A DNA stretch of 64,000 nucleotides, from positions 1 to 64,000 of IMG/VR virus record IMGVR_UViG_3300042451_000707; one strand, given 5' to 3'. This document shows, piece after piece, positions 1 to 64,000 of the stretch. A program made the position numbers and the translations under genes. The stretch comes from a virus. Every line of letters starts with the position of its first letter. The stretch's first letter is position 1. Under the pieces are notes generated by a model. It searched no databases, was not told where the DNA came from, and saw only the letters and a program-made list of their open reading frames with translations.

Positions 1-14
1 GTTGGGATTTATTT

Positions 15-2435
15 TTAAGATGAACATCCAAAACATTCAAATGGACTATCTTCAGGTTTAGTTGTTGTGTTTACAATTTCAACTTTAGGTATTTCCACAC
101 TTGTTTTCGGTTTTTGAATTTTTGAAATATCCACCGCTAAATGTTTTGCCCCTGTTGATATCGCTTTAGTTCTAACATAATAACACAATGTTTTTAAACC
201 TTTTGACCACGAATGGAAATGAGATGAAGTAATTTTTGATAATGTTGGATTCGACATATAGATATTCATTGATTGAGATTGGTCAATAAATGGTGCTCTA
301 TCTGCAGCCATATCAATTAATTCTCTTTGAGAAATTTCCCAAATAGTTTTATATTTGTTAATCAAATGTTCCGCTCTTTTAACTTTTTTAGCGTAATGTT
401 TATCTTCTGGGTCGAGATAGTTATTGAAATTAATATTTTGGATTGAACCCTCATTTAGAATGATTTCATTTTTCAAATCTTCATTCCAAATGCCAATTTT
501 TTCAAAATCAGTAATTAAATACTTGTTTACAATTAAAATCTCACCTCCAACAACACGTCTATTAAACAACGCCGAGTGAGCCGGTTCGGTCATTTCAAAA
601 GAACCTGTAATCTTAGCCGAAGACGCAACCGGCATTTGTGCTGTGAATAAAGAGTTACATACCCCATATTTTTTAACATCTTCTTTCAATGAAGTCCAAT
701 CTAAAAATAATTCAGATTCATTCAATCCCCACATATCGAATTGTAAAATACCTTTTGACATTGGAGAACCTTCGAAATATTTGTAAGGTGTTCTAACACC
801 TGATTTACATAATTCCATACTTTCAGTCACTGCCGCGAAGTATATTGCCTCAAAAACATTTTTATTAAGTGTTTTCGCTTCTTCTGATGTGAAAATATAA
901 TCCATTAAGTAGAATACATCCGCTAATCCTTGTGTACCAATCGCGATGGCTCTTTGTTCAAGACCACCTTTCAATCCTTTCTCAGTTGAGTAGTTGTTTT
1001 TATCAACAACATTATTCAATGCTCTTACTACTTTTCTAACTTCACTAATTAAAAGATTATAGTCAAATTTACCATCTCTAATAAAGTTCTTTAATACTAT
1101 AGATGATAAAGTACAAATAGCCGTTGTTTCTTCATCTGTAAATTGATAAATCTCATTACAAAGATTGGATTGTTTGATAACACCAATGTTTTGGTGATTT
1201 GTTTTTTTGTTCGCATTATCTTTTGAACATAAATAAGGAACTCCTGTTTCAATTTGAGATTCCACAATTTTTGACCAAATGTCTTGTGCTTTAATTTTCT
1301 TACCAAGACCCATTTCAACCGCTTTGTCATAGTTAGCTTCGTATTCTTCACCATAACACTCTTGAAGTGGTTTAATTCCCGCTTTGATAATATCGTTAGG
1401 ACAGAACAAATACCAATCCCCATTATCTCTAACCGCTCTCATAAAGTTGTCCGGAATCCATAATGCTGTAAATAAATCTCTCGCTCTTAATTCTTCCATA
1501 CCTGTATTTTTCTTTATATCCAACAAGTCCATAATGTCCTTATGCCAAGGCTCTAAATAAATCGCTGCACTACCAGGTCTTCTACCTTGTTGATTAAAGA
1601 ACCTTAAAGATTCATTAACGATTTTCAAATACTTTAATAATCCACCCGCAAATCCACCTGAAGTGTTAATTCTACTTTCTTTACTTCTAATGTTAGACAT
1701 TGATAATCCAATACCTGCCGCATCCGAAGAATAAGTAGAAATATCGTTTAAACTTTCCAACAACCCATTACGAGAATCGGAGTTATTATAATGTAATACA
1801 CAAGACGCCAACTGAGGAACTCTAGTTCCCGAGTTAATCATAATTGGTGTTGCTGGTGATATTAATTGATTTGATAACGAATTATAATAATCCATTGCTT
1901 CTTCATAGGTATTTGTCACCCATAAAGCCACTCTCATATACATATGTTGTGGTCTTTCAACTACTTTACCTTGAGGTGTTTTTAATAAATACATTTCTTG
2001 TAATGACCTCCAAGCGAAATAATCAAAATTATAATCATTCTCGTGATTGATTTTTTCATCAATTTTTTCTGGTCCGTAGTTTTTAATAACATCAATTAGT
2101 TTTTCGTTAACAACACCCAAATCGTATAACTCCATCATAGTCTCCGAGAAACTTTCTTTAGTTACTTTATGATACGAAGAAATCGCAACCGATGACGCCA
2201 ATCTTGAATAATCGTGATGACTACCAGTATAAGCCGCCGCAATCTCATAGATAAGTTTATCTAACTCTTTAGTGGTAATCAAACCTTCAGTTGGGACCGA
2301 AGTAATTACTTTAATAAAAATCTCGTCAGAATTAACATTTAATCCTTTTGCCGCCCGTTTAATTCTATTATATATTTTCTGTGGATTAAACGACGCATCG
2401 TCTCCACTTCTTTTTTTAATTTTTAATGACATCAT
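15..2435 (-). CDS. nrdA: Ribonucleoside-diphosphate reductase, large (alpha) subunit, class Ia
   Basis: This is the catalytic subunit that reduces ribonucleoside diphosphates to deoxy forms for phage DNA synthesis. The 806-aa length is normal for NrdA. An N-terminal ATP-cone-like region (about residues 1-95) is followed by the catalytic barrel. C212 and C441 are the expected redox pair. The radical-relay motif NLCNE holds N424, C426 and E428. The C-terminus ends in ECFGCSS, the swinging CxxC tail that is re-reduced by thioredoxin or glutaredoxin. Two adjacent ATGs open the frame, so residue 1 or 2 could be the start. nrdB ends 12 nt upstream, and the two genes are evidently co-transcribed. 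No intron or homing endonuclease interrupts it. Family assignment is very secure. Confidence 0.97.
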   Translation of the reverse strand: MMSLKIKKRSGDDASFNPQKIYNRIKRAAKGLNVNSDEIFIKVITSVPTEGLITTKELDKLIYEIAAAYTGSHHDYSRLASSVAISSYHKVTKESFSETMMELYDLGVVNEKLIDVIKNYGPEKIDEKINHENDYNFDYFAWRSLQEMYLLKTPQGKVVERPQHMYMRVALWVTNTYEEAMDYYNSLSNQLISPATPIMINSGTRVPQLASCVLHYNNSDSRNGLLESLNDISTYSSDAAGIGLSMSNIRSKESRINTSGGFAGGLLKYLKIVNESLRFFNQQGRRPGSAAIYLEPWHKDIMDLLDIKKNTGMEELRARDLFTALWIPDNFMRAVRDNGDWYLFCPNDIIKAGIKPLQECYGEEYEANYDKAVEMGLGKKIKAQDIWSKIVESQIETGVPYLCSKDNANKKTNHQNIGVIKQSNLCNEIYQFTDEETTAICTLSSIVLKNFIRDGKFDYNLLISEVRKVVRALNNVVDKNNYSTEKGLKGGLEQRAIAIGTQGLADVFYLMDYIFTSEEAKTLNKNVFEAIYFAAVTESMELCKSGVRTPYKYFEGSPMSKGILQFDMWGLNESELFLDWTSLKEDVKKYGVCNSLFTAQMPVASSAKITGSFEMTEPAHSALFNRRVVGGEILIVNKYLITDFEKIGIWNEDLKNEIILNEGSIQNINFNNYLDPEDKHYAKKVKRAEHLINKYKTIWEISQRELIDMAADRAPFIDQSQSMNIYMSNPTLSKITSSHFHSWSKGLKTLCYYVRTKAISTGAKHLAVDISKIQKPKTSVEIPKVEIVNTTTKPEDSPFECFGCSS

Positions 2436-2447
2436 AATTTATAGTTT

Positions 2448-3395
2448 TTAGAAATCGTCTGTAAATGTAATAGTTTCGTTCAATTTTGCTTTTTGGTATT
2501 CCATAGTTCTTGATTCAAAGAAGTTACCTTTGGTTTCAACAGCAATTTGTTCCATAAATTTGAATGGTTGTTCAACATTAAACTCTTTCTTACATCCAAG
2601 TTTAACTAAAAGTCCGTCAACCACAAACTCAAGATATTGTTTCATCAAGTTTGAATTCATACCAATAAGTGATACTGGTAAAGATTCAGTAATGAATTCT
2701 TTTTCGATTTCTAAAGCTGATAATAAGATTTCTTTTATTCTTTTCTCACTTGGTCTTTCTTCGACGTGATTATTCAATAAATGAATTGCAAAGTCACAAT
2801 GTAAGTTCTCATCTTTAAAGATTAATGAGTTAGCATTACACAAACCTTGCATAAGTCCTCTTGACTTCAACCAAAATATCGAACAGAATGAACCTGAGAA
2901 GAAGATACCTTCAACTGCCGCAAATGCAACCAATCTTTCTTGGAATGACGCATCTTTAATCCAATTCAATGCCCAATTCGCTTTCTTTTGAACTGCCGGT
3001 AATCTATCAATAGCGTGGAAACATTCGTCTTTTTCTTTTGGATTTGACACATAAGTATCAATTAAAAGTGAATACATTAATGAATGGATATTCTCCATCA
3101 TTAGTTGGAATCCATAGAAGAATTTAGCTTCCGGGTATTGAACTTCTTTTAGGAAGTTTTCTGCCAAGTTCTCATTAACGATACCGTCTGATGCCGCAAA
3201 GAATGATAAAACATTCTTAACGAAATATTTTTCATTATCCGATAAATTTTCCCAATCACGAATGTCATTAGTTAAATCTACCTCTTCTGCCGTCCAAAAA
3301 GCGGCTTGATGTTGTTTATAATATTCCCAAATATCGTTATGCTCAATTGGGAATATTACGAAACGATTTGGATTCTCTACTAAAATTTTTTCCAT
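2448..3395 (-). CDS. nrdB: Ribonucleoside-diphosphate reductase, small (beta) subunit, class Ia
   Basis: This subunit carries the diiron-tyrosyl radical and partners the adjacent NrdA. At 315 aa it has the normal ferritin-like length. Visible metal ligands are E101 and H104 (ENIHS), E162 ([10 protein letters not shown]), and E196 and H199 (DENLHCDF). The radical tyrosine is Y108, in MYSLLIDTY. The motif block is strikingly close to the eukaryote-like NrdBe clade, which is also common in Bacteroidetes, and not to the E. coli NrdB type. The acidic, aromatic C-terminal tail (FTDDF) is the expected NrdA docking peptide. It lies between the helicase gene (10 nt upstream) and nrdA (12 nt downstream) in one operon. 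Confidence 0.97.
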
Positions 3396-3404
3396 ATATA
3401 ATTT

Positions 3405-4781
3405 TTAATTTTGTTGTTGTTCTCTTAATTTTCTTTTTTCTAATAATTCTTTAACTCTATCCCTCTTTCTCTCTTCTTGTTGTTCTTCAAATCCTAAAAA
3501 TGTTACCGAACTTTCAGTGTCTATCTCAAGTAATTCGTTGTTGAATTTACAATTCTCAAATACAACCCCATCCTTACCCAATCTTGATTTGGTAATTGCA
3601 ATCGTTGCCAAATTCATTTCTTTTTGTTGTAATGTTTTAGCCACCGATATAATTACGTGTCCTACTTGTGCTTTCTTAATTGAACCTCCCATTTGGTCTG
3701 TAGTTACAACCTCAGATGAGATTGAACTTCTATTACCTTGTGTTGCAGTCCAACCAACTAAATTAAGTTCATGACACATCGCCTCAAATCCTCTCATAAC
3801 CGAACCCTCAGCTTTCCACTCATCTTTACTACTACTTTCAGGAACCACACAATCAATATAGTCTAACAAAACTAAATCAATTTTTGTTCCATCCGCAATC
3901 ATCTTTCTAATCTGATTTTTTATATGGTTCATTGTAACAGAATCTGAAGGGAGTTTTTTCAAGATTAACTCGTTCTTCATCGTCTCTTTAATTTCGGTAA
4001 TTTTACCCATCACCTCGTCTTTGTGATTCATTAAATTATCTGGTTCAATACCAGTCCAAAGTGTGAAGTGTTTTCTTTGAACGATTTTAGGATTGTCTTC
4101 AAAAAATATTTGAAGAACACTATAACCGAGGTTAAATGCTGTGTTCGCAATTTTGGTTAATATTGTGGTTTTACCCACACCTGTTGGTGCCAATATCACA
4201 CCAATCTCACCTTTTGCTAACCCACCTTTTAACAACTTGTCAATACCCGGAATACCCATTGGTATTGGATGTCTGAAGTCCTCATCCAAAACACTATCAA
4301 GATTGGAAAAGATATCCGTTATTCCGGTATCTCTTTCTCCTACTTGTAACGCTTCTCGAACCAACCCTTCAACTTTATCATAAGATTCAAAATCACCTTC
4401 GGTGATGATTTTTTGAGCCCTATCCATCGCTTTTTGAAGTTCTTGTTGTTTACAGAATTTCAAGGCTTTCTCTTGAACGAATTGGGTTCCTTCAAATGGA
4501 GCGTCTTTAACTTGTGTTATGGTATCAAGAACGATTTTAGCAACCAGTTCTTGTGAGATTTCAGACCTAACAATTTGTTCAAGAGTATCGAAATTAGGTG
4601 TTGATTGGTATTTTGTATAATACTCTTTAGTCATCTGTAAGATGATTTTAAAGTATTTGTTGTCAAAGTAAGAACTCTCAATTACATCCATGATGGTCAT
4701 TGAAAATTCCTTATCTACTATGATTTGGTTTAAAAGTTGTAATTGAAATGTATTCCCTAAATAATCAAAATTCTTGTTCAT
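3405..4781 (-). CDS. 41: Replicative DNA helicase, DnaB/gp41 type
   Basis: This is the predicted hexameric 5'-3' replication-fork helicase, 458 aa, close to T4 gp41 (475 aa). The N-terminal helical domain (about residues 1-150) is followed by a RecA-like motor. The Walker A motif is APTGVGKT (198-205), the Walker B strand is DLVLLDYID, and a DnaB-type region around WTATQGNR precedes a SxGGSIKKA-like motif. The last 30 residues are highly charged and rich in Arg, Lys and Glu. It lies upstream of nrdB in the same operon. No primase gene is recognisable in the window. The family is clear; equivalence to gp41 rests on phage context. Confidence 0.92.
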   Translation of the reverse strand: MNKNFDYLGNTFQLQLLNQIIVDKEFSMTIMDVIESSYFDNKYFKIILQMTKEYYTKYQSTPNFDTLEQIVRSEISQELVAKIVLDTITQVKDAPFEGTQFVQEKALKFCKQQELQKAMDRAQKIITEGDFESYDKVEGLVREALQVGERDTGITDIFSNLDSVLDEDFRHPIPMGIPGIDKLLKGGLAKGEIGVILAPTGVGKTTILTKIANTAFNLGYSVLQIFFEDNPKIVQRKHFTLWTGIEPDNLMNHKDEVMGKITEIKETMKNELILKKLPSDSVTMNHIKNQIRKMIADGTKIDLVLLDYIDCVVPESSSKDEWKAEGSVMRGFEAMCHELNLVGWTATQGNRSSISSEVVTTDQMGGSIKKAQVGHVIISVAKTLQQKEMNLATIAITKSRLGKDGVVFENCKFNNELLEIDTESSVTFLGFEEQQEERKRDRVKELLEKRKLREQQQN

Positions 4782-4816
4782 ATGTTCTTTGTAAGTTTCT
4801 CTGTTTTATTAAATAG

Positions 4817-5269
4817 TTACTTACTCAAATCAATTCCCAAATAATTAAAATTTAATTTGTTTGTGGAAAAAATGTCAGTCAGTTCACGAAGTGCATCTTT
4901 CAAAATTGGTCGTATATCAACCGTGTAACGAACTTTCGGTGGGAATAATTTTCCATCAAAAATTCTATGACAAATTGTCTGTTCTCCAAGTTTAATATAA
5001 ATGTTAAAAATTTCCGGACCATCTGTGAACGATGTATTCATTATTGTTGGGTCGTTTGAAATTGAGTCTTGATTATCCATCATATAGGTAACCGTTTTCA
5101 TTTTTAAGTTATATTCCAACGCTTCCTTGAAGTGTTTCATATAGTAATGGAATTCCAACGAATTTTTTGCTTTAGGATTAAATCCTCTAACATTGAAAAA
5201 TCTTTGAACTATGATATTGTCATTTAATGTCAATAAAAATTCAATTTTTGTGCTTTCCTGTTCTCTCAT
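4817..5269 (-). CDS. Conserved-looking hypothetical protein in the replication operon
   Basis: This 150-aa protein is not one I recognise. It looks like a compact, soluble alpha/beta protein with no signal peptide, membrane segment or cysteine motif. It alternates hydrophobic strands (IEFLLTLNDNIIVQRFF, IFNIYIKLGEQTICHRIF) with a helical C-terminus (LKDALRELTDIF). The two strand segments resemble each other, hinting at an internal duplication. It sits 4 nt upstream of the exonuclease start and 35 nt from the helicase stop, so it is probably co-expressed with replication proteins. A small replication accessory role is only a guess from context. Confidence 0.7.
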   Translation of the reverse strand: MREQESTKIEFLLTLNDNIIVQRFFNVRGFNPKAKNSLEFHYYMKHFKEALEYNLKMKTVTYMMDNQDSISNDPTIMNTSFTDGPEIFNIYIKLGEQTICHRIFDGKLFPPKVRYTVDIRPILKDALRELTDIFSTNKLNFNYLGIDLSK

Positions 5270-5273
5270 AAAT

Positions 5274-6275
5274 TTAAATTTTTTGTGTGTTTCTTTTTTC
5301 TTTTCTTGTTAATTTCATAAATGGTTTGAGGAAATTTACCCAAGCGTCATCATCTTTCGGTAAATACTTAAAGAGCCCGTCCTCCATCATCATTCTCATT
5401 AAGTTTTTGTATCCCCTATCTGTTGGGTCAATACTATCGTTTAAAATCTGTTCTACTAAGTTTTTTCCATCATCGGTAATAAGGGGGTTTTTAAGGTCAA
5501 CAATTTTTCTATTCGTATTATAAAACTCTTCTCCAAGTATAGACAATTTTGTCTTACCTGTCAAAATATTATTTAAAGTTTTAATTGGTTTCTTTTGTTC
5601 AATATTTCGGGCACACTCCAATAATTCCTCCACAGTACAAGGTTTCTCTTGTATTTGAGGGAAATATTTAATCAATGTTTTTTCTCCCAATCCTTCAATA
5701 CCATAAATGTTATCGGATTTGTCACCAGTAAAGATTTTGGTTAGTAATACATTATGGTGGGGAATATCAACCTTATTAATGGTTATCATATCCCCATTCT
5801 TATAATATTGTTTTGATATTGGTGAATAAATGGTTACCCTCTCGGAGATGAGTTGAGTAAGGTCTTTGTCCGCCGAGAAGATAATAATATCCTCATCAGT
5901 TGTAATTTGTGTATAATACGCCATTAAATCATCGGCCTCATTATCTTTAACCTCAACCTGTCTAACAAAGATTTCTTCCAAATATTGTTTTACACGGACT
6001 TTTTGTTGAAGATACGACTCGTATTTGAACTCGTTCATATCTTGTCTTCGGTTCGCCTTATATTGGGGGTAAATGGACTTTCTAATAGATGAATTTGATT
6101 CACCATCCCAGAATACAATTACTTTATCGTGATTGTGTTCTTCAAGAAATTTTCGTAAGATATTGATGAAATGGTAAATTCCTCCCAAGTGTTCACCATC
6201 ATTGTATAAATCTCTAGCCCCATGAAAGCCTATCTTAAATAGGTTGTCACCGTCAACTAATAATGTTTTTTTCAA
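5274..6275 (-). CDS. rnh: 5'-3' exonuclease / RNase H (FEN-like)
   Basis: This is a FEN-family 5' nuclease of 333 aa (T4 RNase H is 305 aa), expected to remove RNA primers and 5' flaps from lagging strands. Acidic metal-binding clusters are visible: LVDGDNLF at the N-terminus, VIFWDGES, EADDLMAY and SADKDLTQL. They are followed by the helix-three-turn-helix segment GDKSDNIYGIEGLGEKT that binds downstream duplex DNA. The C-terminus is Lys/Arg-rich. It lies between the C5 methyltransferase (17 nt upstream) and the 150-aa unknown. Family is certain; the substrate preference (RNase H against DNA flap) is inferred from T4 synteny. Confidence 0.92.
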   Translation of the reverse strand: MKKTLLVDGDNLFKIGFHGARDLYNDGEHLGGIYHFINILRKFLEEHNHDKVIVFWDGESNSSIRKSIYPQYKANRRQDMNEFKYESYLQQKVRVKQYLEEIFVRQVEVKDNEADDLMAYYTQITTDEDIIIFSADKDLTQLISERVTIYSPISKQYYKNGDMITINKVDIPHHNVLLTKIFTGDKSDNIYGIEGLGEKTLIKYFPQIQEKPCTVEELLECARNIEQKKPIKTLNNILTGKTKLSILGEEFYNTNRKIVDLKNPLITDDGKNLVEQILNDSIDPTDRGYKNLMRMMMEDGLFKYLPKDDDAWVNFLKPFMKLTRKEKRNTQKI

Positions 6276-6292
6276 TTTTTTTTATTTATTGA

Positions 6293-7288
6293 TTAACAAT
6301 TTGTTTCCTCTTTTTTGAATGTTGGTTTGATATATTCTCCCAAAAATTCCGTAAATATCGCCTCCATTACCGGAACACATATTGAATTACCGGCCAACGC
6401 AATATGATTATTTGTTGAAAGATTTGTCGATAATAATTTAGTGATGTCATCTTCTCTAACACCCATAAATCTATAACCCTCTCGTCCTGTAATAGTTCTC
6501 ACTCTACCATCAACCATAATCTGTGGCGAACCTGTTGTCGTCAAACAAGGGGAACACCCATCTATAGAATATATACGTCTTGCTTGGTCATATTTAACAT
6601 CGTTTCTTCTTGCCACAAGTTTACACACACTATCTTTTTTAGGTGTATTAGGGGTAATCTCACATTCAATAAATAAATCTTCCTTGATATCTTTATCAAT
6701 AAATGACCTCATTGATACTCTATCTTTTCTATGTTTATCAACACCACTCATAATAGATTCAACTTCTTCGTTTGTCATTCCATAAACAGACATCATGAAC
6801 ACTCTTTCTCTATTCTGTGGACACCCAAAGTTAGCACCATTAAGAACCTTCCAAGAACAACCATATCCCAAATCATTTAAGAATGAAATATGACTTTTAA
6901 AGTTTTCAATGTGATTATGTGATACCAAATTTTTAACATTCTCCATTAAAAGATATTTGGGTTGGTTTTTAGTTAAAATTCTTTCAACTTCATATAATAA
7001 ACCACTCCTCGTACCTCTTTGAATACCCTTTTGAATCCCTGATATTGAAATATCTTGACAAGGGAAAGAATATGTCATTAGGTCACATTGGGGGTAATTA
7101 TCTTCACTTACTTTAGATATATCCCCCAAATTACCCAACGTTGTTTCGTGTAATGAATCGTATGCGATATTTGCGGTTTTAAGTATGTCACAATTTGCGA
7201 CATTCTCATAATCAACACCAATATAATTTAGTGCTAATTCTTGAGTCCCATAACCCGAAAATAATGATATAACTTTTAACTTATTCAT
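6293..7288 (-). CDS. DNA (cytosine-5) methyltransferase
   Basis: This C5-cytosine methyltransferase of 331 aa looks complete. Motif I (FSGYG) lies at 10-14, the catalytic Pro-Cys (SFPCQD) has C77, and motif VI (ENV) lies at 116-118. The QNRERVF segment matches motif VIII. A target-recognition region of about 90 aa follows, then the C-terminal SAM-fold return with GNSICVPVMEAI (motif X). It transfers a methyl group from SAM to cytosine in a specific sequence. It stands alone with no restriction enzyme beside it, inside the replication operon, so self-protection against host restriction is the likely role. It is intact, not decayed. The target sequence cannot be read from the protein. Confidence 0.93.
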   Translation of the reverse strand: MNKLKVISLFSGYGTQELALNYIGVDYENVANCDILKTANIAYDSLHETTLGNLGDISKVSEDNYPQCDLMTYSFPCQDISISGIQKGIQRGTRSGLLYEVERILTKNQPKYLLMENVKNLVSHNHIENFKSHISFLNDLGYGCSWKVLNGANFGCPQNRERVFMMSVYGMTNEEVESIMSGVDKHRKDRVSMRSFIDKDIKEDLFIECEITPNTPKKDSVCKLVARRNDVKYDQARRIYSIDGCSPCLTTTGSPQIMVDGRVRTITGREGYRFMGVREDDITKLLSTNLSTNNHIALAGNSICVPVMEAIFTEFLGEYIKPTFKKEETNC

Positions 7289-7293
7289 GTTTT

Positions 7294-8301
7294 TTATTTA
7301 TCTTCCTCAATTTCTTCTTTCAAATCAAAATCACCATCAACACCAATGATATCTTTCCAATAATCAGCATATTCTTTCTTGTATTTTTCAATATTAGATT
7401 TTTCTTCCACAGAATCTTTACCCGCCAAAAACCCATGCGGTGTAACAATTATTTTACCATCATCATAACCTAATCCCGAGATATGATTCTTTAATACAGA
7501 TACTTTACTTCTTATTGCAAACTTAATTGAACGTTTGTCTTTTGTTGCCGTAATTTTTGTAGTTCCCGCACCTTTTTGATTTCCAAATAAGAATACTAAA
7601 GACGAGTTTAACCAAATTGCTTCACCACCTTTCGCCTTAATCTTAGGCTGGCCAAACGGATTGTCAGGCAACTCTACCCAAGGCTGATTCACGATTATTA
7701 AAGTATTTTCATATTTTGAATCTGCTTTACGAGAACCCGAGATACGTTGATTTATACCCATACCTATTTTATCGGCTAGTGTTGAAGCATTGTGTTGTTT
7801 CCCACCTTTTCCCTCATAAGTCATTTTACAAGGAACTGAACCAACAGAATCCCACATAAAACATAAACTATAATCTAATTCACCTTTTTCTTGTGCATCT
7901 AATAATGAGTTAATATAATCCGTGATTTGTTCAATATAATCGAAATTATTGTTGAATATATAGAATCCATCCCAGTCTAATTCACCGGTCTCTTCATCAA
8001 TAACCTCTTCGCACTCAAATCCCATAAGTTTAGCATGTTCAAAAGACCACTTCTGTTCTGTAATAATAAAAACAGGAAGAATACCTTTCTTTTGAGCGTC
8101 AACCGCAGTTTTAACTAACGCAGTTGTTTTACCCGTATCAGAGTGACCCAAAAACATATTTAAGTGTCCTATCGCCGGACCCGGTAATCCCACCGCATCC
8201 AAGAAGTCAGGACCCAAATCAAAAAATCTTTGGGGTTTATATTTTGCAGATGTTGAGAACTTTTTCTTCAACGAACTGAAATCATTTTTCTTTATTGCCA
8301 T
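7294..8301 (-). CDS. uvsX: UvsX/RecA-like recombinase
   Basis: This is a RecA-fold strand-exchange ATPase of 335 aa (T4 UvsX is about 390 aa). The Walker A motif is GHSDTGKT (52-59). A Walker B-like strand follows (SLCFMWDSVGSVP), then an NQPWVE segment in the place of the UvsX/RecA NQ loop, and a GGEAIWLNSS region. The C-terminus is acidic, typical of proteins that interact with ssDNA-binding protein and its loader. It probably drives recombination-dependent replication with gp32. A strong terminator lies immediately upstream, ending the gp32 unit, so uvsX must be reached by read-through or by a promoter I could not identify. Confidence 0.9.
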   Translation of the reverse strand: MAIKKNDFSSLKKKFSTSAKYKPQRFFDLGPDFLDAVGLPGPAIGHLNMFLGHSDTGKTTALVKTAVDAQKKGILPVFIITEQKWSFEHAKLMGFECEEVIDEETGELDWDGFYIFNNNFDYIEQITDYINSLLDAQEKGELDYSLCFMWDSVGSVPCKMTYEGKGGKQHNASTLADKIGMGINQRISGSRKADSKYENTLIIVNQPWVELPDNPFGQPKIKAKGGEAIWLNSSLVFLFGNQKGAGTTKITATKDKRSIKFAIRSKVSVLKNHISGLGYDDGKIIVTPHGFLAGKDSVEEKSNIEKYKKEYADYWKDIIGVDGDFDLKEEIEEDK

Positions 8302-8318
8302 AATTTTTGTTTTTAATT

Positions 8319-8358
8319 AAAAAAAACATTCTCAAGGACGAAATATCTTTGAGAATGT
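8319..8358 (-). terminator. Intrinsic terminator after gene 32
   Basis: A perfect 10-bp stem (arms at 8326-8335 and 8349-8358) is followed, in minus-strand transcripts, by a run of eight U. It begins 14 nt after the gp32 stop and lies before uvsX, so it closes gene 32 as a separate transcript. Confidence 0.85.
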
Positions 8359-8371
8359 CTTCGATGAGTTA

Positions 8372-9229
8372 TTAAAATGGTAATTCACCATCCACCTCGT
8401 CATTTACTTGAGGGTCGATGATAGTTGTTTCTGATTTTTTAGAACCACCCATAGTTGTTGTAGATTCTACATCATTACTATATACATATCCACCTTTTTC
8501 ACTATCCCATTTTGGAGTTTCTCCACGAGCAATAGCTTCAAGATATTCAACAGGTTTTTTAGAATAAACATCTAACCAAGTTAATTCATCATTAACCCAA
8601 GCGTTACCTTGTTCTTTTTCGTCATGAACCGGAGTTGGGTCATCATACATAATTGTTGATACACTTGTATATTCTTTACCTGCCGGTGTTTTAGACTTTG
8701 TAAGTTCTATGATAAGGTCGCGACCTTTTTCAGGGTCTGTGATGTCTCCTTTGTTTCTCCAAATAGGAATAATCTTATCTAAGATACCATCATTTTTGTA
8801 GTTGTGTTTGAATCTCCAAAATTTTGGTCCATCCGCTTCATTATCTCTATCAATAACTTTAACGATGTAAAATTTACGAGATTTATATTGTTTTGCCAAT
8901 TCTTTGTCAGACTCTTTACCCGTAGATATCAATTCTTCATAAACCTCATTTAAAGGAGAACGCTCATTGTCATTCTTTCCCGGGTCATAGAATTTCTGCC
9001 ATTGTCCACCTACTTGGATTTCGTGATACCAAGCTTCTTTAAATGGTGAACTTCCGTCATGTGTTGGTAGGATACGTATTCTACGTTGTCCTGATTTTTC
9101 TTTTTCCCCAAGAATAAGAGCGAAATACTTTTTCATTCTTTCATCTTGAGACAATTTACCTTGGGCCCCGCCCCCTCCTTGTTGTGCTTTTTCGTACTGT
9201 GCCAATACGGCGTCTAATGAACTCATCAT
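8372..9229 (-). CDS. 32: Single-stranded DNA-binding protein, gp32-like
   Basis: This 285-aa protein (T4 gp32 is 301 aa) matches gp32 in size, context and architecture. A short N-terminal segment rich in Gln/Lys/Gly (1-30) would mediate cooperativity. A central OB-like core begins with GQRRIRILPTHDG and carries many aromatic residues (FKEAWYHEIQ, KFWRFKHNY). The last 40 residues are low-complexity and acidic, ending GELPF, the classic tail that docks replication and recombination partners. I see no clear Cys/His zinc module like that of T4 gp32. Two ATGs are adjacent at the start. It is flanked by a promoter-like motif upstream and a terminator downstream, so it is probably monocistronic. Confidence 0.85.
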   Translation of the reverse strand: MMSSLDAVLAQYEKAQQGGGGAQGKLSQDERMKKYFALILGEKEKSGQRRIRILPTHDGSSPFKEAWYHEIQVGGQWQKFYDPGKNDNERSPLNEVYEELISTGKESDKELAKQYKSRKFYIVKVIDRDNEADGPKFWRFKHNYKNDGILDKIIPIWRNKGDITDPEKGRDLIIELTKSKTPAGKEYTSVSTIMYDDPTPVHDEKEQGNAWVNDELTWLDVYSKKPVEYLEAIARGETPKWDSEKGGYVYSNDVESTTTMGGSKKSETTIIDPQVNDEVDGELPF

Positions 9230-9248
9230 GTGTTTTACGTTTTAAATT

Positions 9249-9256
9249 TATAAATA
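9249..9256 (-). promoter_or_regulatory. TATTTATA promoter-like motif upstream of gene 32
   Basis: The minus strand reads TATTTATA followed by A/T-rich sequence, 19 nt before the gene 32 start. It is one of 18 same-orientation copies in the window. Promoter function is inferred. Confidence 0.5.
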
Positions 9257-9295
9257 ATTAATTAATGATAACTGATATTACCCATATAGTCAAAT

Positions 9296-9322
9296 AAAAA
9301 AAACCACCTTTTGGGTGGTTTT
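9296..9322 (-). terminator. Intrinsic terminator at the end of the baseplate block
   Basis: The GC-rich stem CCACC/GGTGG (9304-9308 with 9314-9318) is extended by flanking A-T pairs. It is followed by a U-run in minus-strand RNA, 20 nt after the stop of the 218-aa gene. It separates the tail/baseplate transcript from gene 32. Confidence 0.85.
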
Positions 9323-9342
9323 GTTGTTTAGGTTTTTTCTAT

Positions 9343-9999
9343 TTATTTGTATTTATACTCATCTTTAAATCCGATACCTTGAAATGAATTTTTAATGTCA
9401 TTTACATTTATATCAGTAACATCGTCAGCGGTTAAAATATAATCATTTTTTCCTGTTTTTTCCATCTCCTCTTGTTTATCATCAAAAAATTGTGATAATT
9501 TTTGATTAAAAGGATATGAATCATAACTTCTTAATTCTAATTTTTCCTGAGGTGTTTTTTCTCTGTATTTTTCAATTTTGTTTTCAAGTGAGTTAAGTTT
9601 ATTCATAATGGTATCCATCTCACTTAATTTTTGTTCTAAATTACTTAATTGACCAAATAAGTTTTCAAAATAATCATCTTGTTTTGTTTGAATACTTTTT
9701 TGAGCATCCACTAATTCAGTAATATCAAGTTCTTCAGAACCTGAAGTTTCATCCGTATTTTCTTCCGAGTTTCCTTCGTCATCAATTTTTTCAACATCTG
9801 GGTCAGATTCAACATCAATAGGTTCGGGTGTCGCTTCCGCTCCGGGTACTGGTGGCGCCATCCCTGCATCAGGTGCCGGTGCAATATCATCACCAGGTAA
9901 TGGTGTTGTTAAATCATCAATTGCATCTTGTTCTGAAATATAATTATTAATACTTCTATATCTTTGGATTTCCGCCAATATTTTTTTATCTAAACTCAT
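9343..9999 (-). CDS. Acidic coiled-coil hypothetical protein
   Basis: This 218-aa protein has no recognised family. Three zones are visible. An N-terminal basic helix (DKKILAEIQRYRSINNYI) is followed by a disordered Pro/Ala/Glu/Asp-rich linker (about 30-95). A heptad-like coiled coil (LFGQLSNLEQKLSEMDTIM onward, about 110-150) leads into a mixed C-terminus. It is the last gene of the tail block, directly before a terminator, and begins 4 nt after the 74-aa gene. A virion-associated or assembly (scaffold/chaperone-like) role fits the composition but is not shown. No cysteines or membrane segments are seen. Confidence 0.7.
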   Translation of the reverse strand: MSLDKKILAEIQRYRSINNYISEQDAIDDLTTPLPGDDIAPAPDAGMAPPVPGAEATPEPIDVESDPDVEKIDDEGNSEENTDETSGSEELDITELVDAQKSIQTKQDDYFENLFGQLSNLEQKLSEMDTIMNKLNSLENKIEKYREKTPQEKLELRSYDSYPFNQKLSQFFDDKQEEMEKTGKNDYILTADDVTDINVNDIKNSFQGIGFKDEYKYK

Positions 10000-10003
10000 T
10001 TAA

Positions 10004-10228
10004 TTAACCGTTTAATAATTGTTTTATACCTCTTGAGGTTTCAACTCTAACTCTTTTATTAGCGGTTGTTTGATGTCCGGCTCTTTCAATTAGACCGTCT
10101 CTCTCTCTAACCACATAACAATCACCAGTATCTAAGTCACAAACTTGTTTGGTTCCATCACCATTATCTTCTTCAGAGTATCTAACCGATTTTCCAAGAT
10201 AGTTGTCTAATGCTGTTTTTAAATTCAT
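10004..10228 (-). CDS. Small hypothetical protein
   Basis: This 74-aa protein of unknown family has a short N-terminal helix (LKTALDNYLGKSV). A small beta-rich centre contains two cysteines (QVCDLDTGDCYVV), suggesting a hairpin or metal or disulfide site, and the C-terminus is basic (NKRVRVETSRGIKQLL). It is encoded between the 2427-aa baseplate-type protein and the 218-aa coiled-coil protein, with a promoter-like motif just upstream. Synteny suggests a virion or assembly role, but no function can be assigned. Confidence 0.6.
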   Translation of the reverse strand: MNLKTALDNYLGKSVRYSEEDNGDGTKQVCDLDTGDCYVVRERDGLIERAGHQTTANKRVRVETSRGIKQLLNG

Positions 10229-10242
10229 AAAATTATTTTATA

Positions 10243-10250
10243 TATAAATA
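10243..10250 (-). promoter_or_regulatory. TATTTATA promoter-like motif
   Basis: The minus strand reads TATTTATATATAAAATAA, 14 nt before the start of the 74-aa gene. It is one of the recurring copies and includes the extended A-rich right half. Confidence 0.45.
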
Positions 10251-10268
10251 TATCGTAAATCAAATAAA

Positions 10269-13200
10269 TTAGGTCATCATTATAGTAAATGGAAATGTTT
10301 GTGCAATATCTCTAATAATATCATTAGGATTGTTAGTTATATTATAAACAACATTTCTATCCACAGGTTCCGCAACCAAGGTAATCTTATTGTAAATTTT
10401 ACTAATTAAACCAACATTATCCGGAGAAACATTTATATTAACTTCACCTATTATATCCACAGCATTAATTGTGAAAGTTTTCTTATTACTACTTACATAA
10501 ATTTGTAATTCATTTCCAAAATTCCCTTCACCAACTTTTTCCTCAATAATTGTATTATTTGGACCAACAACCGTTTTAACCGCAACCCAAGTCCATACAG
10601 TATTTGCGGAAAGAATATTCCAATTACCTGAAGATGGATTGATAGACACAACCATTTTTTCGGCACTTCCAACTTGGTTAAATGTTGTGTTCGCCAATAG
10701 AACTACAGGTTGAGGTTGTGTATTAACATTAGGTGGTAATCCCGGAGGTGTTATTGGTGTGGATGGTGAAATTTGTTGAGGGTTGTATGTAAAGTCCGTT
10801 GAACTTGCAGACGAACCATTTAACCCTGATAGGATTATTGGATTTTGTTGTGATGTTATAGTATTAACAGTCGGTACTACAACACTAATTGTAAAATTAT
10901 TAATAATTGTAAAATTAGTTATGAATGTATTACTAATCGTAATTCCCGTTACTTGGTCTAAATTTTCACCTATTATCGTTAATATAGTTCCACTAGTTCC
11001 TGTTAATGGAGAGAATGAGGTAATTGATGATGGTTCACAAGTATTGGGAACGGTAAATGTATTTAAATTATTTGATGGATTAGTTTTTCCACTATTAATA
11101 TCTTCAATCTTCTTAATTTGTTCCTCGTCATTTTTCTTAATATCAAATACTATTTGTTTATTTAATCCCGCAGAAACCGCAGTTTTAAACGCATTGTTAA
11201 ATGTTTTTTCAAGTTCACTATATCGACTAATATTTTCATCAAAATAACCTTGGGATACATTAGGTACCGGCCATTCACAAACATAAAATTTAGTAATACC
11301 AAGTCCTGTGTCAGGATTAATTATTTGGTCCACTCTACTATTTAATCTTGAACTCATAAATCCGATAAAAGTTTTCACATCTTTAAATAACGCAATTGGT
11401 TGTGATGTTTTAGTTCCTTTTGAATCGGGCATTTCAACACAGGTGTATTTCTTTTGTTCAAATAAATTAACACTTTCACCATATAGATTAGTTGTTAACG
11501 TAACATTTGCAAAATTATTGTTAAACACATAAAATTTATCAGTATTAAATGTTTTTGCGTAACATATTAAATAAACAATAACCTGTAAATATTCATCAGT
11601 GATTTCCGACTTTATCGCATCGACTAATTGTTGAGGTGTTAGATTTGTTGATGTTGCGGTTTCGGCGTCACCCCAACTTTGGAACTCAGCTGATAAATTA
11701 TTACTACAAGAATTAATTGTCGCACGAGTATTATCACCAGATTGTGTAATATAATCAGATTTATTGATATTTGTTATTGCCTTACCAGTAACACTATCTT
11801 TACTATTTTTAATAATACTTTCAACTTTAGTTAATAAATTTTGATTAACACTTTGTAAATAAGAATCAATTGAAGGTAAACTATATATACTTTGTCTAGT
11901 TCCTGTAAATGTTGTTTCAAACTTACCAGCAGTAATATTATGGTTTACTTCCGTTATAAAATACGGACCATAAAACATAGGAACATTTCGCAAGTTAAAG
12001 TACATTGTAGGTTGTAATAATGCGTTTCCAAGACATTGAACCGTACATTGATAACTTCTATTTTTATAAAAATTATATAGTCCGGTGTTTTGAGTTGTAA
12101 CATTTCTACCCGAATATTGGTCAAACATATCTACTTGAGCTTGGAGAGCTTCACTAGTTGCTTTACCCGTATCCATAGAAACTTGAATGGAATAAAACAC
12201 GTTTTGATTTCTAATACCAGCATCAACATTAAATCCAACACACTTATTTGAAATACCCCAATCTTTCTTATTTGCAATATCCTCAATTAAAGGGTTGTCT
12301 GAATATCTTCTCATTTCAAAAGCATCACTTCTGAATCTTGAGTTATTCTTTGGTAATTCTATGTGTTCTGAAGGTTTTCCAACAAAGAAACAAATCATTT
12401 TTGGACTAGACGCTCGGTAATCAACATTAAGGTATGTTCCCCACATTCTGTCACCAAATTCTAAACTTCCATCACTCCTTGGTGTATTAACACCACTAAC
12501 ATCTTGAACATTATAAAAATTAACATATGACGGTAATGGCATTACGTTAAAATTATTTTTAATTAAAATGTCCGCCAAAAACGCAAACACACTTGTCTTC
12601 ATATTTAAAGCGTTCTCATTAAGGACATTTTTTAATGAAAAAATATCTAAAATTATCGTATCCCCAATATTTCTTGACGCTCTATCTAAAAATAAAAAAT
12701 CTTCAAATAATGTTTTTGTGGTATAATCGGAACCCGCAATCCACTTATCATTCAACGCCTTAAAAACTTCCCAGTTCTCAATTTTACTTTGTTCCCCATC
12801 AATAACACTTTTGATTACTTTTTCAGATATTTCTTGTTGTGGTTTTATATCTAACCTCACTTTTGTTAAAATTAAATTCAAAAGGTTGTCTTGAAAATCT
12901 GAAGTTTTTACCAAATACTCTTGAAGTTTTTGTTTAAATTGTGTTGGTGTTATAGTTGGTGTTAATAACTTTTGAGTGGCATACATTTTAATTATCGGTG
13001 ATAATAATCTTATATTATTTACCGAAAACTCAATATTATTATCAACGAAAAAGTCGGTAATATATGACCCGTTATTCGAATATTTCAAATTTTGTATTGT
13101 TGAAAACCCTACTTCAGTTTCTAACTCAAACCATTCTTTCGGATAATTTGTAATTGAAGCTGATAAACTCACTGAGCCCGATTTTGTTGGCAAACTATTT

Positions 13201-16200
13201 GGTGTATATATATCAAATACAATTGGATTAACAATAGGATTATTACCACCTCCTTGAGCCAAATAGGAATCCATTACTCTTCTGTTATATTGTGAAGGGT
13301 TACCATATTTCAAAATAACATCATACTCTAAAAACGCCTTTATGGTACTAGTGAATGAAACTAATTGAGAATTTCCAATGGAGTTAAAATATTCCTCTGA
13401 ACTTATTGATTGTCGTTTCCCTTGAATTTCCATTAAATTTCTAAACAAATATTGGAAATTTTTATATAATCCATTAGGGTCAACAGGTGATTGTCCAATA
13501 GGAACAATAGCTTCAAAACCTAAATCAATATTTGCAATCGGTTTTGACCAATTCAAAAATTCTTGTTCTAAATTATCCAATATTCTTTTATCAAAAACAG
13601 AAAAAATCTCTTCAATTTTAGAATATTCATCATTTAATAATAAATTAAATGGTGATTGTTTTGTCGTACCTGTTTCAATTTTAATTGGGTATGAATCCGG
13701 TTGAGGTTTGGATATTTGATTATTATCAAAATATCCATAATTTGATGTTGACCATAATAATCTAACCGAACCATTATATATTGAAGGGTTATTTAAAAAC
13801 TCACATATTGGTTGATTGTTATTCAAACACTCAATTTTAGTTTGATTGAACGACGTTCCAAATGATGGTATTACATAATAGGTCGTCGAACTTGTGTTCT
13901 CACTTGGATTACATTTAGCCCCTTGTCCAACATCACTCCCTAATCCATTAGGAACAATAACTGACCAAGTTTCTATATTTTGATAGGTATCATCACTTGA
14001 GGTTTGAATATTTGAATCCGTAAAATTAAATATTTGAACACCATAATCTATACTTCTTTGTATTTCATTATCAGTGTACTTTTCATATAAATCATATCCG
14101 TTATAAAACGCATTAAAATCATTTATAACTTTTGGATAAAACCCTGTTTGTAGTTGAACACTATTATTTGCAGAATCTTGTAATTTAATTTTTTTAGTTC
14201 CTTCAAAATTAAAAGTATATGTTTTAGTGTCGGAACTTAATATTGGGTCGAAGTTTTGTTTATAATTAAAATTGTTCCAAGCACCGTCTAAAATATCTGT
14301 GTTAGTAGACTTATATCTTTTATATCGATGCCAAATAGAACCCATCTTTAATACCCAAGCATATGGCATTTTATGTATTGCACCATATTTCTTAAAACAA
14401 GATGCAATATAATCTAAATCACTAGATGCGTCTAATGTTTTATATTTTTCTTTTAATGTTGTTAAAGGTAATGAATTGATAAATAAATACGCGGCCTGAA
14501 CATAAGGATATTGGTCACCACTTCTCCAATTATCAACACCATTCATAATTGCATTAACGAAATAAGGTGTATTCAACATTGATGTTGTTGTCTCAACAGG
14601 GACAGTATTATTTGGTGAAAAATAATTTACATAACCTTCAGTTGGAACAAATAGTGTTGGGTCTTTTCTTAAATTGTAAAATGCGGTTAAACCAATTACA
14701 GATACTTCTTGTGTTGGATTAGATACTCTAATATATGAAAAGTTAGTAACCGGGCGATTAGTTGTTGTGTTATAAATGTCGTTAAAGTTTGAAATAACAT
14801 CTCTATCTTCAAATACAGTTAAAACATTAGTTGTGTTATACACCGCATTTTTATTATTGGAAAGGTTGTTCCCCATATTATTTTTAACCCAAGATGGGTC
14901 GGTAAATGGATATGTGTCAATAATAATTGGTTCATTATTCGCACTCTTAACTAATTGTAATAACCCATCAGAATTCGTTTGTAATTGAGGTTCTTTACCT
15001 AAATCATTTAAACTTAAAATGTTAAATGAGTTATCTGTTAAAGCCTTTATATAAGGTGTTACAAAAAAATCTCTAATAAAATCTTGATAAGCCCTACCTG
15101 TACCCTCATTAGAGATTGTTCTTAAGAACGATTGGTAATTATCTGCGGTTATATCATAATTTTTAAGTTTTAATGATAAAAAAGGAGAATTATTACCTAA
15201 ACCAGTTACAATATTACTAGCTTCAGAATTAACAATTAAAGTCAATAATTGGTTAATTTGATTATCATTTCCCCTAATAAAATTAGAATAATTTGAAGTT
15301 AAGAATTGTCTTTCCCATATTTCATAAAAAAACTTAATTTCTTCTTTGTTAATATAAGCAATACCATTCGAAGGATATTCAATAGCATTTAAATTAATAA
15401 CATTAGTTGTATTTTGACTATCTATTGGAGGTTGAGCGGCAGGTGAAACAAATTTTTGGGACAACCCTTTCATATATTCTTCAACAAACTCTATTTCAGG
15501 CCATATTTCATATGACCAACCTTTTGTTTGGTCTACGTATTTTGGGTCACCAGGATATTTTAATTGGAATCTTCCTTTTTTATCATCCGGAGTTTCAACA
15601 AAAAATTGAGGCCATGGATATACCGGTTCTTGACCATTAACCAATCCTTGATTTTCATTTTTCGCAATTTGAGAAATCACATAACTATTACGATTATCAA
15701 CTGAAGGTGCTGATGCGGGATTATTTAATATTGTATTATATCTAATAGGATTGTATTTAACATCCCATGCTTTAGTGTGAACACCATCTAATAATCTAAT
15801 AAAAGCCTCAGCTGACGCCATAATTACTGCGGTAATATTTCTAACCGTGGGAACAAATCCTAACCCTTGACTTTGACTCTCAATTTTTTTTGCCAAATCA
15901 GAAGTTATCTCTGTCTCATATTCTAACAATTTCTTATTGGCCTCGGTTTCCATTTGGGATAATAATTTTTGGAAATCTGAAAACGTATAAACAGGAGGTG
16001 GGATAATATTGGTTCCGGTATTTAAAACTCTATTATCTGAAGCACTTTTTTCAAGAGTGGGTGTAAATTGTTGTGAAACTAAATCTGTTATTTTTTGAAT
16101 ATCGGTAGATGTTGGGTATAAATTTCCTGTTTGCGAAATTGTTGTTTTAACCAAATCTATATTAGACTCAGAAATTTGTTTTAAGTAAGTTTTTTCTGTT

Positions 16201-17552
16201 ATAAGATTTTTAATTGGTGTTGGACTTTTTTTACCTAAAGTTGGGTTATTAGCTAATAAACTATTAAATCCTGAGGTATACCCACTAAGTAGACTATTAG
16301 CCTCTTGTCGTTTTGTAGGGTTTTTTAAATATTCCGATTTGAAAATATAAACAACATCATCACTTCCTTTTAATACTATAGGTTTAGGATTCATATAGGT
16401 ATTAAACCATGAACTACTATCCGCATATATTGTATTAAAAAAATTTTTTAAAGTTTCTTTATAATTTCTAATATTAGTTAATGGTTCTACTTTAACTTCA
16501 GGATATGACTTTTGAATAGTTTTCTCAAATTGTTGTAATAGGTTCATTAACTGCGACACTGTTAATTCCGGGAAGTTAACATCAATTAAACCTTTTGATT
16601 TGTATTCACTATAAACTTCAACAATCTTTTGATAACCTTTTTCACTAACAACTTCTGTAACTACATTATCGGTTGATATTGACGATTCTTTAGATATTAC
16701 ATTACTTTTGGATTGTGATTCAATTGTTCTATTACTTCCTCCTTCCGGTGAAGTTATTGACTTAGATATTTCAAAAGTTTTTGAATACATATGTGGTGTA
16801 GCAAATAAACTACCCATCGAAATTTCATTTAAAATGTTAAACTTATAACCTACAAATTCTAATTCAATAGTATAATTACCACTGTATGTATTAAATCTTG
16901 CATTAAAGGTTCTTAAATTTAATTGATATCTAACCGCTTGACCATAATAACCCTTAAGTGTTAAGTAAAATGGACAATATGGTAGATTGAAAAACGCGGC
17001 ATATGGTGAATCATCACCAAGTTGAAATAAAGCTCTTCCTTGGATATCTTCAAGAACCATACTAACACTTGGAACAAATGCAGTATTTGTTTTAATACTA
17101 ATACTTGTAATCCCTAATAGTCCGTTATCTATAGATTTATTTCCGGGTCTAGAAATAGTTTGTCTTAGGTATGGTCTACTACCATTTGATGGAGAAACTA
17201 ATTCCTGTTGTAATTGATTATCACCTAACCCATTTGTAGAATTTTTACCCGTCAGTTCATCATAATACCCTGTAGTTAAATTAGTTTTTTCAGTTGGTCT
17301 TAAAAAATTCATTTGTGCAACTGATACGGTTCTAGTATTATCACTTGGAACATCACCTACCGATAATTTTGTTCCTCGAACAATCTCGGCTTCAAGATTT
17401 GCATACATCATCAAATTTTCATGGTCGACAAGTCTCTCTTTTATATTACCAAATGAATCTATTGTTTTATTTGGGTCAACAACAACAATGTTTTGATAGT
17501 CAAATTCTACTAAAATATTACCACTTTTATCCCCTTGTAAATTACCTGCCAT
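10269..17552 (-). CDS. Giant baseplate/tail structural protein with IPT/TIG domain
   Basis: At 2427 aa this is the largest gene in the window. I recognise no single homologue, but features point to a baseplate component. The N-terminus is beta-rich. A segment at about 1750-1900 (CFFVGKPSEHIELP, then FYGPYFITEVNHNITAGKFETTF) resembles tail hub/gpD-type folds, where a tail protein closes a ring. An IPT/TIG immunoglobulin-like domain occupies 2170-2256 (SPLTGTSGTILTIIGENL), followed by a Pro-rich linker and another Ig-like domain. Asn, Thr and Ser are abundant, and there is no signal peptide. It follows the gp53-like gene with an 11-nt overlap in the tail block. T4 has no single protein this long, so it may combine several wedge or hub functions. 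Confidence 0.8.
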   Translation of the reverse strand: MAGNLQGDKSGNILVEFDYQNIVVVDPNKTIDSFGNIKERLVDHENLMMYANLEAEIVRGTKLSVGDVPSDNTRTVSVAQMNFLRPTEKTNLTTGYYDELTGKNSTNGLGDNQLQQELVSPSNGSRPYLRQTISRPGNKSIDNGLLGITSISIKTNTAFVPSVSMVLEDIQGRALFQLGDDSPYAAFFNLPYCPFYLTLKGYYGQAVRYQLNLRTFNARFNTYSGNYTIELEFVGYKFNILNEISMGSLFATPHMYSKTFEISKSITSPEGGSNRTIESQSKSNVISKESSISTDNVVTEVVSEKGYQKIVEVYSEYKSKGLIDVNFPELTVSQLMNLLQQFEKTIQKSYPEVKVEPLTNIRNYKETLKNFFNTIYADSSSWFNTYMNPKPIVLKGSDDVVYIFKSEYLKNPTKRQEANSLLSGYTSGFNSLLANNPTLGKKSPTPIKNLITEKTYLKQISESNIDLVKTTISQTGNLYPTSTDIQKITDLVSQQFTPTLEKSASDNRVLNTGTNIIPPPVYTFSDFQKLLSQMETEANKKLLEYETEITSDLAKKIESQSQGLGFVPTVRNITAVIMASAEAFIRLLDGVHTKAWDVKYNPIRYNTILNNPASAPSVDNRNSYVISQIAKNENQGLVNGQEPVYPWPQFFVETPDDKKGRFQLKYPGDPKYVDQTKGWSYEIWPEIEFVEEYMKGLSQKFVSPAAQPPIDSQNTTNVINLNAIEYPSNGIAYINKEEIKFFYEIWERQFLTSNYSNFIRGNDNQINQLLTLIVNSEASNIVTGLGNNSPFLSLKLKNYDITADNYQSFLRTISNEGTGRAYQDFIRDFFVTPYIKALTDNSFNILSLNDLGKEPQLQTNSDGLLQLVKSANNEPIIIDTYPFTDPSWVKNNMGNNLSNNKNAVYNTTNVLTVFEDRDVISNFNDIYNTTTNRPVTNFSYIRVSNPTQEVSVIGLTAFYNLRKDPTLFVPTEGYVNYFSPNNTVPVETTTSMLNTPYFVNAIMNGVDNWRSGDQYPYVQAAYLFINSLPLTTLKEKYKTLDASSDLDYIASCFKKYGAIHKMPYAWVLKMGSIWHRYKRYKSTNTDILDGAWNNFNYKQNFDPILSSDTKTYTFNFEGTKKIKLQDSANNSVQLQTGFYPKVINDFNAFYNGYDLYEKYTDNEIQRSIDYGVQIFNFTDSNIQTSSDDTYQNIETWSVIVPNGLGSDVGQGAKCNPSENTSSTTYYVIPSFGTSFNQTKIECLNNNQPICEFLNNPSIYNGSVRLLWSTSNYGYFDNNQISKPQPDSYPIKIETGTTKQSPFNLLLNDEYSKIEEIFSVFDKRILDNLEQEFLNWSKPIANIDLGFEAIVPIGQSPVDPNGLYKNFQYLFRNLMEIQGKRQSISSEEYFNSIGNSQLVSFTSTIKAFLEYDVILKYGNPSQYNRRVMDSYLAQGGGNNPIVNPIVFDIYTPNSLPTKSGSVSLSASITNYPKEWFELETEVGFSTIQNLKYSNNGSYITDFFVDNNIEFSVNNIRLLSPIIKMYATQKLLTPTITPTQFKQKLQEYLVKTSDFQDNLLNLILTKVRLDIKPQQEISEKVIKSVIDGEQSKIENWEVFKALNDKWIAGSDYTTKTLFEDFLFLDRASRNIGDTIILDIFSLKNVLNENALNMKTSVFAFLADILIKNNFNVMPLPSYVNFYNVQDVSGVNTPRSDGSLEFGDRMWGTYLNVDYRASSPKMICFFVGKPSEHIELPKNNSRFRSDAFEMRRYSDNPLIEDIANKKDWGISNKCVGFNVDAGIRNQNVFYSIQVSMDTGKATSEALQAQVDMFDQYSGRNVTTQNTGLYNFYKNRSYQCTVQCLGNALLQPTMYFNLRNVPMFYGPYFITEVNHNITAGKFETTFTGTRQSIYSLPSIDSYLQSVNQNLLTKVESIIKNSKDSVTGKAITNINKSDYITQSGDNTRATINSCSNNLSAEFQSWGDAETATSTNLTPQQLVDAIKSEITDEYLQVIVYLICYAKTFNTDKFYVFNNNFANVTLTTNLYGESVNLFEQKKYTCVEMPDSKGTKTSQPIALFKDVKTFIGFMSSRLNSRVDQIINPDTGLGITKFYVCEWPVPNVSQGYFDENISRYSELEKTFNNAFKTAVSAGLNKQIVFDIKKNDEEQIKKIEDINSGKTNPSNNLNTFTVPNTCEPSSITSFSPLTGTSGTILTIIGENLDQVTGITISNTFITNFTIINNFTISVVVPTVNTITSQQNPIILSGLNGSSASSTDFTYNPQQISPSTPITPPGLPPNVNTQPQPVVLLANTTFNQVGSAEKMVVSINPSSGNWNILSANTVWTWVAVKTVVGPNNTIIEEKVGEGNFGNELQIYVSSNKKTFTINAVDIIGEVNINVSPDNVGLISKIYNKITLVAEPVDRNVVYNITNNPNDIIRDIAQTFPFTIMMT

Positions 17553-17865
17553 AATAATAAAAATATTCGTCTAATGCCGATTTATAATCTTGTAATGAAG
17601 GTAGTAGAGGAAATGGAATTATCAATACTGCACCATCATATATATTATTTTCTAAACCCCCAAATTGAGGATTTGCCTGTAAAATTAACCAACTAAAATA
17701 TGGAGAATTATAAAATTCCTGTGAGACCACATCTAACCTACTTCTAGCAACTTTGTATATATAAGTTTTATCCGTTGTCTTTTGAGCAATTCTTACAAAG
17801 GGGACTACAGTTTGTTCCCCATTAATTAAAAAATCACTATATCGATTCCAATATTGATACGCCAT
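17542..17865 (-). CDS. 53: Baseplate wedge protein, gp53-like with LysM-like fold
   Basis: This 107-aa protein has the pattern of the LysM-like domain found in T4 gp53 and other small tail proteins: VARSRLDVVSQEFYNSPYFSWLILQANPQ, here read as two pieces around residues 40-68, followed by the GAVLIIPFPLLP closing strand. In T4, gp53 locks adjacent baseplate wedges. T4 gp53 is 196 aa, so this is a minimal version. The start overlaps the stop of the 1678-aa gene by one base, and its end overlaps the start of the 2427-aa gene by 11 nt, showing tight translational coupling of three baseplate genes. The domain is fairly secure; the exact gp53 equivalence is inferred. Confidence 0.7.
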   Translation of the reverse strand: MAYQYWNRYSDFLINGEQTVVPFVRIAQKTTDKTYIYKVARSRLDVVSQEFYNSPYFSWLILQANPQFGGLENNIYDGAVLIIPFPLLPSLQDYKSALDEYFYYYGR

Positions 17866-20800
17866 TAGTTAAGTTTTGCCTTTGATATTATTACATCTTG
17901 AGGACTTTCGTCATTCCAAGTTTTATTATTTGTATTTTGATTCTCAACCCACCCTAAACCTTTAATTAATTTTTCTTGACCTTCTTTACCCGCATCTTGA
18001 GTGGTATAATTAAATGTTCTTTTTTTCTTTAAACTATATGGTGTGAACTTCAAAAACTTCGTTAACTCTTTCTCTTTCGTATTGATAAATTCTTTAGTAA
18101 TATTATTCTCTTTAATAAATTTAGATTTAGCGGATTCATCAGGTTTATTAGGATTAATCCAATATTCATCAAAAACAGTACTTATATCTTTTGCTCCACT
18201 ACCCTTCAAATCCGTATTATTAATTATATTACCAATTAATGAAGTTTTAAATGATTCATATCTTTTAGAATCCACAACATCGTCTGATACTATCATATAA
18301 ACCCTTTTAAAACTAGAAATTTTAAAATCATCTTTGTTAAATGGTAGAAATACTTCATCCGTTGTGAGTTTATAATTAGGACCAAAAACTAAATACCCAC
18401 TATATTTTTGTTTATCTACTGAATATATAACATCAGATTCTGTATTAATTTTATCATTAAATTCCCTAATATCATTATTAATTTTTATAACATCTTGTCT
18501 CAATTCTTCCAAAGTATTTGTTACATCTTTTGAACTACTATCAACTTCGATAGTACCTTCAGTTACATATGTTATAATTTTACCATCAGCGGTTTGATAT
18601 CCATCGGTTCCAGTATTAGTTTTACTAGCGTAAGTTATAGTATTTATTCTACCAATATATGAAATATATGTTTGTTGTACATCAACCATACTATTTGTTA
18701 TCACAGTTACAGCATTTTGAAACGTATTTCTTTTATTGTTAACATAATTAATATAATTTTCACGTACTTGTCTAATTAATTTTTTAGAAAAATTATTATT
18801 TGGATTAGAAATAAATTCAATAAATCCTTCATCCCCACTTTTAATATCTTTGATTAATTGTTTAAATATCTCATCAATTCGTTGTTCTAATTTCATTGGT
18901 TTACCAAATAAAATAGTTTCGTTTTCTTTTTGAATAGTAAATTTACCTTTTTGATAATTTCTCTCTGCCATCCATTGTTGTCTAACAGCGTTATTATATT
19001 GGTTTGATACTTCTCTATTTTTATTAACAACATTTGTAAAATAATTTTGACTTTCCTCAACCATTTTATCCATAATCGAACTATAACTAGTTGTTCCTGT
19101 TTGACTTGTACCACTAACTACTGTGGTTAGTATATCACCAATCGTTTTATTATTACTTTGACCATTATTTGGTGTTGCTTGATTGATTGTAGGAGGTTCA
19201 GCATTTGTTATTACACTTCTAAGAAAATCTTCATCAATTATTTTATAACTAGCGTCAGTAACATCTGCCCTATCATCATAAATTTCAGTATTTGCATAAT
19301 AATTAAACGTTAATGCGTTTTGTAATTTATCAACAGATTCTTTTAATCCACTACCACCTACAAAATTAAAACTTAATGTTACCGTAGCAATCATTGGTTG
19401 TACACCAATACCTTCAGGGTTAAAATCTAACTCTTCATATTTTAACGATAAATTTTCAGGGATAATTTTAGTATTAAAAAAATCACCAACTCTTAATACT
19501 AACACGGGAGGTGCACCAAATGATGTATTAGTTGCGACACTATAATCAAGTTTTTGATTACCATTATCAAATTTAACCGTTGGGATTGTGTCTCCAGGTC
19601 TCATACATTGTTGTAAGAATGTTAACCTTGAATTTAACCCTTCAGGTGTTATTGAATGAAATCCCGGTTGAAAAAATTTTAATTTATCTCTTAAATTATC
19701 ATACACCAATGGACTTTCTTGTTTGATTGTTTCAAAATAATCACATTCTGTTAAGAATGACCTTAAAATTCTTTTAGTTATGTTGTCTTTAGGTGTTGCG
19801 GTAATTTGGGTCACCGGAACATCAACCGCTTTAACAACTTTACCATCGACAGAAACTGTTGTTTTTTTAGGTGGTAAAACTGGTGGTGGTGAACTTAAAG
19901 TCGAAGTTATCTTTGATATATAAGCTCTTCGACAAGCCATTGCATTTGTCGTATAAATTTCATTATTTACGGTTTGACTATCTCCTCCGTCATTGTCCGT
20001 ACAATTGACTATCCCGTTAGCGAAAAATGTTTTAGTTTTTTCGTCGTAAGAGTCTGGCTGTGCGTTCTCACCAAGAGCGGTTCCAGGAACAACAATTAGT
20101 CTTTTAGGAGAGCCATTAACATAGTTTGACAGTTTAGTATTACCTGTAATATAACTAATAGCACTATTAATTCTTCTCTCCGCTAATTTTTTATTATAAT
20201 CTAAAGTGGCTTTAGCCGAAGTAGTTGCATCTATCACAATTGTTACAGTACCCGTACCCTCTTTATCATTATTAAATTGTTTAAACAATTCATCAATTAA
20301 TTCATCAATTGCGGTCTTATTTTTTGTTATTACCGTATCAAAAAATAATGTCGTATCACCTGGACTTGCTTTAGATTGTTTTTTATAATTATCTATTGTT
20401 GGTTGTGACACATATGAATTATATAAATTACTAAAACTTTGATTAGGTGAATTTGGTTCAGGTTGATTATTATTATAATAAAATGCTTTATTTACAAATT
20501 GTCCAAAATTATTTTGAGGGGCACTTCCACTACCATTAACCTCAGATACTTGGTTATCATTAGTTATATCATTGAGAATATATCTGAGTTGTTCCCTACT
20601 TTCTTGTTTTGAAGTTATTGCTTCTTGATAATTAAATAAGTCATATGGAGATACTGTGTAGTATTTTTTTGCCAACTCATATAAATCATACTTCCTACAA
20701 CCAGCAAAAAACGATTCTAATATGGAATCAATTCTAGTTTTATTTGTTTCATCACCAAGAACTTTATTTACAATAACATTTAGTACCGATGGATGGTCAA

Positions 20801-22901
20801 CAACTATCTTCCAAGTTAAACTACCACTTCTAGTTGTGTTTTTATAGGTAAAAATTGGTTCAGGTCTACCAAGAAATTCATTCGAAGTCCAACTTGCCCT
20901 AACATTTTCATCAAAAGTTAAACCATAAGGTGGAAACCACATAACTCTTCCTCCGTTTGGACCTCTTTCACATACCGGTAAATCTGACACAGTAAAACCC
21001 GGAGTACTTGAAGTCGCCCAAGCTAAGTTTTCAATTGAGAACATATATTTTTTAGCATACGCATTATTATTAGTTCCAATAATATTTGTGGAATCTTGTC
21101 CACCTTCTTGTTTGTTTGGTGCAATATTTAAATTATATGTTTTATCTAAAACTGAATATGAAAATCTTCTACCTTCGGTAACAATTCCATCTGTCTTCTG
21201 TAAATCATTGTATTGTAAGTATGGTGTGTCTTTCGCAAAAACTCGACAATATTCAGTTCCAACTTCTTGACCTATTGAACCAACGTAAGTTAATACTCTC
21301 GAACCTTTAGTTAATTCTTTATACCCATCATTAAAAACTTTAGATACTTGGTCAATAGCATTTCCAACATGTTGTAATCTTTTTCCACCTTGTGGTTGAC
21401 TATCAATTATCCTTTGAGTTTCATCAAGTATAGAACCTTGTTTAAAAGTTCTTTCAGTTGATTCCGTTGTATTATAAGATGAAGGTTTAAAATCCTCATC
21501 CTGATTAGTTACAACACCTCCAACACCAACTTTTTTACCAGCATTACCCCTATATTTAGTAGAAGTCCATGTAAATCCACCTTCAATACCTCCACCATTA
21601 CTGTATGTTGGTCCGTTTGCACCTAATCTAATTTCTTTACTCGGCCCTTCATATAGTTGAGCAAGTTCTTGAGGACCATAAACAGGCGATTGTTGTTCAT
21701 TTCCAAAAGAATCTACAGGTAATTCTCTACTTGGCGAGAATACTCTTGAAGGTTCTGATGTTGTTGAACCAACATAAAAATTGGCATTATTTGTTTGGGT
21801 TCCGACAATCGCTCCTCCCAATCTATCTAATAATGTTCTATCGTAGTTTGGTTTATATCGATTAAAATTGATATTTTTCCATAAGATAGACTTTTGTCCT
21901 CCTCCGGTATTATTATAAAAAATTTGAGACCCTGTTTTTCCCGCCCCCAATAAATTTGATACAAAATTACCTGCCGCCGCAATTGGGTTAGCGAGTAAGG
22001 ATTGGGCAATTGTTGACGGTCTTGGAGGATTAATATTTGGGTCAAAATAAGAACCGGGTATTAACGAAAAAGGAAGTTCACTCCCCGCCAATTTAAGGGC
22101 GAAATCCGCCGCAGCAGTTATAGGGTTAGACGGGACAGTAATTTGATAGTTTGGTTCAATCAAAGGAACTCGACCTGTTAAAATATTAACAACATTGGTA
22201 CTACTATTAATATTCAAAAAATTCGCTCTACCAATCGTTTCTCGAGCAATCGCTCTACCTATTCTTTCTTGAAATTCTCTCCTAAGGGTTCGAGCACCTA
22301 ATCTGGCAATAAATGAGTCATCACTTAAACGACCATTACTACCCTGTGGATTTGGTGACAATAATATTGATAATGGACTATATGACGATGAATTAAATGT
22401 TGTTGGATATGCCTGATTATTATATAAATTTGGAACTCCACCTGTTAATCCATTACTAATTGAGTCCGGTTGAACAATAGCTTCTCCGGCATCAATTAAA
22501 TTTAAACCGTTATTTCCATACGCATTTAATGGTTGCCATGCGGGTGCAATCCCCGGAAATCCAACTTTAGCGGCAATTTGTGCGTCATCTAAAAGTTTTG
22601 CGTCTTGTTGTCCGGGACCATATTCACCTTTATTCGGTGCAATAACATTAACAGGTAAATCCGGTAATTGTTGGTACCCCCCATCATTACCCCACTTATT
22701 GAGAGGGTATAACTTATCGGCAAAAAATGGTGTATCAATTAGAGAATCGTCGCTATCAACAGGAACCAAATCCGATTGAATTATCTCATAATTGGTTGGA
22801 GGAGTTACTTTAGTCGGAGATTTAACATAAGGCACTAAGTTTCTTGAAACTAGTTTTTTTCTAAATCCTTCCGTACTAATAAAATCTAATGGACTTCCCA
22901 T
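17865..22901 (-). CDS. Giant baseplate/tail protein with an OmpA-like domain
   Basis: This 1678-aa protein has no whole-length match I recognise. Residues 1-450 are low-complexity, rich in Pro/Asn/Gly. Residues 540-700 contain a segment (FLGRPEPIFTYKNTTRSGSL) like those of tail tube initiator or baseplate proteins. Residues 848-1000 resemble an OmpA/MotB-type domain: LFFD opening strand, YNKKLAERR helix (N903, L906, R910) and closing CRRAYISKI. The usual Asp of the GHTD loop is Ser895 here. Residues 1380-1500 are helical. It begins the baseplate trio and is preceded by a promoter-like motif 15 nt upstream. It is probably a wedge or hub component; the OmpA-like part could contact peptidoglycan during penetration. 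Confidence 0.75.
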   Translation of the reverse strand: MGSPLDFISTEGFRKKLVSRNLVPYVKSPTKVTPPTNYEIIQSDLVPVDSDDSLIDTPFFADKLYPLNKWGNDGGYQQLPDLPVNVIAPNKGEYGPGQQDAKLLDDAQIAAKVGFPGIAPAWQPLNAYGNNGLNLIDAGEAIVQPDSISNGLTGGVPNLYNNQAYPTTFNSSSYSPLSILLSPNPQGSNGRLSDDSFIARLGARTLRREFQERIGRAIARETIGRANFLNINSSTNVVNILTGRVPLIEPNYQITVPSNPITAAADFALKLAGSELPFSLIPGSYFDPNINPPRPSTIAQSLLANPIAAAGNFVSNLLGAGKTGSQIFYNNTGGGQKSILWKNINFNRYKPNYDRTLLDRLGGAIVGTQTNNANFYVGSTTSEPSRVFSPSRELPVDSFGNEQQSPVYGPQELAQLYEGPSKEIRLGANGPTYSNGGGIEGGFTWTSTKYRGNAGKKVGVGGVVTNQDEDFKPSSYNTTESTERTFKQGSILDETQRIIDSQPQGGKRLQHVGNAIDQVSKVFNDGYKELTKGSRVLTYVGSIGQEVGTEYCRVFAKDTPYLQYNDLQKTDGIVTEGRRFSYSVLDKTYNLNIAPNKQEGGQDSTNIIGTNNNAYAKKYMFSIENLAWATSSTPGFTVSDLPVCERGPNGGRVMWFPPYGLTFDENVRASWTSNEFLGRPEPIFTYKNTTRSGSLTWKIVVDHPSVLNVIVNKVLGDETNKTRIDSILESFFAGCRKYDLYELAKKYYTVSPYDLFNYQEAITSKQESREQLRYILNDITNDNQVSEVNGSGSAPQNNFGQFVNKAFYYNNNQPEPNSPNQSFSNLYNSYVSQPTIDNYKKQSKASPGDTTLFFDTVITKNKTAIDELIDELFKQFNNDKEGTGTVTIVIDATTSAKATLDYNKKLAERRINSAISYITGNTKLSNYVNGSPKRLIVVPGTALGENAQPDSYDEKTKTFFANGIVNCTDNDGGDSQTVNNEIYTTNAMACRRAYISKITSTLSSPPPVLPPKKTTVSVDGKVVKAVDVPVTQITATPKDNITKRILRSFLTECDYFETIKQESPLVYDNLRDKLKFFQPGFHSITPEGLNSRLTFLQQCMRPGDTIPTVKFDNGNQKLDYSVATNTSFGAPPVLVLRVGDFFNTKIIPENLSLKYEELDFNPEGIGVQPMIATVTLSFNFVGGSGLKESVDKLQNALTFNYYANTEIYDDRADVTDASYKIIDEDFLRSVITNAEPPTINQATPNNGQSNNKTIGDILTTVVSGTSQTGTTSYSSIMDKMVEESQNYFTNVVNKNREVSNQYNNAVRQQWMAERNYQKGKFTIQKENETILFGKPMKLEQRIDEIFKQLIKDIKSGDEGFIEFISNPNNNFSKKLIRQVRENYINYVNNKRNTFQNAVTVITNSMVDVQQTYISYIGRINTITYASKTNTGTDGYQTADGKIITYVTEGTIEVDSSSKDVTNTLEELRQDVIKINNDIREFNDKINTESDVIYSVDKQKYSGYLVFGPNYKLTTDEVFLPFNKDDFKISSFKRVYMIVSDDVVDSKRYESFKTSLIGNIINNTDLKGSGAKDISTVFDEYWINPNKPDESAKSKFIKENNITKEFINTKEKELTKFLKFTPYSLKKKRTFNYTTQDAGKEGQEKLIKGLGWVENQNTNNKTWNDESPQDVIISKAKLN

Positions 22902-22916
22902 CTATGTTTCTTTATT

Positions 22917-22924
22917 TATAAATA
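22917..22924 (-). promoter_or_regulatory. TATTTATA promoter-like motif upstream of the 1678-aa gene
   Basis: The minus strand reads TATTTATAAATAAAG, 15 nt before the ATG. Here the motif is part of a 12-bp palindrome, TATTTATAAATA. Confidence 0.45.
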
Positions 22925-22954
22925 GGTTAATGTCATTTTTTTTTTAATAAAAGA

Positions 22955-24763
22955 TTATTTTGTTCTTTCAAGTTCTTTATCTAACTTAATACTTTTTTCT
23001 TTCATAAATCTTGAAAATTCCGGACCTTCAAATATAGTTTTAATTTGTTGTTCAGTCATACCTTGAACACCTCTAACCTCAACCACCAGTGTACCAAAAT
23101 CAATTCTAGCATTAAGTTGTTTAGTTTCTATAGGGATTTGATTGGACATCTTATATGATGTTCCTGTTCCCATAATTGCCGATGTAGATATTGGACGAAC
23201 TTTATTAGTTGCGGGTTGGGGTTTGGGTATATTTTTAGCGATAGATGCGAATTCTGAACCTGTGAGTTCTTTTCTAAAAAATTTCTCTACATCACTACTA
23301 CCTCTTAATTGTGTTGCCGTTTCTTTTAATATATCTTTAACAACTTTAACACTATCCTCACCTAAAATCTCAGCCTTTGTTAATAATGTCTGTTCAATAT
23401 TAGTAAATTTACTTGCTATACTAGCAACACTAGCTTGTCCGGTTGAAACATCACTAACCAAATTAGTTAAACTCTTAATAGCACTTGTTACATCCTCTCT
23501 AACATCTTCAGTTTTAACTTTTTGTTCAGAAATTGACGTAAATTTTTGAACAATATTTCGTAATCCTTCAATATTTGTTCTAATTTCAGGTATCGATACT
23601 GCACCAAATTTTCCTGATGCTAACATAGCACTCATATCAGAAGCGATACTATTTAACGCAGTTAATTGACTTTTTTGAATATCTTCAAGAGTTTTTGGAG
23701 CGTTTTTCTGTTGTTCAATCAACTCATCAAACTCTTTTTGATTTAAACTTTGTAGGTCTTTTTTAGTACCATCGTTTAATGTAACCTCATATTTACCACC
23801 CTTACCCATATTGGCAATATTCGCCAAATATTGTTTGTCTTCTTCATCTTTAAAAGTTAAACCGGCCATACTTACTTCAGATAGTCTTCTATCTAAGTCT
23901 GCGGCGGCAATCGCCGATTTACTTAGAGAACCTGACGCTAAACCTGCGGCTTCCTCCATTTCTCTCAACACTAAAACTCCTTGTCGATTTATTTGGAACG
24001 ATTTAGTTTGTTCATCAAAATATGTATATTGTTCCCCTAATTTAGCTAAACTTTCTTGTAAACCCGCAGGGTTGGTTAAAGATTCGTTCATTAACGCAAA
24101 TGGGTCTACCAAATTACCCGTTAAAACACCTAACCTTTGGAAAGTTGCCGCCATATTAATAGCATTTTCAGGTGTTAACATTTTGTCCGCAAAATCAAAT
24201 GTTCTAGACATATCAAATCTTAACATAGACGCTTGTGCCGCCATTTTACTCAAACCTAAAACCCCTCCCTCAAACTGAAACCTATTCATTTTGTCCATAT
24301 TGTTGGACACATTTGTCATTACTTGTTGAGCATTTAAACCAACACTTTGAATATATGTTATAGATTCTTCTAAAATAGGACCTATTTGAGATGTTTCATA
24401 ACCAACATCTTTAAATTGATTGGTTAATTCCTTTGCTTCAATCCCTAATATTTTTGATGCGGCATATAATTGTCCAACAACTTCTTTGTTTTCAATCACA
24501 TTTCTGTTAGACGCAAGAGCAATGTCACTTATGGTACTAACAACATCATCTAATGAACCACCAAGTTTTAATACTTCAGAAGCGGTATTTGTAAAAGCGA
24601 GATTCATCTCTTGAATTCTACTTCTACCTAACGCAAAATTTTTGTTTAGAGTATTGGAACCCGCAACCATTAAATCTACCGCATCCCCAAGTGTTTGAAT
24701 TGGGGATGTTATATCTTTTATTACTTGACCAATTTTGTCAACACCTTCATTCTCTGCCGCCAT
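22955..24763 (-). CDS. Tail tape measure protein
   Basis: This 602-aa protein is long, alpha-helical and low in aromatics, with Ala/Ser/Leu-rich repeats of helices and frequent Asn, Gln and Asp. That is the pattern of tape measure proteins, and the length is close to T4 gp29 (590 aa), implying a tail of about T4 length. The N-terminus (1-60) and a region around 90-200 (IALASNRNVIENKEVVGQL) look like helical bundles. A less helical stretch at 300-350 (DEEDKQYLANIANMGKGGKY) interrupts. The C-terminus is mixed and charged, ending in KLDKELERTK. It lies immediately downstream of the overlapping chaperone-like pair, the standard tail gene order. A promoter-like motif lies 21 nt upstream. Confidence 0.8.
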   Translation of the reverse strand: MAAENEGVDKIGQVIKDITSPIQTLGDAVDLMVAGSNTLNKNFALGRSRIQEMNLAFTNTASEVLKLGGSLDDVVSTISDIALASNRNVIENKEVVGQLYAASKILGIEAKELTNQFKDVGYETSQIGPILEESITYIQSVGLNAQQVMTNVSNNMDKMNRFQFEGGVLGLSKMAAQASMLRFDMSRTFDFADKMLTPENAINMAATFQRLGVLTGNLVDPFALMNESLTNPAGLQESLAKLGEQYTYFDEQTKSFQINRQGVLVLREMEEAAGLASGSLSKSAIAAADLDRRLSEVSMAGLTFKDEEDKQYLANIANMGKGGKYEVTLNDGTKKDLQSLNQKEFDELIEQQKNAPKTLEDIQKSQLTALNSIASDMSAMLASGKFGAVSIPEIRTNIEGLRNIVQKFTSISEQKVKTEDVREDVTSAIKSLTNLVSDVSTGQASVASIASKFTNIEQTLLTKAEILGEDSVKVVKDILKETATQLRGSSDVEKFFRKELTGSEFASIAKNIPKPQPATNKVRPISTSAIMGTGTSYKMSNQIPIETKQLNARIDFGTLVVEVRGVQGMTEQQIKTIFEGPEFSRFMKEKSIKLDKELERTK

Positions 24764-24784
24764 ATTTTAATAAAATTTTATAAC

Positions 24785-24792
24785 TATAAATA
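24785..24792 (-). promoter_or_regulatory. TATTTATA promoter-like motif upstream of the tape measure gene
   Basis: The minus strand reads TATTTATAGTTATAAAAT, 21 nt before the tape measure ATG and just after the stop of the 59-aa overlapping frame. Confidence 0.5.
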
Positions 24793-24808
24793 GATTAATA
24801 ATGTTTTT

Positions 24809-24988
24809 TTACTCTTTACGATTCTCTTCAATCCATTTATCTAATAAGTATCTTCTAACAAATACCGGCATTTGAAGAAAATCTTGGTAAGTAACTTTCA
24901 TCAAATTATTTAAATAATAAAATTCGTCTATTTGATTTTTTCTATAATCAGAAGAAAGGACGAAAAAAGTCCACCCCAAACCCAACAT
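24809..24988 (-). CDS. Small overlapping tail-chaperone frame (59 aa, or frameshift extension)
   Basis: This frame overlaps the last 41 nt of the gp26-like gene in the +1 frame. Read from its own ATG at 24988 it gives 59 aa, and a second ATG (MKVTYQDF) lies inside. The region YYLNNLMKVTYQDFLQMP, followed by VRRYLLDKWIEE, resembles the short second frames that follow tail assembly chaperones (aromatic helix, then a Leu/Met-Pro motif and a basic helix). Just upstream of the gp26-like stop lies UUU_UUU_CGU. A +1 slip there would fuse this frame to give about 293 aa. Its position directly before the tape measure gene matches the lambda G/GT arrangement. Whether it is made by frameshift or by its own start is unknown. 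Confidence 0.6.
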   Translation of the reverse strand: MLGLGWTFFVLSSDYRKNQIDEFYYLNNLMKVTYQDFLQMPVFVRRYLLDKWIEENRKE

Positions 24989-25691
24989 TCACTGTCAGCT
25001 TTTCTCCGGACGGGGCCATAATTGTTTTAGTCATATCTAATCTAGGTTCGTTCTCATTCATAAAATTTCTAATGTATTTTGAATCAGCGATTGGCATTGA
25101 TTCAACAAATTTAGAAATCATTGAAATATCTGTTGACCCATTAAGTTCAACAATTTCTTTTTGAAGTCTCCATGTAATTTTTGGAACAATTCTACCTTGA
25201 GGGTATGTTTCACTAAGCCGACTAATTTCCATTATTTCACCATAATTAAGAGGTTTTAATTTAACAGATGTTTGAGATTTTGGTAACATTAATGTAAACG
25301 TTCCATCATCATTAGGTTGTTGTCCTTCTATAATTGGTAACTCATTTAATAACACTGTAGTCTTAAATGGTTTTTTAGTTTTTGGGTCTGTAAGATTTAA
25401 TTCCATTTCAGGACCAAACGCCGTGTTTCTTAAAAAAATTAATATTGATTCAACATCACCTTCAATTAATTCTTCAACTCTAAAATCTGGTTCATAAATT
25501 TTTGAACGTAATAAATTAATTGTTAAGTCTTCCGAACCTCCCATTAGAATGTTTTCATCAGAAGCGGTTAAATACCCTACTTTTAATGACTTTTTCTTAT
25601 TTTTATAAAAGATTCCTTTTGATGGTAAGACCACCACATCATGTGGTAGTGTAAAATTTTGTTGTCCGTATTGTATTGATTGTTCATTCAT
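24948..25691 (-). CDS. gp26/gp51-like baseplate hub or tail assembly protein
   Basis: This 247-aa protein resembles the T4 baseplate family (gp26/gp51 type). Its N-terminal VVLPSKGIFYKNKKKSLKV is the characteristic LPSKG(x)Y opening. It is followed by a T(A)SDENIL segment, a helical stretch with a short regulatory-looking beta insert (TFTLMLPKSQTSVKL), and a helical part (YGEIMEISRLSETYPQGRI). In T4 these proteins assist hub formation. Here the gene sits directly before the tape measure gene with an overlapping second frame, so it may be the functional equivalent of tail assembly chaperone gpG. Its start is 5 nt past a terminator U-run, so expression depends on read-through or a promoter I could not identify. 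Confidence 0.75.
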   Translation of the reverse strand: MNEQSIQYGQQNFTLPHDVVVLPSKGIFYKNKKKSLKVGYLTASDENILMGGSEDLTINLLRSKIYEPDFRVEELIEGDVESILIFLRNTAFGPEMELNLTDPKTKKPFKTTVLLNELPIIEGQQPNDDGTFTLMLPKSQTSVKLKPLNYGEIMEISRLSETYPQGRIVPKITWRLQKEIVELNGSTDISMISKFVESMPIADSKYIRNFMNENEPRLDMTKTIMAPSGEKLTVNVGFGVDFFRPFF

Positions 25692-25695
25692 ATAT

Positions 25696-25733
25696 AAAAA
25701 AATTAACCGTAAAGTTTATTGCTTTACGGTTAA
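25696..25733 (-). terminator. Intrinsic terminator after the tail tube gene
   Basis: A perfect 10-bp stem (arms 25705-25714 and 25722-25731, seven-base loop) is followed by a U-rich run in minus-strand RNA. It lies about 40 nt after the tube stop. It would limit transcripts of the abundant tube protein from running into the hub genes. Confidence 0.9.
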
Positions 25734-25774
25734 ATATAAATTAAATAAAAATAAATGTAAATGATATAAATATT

Positions 25775-26263
25775 CTAGTAAACTAACACACATCTATCCA
25801 TTCTTAATGTTGCTTGAATATCAGCTAAAGCATCCTCACTATATCCTAAAGAACCAAAATTAACATCAGTTAAAAATGTTCCATAAAGAATCCATTTCTC
25901 AACAACAACACCTGTCGGGTCTAACATTTCTAAATCAATATCTTTCTTATATCCCGCAGCATAACCCATACGACCTGTAACTGATTCAGCATGTAAACGA
26001 ACCCATTCCATAAGTGCTTGAGCCGCAGATGGTCCAATTGGGTCGCGGAATTTAACCGTAATTGGGTCCCAATTAAATCTACCAGCGACAAATGTTGATG
26101 TATTTAAAAATTGGATTTCAGTTGAACCAATTTTTATACTTGGTCTAGCCGCAGTCTCAACAAACCATTCGTTAATCCCTAAACTTGATGGGAACCTTAG
26201 TATAAATCGATTCTTTCTTTTTGGCTCATAAGGAATCGGCATTTTCATTAATAAATCAGCCAT
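25775..26263 (-). CDS. 19: Tail tube protein, gp19-like
   Basis: This 162-aa protein equals T4 gp19 (163 aa) in length and sequence pattern. It has an N-terminal basic patch (PYEPKRKNRFILRFP), then ETAARPSIKIGSTEIQFLNT, a central WDPITVKFRDPIGPSA and ALMEWVRLHAESVTGRMGYA, and a C-terminal LTDVNFGSLGYSEDALADIQ strand-turn. It polymerises as stacked hexamers inside the sheath. It stands as its own unit between the HAD gene and the hub genes, with a promoter-like motif upstream and a strong terminator downstream, as expected for a highly expressed structural protein. Confidence 0.95.
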   Translation of the reverse strand: MADLLMKMPIPYEPKRKNRFILRFPSSLGINEWFVETAARPSIKIGSTEIQFLNTSTFVAGRFNWDPITVKFRDPIGPSAAQALMEWVRLHAESVTGRMGYAAGYKKDIDLEMLDPTGVVVEKWILYGTFLTDVNFGSLGYSEDALADIQATLRMDRCVLVY

Positions 26264-26297
26264 GTTATTTCAATTTTGTTTTTTTGTGTTTATATCT

Positions 26298-26305
26298 AAT
26301 AAATA
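26298..26305 (-). promoter_or_regulatory. TATTTATT promoter-like motif upstream of the tail tube gene
   Basis: The minus strand reads TATATTTATTAGATATAAAC, 34 nt before the tube ATG. It belongs to the recurring TATTTAT(A/T/C) set. Confidence 0.5.
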
Positions 26306-26357
26306 TACTCTTGATTAAAATTTTTTCTATTTACTTTTTTTTTTAAGAAATTATTCT

Positions 26358-27185
26358 CTAGTTATATAACTTTTTAATACCTCCAGCAGTAGAATAAGTC
26401 TTAACTATGTTATCTGGTTTATCTTTAAAATGTTTACTCATTACTTCTACATTTTTAATATCATCATCTGAAAATCCTATTACTGGTTCTTCTGGTATGA
26501 AATTATTTGAAATCTCGTTTTTAATAAATGCTCTTTTATTTAAAATACCTGACATTCTTTTAATATATGATACAAAATTTTCCATTGCCTTTACTTTTAA
26601 CTCTTCAGGATTAGCAGCACTACCTTCACCAAAAGTTACAGGATGATATCTATTTAATTCCAAATAAGATTTAATTAATTCATCGTCACTCATGTCATCT
26701 TCATCGACGAATGTTCTATATTTTTTTAAATTCTTAACTAATTCATCTTTATCAATACCACCAAAACCACTTATAATATAATTATAAATCGCTTTTTTTA
26801 ATGTTTTCGGATGATGACCTCTTGCTGTGATAATTGAAAAAATTGAACCGTTATTGATTGCTTCTTTAAAGTCGTCAAAAGCTGGTCCTTTTCTCGCTTT
26901 CATAGAATCAACAATAAAATCTTTGTCCCCATCGGTTTTAAAAAATCTAAATGGACTTTCAGTGAAACCAACAATTGTTTCTCCTTTATATTTGAAAGGA
27001 GTTTTACCTACATCGTGTCTATATTCAGCAAAATCATCTGTGCTCATACCAATTTCACCACCGTCTTCTGTTTGTAACATAATTTTAGTTGGCATATGAA
27101 CGATATTATCATCCCAATCAAAGGCATAATATTTCATATCTGGTGTTCCTTCTGGTTTAAATCCTTCTTTAAGTTGTCTTTTCAT
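26358..27185 (-). CDS. HAD-superfamily phosphatase-like protein
   Basis: This 275-aa protein carries HAD motif I as FDWDDNIV (D23 nucleophile, D25), a motif II-like ITARGHHP, and a late GFSDDDIKN acidic motif IV. Those are the features of haloacid-dehalogenase hydrolases. The middle is helical and Lys/Asp-rich. A TTG at 27209 would add eight residues, but that start falls in the sheath terminator hairpin, so the ATG at 27185 is preferred. It lies between sheath and tube genes, where T4 has no such gene. Phosphatase activity is predicted only; substrate (nucleotide, polynucleotide end, sugar phosphate) is unknown. Confidence 0.8.
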   Translation of the reverse strand: MKRQLKEGFKPEGTPDMKYYAFDWDDNIVHMPTKIMLQTEDGGEIGMSTDDFAEYRHDVGKTPFKYKGETIVGFTESPFRFFKTDGDKDFIVDSMKARKGPAFDDFKEAINNGSIFSIITARGHHPKTLKKAIYNYIISGFGGIDKDELVKNLKKYRTFVDEDDMSDDELIKSYLELNRYHPVTFGEGSAANPEELKVKAMENFVSYIKRMSGILNKRAFIKNEISNNFIPEEPVIGFSDDDIKNVEVMSKHFKDKPDNIVKTYSTAGGIKKLYN

Positions 27186-27192
27186 ATTTGGC

Positions 27193-27219
27193 AAATAAAG
27201 GGGATACAATAGTACCCCC
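27193..27219 (-). terminator. Intrinsic terminator after the sheath gene
   Basis: An 8-bp stem (27200-27207 with 27212-27219) has a four-base loop. One position pairs as a G-U wobble only in minus-strand RNA (it is an A/C mismatch on the plus strand), consistent with selection on the minus transcript. A moderate U-tract follows. Confidence 0.7.
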
Positions 27220-27233
27220 CAATAAGTTTATTT

Positions 27234-30200
27234 TTAAATGTTTTCAAACGAAGCACCTGTTGGTGTGATAAAGAATTCAATATCAATAAATTCTAATGCT
27301 TTCGTAGGTTTTAGGTAAATTTTTCCTGTTAATGTATTTCTATCCAAGTCTTCAGGTGATGATGAAACCGTTACACGGAAATCATAAAGACCTCTATCTC
27401 TTCTAATTGAATCTAGAATTGGATTAACACTATCTAAAAATTGTTGTCTAACGATTTGGTCATTTTGTTCAAATAATAATCTTACCGCTACCGCTGAAAT
27501 TAATTTACGAGCTTGAAGTAACAATCTTCTTACATTTAATCTGTTAAGAGCCGTATCAGCAACTTGTAAAGTTTTATTACCCCAAATTACGGTTCCAACA
27601 TCAGAGAAAGTTGCGATAGGGTTAATTCTACCTTGATACAATGTATCTCTATCTGTTTGTGTAAGTTTAACTCTCGCTTTAATTGAATTAACAAGACCTC
27701 TTGTGTAACCCGCTGATGCGAACCAAGGGAATGATATATTATCTGTTAATGCTAAGTTTCTACAAACTTCACCTGTTGGTGGTAAATAAATTTGAGTGTT
27801 ATTTACAGTATCACGAGTTAATATCCAAGGGTAGTAAGTCGCAGTGTAATTAGAGTCAATTCCTGTGTTATCTAAATTATCAACAGCTTCTTGAGGATAT
27901 ATTATAAGTTGAGGGTTTGTTGAATCCGGATTATACATCGGATAATCAGGTGTTGTTGCAATATATACTGAATCCGCTCTTGAGAATTGAACCATATCAA
28001 TAGCCTCTTCCACAAGATTTGAGTTATTTACATAGTCAATACTTGATGTTGCAAAAATATTAATATTTGTTGATTCAGGATTTGAAAATGTTAAAATACC
28101 AAGTAAATAAGCGTAATAATCAGTATTTGCAAAATCTTGATTGTTGTCTTGAACTGTAATTCTTTTAAACAAACCGTCTCCTGTTGCATTTGGATATCTT
28201 GATGATGATGACGCTCCTGCCAAGTATCCTGAAGCCCCTAATTGGAATCTATCTTCATTAGTTCTCCATTCTCTATATATATCCCATCCGTCAAAACCTC
28301 CCGCAAAACATACAGTATATTTTCTTGAATAAATAAAATAATATGGGTTTTCTTGTGTTTGTGGGTCATTTCTAAATTCTGCAACACCACATTCAAATGC
28401 GGTTTCTCCGCTTGATTTAGAACTAATTCCGATTGTTACAACAGTTGCACCTGAATCCATATGGAATCCTTTACTTACCACATTCCAAGGTCTTCCCTCA
28501 ATTGCAGGATTAGTAACCCATCCTGAAGGAGTTTGTTTTCCTTTATAAGTTAAGAATGATTCATCAATACCATATTGTGTTGAAAAACCTAAATAACTTC
28601 GTCTTACGATATCTCCTGCCGATTCTATAGGTCCTCCTCCAGCACTTGCTCCAAATGGTGGATTTGCAATTACTTCACCAGGGAAATAATATTTTGTTTT
28701 AAATTTAGGATAAGGTGATGGGTATTCATCATAACTTAAATACTCTCTTTGAGTATATCCGTAAAATCCACAAGGTAATGCGTCTATCGGTGCCTCATCA
28801 GCCATTTCAACCATTACGTATTTAGAAATCAACGCAAATTCTCCATTAGAAGAACCTATTTTTTTCGCGATGAAATTATTTGACGCCGGGTCCATGTTAC
28901 AATTTGTGAATTTTTCAATTACAATAGGATTTGCATCAGTATCAAAAAAGTTTCTAACAAATACATCAAACGACATATTATTGAATGATAAATTCGCAAT
29001 TGAAACTTTAACTTCAGTATTTGCAGAATCTCCATCAGAAATTGATATGAACTTAAATAATTTATAAACTTTATTACCTCTCAATTCTGAAACCAAATAA
29101 GGTGTTTCCGGTGACTGATATCTTTCTAAATTGTATGCGATTGATGATGATTCTTGACTTCTAGCACTCGGTAATGCGATTAAGTTACAATTCAATCCTC
29201 TCACATATCCTTGGTTATAACCATAATTTAAAGAGTTTAAATAATCTTCTTCAACATAAATAGGGACATCAAATCTTGATTTACCAAAATTATCAACACC
29301 TAAAACTTTTGTTAAATATTTTGATGAAGACGCTAACATTGAAGTCTCAAATGAGAATACTTCATTATCTTTTGTTACACCTGATAATAAAAATGTTGCA
29401 TAAGGTGATTTCGCGATATCCGAATATTGTCCGGTACAAATTAATTGTAAATTGTTTGGTACCCAAGTAGAATTATTATTGTAATCAATACCTACTTGAT
29501 AAACAGGTCCGTGATTGATACTAGTTGAACTATTCTGATATAACGATATACCTCTTGACCGAATAGTTGCAACCACCATATTATTGTATTCACTATACGC
29601 AGTCCCTGTAAATAAATAAGTATTACCTGTTACGGTTCCGGTAAATGTGTTTGGTGAAACAAGTGATAATGTTGATACAGAATAATCAAAAGAATAACCT
29701 GTATAATTTCCTGTCGAAGAACTGAAATTTTCAAATTCAAAATTCGCATAAAACCAAACATCGTTAGAGTCTGATGTTAAATCATTATCTATGAAATCAT
29801 TAACACAACCATATGGATTTTGAATTGAACTATATTGAGAAGTTAATATACTATAATCTGTTTCGGGTATAGCTCCGTAAATTACTGCAGTATTCGCAGA
29901 CAATATAGGAGAATTCATTATGTTACCTAAATAATTATTAAAATCATCTTGTAATGTTGATGTACTCCCGTCTTGTTGTCTATATTGAACGTTTAAATTT
30001 GCTAAAACTTGAGATGGTAAACCCGAACCAAATGTAACAACACCTGATGTTGAATTACCAGTAAATGTTGCGGAAAATGGTGTTCCAACTGAAGGATTAC
30101 CAATTGTAGTTGGGTCAACATTTGCAGTAACACTAATAGACCAAGAAGGTCCTGCATCATATCCGGATAAACCAAGAATTCTTGTCACAAATAATTGATT

Positions 30201-30473
30201 TGATTGTTGTAAATATGATTTAGCAATATATGCGGCCTCATATTTTGGTATTTGAGTATTTACGAATTTAACGGGTTCTGTTCCACCGAAATACGCTTGG
30301 AACTCATCATAATTAGTTATAAAAATCGGTTCAAAGGCCGGTCCTTTAATTGTTTCTCCCACTAATCCTAACGTAGTAACGCCCACACTTTGGGCTACGA
30401 AAGATAAGTCTGTTTCAGATGTATATACACCCGGAGATACGAATACTTTTTGGTTTGCTTGTGCTGTTGCCAT
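27234..30473 (-). CDS. 18: Contractile tail sheath protein, gp18-like (expanded)
   Basis: This is the tail sheath subunit. The N-terminus has the sheath signature FVSPGVYTSE, then TTLGLVGETIKGPAFEP and a YFGG segment. The C-terminal fold, which joins subunits, is recognisable: GVTIWGNKTL-like text (here GTVIWGNKTLQ), LNVRRLLLQARKLI and TGKIYLKPTKALEFIDIEFF. At 1079 aa it is much longer than T4 gp18 (659 aa). The additional residues lie between about 110 and 640 and are Ser/Thr/Asn-rich, probably surface-exposed insertion domains. It is bounded by a promoter-like motif 33 nt upstream and a terminator at its end, so it is probably an abundant monocistronic message. Confidence 0.95.
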   Translation of the reverse strand: MATAQANQKVFVSPGVYTSETDLSFVAQSVGVTTLGLVGETIKGPAFEPIFITNYDEFQAYFGGTEPVKFVNTQIPKYEAAYIAKSYLQQSNQLFVTRILGLSGYDAGPSWSISVTANVDPTTIGNPSVGTPFSATFTGNSTSGVVTFGSGLPSQVLANLNVQYRQQDGSTSTLQDDFNNYLGNIMNSPILSANTAVIYGAIPETDYSILTSQYSSIQNPYGCVNDFIDNDLTSDSNDVWFYANFEFENFSSSTGNYTGYSFDYSVSTLSLVSPNTFTGTVTGNTYLFTGTAYSEYNNMVVATIRSRGISLYQNSSTSINHGPVYQVGIDYNNNSTWVPNNLQLICTGQYSDIAKSPYATFLLSGVTKDNEVFSFETSMLASSSKYLTKVLGVDNFGKSRFDVPIYVEEDYLNSLNYGYNQGYVRGLNCNLIALPSARSQESSSIAYNLERYQSPETPYLVSELRGNKVYKLFKFISISDGDSANTEVKVSIANLSFNNMSFDVFVRNFFDTDANPIVIEKFTNCNMDPASNNFIAKKIGSSNGEFALISKYVMVEMADEAPIDALPCGFYGYTQREYLSYDEYPSPYPKFKTKYYFPGEVIANPPFGASAGGGPIESAGDIVRRSYLGFSTQYGIDESFLTYKGKQTPSGWVTNPAIEGRPWNVVSKGFHMDSGATVVTIGISSKSSGETAFECGVAEFRNDPQTQENPYYFIYSRKYTVCFAGGFDGWDIYREWRTNEDRFQLGASGYLAGASSSSRYPNATGDGLFKRITVQDNNQDFANTDYYAYLLGILTFSNPESTNINIFATSSIDYVNNSNLVEEAIDMVQFSRADSVYIATTPDYPMYNPDSTNPQLIIYPQEAVDNLDNTGIDSNYTATYYPWILTRDTVNNTQIYLPPTGEVCRNLALTDNISFPWFASAGYTRGLVNSIKARVKLTQTDRDTLYQGRINPIATFSDVGTVIWGNKTLQVADTALNRLNVRRLLLQARKLISAVAVRLLFEQNDQIVRQQFLDSVNPILDSIRRDRGLYDFRVTVSSSPEDLDRNTLTGKIYLKPTKALEFIDIEFFITPTGASFENI

Positions 30474-30505
30474 TATTTATTAATTCTATACAGATTTATT
30501 TTATA

Positions 30506-30513
30506 GATAAATA
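30506..30513 (-). promoter_or_regulatory. TATTTATC promoter-like motif upstream of the sheath gene
   Basis: The minus strand reads TATTTATCTATAAAATAAAT, with the full A-rich right half, 32 nt before the sheath ATG. Confidence 0.55.
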
Positions 30514-30550
30514 TTCTATATTTTACGAAAAAACTTTACTTTTTAATAAG

Positions 30551-30558
30551 TATTTATA
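30551..30558 (+). promoter_or_regulatory. TATTTATA promoter-like motif upstream of RHH gene 1
   Basis: The plus strand reads AAGTATTTATAATAGG, 34 nt before the ATG of the 53-aa RHH gene. Its reverse complement equals the T4 late consensus TATAAATA, but every other copy in the window points with TATTTATA towards its gene, so the plus orientation is preferred. Confidence 0.45.
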
Positions 30559-30560
30559 AT

Positions 30561-30581
30561 AGGTAGGAAAAAATTCTACCT
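30561..30581 (+). promoter_or_regulatory. Inverted repeat with U-tract in front of RHH gene 1
   Basis: Two 8-bp arms (30561-30568 and 30574-30581, one G-T pair, five-base loop) are followed by TTTTTTC. It can be read as a plus-strand terminator or as an operator for the adjacent RHH protein. It lies between the promoter-like motif and the start codon. Confidence 0.5.
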
Positions 30582-30592
30582 TTTTTCTCACT

Positions 30593-30754
30593 ATGAAAAC
30601 CAAGAAAGAAATTAAAAATATTAAAATATCTCCTGAGTCTCACAACACACTAAAAAAGTATTGTGATAAGAGAGGTATTAAAATTTATAAATTTTTGGAA
30701 AATTTGATAATGGAAAACTGTAAAGAGAAGAAAGATATCTATGGTGAAGATTAA
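30593..30754 (+). CDS. Small ribbon-helix-helix-type protein 1
   Basis: This 53-aa frame starts at ATG 30593. The order of a beta strand (KNIKISPE), helix (HNTLKKYCDKRG) and second helix (KIYKFLENLIMENC) is that of a minimal ribbon-helix-helix DNA-binding protein (CopG/Arc/MetJ-like). It lies on the plus strand between the minus-strand sheath and gp15-like genes. Its stop overlaps the stop of the convergent gp15-like gene by four bases. The upstream inverted repeat may be its operator. Function as a small phage transcription regulator is inferred. Confidence 0.65.
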   Translation: MKTKKEIKNIKISPESHNTLKKYCDKRGIKIYKFLENLIMENCKEKKDIYGED

Positions 30755-31794
30755 ACCAATTTATTTTCAAAGACAATTAAAGCTTCTTGACTATTATTAA
30801 TTTTAGTTATTTCAATTCTTAAAATGTCGTTGGTTGTAATTTGTATTGTTTGAGTATCACTACCAAAATAATTATCGTTTATATACACATCAAAAGTATC
30901 CACATTATCTGAATTTACGAATGTCATATTAGCTCTAAAATCAATTCTATCCACCAAAGTAGTATTGCCTGTTATAAATAAGAAATCAAAGTTAAAGGTA
31001 TCCGGATTTTTCGGAAATCTATTTCTTCTTTGTCTTCTTGTTGAAGTATCCGCTTCAATTATTTGAGATACTCTTTGAATTGCGGGTTTAACCTCAAATT
31101 CTTCCTCATCAATTAAATAACCTAACATAGTAAAGTCATAATTTTGAACGTAATATTTTCTGGCATCCATTGTCATTTGAGATTCATCGGAAACATTATC
31201 CAATATTATCGGAACATATTGTCCTTTAATAAACGTATATGCTTGTCGTGACGCGAATGTTTGCATTACAATCTTATTCAATTGATTTAATTCTCTCATT
31301 CTGTTACAAATAATTTTAACACTATACTTGATATCGACAGGGACAGGTTGTGGTATTGTATAGATATCCATACCTTGTTCATTACCATTCCAAGTCGGAA
31401 CCGATGCGTAATAAAATTGTTTTCTATTTGGTATGTTGTATTTTAAAGCAGGGTTTGACCCGTATTTAACTTCGGGACTTCTAACGACCGTTATAAATGG
31501 TGGATTTGGATTATAATCTAAATCTGTGAATTTATAGGTTTCAACATATTGAGACCAGTTTTGAGTGGTAATAATAATATCTACCATTGGAACTATTTCT
31601 CCTGCGGTAACAACCTTCAATTCATTTTTAACAAAATCCAACATACCTCTATCCAAATCCGCGTGTAACACCGATTTGGGTAAATAAGTCCCATCTTCTT
31701 TAATGTATTCCAATAATTCTTGTCTACGAGCAGATAATTCTTTTCGTGGGACTAATGGTAAAGTAGGTTTAACTAGTTTTTTTGGTAATGCCAT
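30751..31794 (-). CDS. Probable tail sheath stabiliser/terminator, gp15-like
   Basis: This 347-aa protein is longer than T4 gp15 (272 aa). The middle (IKYSVKIICNRMRELNQLNK, then a QAYTFIKGQYVPIIL strand and MLGYLIDEEEFEVKPAI) follows the gp15 pattern of a multi-helix segment with a two-strand closing unit. Its place between a gp14-like gene and the sheath gene is the T4 order 14-15-18. The C-terminal 80 residues are beta-rich, an addition relative to T4. gp15 caps the tail tube and sheath and joins the head. The assignment rests on synteny and weak sequence resemblance, so it is moderately secure. Confidence 0.5.
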   Translation of the reverse strand: MALPKKLVKPTLPLVPRKELSARRQELLEYIKEDGTYLPKSVLHADLDRGMLDFVKNELKVVTAGEIVPMVDIIITTQNWSQYVETYKFTDLDYNPNPPFITVVRSPEVKYGSNPALKYNIPNRKQFYYASVPTWNGNEQGMDIYTIPQPVPVDIKYSVKIICNRMRELNQLNKIVMQTFASRQAYTFIKGQYVPIILDNVSDESQMTMDARKYYVQNYDFTMLGYLIDEEEFEVKPAIQRVSQIIEADTSTRRQRRNRFPKNPDTFNFDFLFITGNTTLVDRIDFRANMTFVNSDNVDTFDVYINDNYFGSDTQTIQITTNDILRIEITKINNSQEALIVFENKLV

Positions 31795-31799
31795 ATTTC

Positions 31800-32315
31800 T
31801 TAAATACCTTTAAATTCATCTTCCGAAACCCAGGTTGCGGTTATGGTACGATAAAATGGACGATAGCCACCGTAGGTATGTTTATTATCCGACTTAACAT
31901 ATCCGTCATCACTTACAACATAATATCTAACTCGGTCTTCAGATTCATAATACCCAATATAATCACCCAAGAATATTTCAACTCCCACGTCATCCAAAGT
32001 TTTTTGATAGATTGAGAATTTCATATTTCCAGGTTCTTTCTGTTCCACTCTTGAAGTACCAATAAATTTAGATGTTGGTGCCATTACTTGAACCATACCT
32101 TTCAGTTCAACGGGTGGTAAAAATTGAATTCCATCTTCTAATACTTCACCATAAACATTATCGGTCTTCGTTTTATATCTATCAATACGATATAGTACAA
32201 CGGTAAAATTCATATCTCCTTCTAACCATTCTTTTCCCATTTCAATTTCCAACGAATAATCTTCACCTCCAAAAAATTTTCCTAACCTTGTTATTGGTAC
32301 TAAATTATTTTGCAT
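31800..32315 (-). CDS. Probable neck protein, gp14-like
   Basis: This 171-aa, beta-rich protein has an early YRIDRYKTKTDNVYGEVLED segment and a later GDYIGYYESEDRVRYYVVSD segment. Those match the layout of gp14-type neck proteins (a tyrosine/proline-rich part, then a GDxIxY strand and a closing domain), although T4 gp14 is longer (256 aa). It ends five nucleotides before the gp15-like gene and follows a 105-aa unknown, consistent with the T4 order 14-15-18. In T4 gp13 and gp14 connect head to tail. Assignment is provisional. Confidence 0.45.
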   Translation of the reverse strand: MQNNLVPITRLGKFFGGEDYSLEIEMGKEWLEGDMNFTVVLYRIDRYKTKTDNVYGEVLEDGIQFLPPVELKGMVQVMAPTSKFIGTSRVEQKEPGNMKFSIYQKTLDDVGVEIFLGDYIGYYESEDRVRYYVVSDDGYVKSDNKHTYGGYRPFYRTITATWVSEDEFKGI

Positions 32316-32319
32316 ATTA

Positions 32320-32637
32320 CTATCTATTTAATTGTTGTTTATACCAAGATTCAGAACTTAATCCTGTTGAAGTTATTACTACTTTCGCATTTAAAAAATT
32401 TTTAAGGTTTTTCTTAACTTCTTCATTCCATTCCATCCTTAAATTATCATATATTCTTGGATTTCCTTTTACTTTTAATAACGGACTGTCGTCAGGAAGA
32501 ATATAAGTAACTGACATATAATACTCATCTTTATCTATTGGTGTTAAATCAAAATCAACAAATGATACTTCTTTTGGTTTGATTACCGATAACATTTTTC
32601 TAATTGCGTTTTCTAAATTTTCTTGTGACATTTTCAT
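32320..32637 (-). CDS. Hypothetical protein upstream of the neck genes
   Basis: This 105-aa protein of unknown family has an N-terminal helix (QENLENAIRKMLSVI), a beta-strand pair (SFVDFDLTPIDK, YYMSVTYILPD) and a C-terminal amphipathic helix (EEVKKNLKNFLNAKVVI). Two in-frame ATGs lie at the start. It heads the gp14/gp15 operon, with a promoter-like motif 5 nt upstream of the first ATG, and is divergent from the SNF2 helicase gene. A tail-completion or neck role is suggested by place alone. Confidence 0.65.
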   Translation of the reverse strand: MKMSQENLENAIRKMLSVIKPKEVSFVDFDLTPIDKDEYYMSVTYILPDDSPLLKVKGNPRIYDNLRMEWNEEVKKNLKNFLNAKVVITSTGLSSESWYKQQLNR

Positions 32638-32642
32638 ATATT

Positions 32643-32650
32643 GATAAATA
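32643..32650 (-). promoter_or_regulatory. TATTTATC promoter-like motif for the gp14/gp15 operon
   Basis: The minus strand reads AAGTATTTATCAATATATG, with the first possible start codon 5 nt after the octamer. A transcript starting just downstream would be nearly leaderless. Confidence 0.5.
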
Positions 32651-32691
32651 CTTTAATTTTGTTTATATTTAATACAAACTTTACTTAACGA

Positions 32692-34443
32692 ATGGATATA
32701 AGTTTGGAAACAAAAGCAATGACTATTCTTGAAACCTATGAGGGTGGTAATAATTATATATTAGGATTAAAAAGAAAATCTCAAGTAAATAAGAAATTTT
32801 ACCCTACAAGGAGTCAATCGGAGTATGTCATTTCATTTCACGATAAACAACCAAAGATTGCAAAAAAATGGGTAATATTAGATTCTTATTTCGCCCAAAA
32901 ACTTGCCGACGATAAATTATACACCGAAATTCCTCAAAAAGTTTGGGTTGAGAAGTTGTTGGCAGATAAAGAAAAATCTTATCACATTTGGGGTAAAGTT
33001 TTTGAAAATGAAGAATTGTCCGATTTTTGGTTACCGAAAGGAGCCATCATTAAAGATAATTCAGTTCAAAATGTTGTTGTTGATTATTCAAAATATTCTC
33101 ATAGACCTCCATTGGAACACCAAAAAGAAGCAATCCAAAAATTACTTGAAAACAAAAAGTTTATATTGGCAGATGATATGGGTTTGGGTAAAACAACCTC
33201 AACAATCATTGGGGCGTTAGAAAGTGGGTCTAAAAAAATATTGATTATTTGTCCGGCAACATTGAAAATTAACTGGAAACGAGAAATTGAAAATTATTCT
33301 GACAGGTCAATTTTTATTGCTGAAAGTAAAAATTTCTCAACGGAACACGATTTTGTTATTGCAAATTATGACATTATAAAAAATTTCCATGACCCAAAAA
33401 ATAAAGAGGAGTCGTTAATTCTTAATTCCAAATTTGATTTGGTTATTGTAGATGAAGCCCATTATATTAAAAACGCAACCGCTCAAAGAACAAAACTTAT
33501 TAATGACCTTGTTAAAAACACTGAAAGATTGTGGTTATTAACTGGTACACCAATGACTTCAAGACCGATGGATTATTTTAATTTATTGAGTTTGGTGGAT
33601 TCTCCGGTTAGTAAAAACTGGATGGCCTATGCAATAAGATATTGTGCCGGTTATCAATTCAAAGTTGGAAACCGAAAAGTTTGGAATATTACAGGTGCGT
33701 CAAATCTTGAGGAATTAAGGGAAAGAACATCGGGAACCATTTTGAGAAGATTGAAAGAAAATGTTCTTGACTTACCTGATAAAATTATAACTCCGGTTTA
33801 TTTGAAATTGAAATCCAAAGCGTATGAAGATGTGATGGGCGAATATTATGATTGGTATGATAAAAATCCTGAGGAGTCCAAATCTTTAACCGTTCAATTC
33901 TCAAAGTTAACAAAAGTTAGACAAATTATTGCAGATGAAAAAATACATCAAACAATTGAAATTGCTGAAAACATTATTGAACAAGGTAAAAAAGTTATCA
34001 TCTTTTGTAACTTTACGGATTCTTTAAATAAAATTTTGGAACACTTTGGAAAAATCGCAGTTAAACTTGATGGGTCAATGTCTCAACACGAAAGACAATT
34101 TAGTGTCGACCAATTTCAAGAAAATGAAAAGATTAAAGTTTTTGTTGGTAATATTAAGGCGGCCGGAACCGGAATTACCTTAACTGCCGGTGAAGCGGCA
34201 ATTTTCAACGATTTATCATTTTTACCTTCAGACCACGCCCAAGCCGAAGATAGAAGTTATAGATATGGTCAAAAAAATAATGTTTTGGTTTACTATCCTA
34301 TTTTCGAAAACAGCATTGAAGGAATAATTTATGATATCTTAAATAATAAAAAACAAGTCATTGAGACCGTTATGGGTGACAGGGTTAATAAGGCCGACGC
34401 CGCGGAAGAAATCCTAAAAAGAATTAATGATTTGCGAAAATAG
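32692..34443 (+). CDS. SNF2-family DEAH-box helicase / ATPase
   Basis: This 583-aa superfamily 2 translocase of the SNF2 branch has motif I DDMGLGKT (161-168), motif II DEAH (254-257), motif III LTGTP (283-287) and a C-terminal helicase lobe with motif V/VI-like GNIKAAGTGITLTAGEA and AEDRSYRYGQ. The QxxR-like end and GTGITL are typical of SMARCAL1/Rad54-type remodellers. The N-terminal 130 residues are a separate, beta-rich domain. UvsW-like roles (branch migration, fork regression) are the usual phage use of SF2 enzymes but are not proven here. It opens the plus-strand block, and its start is 55 nt from the divergent neck operon. Confidence 0.92.
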   Translation: MDISLETKAMTILETYEGGNNYILGLKRKSQVNKKFYPTRSQSEYVISFHDKQPKIAKKWVILDSYFAQKLADDKLYTEIPQKVWVEKLLADKEKSYHIWGKVFENEELSDFWLPKGAIIKDNSVQNVVVDYSKYSHRPPLEHQKEAIQKLLENKKFILADDMGLGKTTSTIIGALESGSKKILIICPATLKINWKREIENYSDRSIFIAESKNFSTEHDFVIANYDIIKNFHDPKNKEESLILNSKFDLVIVDEAHYIKNATAQRTKLINDLVKNTERLWLLTGTPMTSRPMDYFNLLSLVDSPVSKNWMAYAIRYCAGYQFKVGNRKVWNITGASNLEELRERTSGTILRRLKENVLDLPDKIITPVYLKLKSKAYEDVMGEYYDWYDKNPEESKSLTVQFSKLTKVRQIIADEKIHQTIEIAENIIEQGKKVIIFCNFTDSLNKILEHFGKIAVKLDGSMSQHERQFSVDQFQENEKIKVFVGNIKAAGTGITLTAGEAAIFNDLSFLPSDHAQAEDRSYRYGQKNNVLVYYPIFENSIEGIIYDILNNKKQVIETVMGDRVNKADAAEEILKRINDLRK

Positions 34444-34455
34444 TAAATTACAGAT

Positions 34456-34469
34456 TATTTATTATAAAA
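34456..34469 (+). promoter_or_regulatory. TATTTATTATAAAA promoter-like motif upstream of the SOD fusion gene
   Basis: The full extended motif lies 13 nt after the SNF2 stop and 16 nt before the fusion gene's ATG. A dedicated promoter here suggests separate, probably late expression of the SOD fusion. Confidence 0.55.
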
Positions 34470-34485
34470 TGAATAATCGAATTAT

Positions 34486-36018
34486 ATGAAAAAAACCGAA
34501 AAGAAAATTCAAGAACTTGAAAAAAAGATTCTCGAAAACCACATAGTTGAAGAATCCAAGTTATTGATAACTGAAATGAAAAAAATAGGGATAGAAAAAT
34601 TACCTTACGCCTATTCAGCCTTGAAATCGTTTATCGATGCAGAAACAATGGAAATCCATTATTCCAAACATTATAAAGGATATGTGGATAAACTAAACGC
34701 CGCTTTATCAAAAAAGAAATATGGTGATTTAGATTTGGAAAAAATAATTAAAACAATCAGCCGTTTCGACAAAACTATTAGAAATAATGCCGGAGGTGCA
34801 TTTAATCACGCATTGTTTTGGAATTTCCTGACACCTGAACCAACAAAATTACAAGGAGAACTTTATAAAAAAATCACAAAACAATGGGGAACATTCACCA
34901 ACTTCAAAAAAGAATTTGAAAAACAAGCCAAAGAGCGTTTTGGTTCAGGTTGGGTATGGTTGATTTTAACTTCCAAAAATACATTAAAGATTATGTCTAC
35001 TCCAAACCAAGACAATCCATTAATGAATGTGATTGAAGGTGGGGGATTTCCTTTATTAGGTTTGGACTTATGGGAACATGCTTATTACTTAAAATATAAA
35101 AACAAACGAGACGAATACATTACAAACTTTTGGAAAGTCGTTAATTGGGATTTTGTTACCAAGATGTATGAGATGAAGACAAAAACAAAGTTAATTGAAT
35201 CTGAAATTAAAAAATCTGTTTTATTTGAAGGTCGTTCAGATTATATCAGAATGTGTACAGATGAAGATAACGAATTTTTCCAAAACCTACTTAGTAGAGA
35301 AGAAATAAGGTCAATCTATGGTAAAGGAATTTACCAAGCGTTATTTAAAGTTCCTTGGTTAGAATTTAGAAAAAAAGATTTATCAATCAACAGAATGCAA
35401 GGTTTTTATAAAGATGGGGAAAGACACAATATTAGTTACTTAGCGGGGAACCATAGAGCTTTTTGTATGATTGTTAAAAGTGTTAACGAAATATTAAAAC
35501 AAAGCGGACAACCTAAAATATTTCTCAAAGATAAATCTCCTGAAGAACAAGTAGTAGGGGTTAAAAGATTAATTGATATTTTAGTTAAAAACGCACCAAA
35601 AATATTTGACGAAAACAATCCATTTTTTCAAGCAATCATGACAAACTTAGGACAGAGTATTATAAAGGGAGACAAGGTTGAAAAAGTTAGTGAAATCAGA
35701 TTGTCTAAAAAATTTGGTCGAGAAAATGTCAAAATTGAAAGTGGTTTTGGTTTAGATACGGATGCTTCCGAAGGGTTAGATGGTACTATTAAAATTGGTG
35801 GTAATATATATAAATGTCAAATAAAACCTTATAAAACTTCTTTTATTGAAGATGGTAAACTTGTTGTGTTAACTAGTAGTACTGTTAGTAATTATAAAGT
35901 AGATTTTATGATATTCTCGAATACACAAAATACTTTAGTAATAAAAACCCAAAATACAGAATTAGGGGTTAATACATATATGTTTCCACCTGAAGATTTA
36001 ATTTACACATTAACATGA
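34486..36018 (+). CDS. Mn-type superoxide dismutase fused to a nuclease-like domain
   Basis: This 510-aa protein is a fusion. Residues 38-230 are a complete Mn/Fe superoxide dismutase that would convert superoxide to peroxide and oxygen. LPYAYSALKSFI opens the fold. Ligands H58, H108, D194 and H198 (GLDLWEHAYY) are all present. Gly104 and Gln175 are at the positions that mark the Mn type. A 37-aa Lys/Glu-rich helix precedes it. Residues 240-400 are a helical region of unknown kind. Residues 415-510 resemble a PD-(D/E)XK nuclease core: E418, D432, then QIK (Q445, K447) and later KVDFMIF. No frameshift is seen. A phage SOD is uncommon, and this fusion is unfamiliar to me. Activity and purpose are unproven. 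Confidence 0.85.
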   Translation: MKKTEKKIQELEKKILENHIVEESKLLITEMKKIGIEKLPYAYSALKSFIDAETMEIHYSKHYKGYVDKLNAALSKKKYGDLDLEKIIKTISRFDKTIRNNAGGAFNHALFWNFLTPEPTKLQGELYKKITKQWGTFTNFKKEFEKQAKERFGSGWVWLILTSKNTLKIMSTPNQDNPLMNVIEGGGFPLLGLDLWEHAYYLKYKNKRDEYITNFWKVVNWDFVTKMYEMKTKTKLIESEIKKSVLFEGRSDYIRMCTDEDNEFFQNLLSREEIRSIYGKGIYQALFKVPWLEFRKKDLSINRMQGFYKDGERHNISYLAGNHRAFCMIVKSVNEILKQSGQPKIFLKDKSPEEQVVGVKRLIDILVKNAPKIFDENNPFFQAIMTNLGQSIIKGDKVEKVSEIRLSKKFGRENVKIESGFGLDTDASEGLDGTIKIGGNIYKCQIKPYKTSFIEDGKLVVLTSSTVSNYKVDFMIFSNTQNTLVIKTQNTELGVNTYMFPPEDLIYTLT

Positions 36019-36026
36019 TATTTATA
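36019..36026 (+). promoter_or_regulatory. TATTTATA promoter-like motif upstream of gp13
   Basis: The plus strand reads TATTTATAGATAAAATAATC, one base after the SOD fusion stop codon and 14 nt before the gp13 ATG. Confidence 0.55.
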
Positions 36027-36040
36027 GATAAAATAATCTT

Positions 36041-37162
36041 ATGTCAGTAATTCCAGAACCGGAAAGGTCAAAAATTTATACAAGAGTAAAACACTTATTG
36101 GGAGCACCAATTAGAAGTGTTGAGATTGAAGATGAAATGATGGATTCATTAATGGAACTATCTATTCAAGATTACGAACAATATATTTTGAATTGGTTAA
36201 TCGATAGTCAATGGGTTAATTTAGTTAATTTGAATATGACTGAAAAGTCTGTTGCAAATGCTTTAATTACTAGGACTATGGATTTTGAACAACAATTTTC
36301 ATATTCATATTCTAAAATCGTAGGCCTACAATCACAAGGCCCTTGGGTATTAAAGAAAGACTACATAATACTTGAACAAAATAAACAAGATTATGAAATA
36401 CCTGCAGGTCGTGAAATTAATGAAGTATTATGGTTTAGTAATCAACCTTGGACAGCATTTGGACTTGGTGGTGTTGGTGGTTTTGGTGGTGTCGGTTTAG
36501 GAGCGAATGAGGCAGGGTTTGCTCAAATGGGATATCAAGGCTCATATTTTATGATGTCCGGATTTGACTATTTGATAAGAATGCAAGAAGCAAATATATT
36601 AAATAGAATACTTGGGGGTTCCCTTACTTATAGAATTACTGCATTACCGGACGGAAAGAAAAATTTACAACTTTATAACGCTCCGGGTAATAACTTTAAT
36701 TGGAGTCAGTATAGTAACTATGTGGGTAAAGCGGTATGGTATTGGTATTATGATACTACACCTGATAGTAGAGCAGATTGTTTAAAGAACAATCCTGACG
36801 TTATTAAATTACCGACAGATGTTCCACTTGAGGAGTTAACTTGGTCTGATTTAAATGTTCCTGCAAAACAATGGGTTAGAAGATGGTTCACCGCATACGT
36901 TAAAGAAACATTGGGTAGAGTTAGAGGAAAGTATAGTGGTAATTTAAAAACACCTGATTCCGAAATCACGATGGATTATACAAGTTTATTAACTGAGGGT
37001 AAAGATGAAAAAACAAAGTTGATGGAAGAACTCACTGGTCCTGAAGGTTGGTTAACAAGATTAAGACCTGAGAAAGTGATGGAGAAAGAAGCATTACTTG
37101 CTGAAAATTTAAACAAACAAATGAAATTTAGAGCAATGCCTCGTCAAATATATGTAATTTAA
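36041..37162 (+). CDS. 13: Neck protein, gp13-like
   Basis: This 373-aa protein has the gp13 neck signature near the start (YTRVKHLLGAPIRSVEIEDE and helical residues after it), where T4 gp13 (309 aa) also opens with an LGAP motif. An unusual glycine-rich stretch (GLGGVGGFGGVGLG, about 146-160) interrupts the middle. The C-terminal half is helix-rich (WVRRWFTAYVKETLGRVRG). gp13 helps close the head and dock the tail with gp14. It lies on the opposite strand from the gp14/gp15/sheath genes, a rearrangement relative to T4. It has its own promoter-like motif. Confidence 0.8.
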   Translation: MSVIPEPERSKIYTRVKHLLGAPIRSVEIEDEMMDSLMELSIQDYEQYILNWLIDSQWVNLVNLNMTEKSVANALITRTMDFEQQFSYSYSKIVGLQSQGPWVLKKDYIILEQNKQDYEIPAGREINEVLWFSNQPWTAFGLGGVGGFGGVGLGANEAGFAQMGYQGSYFMMSGFDYLIRMQEANILNRILGGSLTYRITALPDGKKNLQLYNAPGNNFNWSQYSNYVGKAVWYWYYDTTPDSRADCLKNNPDVIKLPTDVPLEELTWSDLNVPAKQWVRRWFTAYVKETLGRVRGKYSGNLKTPDSEITMDYTSLLTEGKDEKTKLMEELTGPEGWLTRLRPEKVMEKEALLAENLNKQMKFRAMPRQIYVI

Positions 37163-37165
37163 TTT

Positions 37166-37501
37166 ATGGGAATTTTAAGAACAATACCTTCAAAAAGATT
37201 AATTAACGGAGAATTTATTGAAACCTCTGAGGTTGCCGTAATATCCGAAAGTGAATATAAAACAAGTGGTGAAGGTTGTATAGTGGTTAGAAATGTGTTG
37301 AAATCTGTGATAATATTAGATTCGACAACTACAGACCACATCGTGGTTAAATCAATGACTGATGTCACAATAAAACCCGATGTGGGTAAAATAGATGAAG
37401 AATTCGATGAAGTGGTTGCCGACAAATATGCTTGTATTGAATTTAGATTTTGTGCCGGCAACTGGTATATTTTATCGAGTGACGGTTTAAAGGGTTCCTA
37501 A
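37166..37501 (+). CDS. Small hypothetical protein, partner of gp13 gene
   Basis: This 111-aa protein of unknown family is beta-rich (EVAVISESEY, GEGCIVVRNVLKSVIIL, DHIVVKSMTDVTIKP), with an acidic helix and a C-terminal FRFCAGNWYILSS strand pair, perhaps a small beta-barrel. It starts three bases after the gp13 stop, so the two are likely co-translated. It ends 15 nt into the convergent polymerase gene. The opposite-strand frame over the same bases is Ser/Thr-rich and lacks context, so the plus frame is chosen. A head or neck decoration role is possible. Confidence 0.6.
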   Translation: MGILRTIPSKRLINGEFIETSEVAVISESEYKTSGEGCIVVRNVLKSVIILDSTTTDHIVVKSMTDVTIKPDVGKIDEEFDEVVADKYACIEFRFCAGNWYILSSDGLKGS

Positions 37502-40213
37502 TAATTTTTCTTTCCATCCCTCTTCCGCCAAATCATACATATAGTATGGGTTCAAACCTCTTTTTTCCCAATATAACATTTCAGCATCACTAATTTTAAA
37601 AACATCTTCCTCTAATCTATCTTGGTCTGATTCTTCAAATGGTTCGCCATTAATTAATTCACATTGTGCGGTGGTAAAGATACCTCTTTTATCCGGTTCA
37701 TTAACAATTAAGTTATTTCTCACTTCTTCTTTGAAACAAACCAATAATGGTTCAATTCTCTTATTAAAAGTTGTGATAGCTCTTGGAACATTATAATCAC
37801 CAGTCAAATCAGGATTATTATCCAAAATATCTTTATCTAACATATAACAATTTATTTGAACCCCATCTCCCTTTTTCTGAACGTCTCCGTGCGATGCTTT
37901 AACACCATTATTAACATACATTATTACATCACCCAAACTCACCTTTAAATTCGATGCCATTGCTAATTCCATATGAGCCATTCTACTCATACTATTACCC
38001 GCCTTAGTCTTCTCTGTTAATCGTTTTTTATAATCTTCGATAGTTAACTTCACCTTTGCTCTTTGAGCTATCTTACTTAAAGGAATTTGTTTATCATAAA
38101 TCTTTTGTAGATACTCATAATAATATTCAACAAATGACTTACCATCACCCTCCAATAACATTTTGATACCCTTATCCAAAAACGCCTCAATATACAATGG
38201 TAATTTTTTAGATTTGATACTATTACCCGTCAATTTGATTTTACCTTTAGCGTCCATAACCGCATAGTTCTTACGAGCCAAGTTAATACAAGACGGCCAA
38301 ACACCATCCGTATCTAACGCCATTTCACCTCTCATAAAGATATCGTTATATTCCGCAACATCAGCTTCGGGGCCATAATATTCTTTACCTAACTTAACTT
38401 TCCAATTTAATCCACGACCAACATAAACTCGGTCTTTTGCTTCAGGTGGGGTAGAGAAGTTCACACCGTCCGTATCCATCACCAATGGAACATATCCTTT
38501 AGTCATAAAGAATACAATCATTTGACGAAGATATTGTCGACCAGTACAAGTGATTTGTTCTCCCATATACATATCACCCCAAGCAAATACCTGTGGTGCC
38601 GATAATGCACCAAACATTGAGTTAATGAATATCTTAATCGGTAATTGCTTGTTACCATAAGACTCGGATTTCTTCTTATCGGTTTCATAATATTCTTCCG
38701 CAAGTTGTTTGTATTTAATACGAGTGTTACGGAAATAAGTTAACATTCCTTTCATCGCACCAGTAACATCACAATCAGGAAACACATCGTGAACCAACTG
38801 AATTGATGGATATAGAGACGAGAAGTCAAGTTTAAGAACATCCTTGGAGTATCCCACTTTAAGTAATCTTGAAAGACCTCCCACGAAGTCTGTTTTACCT
38901 TGTTTCGCCGGGATAGCCAATCCATGTTTATAAGACCAAGCCAACATCAACATCTTCCAAAGTGTGGCAGTTCCCATAGTAGAAACTCTCTCATAGGTTG
39001 TTGGAATCATCGCCGCAAGTAAGAATGAACCTTGATTAAACTCTTGGTCAACTTTTAAGGTTTCATCCAAGTCATCGTCGAGATATCTCTCCACAAGGTT
39101 GTCTCCGGTTGTCTTAACATAAACATCTTTTCTACCTTCACATATCTCATCAATCTTTGGGTCTTGTCCTACTTTTCGGTAATTACCATTTTGGGTGTTT
39201 AACCAATACTCTTCTTTTTTTACATAGAATGGCCCAATATCCAAGTGGTCAATATAAACCCGACTTGGTGATTCGGCATTGATGTATTTGGTAATATACT
39301 TCAAACCTGCAGCCTTGATACTTGAGTTGATTGCTTGAGCCCTACGAACCGCATGGATAATATCGATAACATTGTAACCCCAAATTGAAGTTTGAGTAAA
39401 ATTCTCAACCTCATTTGCTAATTTCAACATACCATCTTTTCTTGTAAATGAATGGTCGGGGTGTAATGACCTACATATTTTCTTGGGGTCAATTCCCAAG
39501 ATATTACATCTTTCAAATATCCAATGCCAGTCGAAGTTTGCTGAATTATATCCTCCAATGATACTTGGTTTGAGTTCGTTGATGACCTTAAAGAATTCAA
39601 TGATGGCGTTCTTTTCTTCCGCCTCATCCATACATTCAATAACTTTGTGGTATCCTTTATTGGTTTTGATTCCAATCATAAATATACGACCATCCTTTGG
39701 TTCAAGAGCGGTCGTCTCTAAGTCGAATACAAGACGGGTAACCTCATCGTAGTTCTCAAATCCTTTGAAAAGTCTTTTCTCTTTGGAGATTAAGTATTGT
39801 TCCACCGGAGGTAAAATCATAACCCTATCTTTGGTCTTTTCTCCCCACGGGTCACAACCACCCTCTCTAAAAAATTGAATGAGTTCTCGGTATCCTTTAA
39901 GAGATTTAACGATATATGTTAATCCTTTTTCTAATCTTTCATTACCTTGTGTTTGTAATTTTTCTATAACAATACCATGTTTGGTCATTGCTTCTTTCTG
40001 AGCACCTTTGGAGTCATTGTAGAATTTAATTCCACGCAAATCTCCAACCCAAGCGAATGGGGTAAATGTGTCTTTACGGATTTCTTTTCCTTTTCCAGGT
40101 ATCTCCTTGATTTTGTATATACAATTTTCACGATAATCGTATTCAATTGCTACAATAAATTCTTCAGGGTCGTTACCATGTAAGAATGCTTCTATTTCTT
40201 CGTTTGATATCAT
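37487..40213 (-). CDS. 43: Family B DNA polymerase, gp43-like
   Basis: This is the replicative DNA polymerase with proofreading, 908 aa (T4 gp43 is 898). Exonuclease motif I is VFDLETTAL (D164, E166), and GYNSANFDWH is the second exonuclease motif. Polymerase motif A is LDFSSLYPS (D463), motif B is KIFINSMFGAL (around 527-537), and motif C is MDTDGVNF (D580, D582), where the usual DTDS is DTDG. The C-terminus is mixed. The gene is separate from the main replication operon and convergent with the gp13 block. A hairpin lies about 30 nt before its ATG. It ends 15 nt inside the 3' end of the opposite-strand 111-aa gene. Confidence 0.96.
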   Translation of the reverse strand: MISNEEIEAFLHGNDPEEFIVAIEYDYRENCIYKIKEIPGKGKEIRKDTFTPFAWVGDLRGIKFYNDSKGAQKEAMTKHGIVIEKLQTQGNERLEKGLTYIVKSLKGYRELIQFFREGGCDPWGEKTKDRVMILPPVEQYLISKEKRLFKGFENYDEVTRLVFDLETTALEPKDGRIFMIGIKTNKGYHKVIECMDEAEEKNAIIEFFKVINELKPSIIGGYNSANFDWHWIFERCNILGIDPKKICRSLHPDHSFTRKDGMLKLANEVENFTQTSIWGYNVIDIIHAVRRAQAINSSIKAAGLKYITKYINAESPSRVYIDHLDIGPFYVKKEEYWLNTQNGNYRKVGQDPKIDEICEGRKDVYVKTTGDNLVERYLDDDLDETLKVDQEFNQGSFLLAAMIPTTYERVSTMGTATLWKMLMLAWSYKHGLAIPAKQGKTDFVGGLSRLLKVGYSKDVLKLDFSSLYPSIQLVHDVFPDCDVTGAMKGMLTYFRNTRIKYKQLAEEYYETDKKKSESYGNKQLPIKIFINSMFGALSAPQVFAWGDMYMGEQITCTGRQYLRQMIVFFMTKGYVPLVMDTDGVNFSTPPEAKDRVYVGRGLNWKVKLGKEYYGPEADVAEYNDIFMRGEMALDTDGVWPSCINLARKNYAVMDAKGKIKLTGNSIKSKKLPLYIEAFLDKGIKMLLEGDGKSFVEYYYEYLQKIYDKQIPLSKIAQRAKVKLTIEDYKKRLTEKTKAGNSMSRMAHMELAMASNLKVSLGDVIMYVNNGVKASHGDVQKKGDGVQINCYMLDKDILDNNPDLTGDYNVPRAITTFNKRIEPLLVCFKEEVRNNLIVNEPDKRGIFTTAQCELINGEPFEESDQDRLEEDVFKISDAEMLYWEKRGLNPYYMYDLAEEGWKEKLLGTL

Positions 40214-40241
40214 ATTTTATAATTTTGAGTGGTTCATTAGC

Positions 40242-40259
40242 TTTCACACCATCGTGAAA
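40242..40259 (-). promoter_or_regulatory. Leader hairpin in front of the DNA polymerase gene
   Basis: A perfect 6-bp stem, TTTCAC/GTGAAA, with a six-base loop lies about 30 nt before the polymerase ATG. T4 gp43 is known to bind a hairpin in its own leader; this could be an equivalent, but that is inference. Confidence 0.35.
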
Positions 40260-40304
40260 TTTACCTTTCTCTCTAAATATAAAATAAAATTTTTAGTAAT
40301 CAAA

Positions 40305-40682
40305 CTAGCAACAAGCTGTTTCCGAAATAAAACTTGGTTGGATATTGATGTATAATTTTTCTCTGATTGGTAGTATTAAATTTCCCTCGTCGTTCTTTAT
40401 AAGAAATTCCCCAATATACCTTCCGGGTGTATTTGTATCTCTTGAACTGAATTGGAAATAAACATAATATTCAGGAGGAGAACCTTCAGGTAATATTAAA
40501 GGAACAATCCCACAAGGTGCTGAAACTATTTTTGGAACACCGGTTTCAACATCAATCATTGTAAAGAAGATTGTAGATACTTCTAAATCTTGCATCAATT
40601 GTTGATACCCTGCTCGACCGTCCTTTACGACCATCATTTTCAAAACGGGTAAGGTTGCTCGTTCCTTGATATAAAACTCCAT
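40305..40682 (-). CDS. Small Ig-like (BppU-like) structural protein candidate
   Basis: This 125-aa beta-rich protein follows the pattern of Ig-like upper baseplate N-terminal domains (BppU-like): a first strand (ATLPVLKMMVVKDG), a middle pair (STIFFTMIDVETG, EYYVYFQFSS), a TPGRYIGEFLIKNDEGN turn and a closing IREKLYINI strand. It ends in a double cysteine. It has its own extended TATTTATAATAAAA motif, typical of late genes here. It lies alone between polymerase and the RHH/HNH pair. A virion attachment role is a plausible guess. Confidence 0.5.
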   Translation of the reverse strand: MEFYIKERATLPVLKMMVVKDGRAGYQQLMQDLEVSTIFFTMIDVETGVPKIVSAPCGIVPLILPEGSPPEYYVYFQFSSRDTNTPGRYIGEFLIKNDEGNLILPIREKLYINIQPSFISETACC

Positions 40683-40697
40683 TTAATTTGTTTTTAT

Positions 40698-40705
40698 TAT
40701 AAATA
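40698..40705 (-). promoter_or_regulatory. TATTTATA promoter-like motif upstream of the 125-aa gene
   Basis: The minus strand reads AAGTATTTATAATAAAAAC, the best match to the consensus in the window, 15 nt before the ATG. Confidence 0.6.
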
Positions 40706-40741
40706 CTTGACTTACTGAAAATATTTAATTATTATTATTTG

Positions 40742-40757
40742 GTATGACTTTTCATAC
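40742..40757 (+). promoter_or_regulatory. Inverted repeat upstream of RHH gene 2 (operator candidate)
   Basis: GTATGA and TCATAC form a perfect inverted repeat with a four-base spacer, 21 nt before the RHH gene start and next to its promoter-like motif. RHH proteins commonly bind such repeats. Confidence 0.4.
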
Positions 40758-40766
40758 TTTACAAGA

Positions 40767-40774
40767 TATTTATA
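40767..40774 (+). promoter_or_regulatory. TATTTATA promoter-like motif upstream of RHH gene 2
   Basis: AAGATATTTATATTATATG: the octamer ends four bases before the start codon, so a transcript starting here would be almost leaderless. Confidence 0.4.
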
Positions 40775-40778
40775 TTAT

Positions 40779-40931
40779 ATGAAACCAAGAAAAAAAGAAG
40801 AAGAAAAAAAAGTTAAATTCGCAATTAGTTTAGACCCTAAATTATTTAAACGAATGGAGGATGAAATAATAAATAAATCAGGACTGATTGAAAAATTATT
40901 AAAAGAGTATTATGGAAAAAAAGATTTGTAG
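40779..40931 (+). CDS. Small ribbon-helix-helix-type protein 2
   Basis: This 50-aa frame starts at ATG 40779. After a Lys/Glu-rich N-terminus comes the RHH order: a strand (KVKFAISLDP), helix 1 (KLFKRMEDEII) and helix 2 (SGLIEKLLKEYY). Helix 2 runs on as GKKDL. Its stop lies inside the HNH gene, overlapping it by 20 nt in another frame, so the pair is translationally coupled. Like RHH gene 1 it is preceded by an inverted repeat and the TATTTATA motif. Likely a DNA-binding regulator; target unknown. Confidence 0.65.
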   Translation: MKPRKKEEEKKVKFAISLDPKLFKRMEDEIINKSGLIEKLLKEYYGKKDL

Positions 40932-41709
40932 TAAATGTAAAGAAGAAAAAAATTTATGTGATTTTAATAAATGTTCGAGAAGTAAATTGGGGGTACAATC
41001 TTCATGTAAAGAATGTCGTAGAAAAAATAGAAAAAAAACATTTGAAAAAGATAAAATACGTCATCAGAAATGGAAAACCAATAATAACGATTATGTGAAA
41101 GAATATAACAAAAAGTATTATATTGATAACATTGAAAAAATTAAAGAAACCCAATTAAATTATTACGAAAAAAATAAACAAACTATTAGTAATTGGAGCA
41201 AACATCACTATACCAATAATCGTGAAAAAATTAAGGATAGATGTAAAATCTATAGAATTAAAAATAAAGAAAAAATAAAACTTTACTTCATAGAATACAG
41301 ATTAAATAATCAATTAAAAATTAAAGAAAAAAAGATAAAATTTAAGGAAAAAAATCCAAATTATCATACAGATTATTCTAAAAAACGAAGAAAATTAGAC
41401 ATTAATTACAAATTAACGATAATGGTTAGAGGTAGAGTTAATAAGTTTCTCAAATCAAAAAATATAACAAAAACCAATAAAACATTTGATATCGTTGGTT
41501 GTACTCCCGAATTTCTTAAAGAACATTTAGAACAACAATTCACGGAAGGAATGTCTTGGGATAATCAGGGTAAATGGCACATTGACCACATCATTCCACT
41601 ATCATCAGCAAAAACCGAAGAAGAAATTTATAAACTTTGTCATTATACAAATCTTCAACCACTATGGGCTGAAGATAATTTGAATAAAGGTTGTAAAATA
41701 TTAAATTAA
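40912..41709 (+). CDS. HNH endonuclease (free-standing homing type)
   Basis: This 265-aa protein has an N-terminal zinc-finger-like block (CSKCKEEKNLCDF, then CKECRRK) and a long Lys/Asn-rich helical middle. The C-terminal HNH core contains KWHIDHIIPLSSA and HYTNLQPLWAEDN, with the His/Asn catalytic set. This layout is that of free-standing phage homing endonucleases. It lies on the plus strand beside minus-strand genes and overlaps the RHH gene start. Its stop overlaps the following convergent glycosyltransferase stop by four bases. The coding composition is more A/Lys-rich than the neighbours, consistent with recent arrival. Confidence 0.88.
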   Translation: MEKKICSKCKEEKNLCDFNKCSRSKLGVQSSCKECRRKNRKKTFEKDKIRHQKWKTNNNDYVKEYNKKYYIDNIEKIKETQLNYYEKNKQTISNWSKHHYTNNREKIKDRCKIYRIKNKEKIKLYFIEYRLNNQLKIKEKKIKFKEKNPNYHTDYSKKRRKLDINYKLTIMVRGRVNKFLKSKNITKTNKTFDIVGCTPEFLKEHLEQQFTEGMSWDNQGKWHIDHIIPLSSAKTEEEIYKLCHYTNLQPLWAEDNLNKGCKILN

Positions 41710-43391
41710 GATTCTTTTCTTAATTCTGCAGAATAAAATTCATATCGGTGGTGTTCTATTGGTGTTAATAATAACAATCCAGGGTTTATATTACCTTTTA
41801 CTGTTTCTTGGTAAGAATATGACATGAGGGTTTGTTCATAAGGATGGGCCCATTTAGTTTCTAAATAACACTTATAATTACCTTCTTTTGTTAATACAAT
41901 TGGCCAATTACACAAATAGATTTCACCATTAATATACGGTAACCCTTTATGAGTTTGAATGTTTTTAAATTTAGTTCTTGGTGCATTTGGGTCTAAACCT
42001 TGAATGGGTAAAGTAGGTTTTTCAGGGAAAAGTTCTCTTCTCTTGTCTTGAGGTAGATTATACCATGAAAATTGAATATCGTTCGAACCGTAGAATTCAC
42101 TAAAAGATAATTTTAAAAAATCAAAATTTTCTTTTTTAATAATTTCTAATGATTTCTGATAAAGATTATCAACATATCGATTAAACCCATTTCGACATAC
42201 TTCACCTTTTTTTGGATATAAATTCATATCATCTTCGAACCAATAATAAAAATCTAAATCAGTTTCGTTAAAATGTTCTGCAACAAACACTCTACCCCCA
42301 ACAATTCCTAAATTATCTTTTTTAATGTGTTCAAAACCATATTCTTCACAAAGTTCTTGGTATCTTGGTGTTGTTGTTAAATCAGTTGAATTATCAAGTA
42401 AAAACTTTTTTGGTTTAAGAATAAAGTCCTTATCATATTCCAACATTGACTTAACTAAGGTTTCAAATTGGTTTGGACTATTAAATGTTATCACATAAAG
42501 ACCCACATTATCAATACTTGTTTTTGATGATTTATTTATCTTAACAAACTCTTCATTATATCGTTTAAGTTCCTCAAAAAACGGCCAAACAAGACCATTA
42601 CCTTCAATATCGTACTTGTAAATTAAATTTGGGTAGGTGTGCGTTAATATTGTGAAAAAACATTCATCAGCCCCCATATAACCACTTTTTAAAGTATTTT
42701 CCATAATAGAATAATACAATGTATTAAGTTGATGTATTACATCTTTTTCTCCACCAAAAAAACCTCCACGACAAACATAACCAACATACTCAGTATTACA
42801 ATATTTTGCCATTGCCGTTCTTTCAAATCCATGTATTTCAGTATTACCTTCATATGGATATGCTAAATGAACATATTTTATATCTTTTTGAGACATAAAA
42901 TTACCTAAATTATTTAAAACTAAATCTTTTTGGAAGTACCCTTTATTTACGGTATTTGTTAATCCACCGTCTATCCAATAGAAATACTTACTATTAAATG
43001 GATTAGTAATTGCCGAATCATTTAACATAAACATTTTGGTAAACATCATTGCGTTATACGATTCTAATGCCGCTTGAGGGGATTCTCGTAACCATCCGGC
43101 TTGAGATAACCAATTCTCATTTTTTCTAATTTCTTGAATCTTACTAAAGAAAGGGTTCCAAGTTTCAAAATCACTTACTTCTTTAATGAAAATTCGTGTT
43201 GGTTTATCCGCACGAATTTTTTCAACTTCAGATTTTAATTCGGATGGTATCCAAATACACATTTGAACATCTACCTCTAACATTTCAAAAAAACGTTCTT
43301 TATAGTAATTAAAATCTCTTTTTGCCCAAGAGTTCAAATGTTCTCGACCTAAATCCCAAAGACCGGTAACAATAGTAATATCCGTATTCAT
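41706..43391 (-). CDS. Two-domain glycosyltransferase (HtrL/YibB-like N-term plus GT-A domain)
   Basis: This 561-aa protein appears to have two parts. Residues 1-285 (ITIVTGLWDLGR, then KYFYWIDGGLT and GGFFGGEKDV) resemble HtrL/YibB/WlaTC-type glycosyltransferase-like proteins. Residues 290-561 open with VGLYVITFNSPNQFETLVKS and contain YYWFEDDMNLYP, a GT-A (GT2-like) DxD site. It is the last gene of the seven-gene glycan cassette. It would transfer sugars from nucleotide donors; donor and acceptor are unknown. Confidence 0.75.
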   Translation of the reverse strand: MNTDITIVTGLWDLGREHLNSWAKRDFNYYKERFFEMLEVDVQMCIWIPSELKSEVEKIRADKPTRIFIKEVSDFETWNPFFSKIQEIRKNENWLSQAGWLRESPQAALESYNAMMFTKMFMLNDSAITNPFNSKYFYWIDGGLTNTVNKGYFQKDLVLNNLGNFMSQKDIKYVHLAYPYEGNTEIHGFERTAMAKYCNTEYVGYVCRGGFFGGEKDVIHQLNTLYYSIMENTLKSGYMGADECFFTILTHTYPNLIYKYDIEGNGLVWPFFEELKRYNEEFVKINKSSKTSIDNVGLYVITFNSPNQFETLVKSMLEYDKDFILKPKKFLLDNSTDLTTTPRYQELCEEYGFEHIKKDNLGIVGGRVFVAEHFNETDLDFYYWFEDDMNLYPKKGEVCRNGFNRYVDNLYQKSLEIIKKENFDFLKLSFSEFYGSNDIQFSWYNLPQDKRRELFPEKPTLPIQGLDPNAPRTKFKNIQTHKGLPYINGEIYLCNWPIVLTKEGNYKCYLETKWAHPYEQTLMSYSYQETVKGNINPGLLLLTPIEHHRYEFYSAELRKES

Positions 43392-43400
43392 ATAAATTAT

Positions 43401-44006
43401 TTATTGTTTAATTTTACAAGCCCAAACAACTTCTTTAAAATCCTCTTCCATATGTGGAAATAAATTATTTCTTTCACAAGATTCATTAATATCACTGTCT
43501 TGAATTTCCAACCAATTCCAAATTTTATTATTAATATGTTCTTGGAAGTATGTTTCATCAGAGGCGTAATCGTGAGCCATAATCACATCACCAACTTTTA
43601 GATAGTCAGATAATATTCTAAACTCATTCTTTTTATTACCGCCATCACATAATACTAATGTAACTCCTTCGGATGTAATAATATCAATAACTTCTTGACC
43701 GTTTTCTAACTTATCGTATTGGTGGTTGAAGATATTTTCAACTTTTAATTCAATTTTAGAACCTTCATTAACATAATGTCTCAAATATTTCGGGTCATTA
43801 ACATCATAACTAACCAGTCTTGTTGTTTCCAAACCATTATTATCTAATATATCTCTCAACAATAAAGTTAATCCTCCCGATGATGTTCCAATCTCCAAAA
43901 CCTTGACCGGTTTTAATTCTGTAATTAATTTTGTAAATTTTTCTTCAACTGAAATGTGTTGCATTGTTGTTAAATTTCTATAGACAAAAAATCCTGTAAT
44001 ATTCAT
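43401..44006 (-). CDS. SAM-dependent methyltransferase (class I)
   Basis: This 201-aa protein has a Rossmann motif I, KVLEIGTSSGGLTLLL, then a motif II-like VSYDVND and a motif IV region VTLVLCDGGNKKNEF with MAHDYASDE. This layout is close to sugar or cephalosporin-hydroxylase-type class I methyltransferases. It follows the PLOD-like GT gene by one base in the glycan cassette, so sugar O-methylation is the likely job. There is no transmembrane segment. Confidence 0.75.
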   Translation of the reverse strand: MNITGFFVYRNLTTMQHISVEEKFTKLITELKPVKVLEIGTSSGGLTLLLRDILDNNGLETTRLVSYDVNDPKYLRHYVNEGSKIELKVENIFNHQYDKLENGQEVIDIITSEGVTLVLCDGGNKKNEFRILSDYLKVGDVIMAHDYASDETYFQEHINNKIWNWLEIQDSDINESCERNNLFPHMEEDFKEVVWACKIKQ

Positions 44007-44007
44007 A

Positions 44008-44742
44008 TTATATTTTTTTTATTAAGTTTAACGAAAAACTTGAATTATCGTGTATCAAATACGGTTCGGTGTTAAATTTAGTTTTTATAATTTTATTTTC
44101 AATAGTGTAATAAGATTCATCTAACAACGCGGTTGAGAAAAAATACTCACAATTTGAATCTTTATTTAGTTCTTTTATTTTTAAGTGGTAATATTGCCAA
44201 ACTCCTTGGTCGTCCCAAAAATCCAAATCAACATTCAAACAAATTTCTTCTAACTCTTTAATTATTTCATAAAAAGTGTTTGTCTTGGATATTATTGCTC
44301 CTGAGTTTAAATAGAAAAACTCTTTATTGTCAAGTGATTCACCCATCCATTTGGAAACAGCGTCTAAATACGGCCAACAATTTTTTTCAGTTGAGACTGT
44401 AATATCTTTACCCTCATCAATAAATTTGGTAATCATATCATTAGAACTTCTACTAAATTTAGTATCACTATAATCAATATGTGAAAGATATTCATATTTC
44501 CCTAAAATATTCTCCTCAATAAATTTTCGTAAAAGAAATATTTTTCCGTAAACCAAGTCTCTACGTCTTGTAACTCCAACATTTGGTATAGATTCCATAT
44601 GAAATGGGTCAAATTCGTTTGAAAAATTAACGTAAATGTCATTAACGTCACCATCAAAATTAAATTTTTCTTTTAAATTTTCTTGTGATGGTTTTTCACA
44701 ACCATAACAATAATATGTTGTAATTACTGCGTGTTTTTTCAT
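44008..44742 (-). CDS. PLOD-like glycosyltransferase 1
   Basis: This 244-aa protein has the ends of a lysyl-hydroxylase (PLOD)-type glycosyltransferase domain: a DYSDTKF segment near residue 90, then FYLNSGAIISK and DDQGVWQYYHL, with an EPYLIHDNSS closing. In animals this fold adds glucose to galactosyl-hydroxylysine on collagen. The phage also makes collagen-like fibres, but the acceptor here is unknown. It shares its layout with the PLOD-like gene at 45422-46159, suggesting a duplication. Its start overlaps the stop of the upstream FkbM gene by four bases. Confidence 0.7.
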   Translation of the reverse strand: MKKHAVITTYYCYGCEKPSQENLKEKFNFDGDVNDIYVNFSNEFDPFHMESIPNVGVTRRRDLVYGKIFLLRKFIEENILGKYEYLSHIDYSDTKFSRSSNDMITKFIDEGKDITVSTEKNCWPYLDAVSKWMGESLDNKEFFYLNSGAIISKTNTFYEIIKELEEICLNVDLDFWDDQGVWQYYHLKIKELNKDSNCEYFFSTALLDESYYTIENKIIKTKFNTEPYLIHDNSSFSLNLIKKI

Positions 44743-45419
44743 ACATTTGTTTTTTTAATAAAGTGGTAATCACCATCAGGTCCATTATTAGTAAATAAAC
44801 CAGTTACTAATTCAAAACCCAAAGATTCTATAAAACTAATTGATTCAACATTTAATGGTGCTCCAATATTATATTGACTATGTTGTAATTCAACAATTAG
44901 ATGTTTACAAGTTTTTAAGGTTTCAGACATACCCTTTAATATATCAACCTCACACCCTTGGACATCAATTTTAATTAAGTCAGGTAACTTAAATTTTTTA
45001 TGTTTAACAACAGTGTCTACCGTTGTTGTAATAACTTTTCGCTCGCTGTTTTCTCCATAATATATTTCAGTCGCCCAACTATCTTCTTTATAGTATGAAT
45101 TACCTCCGGGACTTTCATTACTTTGGTAAAATATCAACTCTTTGTTATCAATATCACTTAACACTCCTAAATGATATTCATACCCCGATTCATCATATAA
45201 AAATCCAACTGAATCCATTCCATCAAAAAGATAAAAGGTCGAATTTTCCCAAATCTTTGAAGCTTCTTTAGTCCAGTGTAGTACACAGGAACCAATATCA
45301 TAAATTACTTCCGGTTCAAAATTATATTCTTCTTTTATTTTTTTTAAGTATAAACTATGGCTACTGGGAATTACCGCCATATTCGATAAACTTCTTAATT
45401 TATTTTCTATTTCACTCAT
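44739..45419 (-). CDS. FkbM-family methyltransferase
   Basis: This 226-aa protein has the FkbM pattern: an early VIYDIGSCVLHWTK motif I, a FDG acidic loop, a TTTVDTVV segment, and the diagnostic PDLIKIDVQGCEVDILKG. FkbM-type enzymes O-methylate sugars and other natural-product hydroxyls. It lies between two PLOD-like GT genes, with a four-base overlap downstream. Sugar methylation on the phage glycan is the natural inference. Confidence 0.85.
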   Translation of the reverse strand: MSEIENKLRSLSNMAVIPSSHSLYLKKIKEEYNFEPEVIYDIGSCVLHWTKEASKIWENSTFYLFDGMDSVGFLYDESGYEYHLGVLSDIDNKELIFYQSNESPGGNSYYKEDSWATEIYYGENSERKVITTTVDTVVKHKKFKLPDLIKIDVQGCEVDILKGMSETLKTCKHLIVELQHSQYNIGAPLNVESISFIESLGFELVTGLFTNNGPDGDYHFIKKTNV

Positions 45420-45421
45420 AA

Positions 45422-46159
45422 CTATATTAAATTAAATCCTTCTATAATTCTTGGACTTCCGTAATTCCATCCATTATCGTGTACAAACATTGGTAAGGTG
45501 TTTGTTATTTTGTGTCTTAACCTACCATTTTCATTTTCAAACCAACTTCTTGATGTTAAATAAGTACTTAAAAAATGATTACAAGTTTCGTCTAACTTAA
45601 TTTTTGGAATTAAATTGTTGATGTAGTAATATGTGTATATTCCTTGGTCGCCGCCAAAATTTTTATAATTTAGAGGTAAGACATTATCTATTACGGTTTC
45701 CAATAAATTAAGATACAATTCTTTTGTGGTAACAATTAGACCTGAATTTAAGTAAAAACTATTCTTTAAATTCCATTCCGAATATGACGATACAGGACTC
45801 CAAGAAGAATTATCATTAGGATATTTATTCATCTCCGATGAAAAAATAATACCATCAGTATATTTTAGGTTGTTAATATTATCTAAACAAACAACATCAT
45901 TGGTATCACAATATACGATAACATCGTCATCAACCATTTTTAATTTATCCTTTAATAAGAATATTTTATATAAAATAAATTCAAACTGATATGAGTAACG
46001 ACTTTCAAACTCTTTCTCAAGGTCTATATAATCATGTCTATTAAAATGTACGTTGATAAAGTCACCTTCAACATTATTTTTGATGAATGATTTATATAAT
46101 ATCGTATTTTTATAATCAAATTGAGGTTCGTAAGACCAAGTAATTGAAACTAATTTCAT
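45422..46159 (-). CDS. PLOD-like glycosyltransferase 2
   Basis: This gene starts at ATG 46159 (245 aa), one base after the GT25-like stop. An upstream ATG would add 14 residues but lies inside the preceding gene. KLVSITWSYEPQFD opens the fold. VIVYCDTNDVV is a DxD-like donor site, FYLNSGLIVT matches the second PLOD-like motif, GGDQGIYTYYY the third, and MFVHDNGWN the closing one. The order matches the PLOD-like gene at 44008. The product is a predicted cytoplasmic sugar transferase of the glycan cassette. Confidence 0.75.
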   Translation of the reverse strand: MKLVSITWSYEPQFDYKNTILYKSFIKNNVEGDFINVHFNRHDYIDLEKEFESRYSYQFEFILYKIFLLKDKLKMVDDDVIVYCDTNDVVCLDNINNLKYTDGIIFSSEMNKYPNDNSSWSPVSSYSEWNLKNSFYLNSGLIVTTKELYLNLLETVIDNVLPLNYKNFGGDQGIYTYYYINNLIPKIKLDETCNHFLSTYLTSRSWFENENGRLRHKITNTLPMFVHDNGWNYGSPRIIEGFNLI

Positions 46160-46160
46160 T

Positions 46161-46871
46161 TTATTTTTCGATTGGAAATCCTTGTTTAATATATTCTTCA
46201 TAATTCACATCAAAGAACCATAAATCACTATATGACGAGTATTGGGTTGTTAATCCATATTTATAACACATCGCTTTATATATAGTAGGTAAAACATCTA
46301 ATGGTTGGTCTAAATTATAATAATCGTATTTATCAGGGTGAATTACCACATCAACACCGTATGGGGCTAACGACAATAATTCATCAGGTGTAACTGGTTG
46401 TCCAAAAAAATTAGTTTCACTAAAATTATCAATAATAAATTTACAAAAATCACGTTTAATTAAATATGATTGTGCGTATGATACCGATGATACTTGAAAA
46501 CAATTATTCTTATCTTTAATTGGGTCTCGTCGATTTCTACAACCTAACCAAAAAACATCCCATTCGGTATTATTGATATCATTGAAAATTTCATCACTTT
46601 TTTCTTTTAGTACATCCAAAAATAAACAATCGTCTTCTAATATTAGTAAGGTTTCAAAATCCGTCTCTAACAATTTTTCCATCAATTGAAGGTGACTTCT
46701 TTTACAATTTAATGTGTTTGATTCGTATTCTGAAAACGCGGAATGTCTTTCAACACCGGTTATATTAAAATCTTTTAATTGTGTCTCTAATTTAACTTTC
46801 CTATCTTCACGTCTATCAAGATTTATATAAAATCCAATGTCCGCAATTTTAACATTATTTATCTCAACCAT
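46161..46871 (-). CDS. Glycosyltransferase family 25
   Basis: This 236-aa protein opens with GFYINLDRREDR, the GT25 (LPS biosynthesis) signature, continues ERHSAFSEYES, and has the donor-site LLILEDDCLF and SYAQSYLIKRDF segment. GT25 members include bacterial LPS galactosyltransferases and animal collagen galactosyltransferases. It is packed one base from each neighbour in the cassette, so it is expressed with them. Confidence 0.9.
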   Translation of the reverse strand: MVEINNVKIADIGFYINLDRREDRKVKLETQLKDFNITGVERHSAFSEYESNTLNCKRSHLQLMEKLLETDFETLLILEDDCLFLDVLKEKSDEIFNDINNTEWDVFWLGCRNRRDPIKDKNNCFQVSSVSYAQSYLIKRDFCKFIIDNFSETNFFGQPVTPDELLSLAPYGVDVVIHPDKYDYYNLDQPLDVLPTIYKAMCYKYGLTTQYSSYSDLWFFDVNYEEYIKQGFPIEK

Positions 46872-46872
46872 T

Positions 46873-48138
46873 TTAACTTACGTGATTATGTGTTAATTGT
46901 CCTGTTATTCTTTCACACCATCCTTTTGACTCCGAATGAGGCCATACAACCCAGTGTGTTGGTATTTCATCAGTTTGAAATTCTCTCCAAACTTTACAAT
47001 ACTTATCCGGGTCTCTCATAAATCCCGCAATTTCATTTTTATCCGCATCTTTACGATATAATGTTTTATCGTCTTTACCATGGAACGCAACAACCCAAAA
47101 ATCATAATCCGTTTCAGGTACTTGGGAATATCCAATATCAATACAATGTTTAAACATCATACAGAAACTATCTCTCCATTCTTGTTCCGTTTCAAAATTA
47201 TATGGATTTGGTGGATAATTTTTATCTAAAGTATATTTGTCAATTGCTCGTTTTTCAAAAAGAATTCCGGCATATTTTTCATAATCGGTTAAGGTTCTAA
47301 CCGGCCCGAATCCATAAGGCCCGTCATGACCTTCTTGTTTTTCACCATCCATACCAAATAACTTTCTATTTGTTAAATGCGAATGACTATTTTTTTCACC
47401 CCAAGTTCGGTCATCATCCCATTGTTTTGTTCTTCCTTTACGAGTATATTCGTGATAAACAACAGGAATGTGTGGGTGGAATAAATCATACCCCCAAGTG
47501 TAAGCTCGAGCCGCAATAGAAATTTCTTCTCCGTGGAAGTAATATTCAGGATTATGTTGAACTTCATGTGAAAATTGACCTAAAGTAAAACAGAAGTGTG
47601 CGGAATAAAATCTTGCGGTTACCGGTTTTTTTAATTCTCTCCATCCCGGAATTGTTTCAGGTAAGAAGAACACCGCGCCCTCAGGAATAAATCTATCAAA
47701 AGACATTCTCCAAGCATCTTGGGCTCTACCTGCCGGGTCATTTTCAGGGTCAAAAGAAGGGACATAACCTGTAAGTAAAGGTTTCTTATGACCATCTTTT
47801 TGTAATCCTTTAATCATCTTGATTAGGATATCGTCCCAATCTTTAACAAATCTCATATGAGAATCTATCTGTAGAGTATATTCCTCACCACCATATAATT
47901 GTTGAACTTGATGTCTTGCCCAACAAACACCTTTGGCGTCTTGATAAGGAATATCTAAAATCTTAAATCTTTTATCTTGTCTGAATTCATCTAAATTATC
48001 AAATCCATCTTCAGGACTAAATTGTCTTGCAATACCTAACACAAGGTTTTTTGGTTTTTTTGCGTTTGCCAACATATCTTTAATTGTTGGAACTAATTGA
48101 GGGTCTCGGTAAGATGCTATTTGAACAAATATTTTCAT
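46873..48138 (-). CDS. GlcNAc-type glycosyltransferase
   Basis: This 421-aa protein matches the GlcNAc transferase family (PF11397-type, related to the eukaryotic Skp1 hydroxyproline GlcNAc transferase). Visible segments are IFVQIASYRDPQLVPTI at the start, then QDAKGVCWARH, the donor site LQIDSHMRFVKDWD and FHGEEISIAARAYTWG. This layout is complete. It is the first gene of the glycan cassette after the adhesin gene, from which it is separated by a strong terminator and an A/T-rich promoter-like stretch. A possible acceptor is the phage's own Thr/Pro-rich fibres. Confidence 0.88.
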   Translation of the reverse strand: MKIFVQIASYRDPQLVPTIKDMLANAKKPKNLVLGIARQFSPEDGFDNLDEFRQDKRFKILDIPYQDAKGVCWARHQVQQLYGGEEYTLQIDSHMRFVKDWDDILIKMIKGLQKDGHKKPLLTGYVPSFDPENDPAGRAQDAWRMSFDRFIPEGAVFFLPETIPGWRELKKPVTARFYSAHFCFTLGQFSHEVQHNPEYYFHGEEISIAARAYTWGYDLFHPHIPVVYHEYTRKGRTKQWDDDRTWGEKNSHSHLTNRKLFGMDGEKQEGHDGPYGFGPVRTLTDYEKYAGILFEKRAIDKYTLDKNYPPNPYNFETEQEWRDSFCMMFKHCIDIGYSQVPETDYDFWVVAFHGKDDKTLYRKDADKNEIAGFMRDPDKYCKVWREFQTDEIPTHWVVWPHSESKGWCERITGQLTHNHVS

Positions 48139-48156
48139 TTTGTGTATTTTATATAT

Positions 48157-48190
48157 AAAAATAAAAAACCCTCCACAAAGGTGAAGGGTT
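48157..48190 (-). terminator. Intrinsic terminator after the mucin-like adhesin gene
   Basis: A 10-bp stem (48167-48176 with 48181-48190) contains one G-U pair that pairs only in minus-strand RNA, and a long U-rich tail follows. It is near-identical to the terminator at 49976-50010. A weaker promoter-like TATTTTTATATATAAAAT follows within its tail. Confidence 0.9.
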
Positions 48191-48216
48191 GTAACATTAT
48201 TATTTTTATATAAGTT

Positions 48217-49947
48217 TTAATATGGAGAATCAATAGAATATACCACAGGTGTGGTGTTTACCGTAATTGAAGTTTGAGTTCCTGATGAATCGGTAAATAC
48301 TGACGCCGCATCAATACAATTCATTAATAATACGGTTTCAGAGTCTGCGGTTAAACTTGTAGTAGGTCTAGGTATTGTTGGGTTGGTAGGATTTAAATAT
48401 GTTCTACCTACATTAACTTTAAGATTTGTTAATTTGGCGTTTGATATATTAATACCTTGGGTGTTAAATATTAAATCAGTTGTACCTGTATAATCTCTAG
48501 TATCGGATTGTAGGTTATTAGTACTTGCAGTACCATCCATCCAAACACTTTCAACACCACCTTGTCTTGATATTGCAAAATATGTCCAAGTATCAGGAAC
48601 TAAAGTGGTCGGTAATTGATATGTAATTGATGGTGCTGATATGTTATTAAGTATCACATTAAGAGAATTTGAATCTAATATAATTCCTAATGAGTCATCA
48701 CCTGATGTTGTTGAACCTAAAATTGGTTCTAAAGTTGAAGGATTGTTTGATGTTTTAAACCAAAATTCAATTGAGAAGTCATTTGAATCAACAATAACCC
48801 CTGGGGACATTATTAAATCACCACTAGACGCCATAGAACCTGGTCCAACTGGTGTCGGTGTTATTGTTGGTGTTACAGTATTAGTCGGTGTTATTGTCGG
48901 TGTTACGGTATTGGTTGGTGTATTGGTTGGTGTTTCGGTAGGAGTCGGTGTATTTGTAGGAGTTTCAGTATTCGTTGGTGTTGGTGTATTTGTTGGAGTT
49001 TCAGTTATTGTTGGGGTAGGTGTTGGGGTAGGAGTAGGTTGTATTCCTATTTGAAGATTAAACTCACCTTGATTATTTCCGGTTCCCCAAGTCCAACTAT
49101 ATGTTCCGGTTGTTAATCCCAAACTAGATAAAGTTTCATTCAAATATGTTGCGGTTCCACTGATATTTGTTCCGGATACATAACCAGTTGGAATTAATAT
49201 TGTTCTTACTCCTGCTAAAGGTGATACACCAAACATACCACCAGTTCCTGAATCAGCAGTTGAACTACCACCACTTCCAAAATTAAGTGGTCCGGATAAT
49301 GTTGCACCACTATATTGTGTTATATTTGAGGCTGCCGCACCTATGGTTAGTTGTCCCACATTTGGGGTAATCAATGATTGGGTACCTCCAAAATTAAAGG
49401 TTGACGTTAAATCGTTTATATTAAAGGTTCCTGTTCCCGACATTACAACATTTGAACCCACTTCAGTTATTGTCGCGTTAAATACCGATGGAACACCTTG
49501 AGTTGGGGTTATTGTAGGTGTAGGTGTGTTTGTAGAAGTAGGTGTAGGAGTAACTGGAGTTGTTGTAGGTGTAGGGGTTATTGTAGGGGTTGGAGTATTT
49601 GTTGGTGTAATACTTGGTGTTGGTGTATTCGTTGATGTTGGTGTATTGGTTGGTGTTATTGTAGGGGTTAGAGTATTCGTTGGTGTAACACTTGGTGTTG
49701 GAGTATTCGTTGGTGTGTTCGACGGGGTAGGGGTCGGAGCCAATGGAAATGAACCATAGTTAATTACCGATACACTTGATTGAAATAATTGAGCGATAGA
49801 ATATGTACCATCAACAACCCAAATATTTTTAGTTTCATTTGGATTAAGATTTACTTGGTATTCCCACATAAAATCATCACATCTTTGGTAATTAAAATTT
49901 ACTGCGGTGGTACCGGTATTTGTTAATGAATATTTACTACAAGCCAT
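48217..49947 (-). CDS. Mucin-like fibre/adhesin with LamG-like C-terminus
   Basis: This 576-aa protein starts at ATG 49947 (an upstream ATG adds 12 residues but overlaps the promoter-like motif). Residues 1-72 form a small head module ([12 protein letters not shown]) shared with the gene at 50204. A Thr/Pro stalk of TPTPTNT repeats follows, then a beta-rich domain (about 155-300), a second TPT stalk, and a LamG/concanavalin-like domain of about 200 residues ([11 protein letters not shown], then [13 protein letters not shown]) that could bind sugars. It is flanked by near-identical terminators. Extracellular display on the virion is inferred. The Thr-rich stalks are good O-glycosylation targets, next to the glycan cassette. 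Confidence 0.8.
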
Positions 49948-49962
49948 ATTTTTTTCTTTTAT

Positions 49963-49970
49963 AATAAATA
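49963..49970 (-). promoter_or_regulatory. TATTTATT promoter-like motif upstream of the adhesin gene
   Basis: The minus strand reads TATATTTATTATAAAAG, 15 nt before the ATG. It lies right after the U-tract of the upstream terminator, so termination and re-initiation are back to back. Confidence 0.55.
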
Positions 49971-49975
49971 TAACC

Positions 49976-50010
49976 AAAAACAAAAACCCTCCACAAAAGT
50001 GAAGGGTTTT
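49976..50010 (-). terminator. Intrinsic terminator after the truncated adhesin paralogue
   Basis: The 10-bp stem is nearly the same sequence as at 48157-48190 (one wobble pair that works only in minus RNA), followed by two U runs. It lies 22 nt after the third in-frame stop of the broken domain. Confidence 0.9.
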
Positions 50011-50032
50011 ATAATATTATTGAGTATTTCGA

Positions 50033-50203
50033 TTAACAGAATCCCGCTACCGCGATTACTTCTCCATTAATATCTGTTTGAATATACCTGGTTCCATCAG
50101 ACAAATAGAAAGCTCCGATTGGGTTAATACATTGTATTTCTTAATAAACAACATCACTAGGTTGTGTAACACTTAAATTAAGTGTATAAACAACCTGAGG
50201 TAT
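50033..50203 (-). pseudogene. Broken C-terminal domain of the truncated adhesin paralogue
   Basis: Reading on in the frame of the gene at 50204-50533, two more coding-like stretches follow: 20 codons, an in-frame TAA at 50141-50143, then 35 codons ending in TAA at 50033-50035. The 35-codon part (with GTRYIQTDINGEVI and a final GFC) resembles the C-terminus of the gene at 56292 (GARFIQISGTLVLNVGVC). The domain therefore seems to have been cut by nonsense changes, unless these stops are read through. Confidence 0.6.
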
Positions 50204-50533
50204 TTAAGGTGTTGGGGTCGGTGTCGGTGTACTCGTCGTGGTAACACTTGGTGTTGGTGTATTTGTTGGTGTAACACTTGGTGTCGGTGTATTCGTTGGT
50301 GTAACACTTGGTGTCGGTGTTGGTTCAAATGGGAATGTTCCATTATTAACCAACGAAATATTTGATTGAAATAATTGTGCAATTGAATAACTACCATTTA
50401 TTACCCAAATATTTTTAGTTTCACTTGGGTCAAGATTTACTTGATATTCCCACATAAGGTCATCACATCTTTGATAATTAAAATTCACTGATGTTGTTCC
50501 TGTATTTGTTAAAGTATATTTACTACAAGCCAT
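50204..50533 (-). CDS. Truncated mucin-like fibre paralogue (head plus stalk)
   Basis: This 109-aa protein begins MACSKYTLTNTG and is highly similar over its first 73 residues to the adhesin at 48217. The TPT stalk then ends at a TAA. Downstream in-frame sequence still looks like the C-terminal domain, so this is probably a recently shortened copy. It has the full TATTTATAATAAAA motif upstream. A stalk without tip could still be made and glycosylated; function is unknown. Confidence 0.65.
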   Translation of the reverse strand: MACSKYTLTNTGTTSVNFNYQRCDDLMWEYQVNLDPSETKNIWVINGSYSIAQLFQSNISLVNNGTFPFEPTPTPSVTPTNTPTPSVTPTNTPTPSVTTTSTPTPTPTP

Positions 50534-50547
50534 ATTTTATTTTTTAT

Positions 50548-50555
50548 TATAAATA
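50548..50555 (-). promoter_or_regulatory. TATTTATA promoter-like motif upstream of the truncated paralogue
   Basis: The minus strand reads CTATTTATAATAAAAAATAA, a full match to the extended consensus, 14 nt before the ATG. Confidence 0.6.
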
Positions 50556-50595
50556 GTCTAGTTGATTGAATTTGTTTTTTATTATATTGTTTTTA

Positions 50596-53070
50596 TTATA
50601 CACTCTGATATTGAAATTGGAGCATAAGACCTAAACTTTTATCCATTTCAAACCAAGCACTACCCATACATCTAATTGCAGCACCTTCATCGTGAATTAA
50701 AACTCTATATCTACGAGCATCATATGCAATAATCTGTACTGTGGTACTTGGTGTAATATTATGATGTATTGAACCATATGAATTTGCTATAGCGTATCTT
50801 TGAAGTCGTGCGGCATTAGACGCCACATCTAAAGTCCAAAATGGTTGTATTCCAAAATTTTGAAAGTCGGGACATGCTGCCGGAAGTGAGAATAAATAAT
50901 CACCATTTCCAGCATTTCCACCAGCATCCTTATCTAATGCTAAAGATACTTCCCACGCTCTAGGCCCTACTTGTCGGTAAAATTGTTCATTTCTAAAAAC
51001 AGTCCCTCCAATAGTTGGAGCGGTGGTTGTCCCACCTATTGTAGGACCTCCACCAGGAAATTCCCATAATGGGACACCTGGTGTCGCCCATTCTGTGTTG
51101 TAATTAGTATTATTAACTTTTCTCAACACCTGACCTGTCGTTCCTCCTGATGGAACCGCATCAATCGCTCTCCAAGTATTACCCGTTGTTCCTATATTAA
51201 ATCCTGTTCCTGCCAAGATTGTATTATTCGCCTGATAAAGTATTCCGTTATTCACCACTAACGCTCCCGAAGGATATGTATTACTATTTGACCAAGAATT
51301 TGAAATAGCTCCCAAAAATTGAGATACATTTGTTGTTCCTAGTTGATTTATAAATGTTTGAGCGGTTAGAAACCCAGCATTATTTTGAAAAGTAGCCCTT
51401 AATTTAATTGTTTGATTGGTAGATGGTGTGTATTGAAAGATACAATAACCATTTCTAGCAAGACCTCTGGTTGTGAAAAATGGGGTGATTGTTGAGGCAC
51501 CATTTTGATTTGGTAATGGGGTATTTGTTGTAGCATCTACAAATTGAATAAAAGTATCCCCTTGAAATTGATTAGTCCCACCCGCATCATAAACAACTGA
51601 ACATTCTATTTGATAAGTTACACCTGCGGTTAAAGTCCATACACCTGAATTACTTAAAGGGATGTTTCCAACACTAAAAGCTACCCCTGTAATATCTGTA
51701 CCAACAGTACCTCCACCGGGTATTGTGGCAGATAAAGTCGCGCTACGACTAGTACTGATTGACCCTGTTGAAGGTAAAAATCCTGATATTTTTTCATATC
51801 CAAATACAGAGTTTGAAGCCGTATTATTATTAACTAAAGTTGATGTTCCCGTACCATTTGTTTTCCATCTCATTTTTATTGAGGCTGGACCAGTAAAAGT
51901 TACAAAAATTTCCTGTGTTGCCATTACCGCAACTGTTGAAGCGGCGGCTTCTTTTGTATTACCCGCACTACCATTATAAATCGTATTACTTGAATCTGTG
52001 ATAACGAATGATGTATTACCTCCAGCATCGCCATTAGTAACACTCATATTGTAATAAATCCTATATGTTCCTGCCGATGGTATATTTAATGTTGAACCCG
52101 GTAAATCCGCGTATGAAGTAGCGCCAGCACCCCCTCTTGTTGAACCTGAAGTCGGATAAACTGAACCATATTCCGGAATAACATTTCCATAACCAATTTG
52201 TTTCCAAGTTAAACCACTTGTCCCTATAACAAACGCCGTATTAGCAGGGATATTACCATTTGCCTGATAAAGAACATTTTGGTAAATAACTAAATCATTT
52301 TGTTTATATGAAACACCTAACACCCAATTTGATGTTGGTAATGTTGTTGATTGTGATGATAAAGTCCATCCCGAAGTCGCTCCCGATGTGAATAAATAAA
52401 CATTACCCGCATTTGGGCCTGTTGTTATCAACGCCTTATCGCCATTTTCAGGTATTGAGAATGTAAATGAAGACCCGTCATAATCAGCGTAGTCATTCGC
52501 CTCACCAACAAATACTCCGGTATTACCCGAAACAGGAACAATATAACGACCCGGAGTTGTAATATCATCAGGATTAGTGATTGTATTATCAATTACAGAT
52601 AATGATGGTGTTGTGATACCTCCCGGATTACTAAACGAAACATTTATTTGAGTTGAAGATAATGCCACTCCGACATAAGTGTCACCCGTTGTTGTTATTA
52701 AACCATTGGCATCTGAATAGTAGTTATATCCCGGTAATAAACCCGTGTGAACTTCAGATATACTACTTTCTACGGCAACTTGAACCGTACTACCAGTGGT
52801 TCCCGATTGTTGAGCAATACCGATAATTGGGAATGTTTCACCACTAATTGTATTCGTCGCAATAATGGTACCGTTGTCTCTTAATCTAACCGCGTATCCT
52901 CTTGTAATGTTGGTAGACGCGGTAAATGGTGTAGTTGGACTACTAGCATCCTTCCATATAGTATTATAATTATCACCATTAATTTTTGATAATACTTGGT
53001 TTGCGGTTCCACCTGTTGGGATACCGAAACCTGTACTTATTCCTATTGCATTTGGACTATCTATTTTCAT
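50596..53070 (-). CDS. Tail fibre protein with CBM5/12-like modules
   Basis: This 824-aa protein carries a repeated phage-fibre motif: GTANQVLSKINGDNYNT near the N-terminus and GTTGQVLRKVNNTNYNT near residue 650. Two modules like carbohydrate-binding family 5/12 (SNWVLGVSYKQNDLVIYQNV, about 240-290; NSWSNSNTYPSGALVVNNG, about 590-640) surround a beta-rich domain. The C-terminal 130 residues (REVSLALD-like WEVSLALDKDAGGNAG, ending QFQYQSV) form a separate tip. It is coupled to the collagen-like fibre gene 11 nt upstream. Receptor binding, probably to a polysaccharide, is inferred. Confidence 0.8.
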   Translation of the reverse strand: MKIDSPNAIGISTGFGIPTGGTANQVLSKINGDNYNTIWKDASSPTTPFTASTNITRGYAVRLRDNGTIIATNTISGETFPIIGIAQQSGTTGSTVQVAVESSISEVHTGLLPGYNYYSDANGLITTTGDTYVGVALSSTQINVSFSNPGGITTPSLSVIDNTITNPDDITTPGRYIVPVSGNTGVFVGEANDYADYDGSSFTFSIPENGDKALITTGPNAGNVYLFTSGATSGWTLSSQSTTLPTSNWVLGVSYKQNDLVIYQNVLYQANGNIPANTAFVIGTSGLTWKQIGYGNVIPEYGSVYPTSGSTRGGAGATSYADLPGSTLNIPSAGTYRIYYNMSVTNGDAGGNTSFVITDSSNTIYNGSAGNTKEAAASTVAVMATQEIFVTFTGPASIKMRWKTNGTGTSTLVNNNTASNSVFGYEKISGFLPSTGSISTSRSATLSATIPGGGTVGTDITGVAFSVGNIPLSNSGVWTLTAGVTYQIECSVVYDAGGTNQFQGDTFIQFVDATTNTPLPNQNGASTITPFFTTRGLARNGYCIFQYTPSTNQTIKLRATFQNNAGFLTAQTFINQLGTTNVSQFLGAISNSWSNSNTYPSGALVVNNGILYQANNTILAGTGFNIGTTGNTWRAIDAVPSGGTTGQVLRKVNNTNYNTEWATPGVPLWEFPGGGPTIGGTTTAPTIGGTVFRNEQFYRQVGPRAWEVSLALDKDAGGNAGNGDYLFSLPAACPDFQNFGIQPFWTLDVASNAARLQRYAIANSYGSIHHNITPSTTVQIIAYDARRYRVLIHDEGAAIRCMGSAWFEMDKSLGLMLQFQYQSV

Positions 53071-53081
53071 ATTTTTTTTTA

Positions 53082-55472
53082 TTAAATTTCTGTTATGTTT
53101 AATCTTGTTGAATAGTTATCTTGAACACCAAATATAAATGGACTTACAGTCCAGTTTCCAGCAGTTGTATTTACATACACATAACATCTAATAGTGTCAT
53201 TTGGGGCTAGTGTGAATGTACATGATAATCTTTGTAGTGCATTTGTATTATTTATAGGATTTTGAGTACTTGATGCTATTCTATTTGTACTAGTAGGAGT
53301 TCCATTTCTAGAAAGCCATATAGTATGTTCAGTTAGAGTTGTAGATGAATTTACTGCTGACTGATAATCAAAAGTAAATGTTCTTGTATAGTTAGCTGTA
53401 TTTGTAAATACTCCACCTGCTTGTGTAAGATTTTGGATACTGTTTGTATCTGTAATGTCCCACTCTACTATCTGTGTAGTATTAGCTCCAAATCCACCTA
53501 CTTGACTTCTTCTATATTCTCTTACTGGTGGTGTTGTTCCCGCATTTGGAGTAACATTAATGAAAGTCCCTGTAGGTGCACTAACGGTTGTTCCACTATG
53601 AGTCCAAGTAGTACCACTAGTTACTTGAATGTGGTAAGTTGAGTTATCAATAAAACCTGCATTAAAGAATCCATAAACTTGGTATTGAGTATTACTTATT
53701 TGAACTATTCTAATTGTTTCCGGGGTAGTGAAAGTTGGACCTAATGCTCGGTTTGTGTATGCTAATGCGTCCCCAAAGAAATTACCTCCTGTTACTCCTG
53801 GTTGGGAACTAATACCATTAGATGTTTTGAAGTAAAGTTCTGTAACTTGGTTTTGATTAACTTGAGCATTATATCCGGCATGTGATACTATTCTTGAATA
53901 TAAAGTAGCGCCTCGTTGTACTGTATCCCATGTTCCTAAAAGTACCCAAGTAACTGTCGTACTACCCGGTAAGTTAAATACTTGACTTGGAAGTCCACTA
54001 ATTTGATTCCAAGTACTTCCTGTTGTCCCAACACTAAAAGTTGTACCTGAAGATATATTATTATTCGCTTGGTAAATTATACCATTATTATTTACCACCA
54101 AAGTACCTTGACTATAAGTCTTACCACTTGAGTATGTCGCATTAGCATCGGCGGCCAATTGTGTCCAAGTAGCACCTGTTGTACCAAGACTAAAAGTTGT
54201 ACCTGAGGATATATTATTATTTGCTCTATAAATTATACCGTTATTAGTTACAGTAGTTCCTGATACGTAAGAATTTGATAAACCCCAAGTTTGAATTCTC
54301 GCATTACTATCACCTGAAGTACCTGAAGTCCCACTAGTTCCTGATGAACCACTAGTTCCTGATGAACCACTAGTTCCTGAAGTCCCACTAGTTCCTGATG
54401 AACCACGTGTACCTGAAGTACCTGACGAACCACTTGAACCTGACGAACCACTTGAACCTGACGAACCACTTGAACCTGAAGTGCCTGATGGTTGTGCGGC
54501 AATTATAAATAAAATTTCACTATTATTTATAAATTGAGCACTTCCATCGATTAAACCAACGGGTAGTACCCAATAACTACCGGCAGGTGTTGGAAACCCA
54601 AGTAACCATTTTTGATATATCTCATTATCAGTTTTATCTTGAATAATTAGAATCGAATCTTGTAGTAAGAAATTCAAAAATACATTTATGTTGTTACCCG
54701 TTCCATCAACATTACTTATCTGTATTTTTGATGAATTTATTTGTGTTGAATTATCCCAAGTAATGTATCCATTTCCAGGGTTTCCCGAAAAAATGGTAGT
54801 CTTCGCCTGATAGTCAAATATCACATTTGAAACTCCGTTAAGACCTGAAGTCCCACTAGTTCCTGATGAACCACTTGAACCTGATGAACCTGATGTTCCA
54901 CTTGAACCTGATGTTCCTGAAGAACCACTAGTTCCTGAAGAACCACTAGTTCCTGATGAACCACTTGTTCCTGATAAACCTGAAGATACAACCGCTCTAC
55001 CAGCAGTGCTCGTTGAGAAAGTTACAACTACGGTTCCACTATTAACAACGTTTATTGATGATGGAATAATTTGGTTTCCGTTACTTTCGTAAACTTGAAC
55101 CAAAGGTGTTTCAGTTGTGAATGGATGATTTAAAGTCCAAGTTGTTCCACCTGTTATTATATAGGTTTGTGTTGAACCTGTTGCAGATGTTCCCGATGTA
55201 CCACTTGTTCCTGATGAGCCTGTCATAGCACTATAAACATTTTTCCATTGACTACCATCGTTTAACCATTCTTCAGTTACCGTACCTCCACTAGTTCCTC
55301 CACTAGTAACTAAAACGATGTCACCTGATTTCCCATTAGAGGGAAATGTATTTGTATTTTCTTGGTAATACACTGAAGTAAATCCGGAATTGGCAGCCGT
55401 TAATAAATCATTTAAGGTGGTTCTAACATCTAAACCACTCTCGCCATTTTGAATTAAATTATATTGACTCAT
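53082..55472 (-). CDS. Collagen-like tail fibre protein with CBM5/12-like modules
   Basis: This 796-aa protein has long Gly-x-x tracts (GSSGTSG repeats) in two main blocks around residues 170-215 and 330-390, the phage collagen-like pattern that would trimerise. Between them lies a beta-rich domain. Two adjacent CBM5/12-like modules follow (about 395-490), encoded by an 82-bp direct repeat. The C-terminal 300 residues are beta-rich, ending TRLNITEI. It has no Lys or Pro in the Gly-x-x tracts, so collagen-type hydroxylysine sites are lacking. It is coupled to the fibre gene at 50596. Confidence 0.8.
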   Translation of the reverse strand: MSQYNLIQNGESGLDVRTTLNDLLTAANSGFTSVYYQENTNTFPSNGKSGDIVLVTSGGTSGGTVTEEWLNDGSQWKNVYSAMTGSSGTSGTSGTSATGSTQTYIITGGTTWTLNHPFTTETPLVQVYESNGNQIIPSSINVVNSGTVVVTFSTSTAGRAVVSSGLSGTSGSSGTSGSSGTSGSSGTSGSSGTSGSSGSSGSSGTSGTSGLNGVSNVIFDYQAKTTIFSGNPGNGYITWDNSTQINSSKIQISNVDGTGNNINVFLNFLLQDSILIIQDKTDNEIYQKWLLGFPTPAGSYWVLPVGLIDGSAQFINNSEILFIIAAQPSGTSGSSGSSGSSGSSGSSGSSGTSGTRGSSGTSGTSGTSGSSGTSGSSGTSGTSGTSGDSNARIQTWGLSNSYVSGTTVTNNGIIYRANNNISSGTTFSLGTTGATWTQLAADANATYSSGKTYSQGTLVVNNNGIIYQANNNISSGTTFSVGTTGSTWNQISGLPSQVFNLPGSTTVTWVLLGTWDTVQRGATLYSRIVSHAGYNAQVNQNQVTELYFKTSNGISSQPGVTGGNFFGDALAYTNRALGPTFTTPETIRIVQISNTQYQVYGFFNAGFIDNSTYHIQVTSGTTWTHSGTTVSAPTGTFINVTPNAGTTPPVREYRRSQVGGFGANTTQIVEWDITDTNSIQNLTQAGGVFTNTANYTRTFTFDYQSAVNSSTTLTEHTIWLSRNGTPTSTNRIASSTQNPINNTNALQRLSCTFTLAPNDTIRCYVYVNTTAGNWTVSPFIFGVQDNYSTRLNITEI
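54009..54090. repeat. 82-bp direct repeat, copy 1 (CBM-like module)
   Basis: Aligns without gaps to 54165-54246 with scattered substitutions. Both copies are in frame and encode NNNISSGTTFS-type module ends, so the repeat is a duplicated protein module. Confidence 0.75.
54165..54246. repeat. 82-bp direct repeat, copy 2 (CBM-like module)
   Basis: Second copy of the repeat at 54009-54090, in the same frame. A more diverged relative lies in the neighbouring fibre gene. Confidence 0.75.
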
Positions 55473-55497
55473 TTAATATATTTTTTTTATTTATTTT

Positions 55498-55944
55498 TTA
55501 ATCAACCCAAACTTCAGTATCTTCCCAAAGACCCAAGTCATCCCAAAATCCTGTAGATAAAATCCATGTTGATGGTTCCCACGAAGTCCAATATCCATTA
55601 GTTTCCAACCAAATTTTGGCATCAAGAGGTGTTGGGAATTGTTGTTTTGTAATACTCTCCGCCAAAGTCAAAAACTGCTCGTTGTTCTTACCGTTAGTTC
55701 TATTAAACCCTACCGTCCCCAATATTTCAACAGGTGTTGGTTGTAAAGGTTCTCCTTCAGGTGTTACATTAGTCTTAGCAATAACATAACCCAAATCTTC
55801 GTCAGGGCCCATCCACCATATCAATCCACCATATCCACTTGAATAGGGTAAATCTTCTTGAGTCCCAACAATTAAATTCCCGTACGATTCCGTTCCGGGT
55901 AATGTTGTTCCTGTATAAAATCCAAAAGGTCTTGATGTACTCAT
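55498..55944 (-). CDS. Hypothetical Trp-rich structural protein
   Basis: This 148-aa protein of unknown family has no clear fold match. It is rich in Trp and Gly. The end repeats a short pattern (WLETNGYWTSWEPSTWILS, then GFWDDLGLWEDTEVW), and a helix (FLTLAESITKQQF) sits in the middle. It has no signal peptide. It begins a sub-block of the fibre region, with a TATTTATA motif 39 nt upstream, and leads 25 nt into the collagen-like fibre gene. Fibre assembly or connection to the baseplate is possible. Confidence 0.65.
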   Translation of the reverse strand: MSTSRPFGFYTGTTLPGTESYGNLIVGTQEDLPYSSGYGGLIWWMGPDEDLGYVIAKTNVTPEGEPLQPTPVEILGTVGFNRTNGKNNEQFLTLAESITKQQFPTPLDAKIWLETNGYWTSWEPSTWILSTGFWDDLGLWEDTEVWVD

Positions 55945-55983
55945 ATTAGATACTCCACAAACTAAAGATTCGTGACTTCTGTT

Positions 55984-55991
55984 TATAAATA
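55984..55991 (-). promoter_or_regulatory. TATTTATA promoter-like motif upstream of the 148-aa gene
   Basis: The minus strand reads GATATTTATAAACAG, 39 nt before the ATG, in the gap after the small stalk gene. Confidence 0.45.
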
Positions 55992-56020
55992 TCGCAATTC
56001 ATAAATTCCAACAAAAAAAA

Positions 56021-56272
56021 TTATATTGGTGTTGGAGTCGGTGTTGGAGTGATTGTTGGTGTCGGAGTTGGACTTTGTTCCACAACAGATAAACTATAGT
56101 TATAGTCATATAATGGAACATAACAATTGTAAGTTCCGTAGAAATAATCTGTAATATATTCAAAAGGAAATACTTGAGTTCCTAAATCAATAGTCCCTCC
56201 GGATTGAGGATAATAAACTACATTAGTAGTTAAACCACTTAAATTATTACTTAAAATTCTTATTCCTGACAT
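56021..56272 (-). CDS. Small stalk protein ending in TPTPT repeats
   Basis: This 83-aa protein has a head of about 65 residues rich in Tyr and Gly (VVYYPQSGG, FYGTYNCYVPLYDYNYS). The stalk [17 protein letters not shown] ends abruptly at the stop. It resembles the head-plus-stalk layout of the genes at 48217, 50204 and 56292, without a tip domain. A promoter-like motif lies three bases before the ATG. A minimal fibre or a shortened form is possible. Confidence 0.6.
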   Translation of the reverse strand: MSGIRILSNNLSGLTTNVVYYPQSGGTIDLGTQVFPFEYITDYFYGTYNCYVPLYDYNYSLSVVEQSPTPTPTITPTPTPTPI

Positions 56273-56275
56273 ACC

Positions 56276-56283
56276 AATAAATA
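56276..56283 (-). promoter_or_regulatory. TATTTATT promoter-like motif upstream of the 83-aa gene
   Basis: The minus strand reads AATATTTATTGGTATG, with the octamer three bases from the start codon. If it is a promoter the message would be leaderless. Confidence 0.35.
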
Positions 56284-56291
56284 TTTAATTT

Positions 56292-56861
56292 TTAACATAC
56301 TCCTACGTTTAGAACTAAAGTTCCGCTTATTTGAATGAACCTCGCACCATTTGAAATGGTAAAGTTGGCGTTTATTGGTGGTATCGTCAATGACGAATTA
56401 CCAAATACATTATCTCCCGGAACTAAAAGTCCAAAAGGTTTAGTTGTATATATTATAACATTTGAAGGATTTGAAAACATATTAATGGATTCACAAACAT
56501 TTTGATAATACCCTCCAGTCCATAAACTATATGTGTAAATAATAAGTGGAGTAGCACTCGGTGTTGGAGTAGGTGTTGGTGTAACTGGTGTTGGAGTAGG
56601 TGTTGGTGTAACTGGTGTTGGAGTAGGTGTTGGTGTTGATGTCGGTGTTGGTGTATTTGACGGACATAACCCCATAAATACAACATCAAGTGGTGCACCA
56701 TATTCCTCAACGATTACATTTTTCGCACAAAAATAACTACTTTGTAATGGTTGAATTGGAGTTATATTAATGGTATCAGTACATCCAGTCCATCTGTAAT
56801 ATCCTTCTTGGACATTATTATAATTTGTTATCCTAAAATAGTTACAATCCGTAATATACAT
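56292..56861 (-). CDS. Mucin-like small fibre with C-terminal domain
   Basis: This 189-aa protein has a Cys-containing head (1-68: DCNYFRITNYNNVQEGYYRW), a TPTPT stalk (about 70-105, with VTPTPTPTP triplets), and a C-terminal domain (IIYTYSLWTGGYYQNVC, ending FIQISGTLVLNVGVC). The last domain is the intact relative of the broken one at 50033. It starts three bases after the stop of the 631-aa gene, so the two are expressed together. Likely a virion surface fibre. Confidence 0.65.
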   Translation of the reverse strand: MYITDCNYFRITNYNNVQEGYYRWTGCTDTINITPIQPLQSSYFCAKNVIVEEYGAPLDVVFMGLCPSNTPTPTSTPTPTPTPVTPTPTPTPVTPTPTPTPSATPLIIYTYSLWTGGYYQNVCESINMFSNPSNVIIYTTKPFGLLVPGDNVFGNSSLTIPPINANFTISNGARFIQISGTLVLNVGVC

Positions 56862-56863
56862 TC

Positions 56864-58759
56864 TTATATTATTTGGTAATTTAAATCATTCGCCGGTATT
56901 ATAATTCTACAATTAGGGCAATCCGGATTTAACAAATTGTATTTATCTTTTAATATTTTGAAATTGTGTTTGATTTGCGCACCATTTAATGGTTCCGTAT
57001 ACATTCTAAATGAACTAATATCGCCAATCATGCTACCACCAAAATATTCTTCCAATTTAATATTGGTCGTCAAACCTGAATATATCGTGTTATTCAAATC
57101 ATGCGTGGTTAAACATTCTGGGTCTTGTTGATATTTCAAATCATTTAACGATGAAGGACATCCGCCCGAAAAAGTTAAATTATCGTGAAGTCCTTGTGTT
57201 CCCCCACCGATTGAAATATTATAAGAAACTCCAATTTGTTTTTCTTTTTCAACATTTAACAATCTTGGAATGATTTCTTCAAAGTTTTCAACAACCATAA
57301 ATAATTTTCCGTTCACATAAAACTTAAGGGTTCCTAATCTATATTTTTGTTCTTCAGTCCACATATCCGTAAATGTGACAACCTCTGTTGATGCAGGGTC
57401 ATAATCTTTCTCACGAGTAATTGGAGGTTCAATTAAACTTACACTTCTACCTTCCAGTGTTGCAAAATAAACATCTTTAACCAATAACCCCAACCCACCT
57501 TTAATTCCTAAATCACAAGTATCCAACCATTGGTTTCTTTCAAAAACGGCATCAATTTGGGCCCAATGTTCAACATTGGAATATGTTGTTCCAGAACAAT
57601 CGTCAAAAATACCTCTTGACGAACACCATTCGGTTACCGATGTTCCGGTAACATATGTTAATCCTGTTGAACAAGTTCCTGTTGTTTCACATCCTCCTGT
57701 AATCCTATATGTTTTAACACATAATCTTGGACTTCCCGTATCACCACTTAATCTTAATGATAATGCGTTTGAAACCTCATCGTATAATGGGTCTTTTTCA
57801 GGGTATTGTGCTTTCGTGTTACATTCACATGGACATCCACAAAGACAAGTCGTTATGGTTCCTCCTGATGGTTGATAAACTTGAAGGCATTGTGATGATG
57901 TATTCGCACTACTTGCACAACCACAGGTGTGCATACAAGTTAATCCTGATGTTACTCTTGTATAACCCGAATCTTGTTTTGGATGACCGTCGGCATAATG
58001 ATAAAATTTATTTTCGGCTCTCGCCCCCATATAAAAGAATGTTCCCTTATTTTCAGGATATCTCTCATTCAATCCAACTGAAGTATTTCCGGTCCAACGA
58101 TATCTTAACATAATTTCTGTTGTCCAACCCAAACTTGGTCTTTGAGGGAACACTTGGTAATCATAACCCGCTAATTTATAAAATCCTTGAAAAAATCCTC
58201 CGTTTAATTTTGCAACATATCCAATATCTCCTCCAACATTCGTATATGATAAATCATAGGTATAAGAATTATCATTCCACAATCTATTTTCAGTTGTGGT
58301 AAATCCGGTAATAGGATGTAATTTCATTCTCCTATCATATTTGTATCTACTAAATTTGTCCGTAATATCGGTATATAACCCTGTTGTCGTTTGAATGGTT
58401 TCTCCCGACATATTTTGAACCAATCCGTTATCTATTCCCGTCAATCCAACATCACATAAATCAGTAACAATTGGACAAAAATTTGGGTCTGTATTCGTTG
58501 GATTCCAATAATTTTCCGAAACAATCGTATCCGCACTAAAAACACAAACCGAAGTTTGGCATAATGTAGTACCACTACTATTGAAATTAAATTTGAACGG
58601 CATTCTATTACCATCCTCTTCTCCAATCAATAATGGTGAAAAAATAACTTCTTGGTCGTAGTCTTTCTCATCTGAAGCCAAACATAAATCCGTGACCTCA
58701 TTAACTGGTTTTAGACCAAATCTCCTAAAATTATACTGATTAATATTTTGATATGCCAT
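56864..58759 (-). CDS. Cys-rich LamG-like virion structural protein
   Basis: This 631-aa protein has an early Cys block (LCLASDEKDYD, TLCQTSVCVF), a middle beta-rich part (GYVAKLNGGFFQGFYKLAGY, TEIMLRYRW), a Cys cluster (LTCMHTCGCASS, then CLCGCPCECN) that could bind metal or form disulfides, and a LamG-like stretch near the end (LGTLKFYVNGKLFMVVENF, then IGDISSFRMYTEPL). It is the first gene of the fibre block, with a promoter-like motif upstream, and is divergent from the small plus-strand genes. It probably carries or connects fibres. Confidence 0.75.
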   Translation of the reverse strand: MAYQNINQYNFRRFGLKPVNEVTDLCLASDEKDYDQEVIFSPLLIGEEDGNRMPFKFNFNSSGTTLCQTSVCVFSADTIVSENYWNPTNTDPNFCPIVTDLCDVGLTGIDNGLVQNMSGETIQTTTGLYTDITDKFSRYKYDRRMKLHPITGFTTTENRLWNDNSYTYDLSYTNVGGDIGYVAKLNGGFFQGFYKLAGYDYQVFPQRPSLGWTTEIMLRYRWTGNTSVGLNERYPENKGTFFYMGARAENKFYHYADGHPKQDSGYTRVTSGLTCMHTCGCASSANTSSQCLQVYQPSGGTITTCLCGCPCECNTKAQYPEKDPLYDEVSNALSLRLSGDTGSPRLCVKTYRITGGCETTGTCSTGLTYVTGTSVTEWCSSRGIFDDCSGTTYSNVEHWAQIDAVFERNQWLDTCDLGIKGGLGLLVKDVYFATLEGRSVSLIEPPITREKDYDPASTEVVTFTDMWTEEQKYRLGTLKFYVNGKLFMVVENFEEIIPRLLNVEKEKQIGVSYNISIGGGTQGLHDNLTFSGGCPSSLNDLKYQQDPECLTTHDLNNTIYSGLTTNIKLEEYFGGSMIGDISSFRMYTEPLNGAQIKHNFKILKDKYNLLNPDCPNCRIIIPANDLNYQII

Positions 58760-58767
58760 AATTTAAT

Positions 58768-58775
58768 GATAAATA
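58768..58775 (-). promoter_or_regulatory. TATTTATC promoter-like motif for the fibre block
   Basis: The minus strand reads AAGTATTTATCATTAAATTATG, with the octamer eight bases from the start codon of the 631-aa gene. Confidence 0.5.
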
Positions 58776-58788
58776 CTTGATGAACTAA

Positions 58789-58796
58789 TATTTATA
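58789..58796 (+). promoter_or_regulatory. TATTTATA promoter-like motif for the plus-strand block
   Basis: The plus strand reads TATTTATATAAAAAAAAC, 15 nt before the ATG of the 276-aa gene. It forms a divergent pair with the copy at 58768-58775, 13 nt away. Confidence 0.5.
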
Positions 58797-58811
58797 TAAA
58801 AAAAACATTTA

Positions 58812-59642
58812 ATGATTACAATAGATAAAGAATTTTATTCGTCTCCATATTATTTCCTGCTTAGAGATAAAGGTAATAAATACTCTTTATATTACTCGGT
58901 AGAAGAAACTTTAACCGAAGCTCGTAAAAAAGATGAGATTTTACACTTTGAAAAAAGTAAGGGTGGAAAAGTTAAAAAATATCTTAACAAAGTTGCTAAA
59001 GAGAAAAAAATTAAATCAAGTAAAACCATTAAACAAGATTTAGAAGAATTGGTAAAAGATGATGGTTCTATGGCAAATTCTGCAATACCAATTTTAGACC
59101 CAAGATTACATCCTAGAAAAACTATGGACCAAACGGTTGCGGCGTCAAGAATTACCAATGACCCTATTTCTCGTGGTTATAGAACATATTATGGTGAGTC
59201 GGTTGAAGAAGTTAGCGAAATTGATATGTCCGGAGCGTTTGGTTATGAAGAAACCGAAGATATGGACGGAGCTCAGACTTACAAATATTTAGTAAAAAAG
59301 ATGGGAATGGAACCGGATGATGCGAAAGAGAGAACAAAACAACAAGGTAAAGACCCTTCAGGTAAAAAAGATAAAAAATCACCTTATTATAAAGATAAAA
59401 ATTTTATAACAAGAGCAACATTATCTGAAATACAAAAACAAAAAGCAATTAAAGTTGTTGAAGATATTTTAATGGGTAAAAAAAATTCGGATAATTCTGA
59501 AGTTGGTAAAAAAGATATGGGTAAAAATGTTGAAGAATTACCATCGTTAATAAGAAAAAACTTAAAATCCCTTTTGAAACACGCAGAAAGTAATGGTGTA
59601 TCAAAAGAAGATTTAATTAAAATGATAAAAAAAGGTGAATAG
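58812..59642 (+). CDS. Hypothetical Lys-rich protein
   Basis: This 276-aa protein is not one I recognise. It opens with a beta-rich piece (EFYSSPYYFLLRDKGNKYSLYY), then a long Lys/Glu-rich helical stretch (KSKGGKVKKYLNKVAKEKK). A Pro/Arg-containing linker (about 95-125) and an acidic middle (SEIDMSGAFGYEETEDMDG) follow, with a Lys-rich end. It is first in the plus-strand block, and its stop lies eight bases into the next gene. Scaffold- or internal-protein-like composition suggests a head-related role, but this is weak. Confidence 0.65.
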   Translation: MITIDKEFYSSPYYFLLRDKGNKYSLYYSVEETLTEARKKDEILHFEKSKGGKVKKYLNKVAKEKKIKSSKTIKQDLEELVKDDGSMANSAIPILDPRLHPRKTMDQTVAASRITNDPISRGYRTYYGESVEEVSEIDMSGAFGYEETEDMDGAQTYKYLVKKMGMEPDDAKERTKQQGKDPSGKKDKKSPYYKDKNFITRATLSEIQKQKAIKVVEDILMGKKNSDNSEVGKKDMGKNVEELPSLIRKNLKSLLKHAESNGVSKEDLIKMIKKGE

Positions 59643-60102
59643 AAGTTTATACGATAAGGAAATTGAATTCCCTTCGGATAAAAGGGAACACATGAAAAAA
59701 TGTTTTCATAGGGTGAAGAATGCCGATGAAAATATTGAAGGTTATAAGAGAAATAAAGAACTTCAAAACCAAAAATTTATTACATATAAACAATTAAAAA
59801 GAATAAAAAATTTTTTCGACAACTTTAAAGGTAATCAAAATGAACCATCATTTGTTTTGAATGGAGGTGTTGAAATAAAAAACTGGGTGGATAATGAGTT
59901 GAGAAGAATGAGAGATTATATCAAAAATACCAAGACGAACAAAATGGAGACAGGTATGATGAATCAATTTATTGACCCTCATGAGAAAAAAGATTTCACA
60001 AATGTTAGGCCATCTCAAGAACATTCAAAAACCGTAGACAAATATAATGTTGCGGTTACTGAAAGTTTGAAAAGAATAAACGAATTAATTTCAAAACTAT
60101 AA
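59635..60102 (+). CDS. Hypothetical helical protein (GTG start)
   Basis: This 155-aa protein of unknown family uses GTG at 59635, eight bases before the upstream gene ends. No ATG-initiated alternative keeps the conserved-looking N-terminus. It is almost entirely helical and basic (KKCFHRVKNADENIEGYKRN, TYKQLKRIKNFFDNFKG) with a C-terminal coiled stretch (YNVAVTESLKRINELISKL). It is co-translated with the 276-aa protein and followed by a 96-aa gene four bases later. A virion or assembly protein is possible. Confidence 0.65.
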   Translation: MNRSLYDKEIEFPSDKREHMKKCFHRVKNADENIEGYKRNKELQNQKFITYKQLKRIKNFFDNFKGNQNEPSFVLNGGVEIKNWVDNELRRMRDYIKNTKTNKMETGMMNQFIDPHEKKDFTNVRPSQEHSKTVDKYNVAVTESLKRINELISKL

Positions 60103-60106
60103 AACT

Positions 60107-60397
60107 ATGCCAAGTAAAATTCCTGTAGATTTAACTCAAACTGAAAACAATGAATTAACTGCGGTTTCAGGACAAGAAAGAACAAAATTAATCCCAAAAA
60201 ATGATTATAATATTAACGATGAATATTCTGCGGTTCATCCTGACGCAATTGCCGATGGAGATTCTTTAGGTAGAGGAACCGGAGTATATCTTGATGTTTA
60301 TAATCCTGCGGCGGGAACCGTTGAAGATTTATCTGAAAGAAAAAATTCAATTAAAATCAACAAATTCAACTCATCTAAAACCTACCCTAATTTCTAA
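60107..60397 (+). CDS. Small hypothetical protein
   Basis: This 96-aa protein of unknown family is largely non-helical. It contains a central GRGTGVYLDVYNPAAGT segment and a polar end (KINKFNSSKTYPNF). Asp, Asn and Thr are common, and there are no cysteines. It sits between the helical 155-aa gene (four bases upstream) and the WYL gene, whose ATG uses the last base of its stop. Its size and place suggest a small virion component, which cannot be shown from sequence alone. Confidence 0.6.
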   Translation: MPSKIPVDLTQTENNELTAVSGQERTKLIPKNDYNINDEYSAVHPDAIADGDSLGRGTGVYLDVYNPAAGTVEDLSERKNSIKINKFNSSKTYPNF

Positions 60398-60795
60398 TGA
60401 AACTTCAAGGAGCTCTTAAAGGTTTAATTTGTGAGGTAGCATCTATCGACAGTATTGTTGATGCAATCAAAAATCGAAAAGTCCTAATAATTTATTATGA
60501 TGGTGATGAACCGGGAGGTAGAGGTTTAAGGGAAATTGAACCTGTGTGTTTAGGTGTTAGTAAAGCGGGTAATAAAATTTTACGAGCATGGGATAGTGAA
60601 GGTGCGTCACATACAGGATATAAAGGAGAACAACCTTTACCAGGATGGAGGATTTTTAGATTGGATAAAATACTATCAAGCAAACCCTCTGGTGAGGTTT
60701 ACAATACTCCAAGACCTAATTATAATTTTAACGGAGATAAGAGCATGACTAGTGTAATTATAAACGCCAAATTTGGAGGTACTCCGGCAGCATAA
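60397..60795 (+). CDS. Stand-alone WYL-domain-like protein
   Basis: This 132-aa protein matches the WYL pattern: a helix with AIKNRKVLIIYYDGDE, then GLREIEPVCLGVSKAGN, a NKILRAWDSEG segment and the closing GWRIFRLDKI. WYL domains bind nucleic-acid or nucleotide ligands and regulate transcription factors, CRISPR and other defence systems. This one has no helix-turn-helix or other partner domain. The C-terminal 35 residues are Pro/Asn-rich. The family call is moderately firm; the function is unknown. Confidence 0.7.
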   Translation: MKLQGALKGLICEVASIDSIVDAIKNRKVLIIYYDGDEPGGRGLREIEPVCLGVSKAGNKILRAWDSEGASHTGYKGEQPLPGWRIFRLDKILSSKPSGEVYNTPRPNYNFNGDKSMTSVIINAKFGGTPAA

Positions 60796-60813
60796 GAAGA
60801 AAATAAATATAAT

Positions 60814-61440
60814 ATGGATAGATTAATGGAAAAATTGGCTTTATCAAAAGCGATTATGGATAAAGCGGATGGAATAAAAAGTTCTAATTCTTTAAACGGA
60901 GGTCTTCCTCCAACATCATTACAACAATTAAACGCTCCGGAAACATTTAATGTTCCGAACGCAAAATATAATATTCCAAGTGAATTTTTAGGAGAATCAC
61001 AACAAAAAAATCAACCGTTCGTTTCAAACGAACCAAGAGAAAATACAAAACCTGTTGGTGTTCCTACGGTGGAAGCGATTAAAAATTCTAAATTACCTGA
61101 CGAAATTAAAAGGTTAATGATGGAACATCCAATCGCTCAACCTCAACAACAAACAACAACAATTTCAAATGAATTGATTGAAAAAGCGTCAAGATTGATG
61201 GGAACGAATAAAGAAAATTATATCCCTGAATCCGCAAAACCAAAACAACAAACTCAACCCACTACAGGTGGAATTGACTACAAATTAATCAAAAAAATGA
61301 TTAACGAAGCGGTTAATGAAGCTTTACATGAAAATGGGTTAATTACCGAGAGTTCTGAAAAATCCAATGAAGTTTTTACATTCAAAGTAGGTAAGCACGT
61401 ATTTGAAGGTAAAGTAACCAAAATTAAAAAATTATCATAG
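60814..61440 (+). CDS. Hypothetical Gln/Pro-rich protein
   Basis: This 208-aa protein of unknown family has an N-terminal helix (RLMEKLALSKAIMDKADGI), a long disordered Asn/Gln/Pro-rich centre (about 25-145), then a helix (YKLIKKMINEAVNEAL) and a final beta-hairpin (VFTFKVGKHVFEGKVTKIKK). This helix-disorder-helix layout is common in phage scaffold or virion-associated proteins. It lies 18 nt after the WYL gene, last of the small plus-strand set before the glycosyltransferase. Confidence 0.65.
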   Translation: MDRLMEKLALSKAIMDKADGIKSSNSLNGGLPPTSLQQLNAPETFNVPNAKYNIPSEFLGESQQKNQPFVSNEPRENTKPVGVPTVEAIKNSKLPDEIKRLMMEHPIAQPQQQTTTISNELIEKASRLMGTNKENYIPESAKPKQQTQPTTGGIDYKLIKKMINEAVNEALHENGLITESSEKSNEVFTFKVGKHVFEGKVTKIKKLS

Positions 61441-61496
61441 CCCCTTTATTTTTGAACTAAAATTACTATATTTTTTAGAAAATATATTAATTTATT

Positions 61497-62705
61497 ATGT
61501 CTAAAATCAAAGTATTAGTAACACCTTCAGACCGTACCGGAGTTGGGAAATTCCGTTCTATTGACCCTCACGTATTTCTACAAAATTTATACGGAAATGA
61601 ATTCCATGTTGATATAGTTTATGACCCATCATATGATGATATGAACTTTTGGAAAGATTATCAAATTGTTATTTACCATAGAAGTATTGGTCACGATTTT
61701 GATAGGGCTCACGCGTTAATTCAAAAATTAAACGAAATGGGTATTGTCACAATTTGTGATATTGACGACTATTGGATGCCGGGCAAAGAACACCCAATTC
61801 ACGATATAATTAGAGTTAATAAAATTAACGAAAAGATTATTGCAAATCTTAAAGTTTCAAAATATGTTACAACAACCACAGAATTATTTGCGGACGAAAT
61901 TCGTAAAATAAACAAAAATGTTGTTGTTTTTCCTAACGCAATTAACCCAAATGAAGAACAATTTAAAGAACCTACAATAGAATCCGATAGATTACGAGTT
62001 GGATGGTTAGGTGGTTCCTCTCACTTACACGATTTACAATTATTAGATTTTGCAAGACTTTCACAATATAAAGACAATTTACAATTTGTACTATGTGGAT
62101 TTGATACAAGAGGAACGGTAACCGAGATTAATAAACAAACAGGAGAACATAAGAAGAGAGATATTTTACCTCACGAAACAGTTTGGGCTCAGTATGAAAA
62201 AATATTCACACAAAACCTTACAACGGTATCTGAAGAATATAAAAAATATCTGTTACAATATACTCAAGAAAAATATCCAAATGAATTAAACGAAGCATAT
62301 GTTCGTGTTTGGACACAACCCGTAACGGCTTATGCGAAGAATTACTCAAAATTTGACATCTCTCTCGCACCAATTAAAAACCACATGTTTAACCGAATGA
62401 AATCTCAATTGAAAGTAATTGAGGCAGGATTTTACAAGAAAGCTATTATTGCGTCAAATGTTGGTCCATACACGATAGATTTGAAACATTGTTTAGACCG
62501 TGGTAATTTTGTTGATGGAAACGCCTTATTAGTTGATGAGAATAGAAATCACTCTGATTGGTCAAAATACATTGAGAAATTATTAAAAAATCCAAATATG
62601 GTTAAAGATATGGGTGAGAGATTATATGAAACCGTAAAGGATAAGTATGACTTAAATAATGTAACAAAAGATAGAAGAGAATTTTATTTAAACACATTAA
62701 AGTAA
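61497..62705 (+). CDS. GT-B glycosyltransferase (GT4-like)
   Basis: This 402-aa protein has a two-lobed GT-B layout. The N-terminal lobe starts KVLVTPSDRTGVGKFRSID and has VTICDIDDYW. The C-terminal lobe has VGWLGGSSHLHDLQLL and the LKVIEAGFYKKAIIASNVGP donor-binding segment, where the E resembles the GT4 EX7E motif. It is apart from the seven-gene cassette but may act in the same glycan route, or on DNA or host surface sugars. It precedes the DnaQ-like exonuclease by nine bases. Confidence 0.82.
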   Translation: MSKIKVLVTPSDRTGVGKFRSIDPHVFLQNLYGNEFHVDIVYDPSYDDMNFWKDYQIVIYHRSIGHDFDRAHALIQKLNEMGIVTICDIDDYWMPGKEHPIHDIIRVNKINEKIIANLKVSKYVTTTTELFADEIRKINKNVVVFPNAINPNEEQFKEPTIESDRLRVGWLGGSSHLHDLQLLDFARLSQYKDNLQFVLCGFDTRGTVTEINKQTGEHKKRDILPHETVWAQYEKIFTQNLTTVSEEYKKYLLQYTQEKYPNELNEAYVRVWTQPVTAYAKNYSKFDISLAPIKNHMFNRMKSQLKVIEAGFYKKAIIASNVGPYTIDLKHCLDRGNFVDGNALLVDENRNHSDWSKYIEKLLKNPNMVKDMGERLYETVKDKYDLNNVTKDRREFYLNTLK

Positions 62706-62713
62706 AAAAAAAT

Positions 62714-63415
62714 ATGATAAACACACCATTAACAAAATTATTATTTTTAGACATTGAAACCGTTGGAGTTCAACCTGATTGGGAATCTCTCCAAACGAAT
62801 AGACCTGAATTGGCGTTTCAATTTGAGAACTATTACGATTGGTTTCAAAAAAGATTTCCTGAAGACGCTGACAAGCCTGTTGGAGATATGTTTGTTAATA
62901 GGTCGGCATTGGTACCGGAATTCGCAAGAATTGCTTGTGTGAGTGTTGCCTTCGTAACTGACAAAGGCGAAACCAAAATGCAATCATTTAGTAATCCTGA
63001 CGAAAAAATAATGTTACAAGAAGTTCAAAAACTATTATATAGAGTTGGAGAACTTGGTTTCTTTTTATGTGGCCATAATGTTAAAGGATTTGATATTCCA
63101 ATGTTGGCGAAAAGAATGATTATGAATGGGATTATGCCACCAAAAATATTACCCGGACACGATACTAAACCATGGGAAATCAAAGCGTTAGACACCAAAG
63201 AAGTTTGGCAATATGGTGGATATGGTTCAATTGCGTCATTAGAACTTATGTGTGTATGTTTGGGTATTGAGTCTTCAAAAAACATGGAAGTAACCGGAAA
63301 TAAAGTTCACGAGGCATTTTGGGTGAAAAAAGATATTAAGGGTATTATTGAATATTGTGAAAAGGACGTATCGGTTTTAATCGATGTCATAAAAAAATTA
63401 AATGAATTAAAATAA
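62714..63415 (+). CDS. DnaQ-like 3'-5' exonuclease (PolB-associated type)
   Basis: This 233-aa protein is a DEDD exonuclease of the stand-alone PolB-like family. LLFLDIETVG carries the first acidic pair, GHNVKGFDIPMLAKR the second Asp, and YCEKDVSVLIDVI the last. SLELMCVCLGIES is a usual family segment. It would degrade single-stranded 3' ends and may serve repair or processing. The stop codon TAA shares its last base with the next start (TAATG), so it is coupled to dUTPase. Confidence 0.85.
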   Translation: MINTPLTKLLFLDIETVGVQPDWESLQTNRPELAFQFENYYDWFQKRFPEDADKPVGDMFVNRSALVPEFARIACVSVAFVTDKGETKMQSFSNPDEKIMLQEVQKLLYRVGELGFFLCGHNVKGFDIPMLAKRMIMNGIMPPKILPGHDTKPWEIKALDTKEVWQYGGYGSIASLELMCVCLGIESSKNMEVTGNKVHEAFWVKKDIKGIIEYCEKDVSVLIDVIKKLNELK

Positions 63416-64000
63416 TGTTAGATATAAACAACTTAGGTCATTTTGACCCAAAAACGAAAGACGAGATTATTAGACAATTTGAGAAAATCAAAGCTGAAGC
63501 AGGTATTGAAACTGAAGATGATAATTATCAAAAAGAACTTGATGAAATGTTAGGATTTTCTATGGATGAAATGGAAGAAGAGATAAATAAAATGTCGAAA
63601 ACCAAAACCATAAAAGTTGAACTAACAAATGCGGATTCCGTTTTTCCAAAATATGCTTACCCATCAGATTCGGGATTTGATTTACATGCGTCGGAAGAAG
63701 TTATTATAGGTCCGTTTGGTAGAGCATTAGTTCCAACAGGATTAAAAGTTTCTTTTGAGGAAGGATATGAAATTCAAGTTAGACCAAAAAGTGGATTGGC
63801 AATTAAACAAGGATTAACAGTTCTTAACACACCCGGAACCGTAGACCAGGGATATACCGGTGAAATTCAAGTTATTGTTTTCAACACCAATAATACGACG
63901 GTAACAATACCTAAAGGTATGAAAGTAGGTCAAGCGGTGTTATGTCCTGTAGTTCAAGGTAAATATGTTAATTTTGAATCGGTGGATAAAGTGGAGGACA
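63415..64000 (+). CDS. dut: dUTPase with an acidic N-terminal extension (partial)
   Basis: This frame is cut by the window end. It hydrolyses dUTP to dUMP, keeping uracil out of DNA and feeding dTMP synthesis. The first 59 residues are an acidic helical extension (KTKDEIIRQFEKIKAEAG, EMLGFSMDEMEEEINKM). The standard fold follows: motif 1 SDSGFDLHA, motif 2 PKSGLA, motif 3 GTVDQGYTGEI and motif 4 GMKVGQAVLCPV. The final glycine-rich motif 5 would lie beyond the window. An internal ATG at 63592 (residue 60) begins right at the normal dUTPase start, so the extended form may not be the only product. Confidence 0.9.
   Translation, partial: MLDINNLGHFDPKTKDEIIRQFEKIKAEAGIETEDDNYQKELDEMLGFSMDEMEEEINKMSKTKTIKVELTNADSVFPKYAYPSDSGFDLHASEEVIIGPFGRALVPTGLKVSFEEGYEIQVRPKSGLAIKQGLTVLNTPGTVDQGYTGEIQVIVFNTNNTTVTIPKGMKVGQAVLCPVVQGKYVNFESVDKVED

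What the first reader, a model, noticed from the sequence alone, without database searches (positions are those of the whole stretch)
34486..36018. Mn-superoxide dismutase fused to a PD-(D/E)XK-like nuclease domain in a phage
Seen: a complete SOD fold with all four metal ligands (H58, H108, D194, H198) and Mn-type Gly104/Gln175, continuous with about 270 further residues whose end has E418, D432 and QIK (Q445/K447), the order of a PD-(D/E)XK core. Known: Fe/Mn SODs normally stop near 200 aa. Inference: the phage could couple oxidative-stress protection to DNA cutting, or use the SOD as a sensor or targeting module for a nuclease, or deliver it with the virion. The gene has its own promoter-like motif, and I know no described phage protein with this architecture.
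Basis: partly seen in the sequence, partly recalled or inferred. Interest (0 to 1): 0.78.

Follow-up and report, generated by a model that had tools for sequence, protein, structure and literature searches.

The report
Phage superoxide dismutase fused to nuclease
A family of uncultured aquatic phages makes one protein that joins an oxygen-radical-removing enzyme to a DNA-cutting-type domain; it may travel inside the virus head, and relatives swap the DNA-cutting part.

Summary
The fusion is real and conserved. ORF 34486-36018 encodes a Mn-type superoxide dismutase (SOD), a helical part and a nuclease-like domain. All 107 complete SOD-bearing frames among the loci fetched carry the C-terminal part.

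The nuclease reading is right in kind, wrong in detail. A confident model of residues 250-510 (pLDDT 92) resembles PD-(D/E)XK nucleases, best SPARDA DREN and I-Ssp6803I (Z 8.0). E399, D432, Q445 and K447 are invariant in 156 of 156.

Two features go beyond the finding. (L/I)xE triplets, the motif cut by T4 prohead protease gp21, lie on both sides of the SOD in nearly all relatives; a gp21-family protease is found in 10 of 13 related records of at least 127 kb. And phages with nearly identical SOD parts can carry nuclease parts under 50% identical, with the DNA break in or beside the linker holding two triplets.

Best reading (0.42): a head-internal proprotein cut into SOD and an exchangeable nuclease. 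Packaging, cleavage, injection and both activities are inferred. The architecture is deposited (A0A6J5L953, named superoxide dismutase); I found no paper describing it.

The parts
34486..36018 (+). whole gene, SOD-nuclease fusion, 510 aa
   Evidence: ORF list; 107 of 107 complete SOD-bearing frames in fetched loci have the same architecture
34486..34575 (+). leader, residues 1-30, ending in the (L/I)xE triplet at E30 (ITE, codon 34573-34575); candidate capsid-targeting propeptide
   Evidence: E30 with I/L at -2 in 149 of 156; the other 7 have IxE 4-5 residues upstream. E30 adjoins a conserved block M31-I36, so its conservation is not isolated. Propeptide role inferred
34576..35175 (+). Mn-type superoxide dismutase domain, residues 31-230; ligands H58 (34657-34659), H108 (34807-34809), D194 (35065-35067), H198 (35077-35079)
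   Evidence: Pfam, PDB matches, ligands invariant in 156 of 156
35176..35250 (+). linker, residues 231-255, with (L/I)xE triplets ending at E238 (35197-35199) and E248 (35227-35229); candidate protease sites
   Evidence: E238 and E248 in 156 of 156; the only fully conserved columns in 230-251; residues 236-251 under pLDDT 50; cassette breakpoints in or beside this linker
35251..35640 (+). helical part of the C-terminal module, residues 256-385, no known family found
   Evidence: model; barely tested by fold comparison (note); no library hit over a cut-off
35641..36015 (+). PD-(D/E)XK-like nuclease domain, residues 386-510; E399 (35680-35682), D432 (35779-35781), Q445 (35818-35820), K447 (35824-35826)
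   Evidence: structure comparison; E399, D426, D432, Q445, K447 invariant in 156 of 156

Best explanation
The gene makes a head-internal proprotein of a T4-type contractile-tailed phage. Its leader brings it into the prohead core. The phage's S77 (gp21-family) prohead protease cuts after the (L/I)xE triplets and frees a Mn-SOD (about residues 31-238) and a nuclease module (about 249-510) inside the head. The SOD limits superoxide damage to the packaged DNA or in the newly infected cell. The nuclease enters the cell with the DNA and cuts host or competitor DNA; its cassette is exchanged between phages because that target changes. Shown: the fusion, intact SOD ligands, the nuclease-like fold with an invariant active-site set, conserved triplets, a protease gene in most long related records, cassette exchange. 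Inferred: packaging, cleavage, injection, both activities, target.
For: SOD ligands and E399/D432/Q445/K447 invariant in 156 of 156. The same D-QxK residues are catalytic in SPARDA DREN (D41, Q60, K62; PMC12205087, passages), one of the two nearest structures (Z 8.0). T4 gp21 cuts after L/I-X-E, and T4 internal proteins have N-terminal propeptides that target them to the head (PMC9026906, passages). Triplets: E30 149 of 156, E238 151 of 156, E248 145 of 156 with L/I at -2 (the other 11 have M); G, S or A follows E248 in 153 of 156. E238 and E248 are the only fully conserved columns of the linker 230-251. Peptidase_S77 over its cut-off in 4 of 15 and 7 of 11 related records, 10 of 13 of those of at least 127 kb. 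gp23 has INE|A ending at residue 60 in 4 of 4 head clusters read. C-terminal parts swap: of 793 pairs with SOD at least 93% identical, 76 have C-terminal parts under 50% identical; breaks at the linker.
Against: The triplet is not rare. By one criterion (E in at least 98% of rows, L/I at -2 in at least 90%) the fusion has 2 of 5 conserved Glu columns against 8 of 60 in seven neighbouring genes, which by itself is no strong excess; with variable flanks it is 2 of 3 against 1 of 7. The connector, not known to be cut, has two. A triplet also sits at E197 in the SOD core (137 of 156). 11 of 156 have M, not L/I, before E248. Low model confidence is not special to the linkers: 77-82, 299-301 and 420-428 are also under 50, and much of the SOD is modelled poorly. 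The window's own record has neither the protease nor gp23 (a 66-kb fragment), and 3 of 13 long records lack the protease. No proteomics or activity data.
Confidence: 0.42

Rival explanations
1. An uncut two-domain enzyme working in the infected cell. The SOD dimer or tetramer holds nuclease domains together, or protects the cell while the nuclease works on DNA; the (L/I)xE triplets are incidental.
For: The two nearest structures, SPARDA DREN and I-Ssp6803I, act as tetramers of D2 symmetry (PMC12205087, passage); Mn-SODs form dimers or tetramers (recalled). The triplet occurs in other conserved proteins of the phage. Freshwater phage SODs are read as stress genes for the infected cell (PMC6802176, passage).
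Against: It does not explain why E238 and E248 stay invariant in an otherwise variable linker, nor why the nuclease half is exchanged with breaks there.
Confidence: 0.27
2. A homing-type nuclease. The C-terminal module cuts other phages' alleles of its own gene during co-infection, and repair copies its cassette in, using the conserved SOD and connector sequences as homology arms.
For: Nearest fold I-Ssp6803I is a homing endonuclease. Allele replacement with conserved flanks is the pattern such a nuclease would leave. A stand-alone relative exists.
Against: No allele without the nuclease was found among 107 complete frames, while homing elements usually show presence and absence (recalled). 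General recombination plus selection gives the same pattern. The SOD fusion is not needed for homing.
Confidence: 0.14
3. The C-terminal module keeps the fold but is a DNA-binding or structural protein without catalysis.
For: Foldseek finds no PDB match at E <= 0.001; the canonical Glu/Asp before Lys is Gln; the helical part has no known family.
Against: E399, D426, D432, Q445 and K447 are invariant in 156 of 156 although the domain averages 45% pairwise identity; in the alignment with the stand-alone relative all five are kept; Q-x-K is catalytic in DREN.
Confidence: 0.12

Closest known systems
UniProt A0A6J5L953, 'superoxide dismutase', uncultured Caudovirales phage, 501 aa
   Same: Same two-part architecture by structure comparison: 488 columns, 42% identity; nuclease part aligned over 257 columns
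   Different: Named only as SOD; 21% identity over the C-terminal part. I did not have its sequence
Single-domain phage SODs (Pseudomonas phage Callisto and relatives, Vibrio phage 2.275.O)
   Same: Fe/Mn SOD in large phages
   Different: Coding regions of 549 and 570 bases without a nuclease part; 27-31% identity
T4 internal proteins (IPI-III, Alt)
   Same: Leader ending in (L/I)xE in a phage family with gp21-type protease and gp23; diversified cargo (PMC9026906, PMC12373910, passages)
   Different: No known T4 internal protein is an SOD or a nuclease as far as I recall; packaging not shown here; extra sites between two domains
SPARDA DREN nuclease and homing endonuclease I-Ssp6803I
   Same: Nearest folds, Z 8.0 each; D-QxK active site in DREN
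   Different: 12 and 18% identity over 110 and 102 residues; no Argonaute partner and no intron; helical part not matched
Chlorovirus PBCV-1 Cu/Zn SOD
   Same: A viral SOD packaged in the virion (PMC7019647, passages)
   Different: Unrelated Cu/Zn enzyme, eukaryotic virus, no nuclease

Membership tests
Fe/Mn superoxide dismutase, Mn type | Both Pfam SOD domains over cut-off | tested here: met
   PF00081 82.7 bits (cut-off 27), PF02777 135.8 bits (cut-off 20.9)
Fe/Mn superoxide dismutase, Mn type | Three His and one Asp metal ligands, plus Mn-type Gly and Gln | tested here: met
   H58, H108, D194, H198, G104, Q175 in 156 of 156; the assignment of Gly/Gln to Mn type is recalled
Fe/Mn superoxide dismutase, Mn type | Dismutase activity with Mn | not testable with these tools
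   needs enzyme assay
PD-(D/E)XK nuclease superfamily | Fold resembles known members | tested here: met
   VIA-align Z 8.0 to 9qcc_Y (rmsd 4.2, 110 aligned) and 2ost_A (3.1, 102), Hjc 7.7 (3.5, 103); the leading rows are nucleases I know as this superfamily. Moderate Z; no Foldseek E <= 0.001
PD-(D/E)XK nuclease superfamily | Conserved acid, D and (D/E/Q)xK set | tested here: met
   E399, D432, Q445, K447 in 156 of 156
[quoted passage not shown]
   DSSP of the model shows a long helix and strands, but no helix of 4 or more residues between the QxK strand and the later strands
PD-(D/E)XK nuclease superfamily | DNA cleavage | not testable with these tools
   needs assay
T4-type head-internal protein | N-terminal propeptide ending in (L/I)xE | tested here: met
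   149 of 156 at E30, 7 of 156 with IxE 4-5 residues upstream; a sequence match only
T4-type head-internal protein | Phage has a gp21-family (S77) protease | tested here: met
   11 of 26 related records over cut-off, 10 of 13 of at least 127 kb; 0 of 1 in the window's own fragment
T4-type head-internal protein | Present in the virion, processed, injected | not testable with these tools
   needs virion proteomics
Intron-encoded homing endonuclease | Gene lies within a self-splicing intron | not tested
   The module is one open frame with the SOD in 107 of 107 complete frames, which speaks against it; no intron search was run

The most novel reading that the evidence does not exclude
A phage head carries two enzymes made as one proprotein: the prohead protease releases a superoxide dismutase that shields the packaged genome and a fast-exchanging nuclease that is injected to destroy competitor or host DNA. 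It would be a polymorphic injected nuclease with a conserved carrier half and a swapping nuclease half.
Probability: 0.28. Interest if true: 0.88.

Novelty: new variant of a known kind. Interest (0 to 1): 0.64.

Why it matters
Freshwater phage SODs are read as stress-relief genes that protect the infected cell (PMC6802176, passage). If this one is packed in the head and cut free from a nuclease, some phage SODs are virion parts linked to conflict with hosts or other phages. The conserved sites make that directly testable by mass spectrometry, and the swapping cassette points to a nuclease whose target changes.

Tried and rejected
Rejected: the frame join as an assembly error; E418 as catalytic acid; the upstream motif as evidence for a promoter of its own.

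Led nowhere: profile search of the C-terminal part against PDB sequences (best E 0.048, 3lhk, putative DNA-binding protein MJ0014); family libraries gave only weak, scattered hits for the C-terminal part: Pfam MC4 (7 of 27 members, best E 6.6e-5), DUF6602 (12 of 27, 0.0096), EcoO109I (1 of 27, 0.0085); PHROG 5018 without function (11 of 71, 0.0045); PADLOC LmuC (6 of 71, 5.8e-4), PD_DExK (5 of 71, 0.0037), GajB (1 of 71, 2.7e-4); NCBIfam none for the window's C-terminal part. The genome-contig scan for the C-terminal module rested on one peptide pattern and found no relative, so it does not show absence in bacteria. No close relative of the stand-alone homolog L098 was found in viral contigs. 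The connector has one match, at 22% identity, in the phage collection. The likeness of the linker to the N-termini KLTESD...VLSE of small proteins beside the head genes differs in spacing (10 against 13 residues between the Glu), so I do not rely on it.

Limits and dropped rows: the 155 sequences added to the window were chosen for an SOD motif (EHAYYL) and at least 440 aa, so they cannot show SOD-only forms; one search is that test, and there 11 of 118 unique frames run off a contig end and were set aside (8 with C-terminal match, 3 too short to tell). Scans keep the 80 best of 101, 215, 401 and at least 587 relatives, so distant forms are undersampled. Two of nine neighbour genes gave no usable rows and were left out of the background count. 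Rows are related, so the counts are not independent.

Full report
What is there. The ORF at 34486-36018 on the + strand encodes 510 residues. The window is part of a 66,384-base virus record. Of its proteins I scanned 40 against PHROGs: tail sheath, tail tube, baseplate parts, DNA polymerase, helicases and ribonucleotide reductase were found, so it is a contractile-tailed phage. Residues 37-226 carry both Fe/Mn-SOD Pfam domains; the best PDB match is an SOD at E 5e-61.

Is the fusion real? A scan of IMG/VR with the whole protein gave 101 relatives; of the 80 loci kept, 74 match to residue 504 or beyond and 6 stop at or near a contig end. Further scans used the C-terminal part alone (17 loci; the 13 new contigs all carry the SOD), C-terminal alignments (78 loci, with SOD in all 76 new ones; 80 loci, with SOD in 80) and the SOD part alone (80 kept of at least 587 relatives). 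Several of these loci are the same contigs fetched again. Among unique SOD-bearing frames in loci fetched up to, 118 in number, 107 are complete at the 3' end and all 107 carry the C-terminal part. In 14 of 14 long records the only SOD match lies in a frame of 508-525 aa. The gene order is kept: in 96 loci (L082-L084 repeat the contigs of L001, L003 and L004) the helicase upstream is found in 96 and the connector downstream in 88. In the GenBank phage collection 28 records match, all in the SOD part only; many of these look like bacterial sequence, and the two true phage SODs I opened are single-domain.

The C-terminal part. No family library gives a hit over a cut-off. A model of residues 250-510 from 71 sequences has mean pLDDT 92.2 and pTM 0.77. 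Foldseek against the PDB gives I-Ssp6803I first (E 4.9e-3), then an Hjc resolvase (E 0.054), and nothing at E <= 0.001. VIA-align gives SPARDA DREN (9qcc_Y, Z 8.0, rmsd 4.2, 110 aligned) and I-Ssp6803I (2ost_A, Z 8.0, 3.1, 102), then Hjc, HhaI, NhoI, DpnI and RecU, over model residues 139-261. By that tool's own note a Z near 8 is middling; what persuades me is that the leading rows are nearly all one superfamily (a grouping I recall) and that the residues fit. E399, D426, D432, Q445 and K447 are invariant in 156 of 156 fusions; E418 is not conserved. In DREN the catalytic residues are D41, Q60 and K62; D41A and Q60A abolish and K62A impairs activity (PMC12205087, passages). I had no coordinates, so I could not check that the five residues meet in space. 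A stand-alone relative of the whole module, without SOD, lies in a 735-kb phage record; a profile comparison gives 98.7% probability and keeps all five residues.

Candidate protease sites. T4 gp21 cuts after L/I-X-E, and T4 internal proteins carry N-terminal propeptides that target them to the head (PMC9026906, passages). In the fusion: E30 in 149 of 156, always with I or L at -2, the other 7 having IxE 4-5 residues upstream; E238 in 156 of 156 (L/I at -2 in 151, V in 4, M in 1); E248 in 156 of 156 (L/I in 145, M in 11; G, S or A follows in 153). E238 and E248 are the only fully conserved columns in 230-251; E30 instead adjoins a conserved block, residues 31-36. The full-length model is under pLDDT 50 at 26-41 and 236-251, but also at 77-82, 299-301 and 420-428, and its SOD part is poor. 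Background: by one criterion the fusion has 2 of 5 conserved Glu columns in such a triplet against 8 of 60 in seven neighbour genes; among columns with variable flanks, 2 of 3 against 1 of 7. In shuffled leaders a triplet falls in the last ten residues 29% of the time. So the motif statistics are suggestive, not strong; the weight comes from position on both sides of the SOD.

Is the protease there? Peptidase_S77 exceeds its cut-off in 4 of 15 records and 7 of 11 more: 10 of the 13 records of at least 127 kb. Gp23 exceeds its cut-off in 7 of 15. In four head clusters, gp23 carries INE|A ending at residue 60 in 4 of 4, and the protease begins with ILE|(A) in 3 of 4. The window's own fragment has neither gene.

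Cassette exchange. Over all 12,090 pairs of the 156, median identity is 0.76 in the SOD and 0.41 in the C-terminal part. Of 793 pairs with SOD at least 93% identical, 76 have C-terminal parts under 50% identical and 84 fall in different C-terminal clusters. I compared five pairs codon by codon. In L015/L004, L002/L012 and L002/L029 DNA identity is 0.97 at residues 221-230, 0.63-0.67 in the next ten and about 0.5 or less soon after; in L242/L251 it falls at 241-250 (0.90 to 0.60 to 0.33); in L015/L029 after about residue 248-250 (0.93 to 0.60). Connector DNA is 88-91% identical again in the three pairs measured. So the module is replaced as a unit, with breaks in or next to the linker that holds E238 and E248.

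Origin. Of the 80 nearest cellular SODs kept (a capped list), 73 come from Bacteroidota by my reading of the record titles, at up to 55% identity. A Bacteroidota host is an inference.

How it most likely works. A head-internal proprotein cut into SOD and nuclease (0.42); rivals are an uncut enzyme of the infected cell (0.27), a homing-type nuclease that replaces alleles of its own gene (0.14) and a non-catalytic module (0.12). That the module is an active nuclease I would put at about 0.75, virion packaging at about 0.55. Nothing here measures activity, packaging or cleavage.

Novelty. Freshwater phage SODs (PMC6802176, passage), a virion-packaged viral SOD (PMC7019647, passages) and injected, fast-diversifying T4 proteins (PMC12373910, passages) are known. 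The architecture is deposited under the name superoxide dismutase (A0A6J5L953). Searches, in open-licence PMC papers only, listed no paper whose title or abstract describes an SOD-nuclease fusion in a phage. I call it a new variant of a known kind.

Noticed in passing
window 36041-37162: The connector downstream (PHROG 211, head-tail adaptor) also has conserved (L/I)xE triplets, at E329 (LLTE before G) and E355; either it too is cut or the motif is partly coincidence.
   Followed up: partly
window 40912-41709: A 265-aa ORF with paired-Cys and HIDHI-type sequence, HNH-like by eye, has relatives in 15 of 96 loci at different places and on either strand, as expected of a mobile homing-type endonuclease gene.
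   Followed up: no
L098:4737-5606 (LR756501.1, 735 kb): A stand-alone relative of the C-terminal module without SOD in a very large phage record.
   Followed up: partly
UniProt A0A8D9CCA0 (1113 aa, uncultured marine phage): A much longer protein whose predicted structure contains the same C-terminal module (TM 0.78 on the query); its other parts are unknown to me.
   Followed up: no
L111:577-1041, L113:99-575, L114:1556-2023: Small proteins near the head genes begin with a shared KLTESD...VLxEQ sequence that could be a capsid-targeting propeptide of this phage group.
   Followed up: no
window 27234-30473: The tail sheath protein is 1079 aa, with PHROG sheath matches only in about residues 860-1077, so it seems to carry large extra domains.
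   Followed up: no

What the first reader, a model, noticed from the sequence alone, without database searches (positions are those of the whole stretch)
41706..58759. Glycosylation cassette next to mucin-like and collagen-like fibre genes
Seen: seven packed genes (GlcNAc-type GT, GT25, two PLOD-like GTs, FkbM and class I methyltransferases, a two-domain GT) lie directly downstream of fibre genes with Thr/Pro-rich stalks and Gly-x-x repeats. Known: GT25, PLOD-like and PF11397 enzymes modify collagen or hydroxyproline proteins in eukaryotes, and Thr-rich stalks are typical O-glycan carriers. Inference: the phage builds a methylated glycan on its own fibres, perhaps to shield them or help adsorption. 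The collagen-like tracts have no Lys or Pro, so Thr/Ser are the likelier sites.
Basis: partly seen in the sequence, partly recalled or inferred. Interest (0 to 1): 0.66.

Follow-up and report, generated by a model that had tools for sequence, protein, structure and literature searches.

The report
Phage mucin-type stalk glycosylation cassette
A large freshwater phage carries a set of sugar-adding enzymes, led by one from the family that starts mucin sugar chains in protists, beside genes for threonine-proline-rich stalks that are its likely targets; the same enzyme sits beside similar tails in bacterial secretion needles.

Summary
In detail: seven tightly packed genes (41706-48138, minus strand) follow fibre-like genes with Thr-Pro stalks. 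A conserved terminator lies between them, so they are neighbours rather than one simple operon.

The first gene is a GT60 (PF11397) enzyme with an invariant DxH motif. Its predicted fold is closest to the polypeptide GalNAc-transferases that start mucin O-glycans. It is 85-94% conserved in 80 phage relatives; the last gene (HtrL_YibB plus GT-A-like) is also constant, while the genes between are swapped wholesale. I read this as a fixed initiator with interchangeable glycan extension.

The acceptor is very probably the Thr-Pro tract:
- 61/62 relatives have one directly upstream; 0/856 other ORFs do.
- 8/100 viral loci chosen only for Thr-Pro repeats carry GT60; 0/232 control loci do.
- In T6SS clusters with GT60, 10/11 VgrG spikes have Ser/Thr-Pro tails; 0/28 VgrGs from GT60-less genomes do.
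- eCIS loci and probable Tat-exported proteins show the same pairing.

XacN1, which encodes a homologous cassette, has published virion glycoproteins.

No glycan was observed here. Genome-level co-occurrence in Burkholderiaceae was negative. The biological role is inference.

The parts
46873..48138 (-). GT60/PF11397 polypeptide O-GlcNAc-transferase-like enzyme (proposed initiator)
   Evidence: PF11397 224.5 bits; DSH (DxH), GEE and HEYTRKGR invariant in 83 phage homologues; AF2 pLDDT 91, top 19 PDB fold matches all polypeptide GalNAc-Ts
46161..46871 (-). GT25-family glycosyltransferase (variable middle gene)
   Evidence: PF01755 31.7 bits; 28-34% to the middle gene of the commonest cassette
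45422..46201 (-). PLOD-like glycosyltransferase 1 (variable middle gene)
   Evidence: PF25342 44.8 bits
44739..45419 (-). FkbM-type methyltransferase (variable middle gene)
   Evidence: PF05050 59.6 bits
44008..44742 (-). PLOD-like glycosyltransferase 2 (variable middle gene)
   Evidence: PF25342 30.4 bits
43401..44006 (-). class I SAM methyltransferase (variable middle gene)
   Evidence: PF13578 27.1 bits
41706..43391 (-). HtrL_YibB domain plus GT-A-like C-terminal domain (conserved closing gene of the cassette)
   Evidence: PF09612 56.3 bits, residues 4-258; EDDM motif conserved, C-domain partly modelled; found with GT60 in phages, XacN1 and bacteria
48167..48190 (-). intrinsic terminator between stalk1 and the GT60 gene
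   Evidence: 10-pair stem then T run; similar hairpin in 65 of 77 relatives
48217..49947 (-). stalk1: N-terminal domain, two Thr-Pro tracts, LamG-like C-terminus; proposed main acceptor
   Evidence: tracts at residues 72-151 and 303-368 with 37 and 31 Thr (numbering of the 577-aa translation from 49950); Laminin_G_3
50204..50533 (-). stalk2: paralogous N-terminal domain plus Thr-Pro tract, truncated by an in-frame TAA
50596..53070 (-). fibre-like protein, 824 aa, Thr/Ser/Gly rich
   Evidence: composition; only weak PHROG matches
53082..55472 (-). fibre-like protein, 796 aa, with two Gly-X-X (collagen-like) tracts lacking Lys and Pro
   Evidence: tracts at 165-215 and 330-389; tail-fibre PHROG matches that rest on the repeats
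55498..55944 (-). small ORF of the fibre cluster, 148 aa, no known family
56021..56272 (-). 83-aa protein ending in a Thr-Pro tract
56292..56861 (-). stalk3: Thr-Pro tract (residues 67-102) between N- and C-terminal domains
   Evidence: C-terminal domain conserved in relatives
56864..58759 (-). 631-aa conserved first gene of the fibre cluster; longer homologues in many relatives carry Thr-Pro tracts

Best explanation
This is a phage-encoded, cytoplasmic, mucin-type O-glycosylation system. During virion production the soluble GT60 enzyme (46873-48138) transfers a first sugar, probably alpha-GlcNAc from host UDP-GlcNAc, to Thr (or Ser) in the disordered Thr-Pro tracts of the neighbouring stalk proteins. 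The enzymes of the exchangeable middle (here GT25, two PLOD-like GTs and two methyltransferases) extend and methylate the chain, and the conserved HtrL_YibB-GT protein probably adds or completes a common unit. The result would be bottle-brush-like stalks between a virion anchor domain and a binding head. Shown: gene content, family membership, motifs, predicted fold, synteny, the constant-ends/variable-middle pattern and statistical linkage to Ser/Thr-Pro tracts. Inferred: the sugar, the acceptor residues, the order of steps, incorporation into virions and the benefit (stiff extended stalks, protease protection, and changeable glycans that escape recognition).
For: (1) GT60 membership: PF11397 at 224.5 bits. 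DSH motif invariant in 83 phage homologues; DxH in place of DxD is described for GT27 and GT60, which share polypeptide Ser/Thr O-glycosylation (PMC7185993). (2) The GT60 enzyme TcOGNT1 of T. cruzi makes GlcNAc-alpha-O-Thr on mucin-like proteins (PMC9472816). (3) The AF2 model (pLDDT 91) has polypeptide GalNAc-transferases as its top 19 PDB matches, E 8e-10. (4) 61/62 phage relatives have a Thr-Pro ORF just upstream; 0/856 other ORFs of the same loci do. (5) Viral loci picked only by a (TP)5 DNA pattern: 8 of 120 carry GT60, all 8 among the 100 with the repeat in frame; 0 of 232 (GS)5/(AG)5 loci; p=5.5e-5. (6) T6SS VgrG spikes beside GT60: 10/11 have Ser/Thr-Pro repeat tails of different repeat units, vs 0/28 VgrGs of GT60-less genomes, p=1.7e-8. 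(7) eCIS baseplate-like proteins directly upstream of GT60 carry Thr-Pro tracts, and non-CIS bacterial neighbours are Ser/Thr-Pro proteins with twin-arginine N-termini. (8) XacN1, with GT60 (46%), a carbamoyltransferase and the YibB-GT, has at least two virion glycoproteins reported (PMC5852040). (9) No transmembrane segment in any cassette protein, which fits soluble cytoplasmic enzymes.
Against: No glycan has been observed on these stalks, and the XacN1 glycoproteins were not identified in the text read here. Most Thr-Pro tracts in viral contigs have no GT60 nearby (92 of 100), and neighbours of such tracts are not generally rich in glycosyltransferases. In Burkholderiaceae, GT60 and (TP)6 tracts do not co-occur genome-wide: 49/150 genomes have tracts, 4/150 have GT60, one has both. 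Relatives are not independent (several contigs are near-identical; the GT60-linked VgrGs are one clade). One GT60 phage locus (L098) shows no Thr-Pro tract within 10 kb. That the stalks are virion proteins rests on architecture and position, not proteomics.
Confidence: 0.7

Rival explanations
1. The cassette modifies host surface polysaccharide (O-antigen or capsule), to exclude other phages or change receptors, and lies beside the fibre genes only because both belong to a host-recognition island.
For: Pelagimyophages have tail fibres and glycosyltransferases in one hypervariable 'host recognition cluster', read by the authors as host O-chain modification (PMC7029224). GT25 and HtrL_YibB are annotated near LPS functions. 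Rapid swapping of the middle genes resembles O-antigen loci.
Against: No membrane protein, flippase, polymerase or undecaprenyl-linked enzyme in the cassette and no transmembrane segment. The most conserved enzyme belongs to a polypeptide O-glycosyltransferase family. The same enzyme sits beside Ser/Thr-Pro tails in T6SS, eCIS and Tat-type proteins.
Confidence: 0.1
2. The cassette glycosylates phage DNA on a hydroxymethylated base.
For: Phage multi-GT clusters that hypermodify DNA are known (Pyle et al. 2024, cited in PMC12619734). The dnapol gene lies 1.5 kb downstream in the window and in relatives.
Against: T4-type alpha-GT (PF11440) was not found in 13 records, although that control rang nowhere, so it is weak. 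The thymidylate-synthase homologues inspected in larger relatives, XacN1 and RAS14 keep the dUMP-type Asn rather than the Asp of dCMP hydroxymethylase, though 5hmU synthesis is not excluded. The GT60 fold and linkages point to peptide acceptors.
Confidence: 0.07
3. A Skp1-like pathway: Pro in the Thr-Pro tracts is hydroxylated and GT60 adds alpha-GlcNAc to hydroxyproline.
For: Dictyostelium and Toxoplasma Gnt1 are GT60 enzymes acting on hydroxyproline (PMC6939170). The tracts are rich in Pro. 2OG-Fe oxygenases occur in several larger relatives.
Against: No PF13640 oxygenase in this 66 kb record or in XacN1/RAS14, and where present in the long relatives they lie about 30 kb or more from the cassette. 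The record is a fragment, so absence is weak.
Confidence: 0.08
4. The cassette glycosylates virion proteins, but the acceptor is another domain (LamG-like heads, the Ser/Thr-rich Gly-X-X fibre, capsid or tail tube), and the Thr-Pro tract is only a linker.
For: Most viral Thr-Pro tracts lack GT60. The Gly-X-X protein is 31% Thr+Ser. Mycobacteriophages glycosylate capsid and tail tube (as described in PMC12619734).
Against: The Thr-Pro tract is the feature shared by phage, T6SS, eCIS and Tat-type neighbours; the Gly-X-X protein and LamG head are not.
Confidence: 0.15

Closest known systems
Trypanosoma cruzi TcOGNT1/2 (GT60) mucin-type O-GlcNAc system
   Same: GT60 initiating enzyme; Thr-rich mucin-like acceptors with later extension (PMC9472816)
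   Different: There a Golgi enzyme on GPI-anchored mucins; here a soluble phage enzyme beside virion-like stalks, with a swappable extension cassette
Serine-rich repeat glycoprotein (SRRP) loci, GtfA/GtfB plus 2-10 accessory GTs
   Same: Conserved cytosolic initiator, variable number of extension GTs, acceptor adhesin encoded next door, low-complexity Ser/Thr repeats (PMC6973325, PMC5207161)
   Different: GtfA/B is an unrelated two-protein enzyme; acceptors are exported by SecA2/Y2; here the acceptor is a phage stalk and no secretion genes are present
Mycobacteriophage virion glycosylation (Freeman et al. 2023)
   Same: Phage-encoded GTs decorate the phage's own structural proteins
   Different: Acceptors there are C-termini of capsid and tail tube (known here only through PMC12619734); no Thr-Pro stalks or exchangeable middle described there
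Xanthomonas phage XacN1 ORF334-ORF330 (with Stenotrophomonas RAS14/CM1)
   Same: GT60, variable middle with carbamoyltransferase, then YibB-GT; Thr-Pro tracts in nearby ORF325; at least two virion glycoproteins reported (PMC5852040)
   Different: 43-46% identical GT60, different DNA polymerase, different middle genes, and the tract-bearing giant protein lies on the opposite strand
Skp1 Gnt1 pathway (Dictyostelium, Toxoplasma)
   Same: GT60 enzyme followed by extension GTs
   Different: Acceptor is hydroxyproline; no hydroxylase found near this cassette

Membership tests
CAZy GT60 / Pfam PF11397 | Profile match over the whole domain above the curated cut-off | tested here: met
   224.5 bits vs 21 over two stretches spanning nearly the whole 352-position profile
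CAZy GT60 / Pfam PF11397 | DxH in place of DxD, with conserved acidic and C-terminal His motifs of a GT-A enzyme | tested here: met
   D92-S93-H94, G203-E204-E205 and H229 invariant in 83 phage homologues; D92/H94, E205 and H229 invariant in bacterial homologues too
CAZy GT60 / Pfam PF11397 | Fold like the related polypeptide GalNAc-transferases (GT27) | tested here: met
   Top 19 Foldseek hits, E 8e-10; TM-score only 0.45-0.55 over the full length, catalytic-domain match TMt 0.62
CAZy GT60 / Pfam PF11397 | UDP-GlcNAc:polypeptide alpha-GlcNAc transfer to Thr or hydroxyproline | not testable with these tools
   needs enzymology
SRRP-type locus | Acceptor gene adjacent to a conserved initiator plus variable accessory GTs | tested here: met
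   GT60 median 89% identity vs 28-41% for matched middle genes; 15 different middle arrangements in 80 loci
SRRP-type locus | GtfA/GtfB initiator complex and accessory Sec genes | tested here: not met
   none among the cassette's Pfam matches; so it works like SRRP loci but is not one
Skp1 Gnt1 hydroxyproline pathway | Prolyl hydroxylase supplying the acceptor | tested here: not met
   no PF13640 match in the 66 kb record, nor in XacN1/RAS14; the record is a fragment
Phage DNA glucosylation | dCMP hydroxymethylase plus T4-type DNA glycosyltransferase | tested here: inconclusive
   PF00303 homologues inspected keep the dUMP-type Asn; none in the window record; PF11440 absent but its control did not ring
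Gtr-type O-antigen modification | Membrane-bound GtrA/GtrB/Gtr proteins | tested here: not met
   no Gtr family match and no transmembrane segment in cassette proteins

The most novel reading that the evidence does not exclude
GT60 enzymes define a general prokaryotic mucin-type O-glycosylation system for contractile injection machines: jumbo-phage stalks, T6SS VgrG spike tails and eCIS baseplate proteins all carry disordered Ser/Thr-Pro tracts that a neighbouring cytosolic GT60 decorates, with a swappable cassette setting the glycan in phages.
Probability: 0.45. Interest if true: 0.85.

Novelty: new variant of a known kind. Interest (0 to 1): 0.68.

Why it matters
Mucin-type O-glycosylation with a GT60 initiator is studied in protists. 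A phage version with a fixed initiator, an adjacent Thr-Pro acceptor and an interchangeable extension module would be a compact, testable glyco-diversification system, present in at least 506 viral stretches. It would explain a common annotation puzzle (several glycosyltransferases beside phage fibres, usually read as DNA or LPS modification) and predict glycosylated spike tails in some T6SS and eCIS machines. The soluble GT60 and simple Thr-Pro acceptors could also be useful for making mucin-like glycoproteins in E. coli.

Tried and rejected
Genome-level co-occurrence of GT60 and (TP)6 tracts in 150 Burkholderiaceae genomes: negative, so only local linkage is claimed. Pfam survey of 142 neighbours of viral Thr-Pro tracts: no general glycosyltransferase enrichment beyond GT60, GT2 and carbamoyltransferase singles. 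Sequence search of PDB with GT60 and YibB-GT profiles: no relative. AF2 of the YibB-GT: pLDDT 66, too poor for a fold search. Hydroxyproline pathway, DNA glycosylation and LPS modification were considered and ranked lower (see rivals). Collagen-type Hyl/Hyp glycosylation rejected: no Lys or Pro in the Gly-X-X tracts and no hydroxylase nearby. Identity of this phage with the 'moraphages' (freshwater, Bacteroidota hosts, four core GT orthogroups; PMC12619734) is possible but could not be tested.
Full report
What is there. The window is 64 kb of a 66,384-bp IMG/VR virus record. It encodes a contractile-tailed phage: tail sheath, tail tube, baseplate hub, family B DNA polymerase, ribonucleotide reductase, DnaB helicase and UvsX-like recombinase. 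Close relatives lie on contigs up to 321 kb, so it is probably a jumbo phage. The one reservation is the second domain of the last gene, which has no profile match and is GT-A-like only by motif and a low-confidence model. Directly upstream are four ORFs with Thr-Pro tracts and one with Gly-X-X tracts lacking Lys and Pro.

A correction. The last stalk gene and the first cassette gene are separated by an intrinsic terminator at 48190-48167. A similar hairpin sits in that place in 65 of 77 relatives. The cassette therefore appears to be its own transcription unit next to the stalk genes.

The pattern across relatives. At least 506 viral stretches encode a close relative of the first gene; the best 80 were read. 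The order is constant: 631-aa gene, Thr-Pro stalks, GT60, variable genes, YibB-GT, a small ORF, DNA polymerase. GT60 is as conserved as the polymerase (median 89% against 85%) and the YibB-GT is intermediate (52%), while middle genes that match at all are 28-41% identical. In 80 loci the middle holds 15 different arrangements drawn from about 34 families, the commonest being GT25-like plus a family without a Pfam match. Families in the middle include GT2, GT7-C, GT10, GT11, GT25, PLOD-like and RXYLT1-like transferases, FkbM and other methyltransferases and, in XacN1-like phages, a carbamoyltransferase. Most cassette genes abut or overlap (98% of gaps are 20 bp or less), and no cassette protein of this window has a transmembrane segment. 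Constant ends with an exchangeable middle is what one expects of a fixed first step, a fixed common step and changeable chain extension. That reading is inference.

What the first enzyme is. It matches PF11397 across nearly the whole profile. Its DSH motif is a DxH, which in fold-A glycosyltransferases replaces DxD in GT27 and GT60, families described as sharing polypeptide Ser/Thr O-glycosylation (PMC7185993). DSH, GEE and HEYTRKGR are invariant in 83 phage homologues. The AlphaFold2 model (pLDDT 91) has polypeptide GalNAc-transferases as its first 19 PDB matches, although full-length TM-scores are only about 0.5 because the C-terminal domains differ. Characterised GT60 enzymes act on Thr of T. 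cruzi mucins (PMC9472816) and on hydroxyproline of Skp1 (PMC6939170). No PF13640 hydroxylase occurs in this record, so Thr or Ser is the likelier acceptor.

Tests of the acceptor. (a) 61 of 62 phage relatives with enough upstream sequence have a Thr-Pro ORF just before GT60; none of 856 other ORFs in these loci does. Many of these contigs are near-duplicates, so the count overstates independence. (b) Choosing viral contigs only by a (TP)5 DNA pattern gave 120 loci; 8 carry GT60, all among the 100 in which the repeat is translated as Thr-Pro. Loci chosen by (GS)5 or (AG)5 gave 0 of 232 (p=5.5e-5). (c) In 74 bacterial loci with GT60, strict Thr-Pro ORFs make up 12 of 525 ORFs within 4 kb and 0 of 434 beyond (p=7.5e-4). 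(d) About two dozen of the 80 bacterial loci match T6SS proteins (a few of these may be eCIS). Their VgrG spikes end in long tails built from different Ser/Thr-Pro repeats ((TP)n, (TEPPP)n, (PPSEE)n, (PSTPE)n, (ETPD)n) in 10 of 11 cases, while none of 28 homologous VgrGs from genomes of the same family without GT60 does (p=1.7e-8). These VgrGs form one clade, but the repeat units differ, which suggests that the composition is what is kept. (e) In eCIS loci the baseplate-like protein directly before GT60 has a Thr-Pro tract (L162, L163). (f) Outside such machines, neighbours in L118, L125, L138 and L160 are Ser/Thr-Pro-rich proteins with twin-arginine N-termini. That would suit a protein modified in the cytoplasm before export; this is inference.

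External support. Xanthomonas phage XacN1 and Stenotrophomonas phages RAS14 and CM1 carry GT60 at 43-46% identity. In XacN1, RAS14 and most IMG/VR relatives of XacN1 it is followed by variable genes and the YibB-GT. The XacN1 authors report at least two virion glycoproteins and suggested their two glycosyltransferases as the cause (PMC5852040). XacN1 ORF325, a 3,314-aa protein after baseplate wedge genes, has Thr-Pro tracts near its C-terminus. Which XacN1 proteins are glycosylated is not stated in the text available here.

Negative results and limits. Thr-Pro tracts are common without GT60: 92 of 100 viral loci and most Burkholderiaceae genomes that have them (49 of 150 with tracts, 4 with GT60, one overlap). 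One GT60 phage locus has no tract in reach (L098). GT60 therefore predicts a nearby Ser/Thr-Pro tract much better than a tract predicts GT60. No experiment shows the glycan, the linkage or the role, and the virion location of the stalks is inferred.

Verdict. It works like the SRRP adhesin loci of Gram-positive bacteria but shares none of their defining genes. I rate it a new variant of a known kind, with a wider reading (a glycosylation system of contractile injection machines) that the evidence does not exclude.

Noticed in passing
L140, L144, L147, L148, L152-L155, L158, L159, L168: GT60 genes sit inside Burkholderiaceae T6SS clusters; the VgrG spikes there end in long Ser/Thr-Pro repeat tails absent from VgrGs of GT60-less genomes.
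   Followed up: yes
L162, L163, L157, L169: GT60 genes lie in eCIS-like clusters of Alphaproteobacteria, directly after a baseplate-like protein with a Thr-Pro tract in L162 and L163.
   Followed up: partly
L181, L187, L185, L195, L179, L133: In Yersinia, Siccibacter, Morganella, Tatumella and a Neisseriaceae genome, GT60 follows TssF, TssG, an ImpA_N-domain protein (identified by Pfam in L181) and a fimbrial-domain or similar protein in the T6SS operon; acceptor there not identified.
   Followed up: partly
window 50020-50533 (-): stalk2 is interrupted by two in-frame TAA codons (after the Thr-Pro tract and 20 codons later), after which the frame continues with tail-like sequence ending GEVIAVAGFC; probably a decayed copy of stalk1, recoding not excluded.
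   Followed up: partly
window 40912-41709 (+): An HNH-endonuclease-like ORF is inserted antisense at the downstream edge of the cassette; some relatives have it there, others between stalk and GT60 (L039, L080) or not at all.
   Followed up: partly
window 49983-50010 and 48167-48190: Near-identical terminator hairpins (CCCTTCAC...GTGGAGGG) follow both stalk2 and stalk1.
   Followed up: partly
window 61497-62705 (+): A further glycosyltransferase (GT1-like, PHROG 7162), 71-85% conserved, lies outside the cassette next to an exonuclease gene in a divergent cluster.
   Followed up: no
window 27234-30473 (-): The tail sheath protein is 1,079 aa, with only residues about 862-1077 matching known sheaths; a very large N-terminal extension.
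   Followed up: no
window 10269-17552 and 17865-22901 (-): Two giant proteins (2,427 and 1,678 aa) with no PHROG match, between the replication genes and the tail genes.
   Followed up: no
upstream of several genes, e.g. 50545-50560, 40685-40705, 22905-22925 (-): A TATTTATAA-like AT-rich motif recurs 10-40 bp before starts of structural genes, reminiscent of T4-type late promoters; not tested statistically.
   Followed up: no
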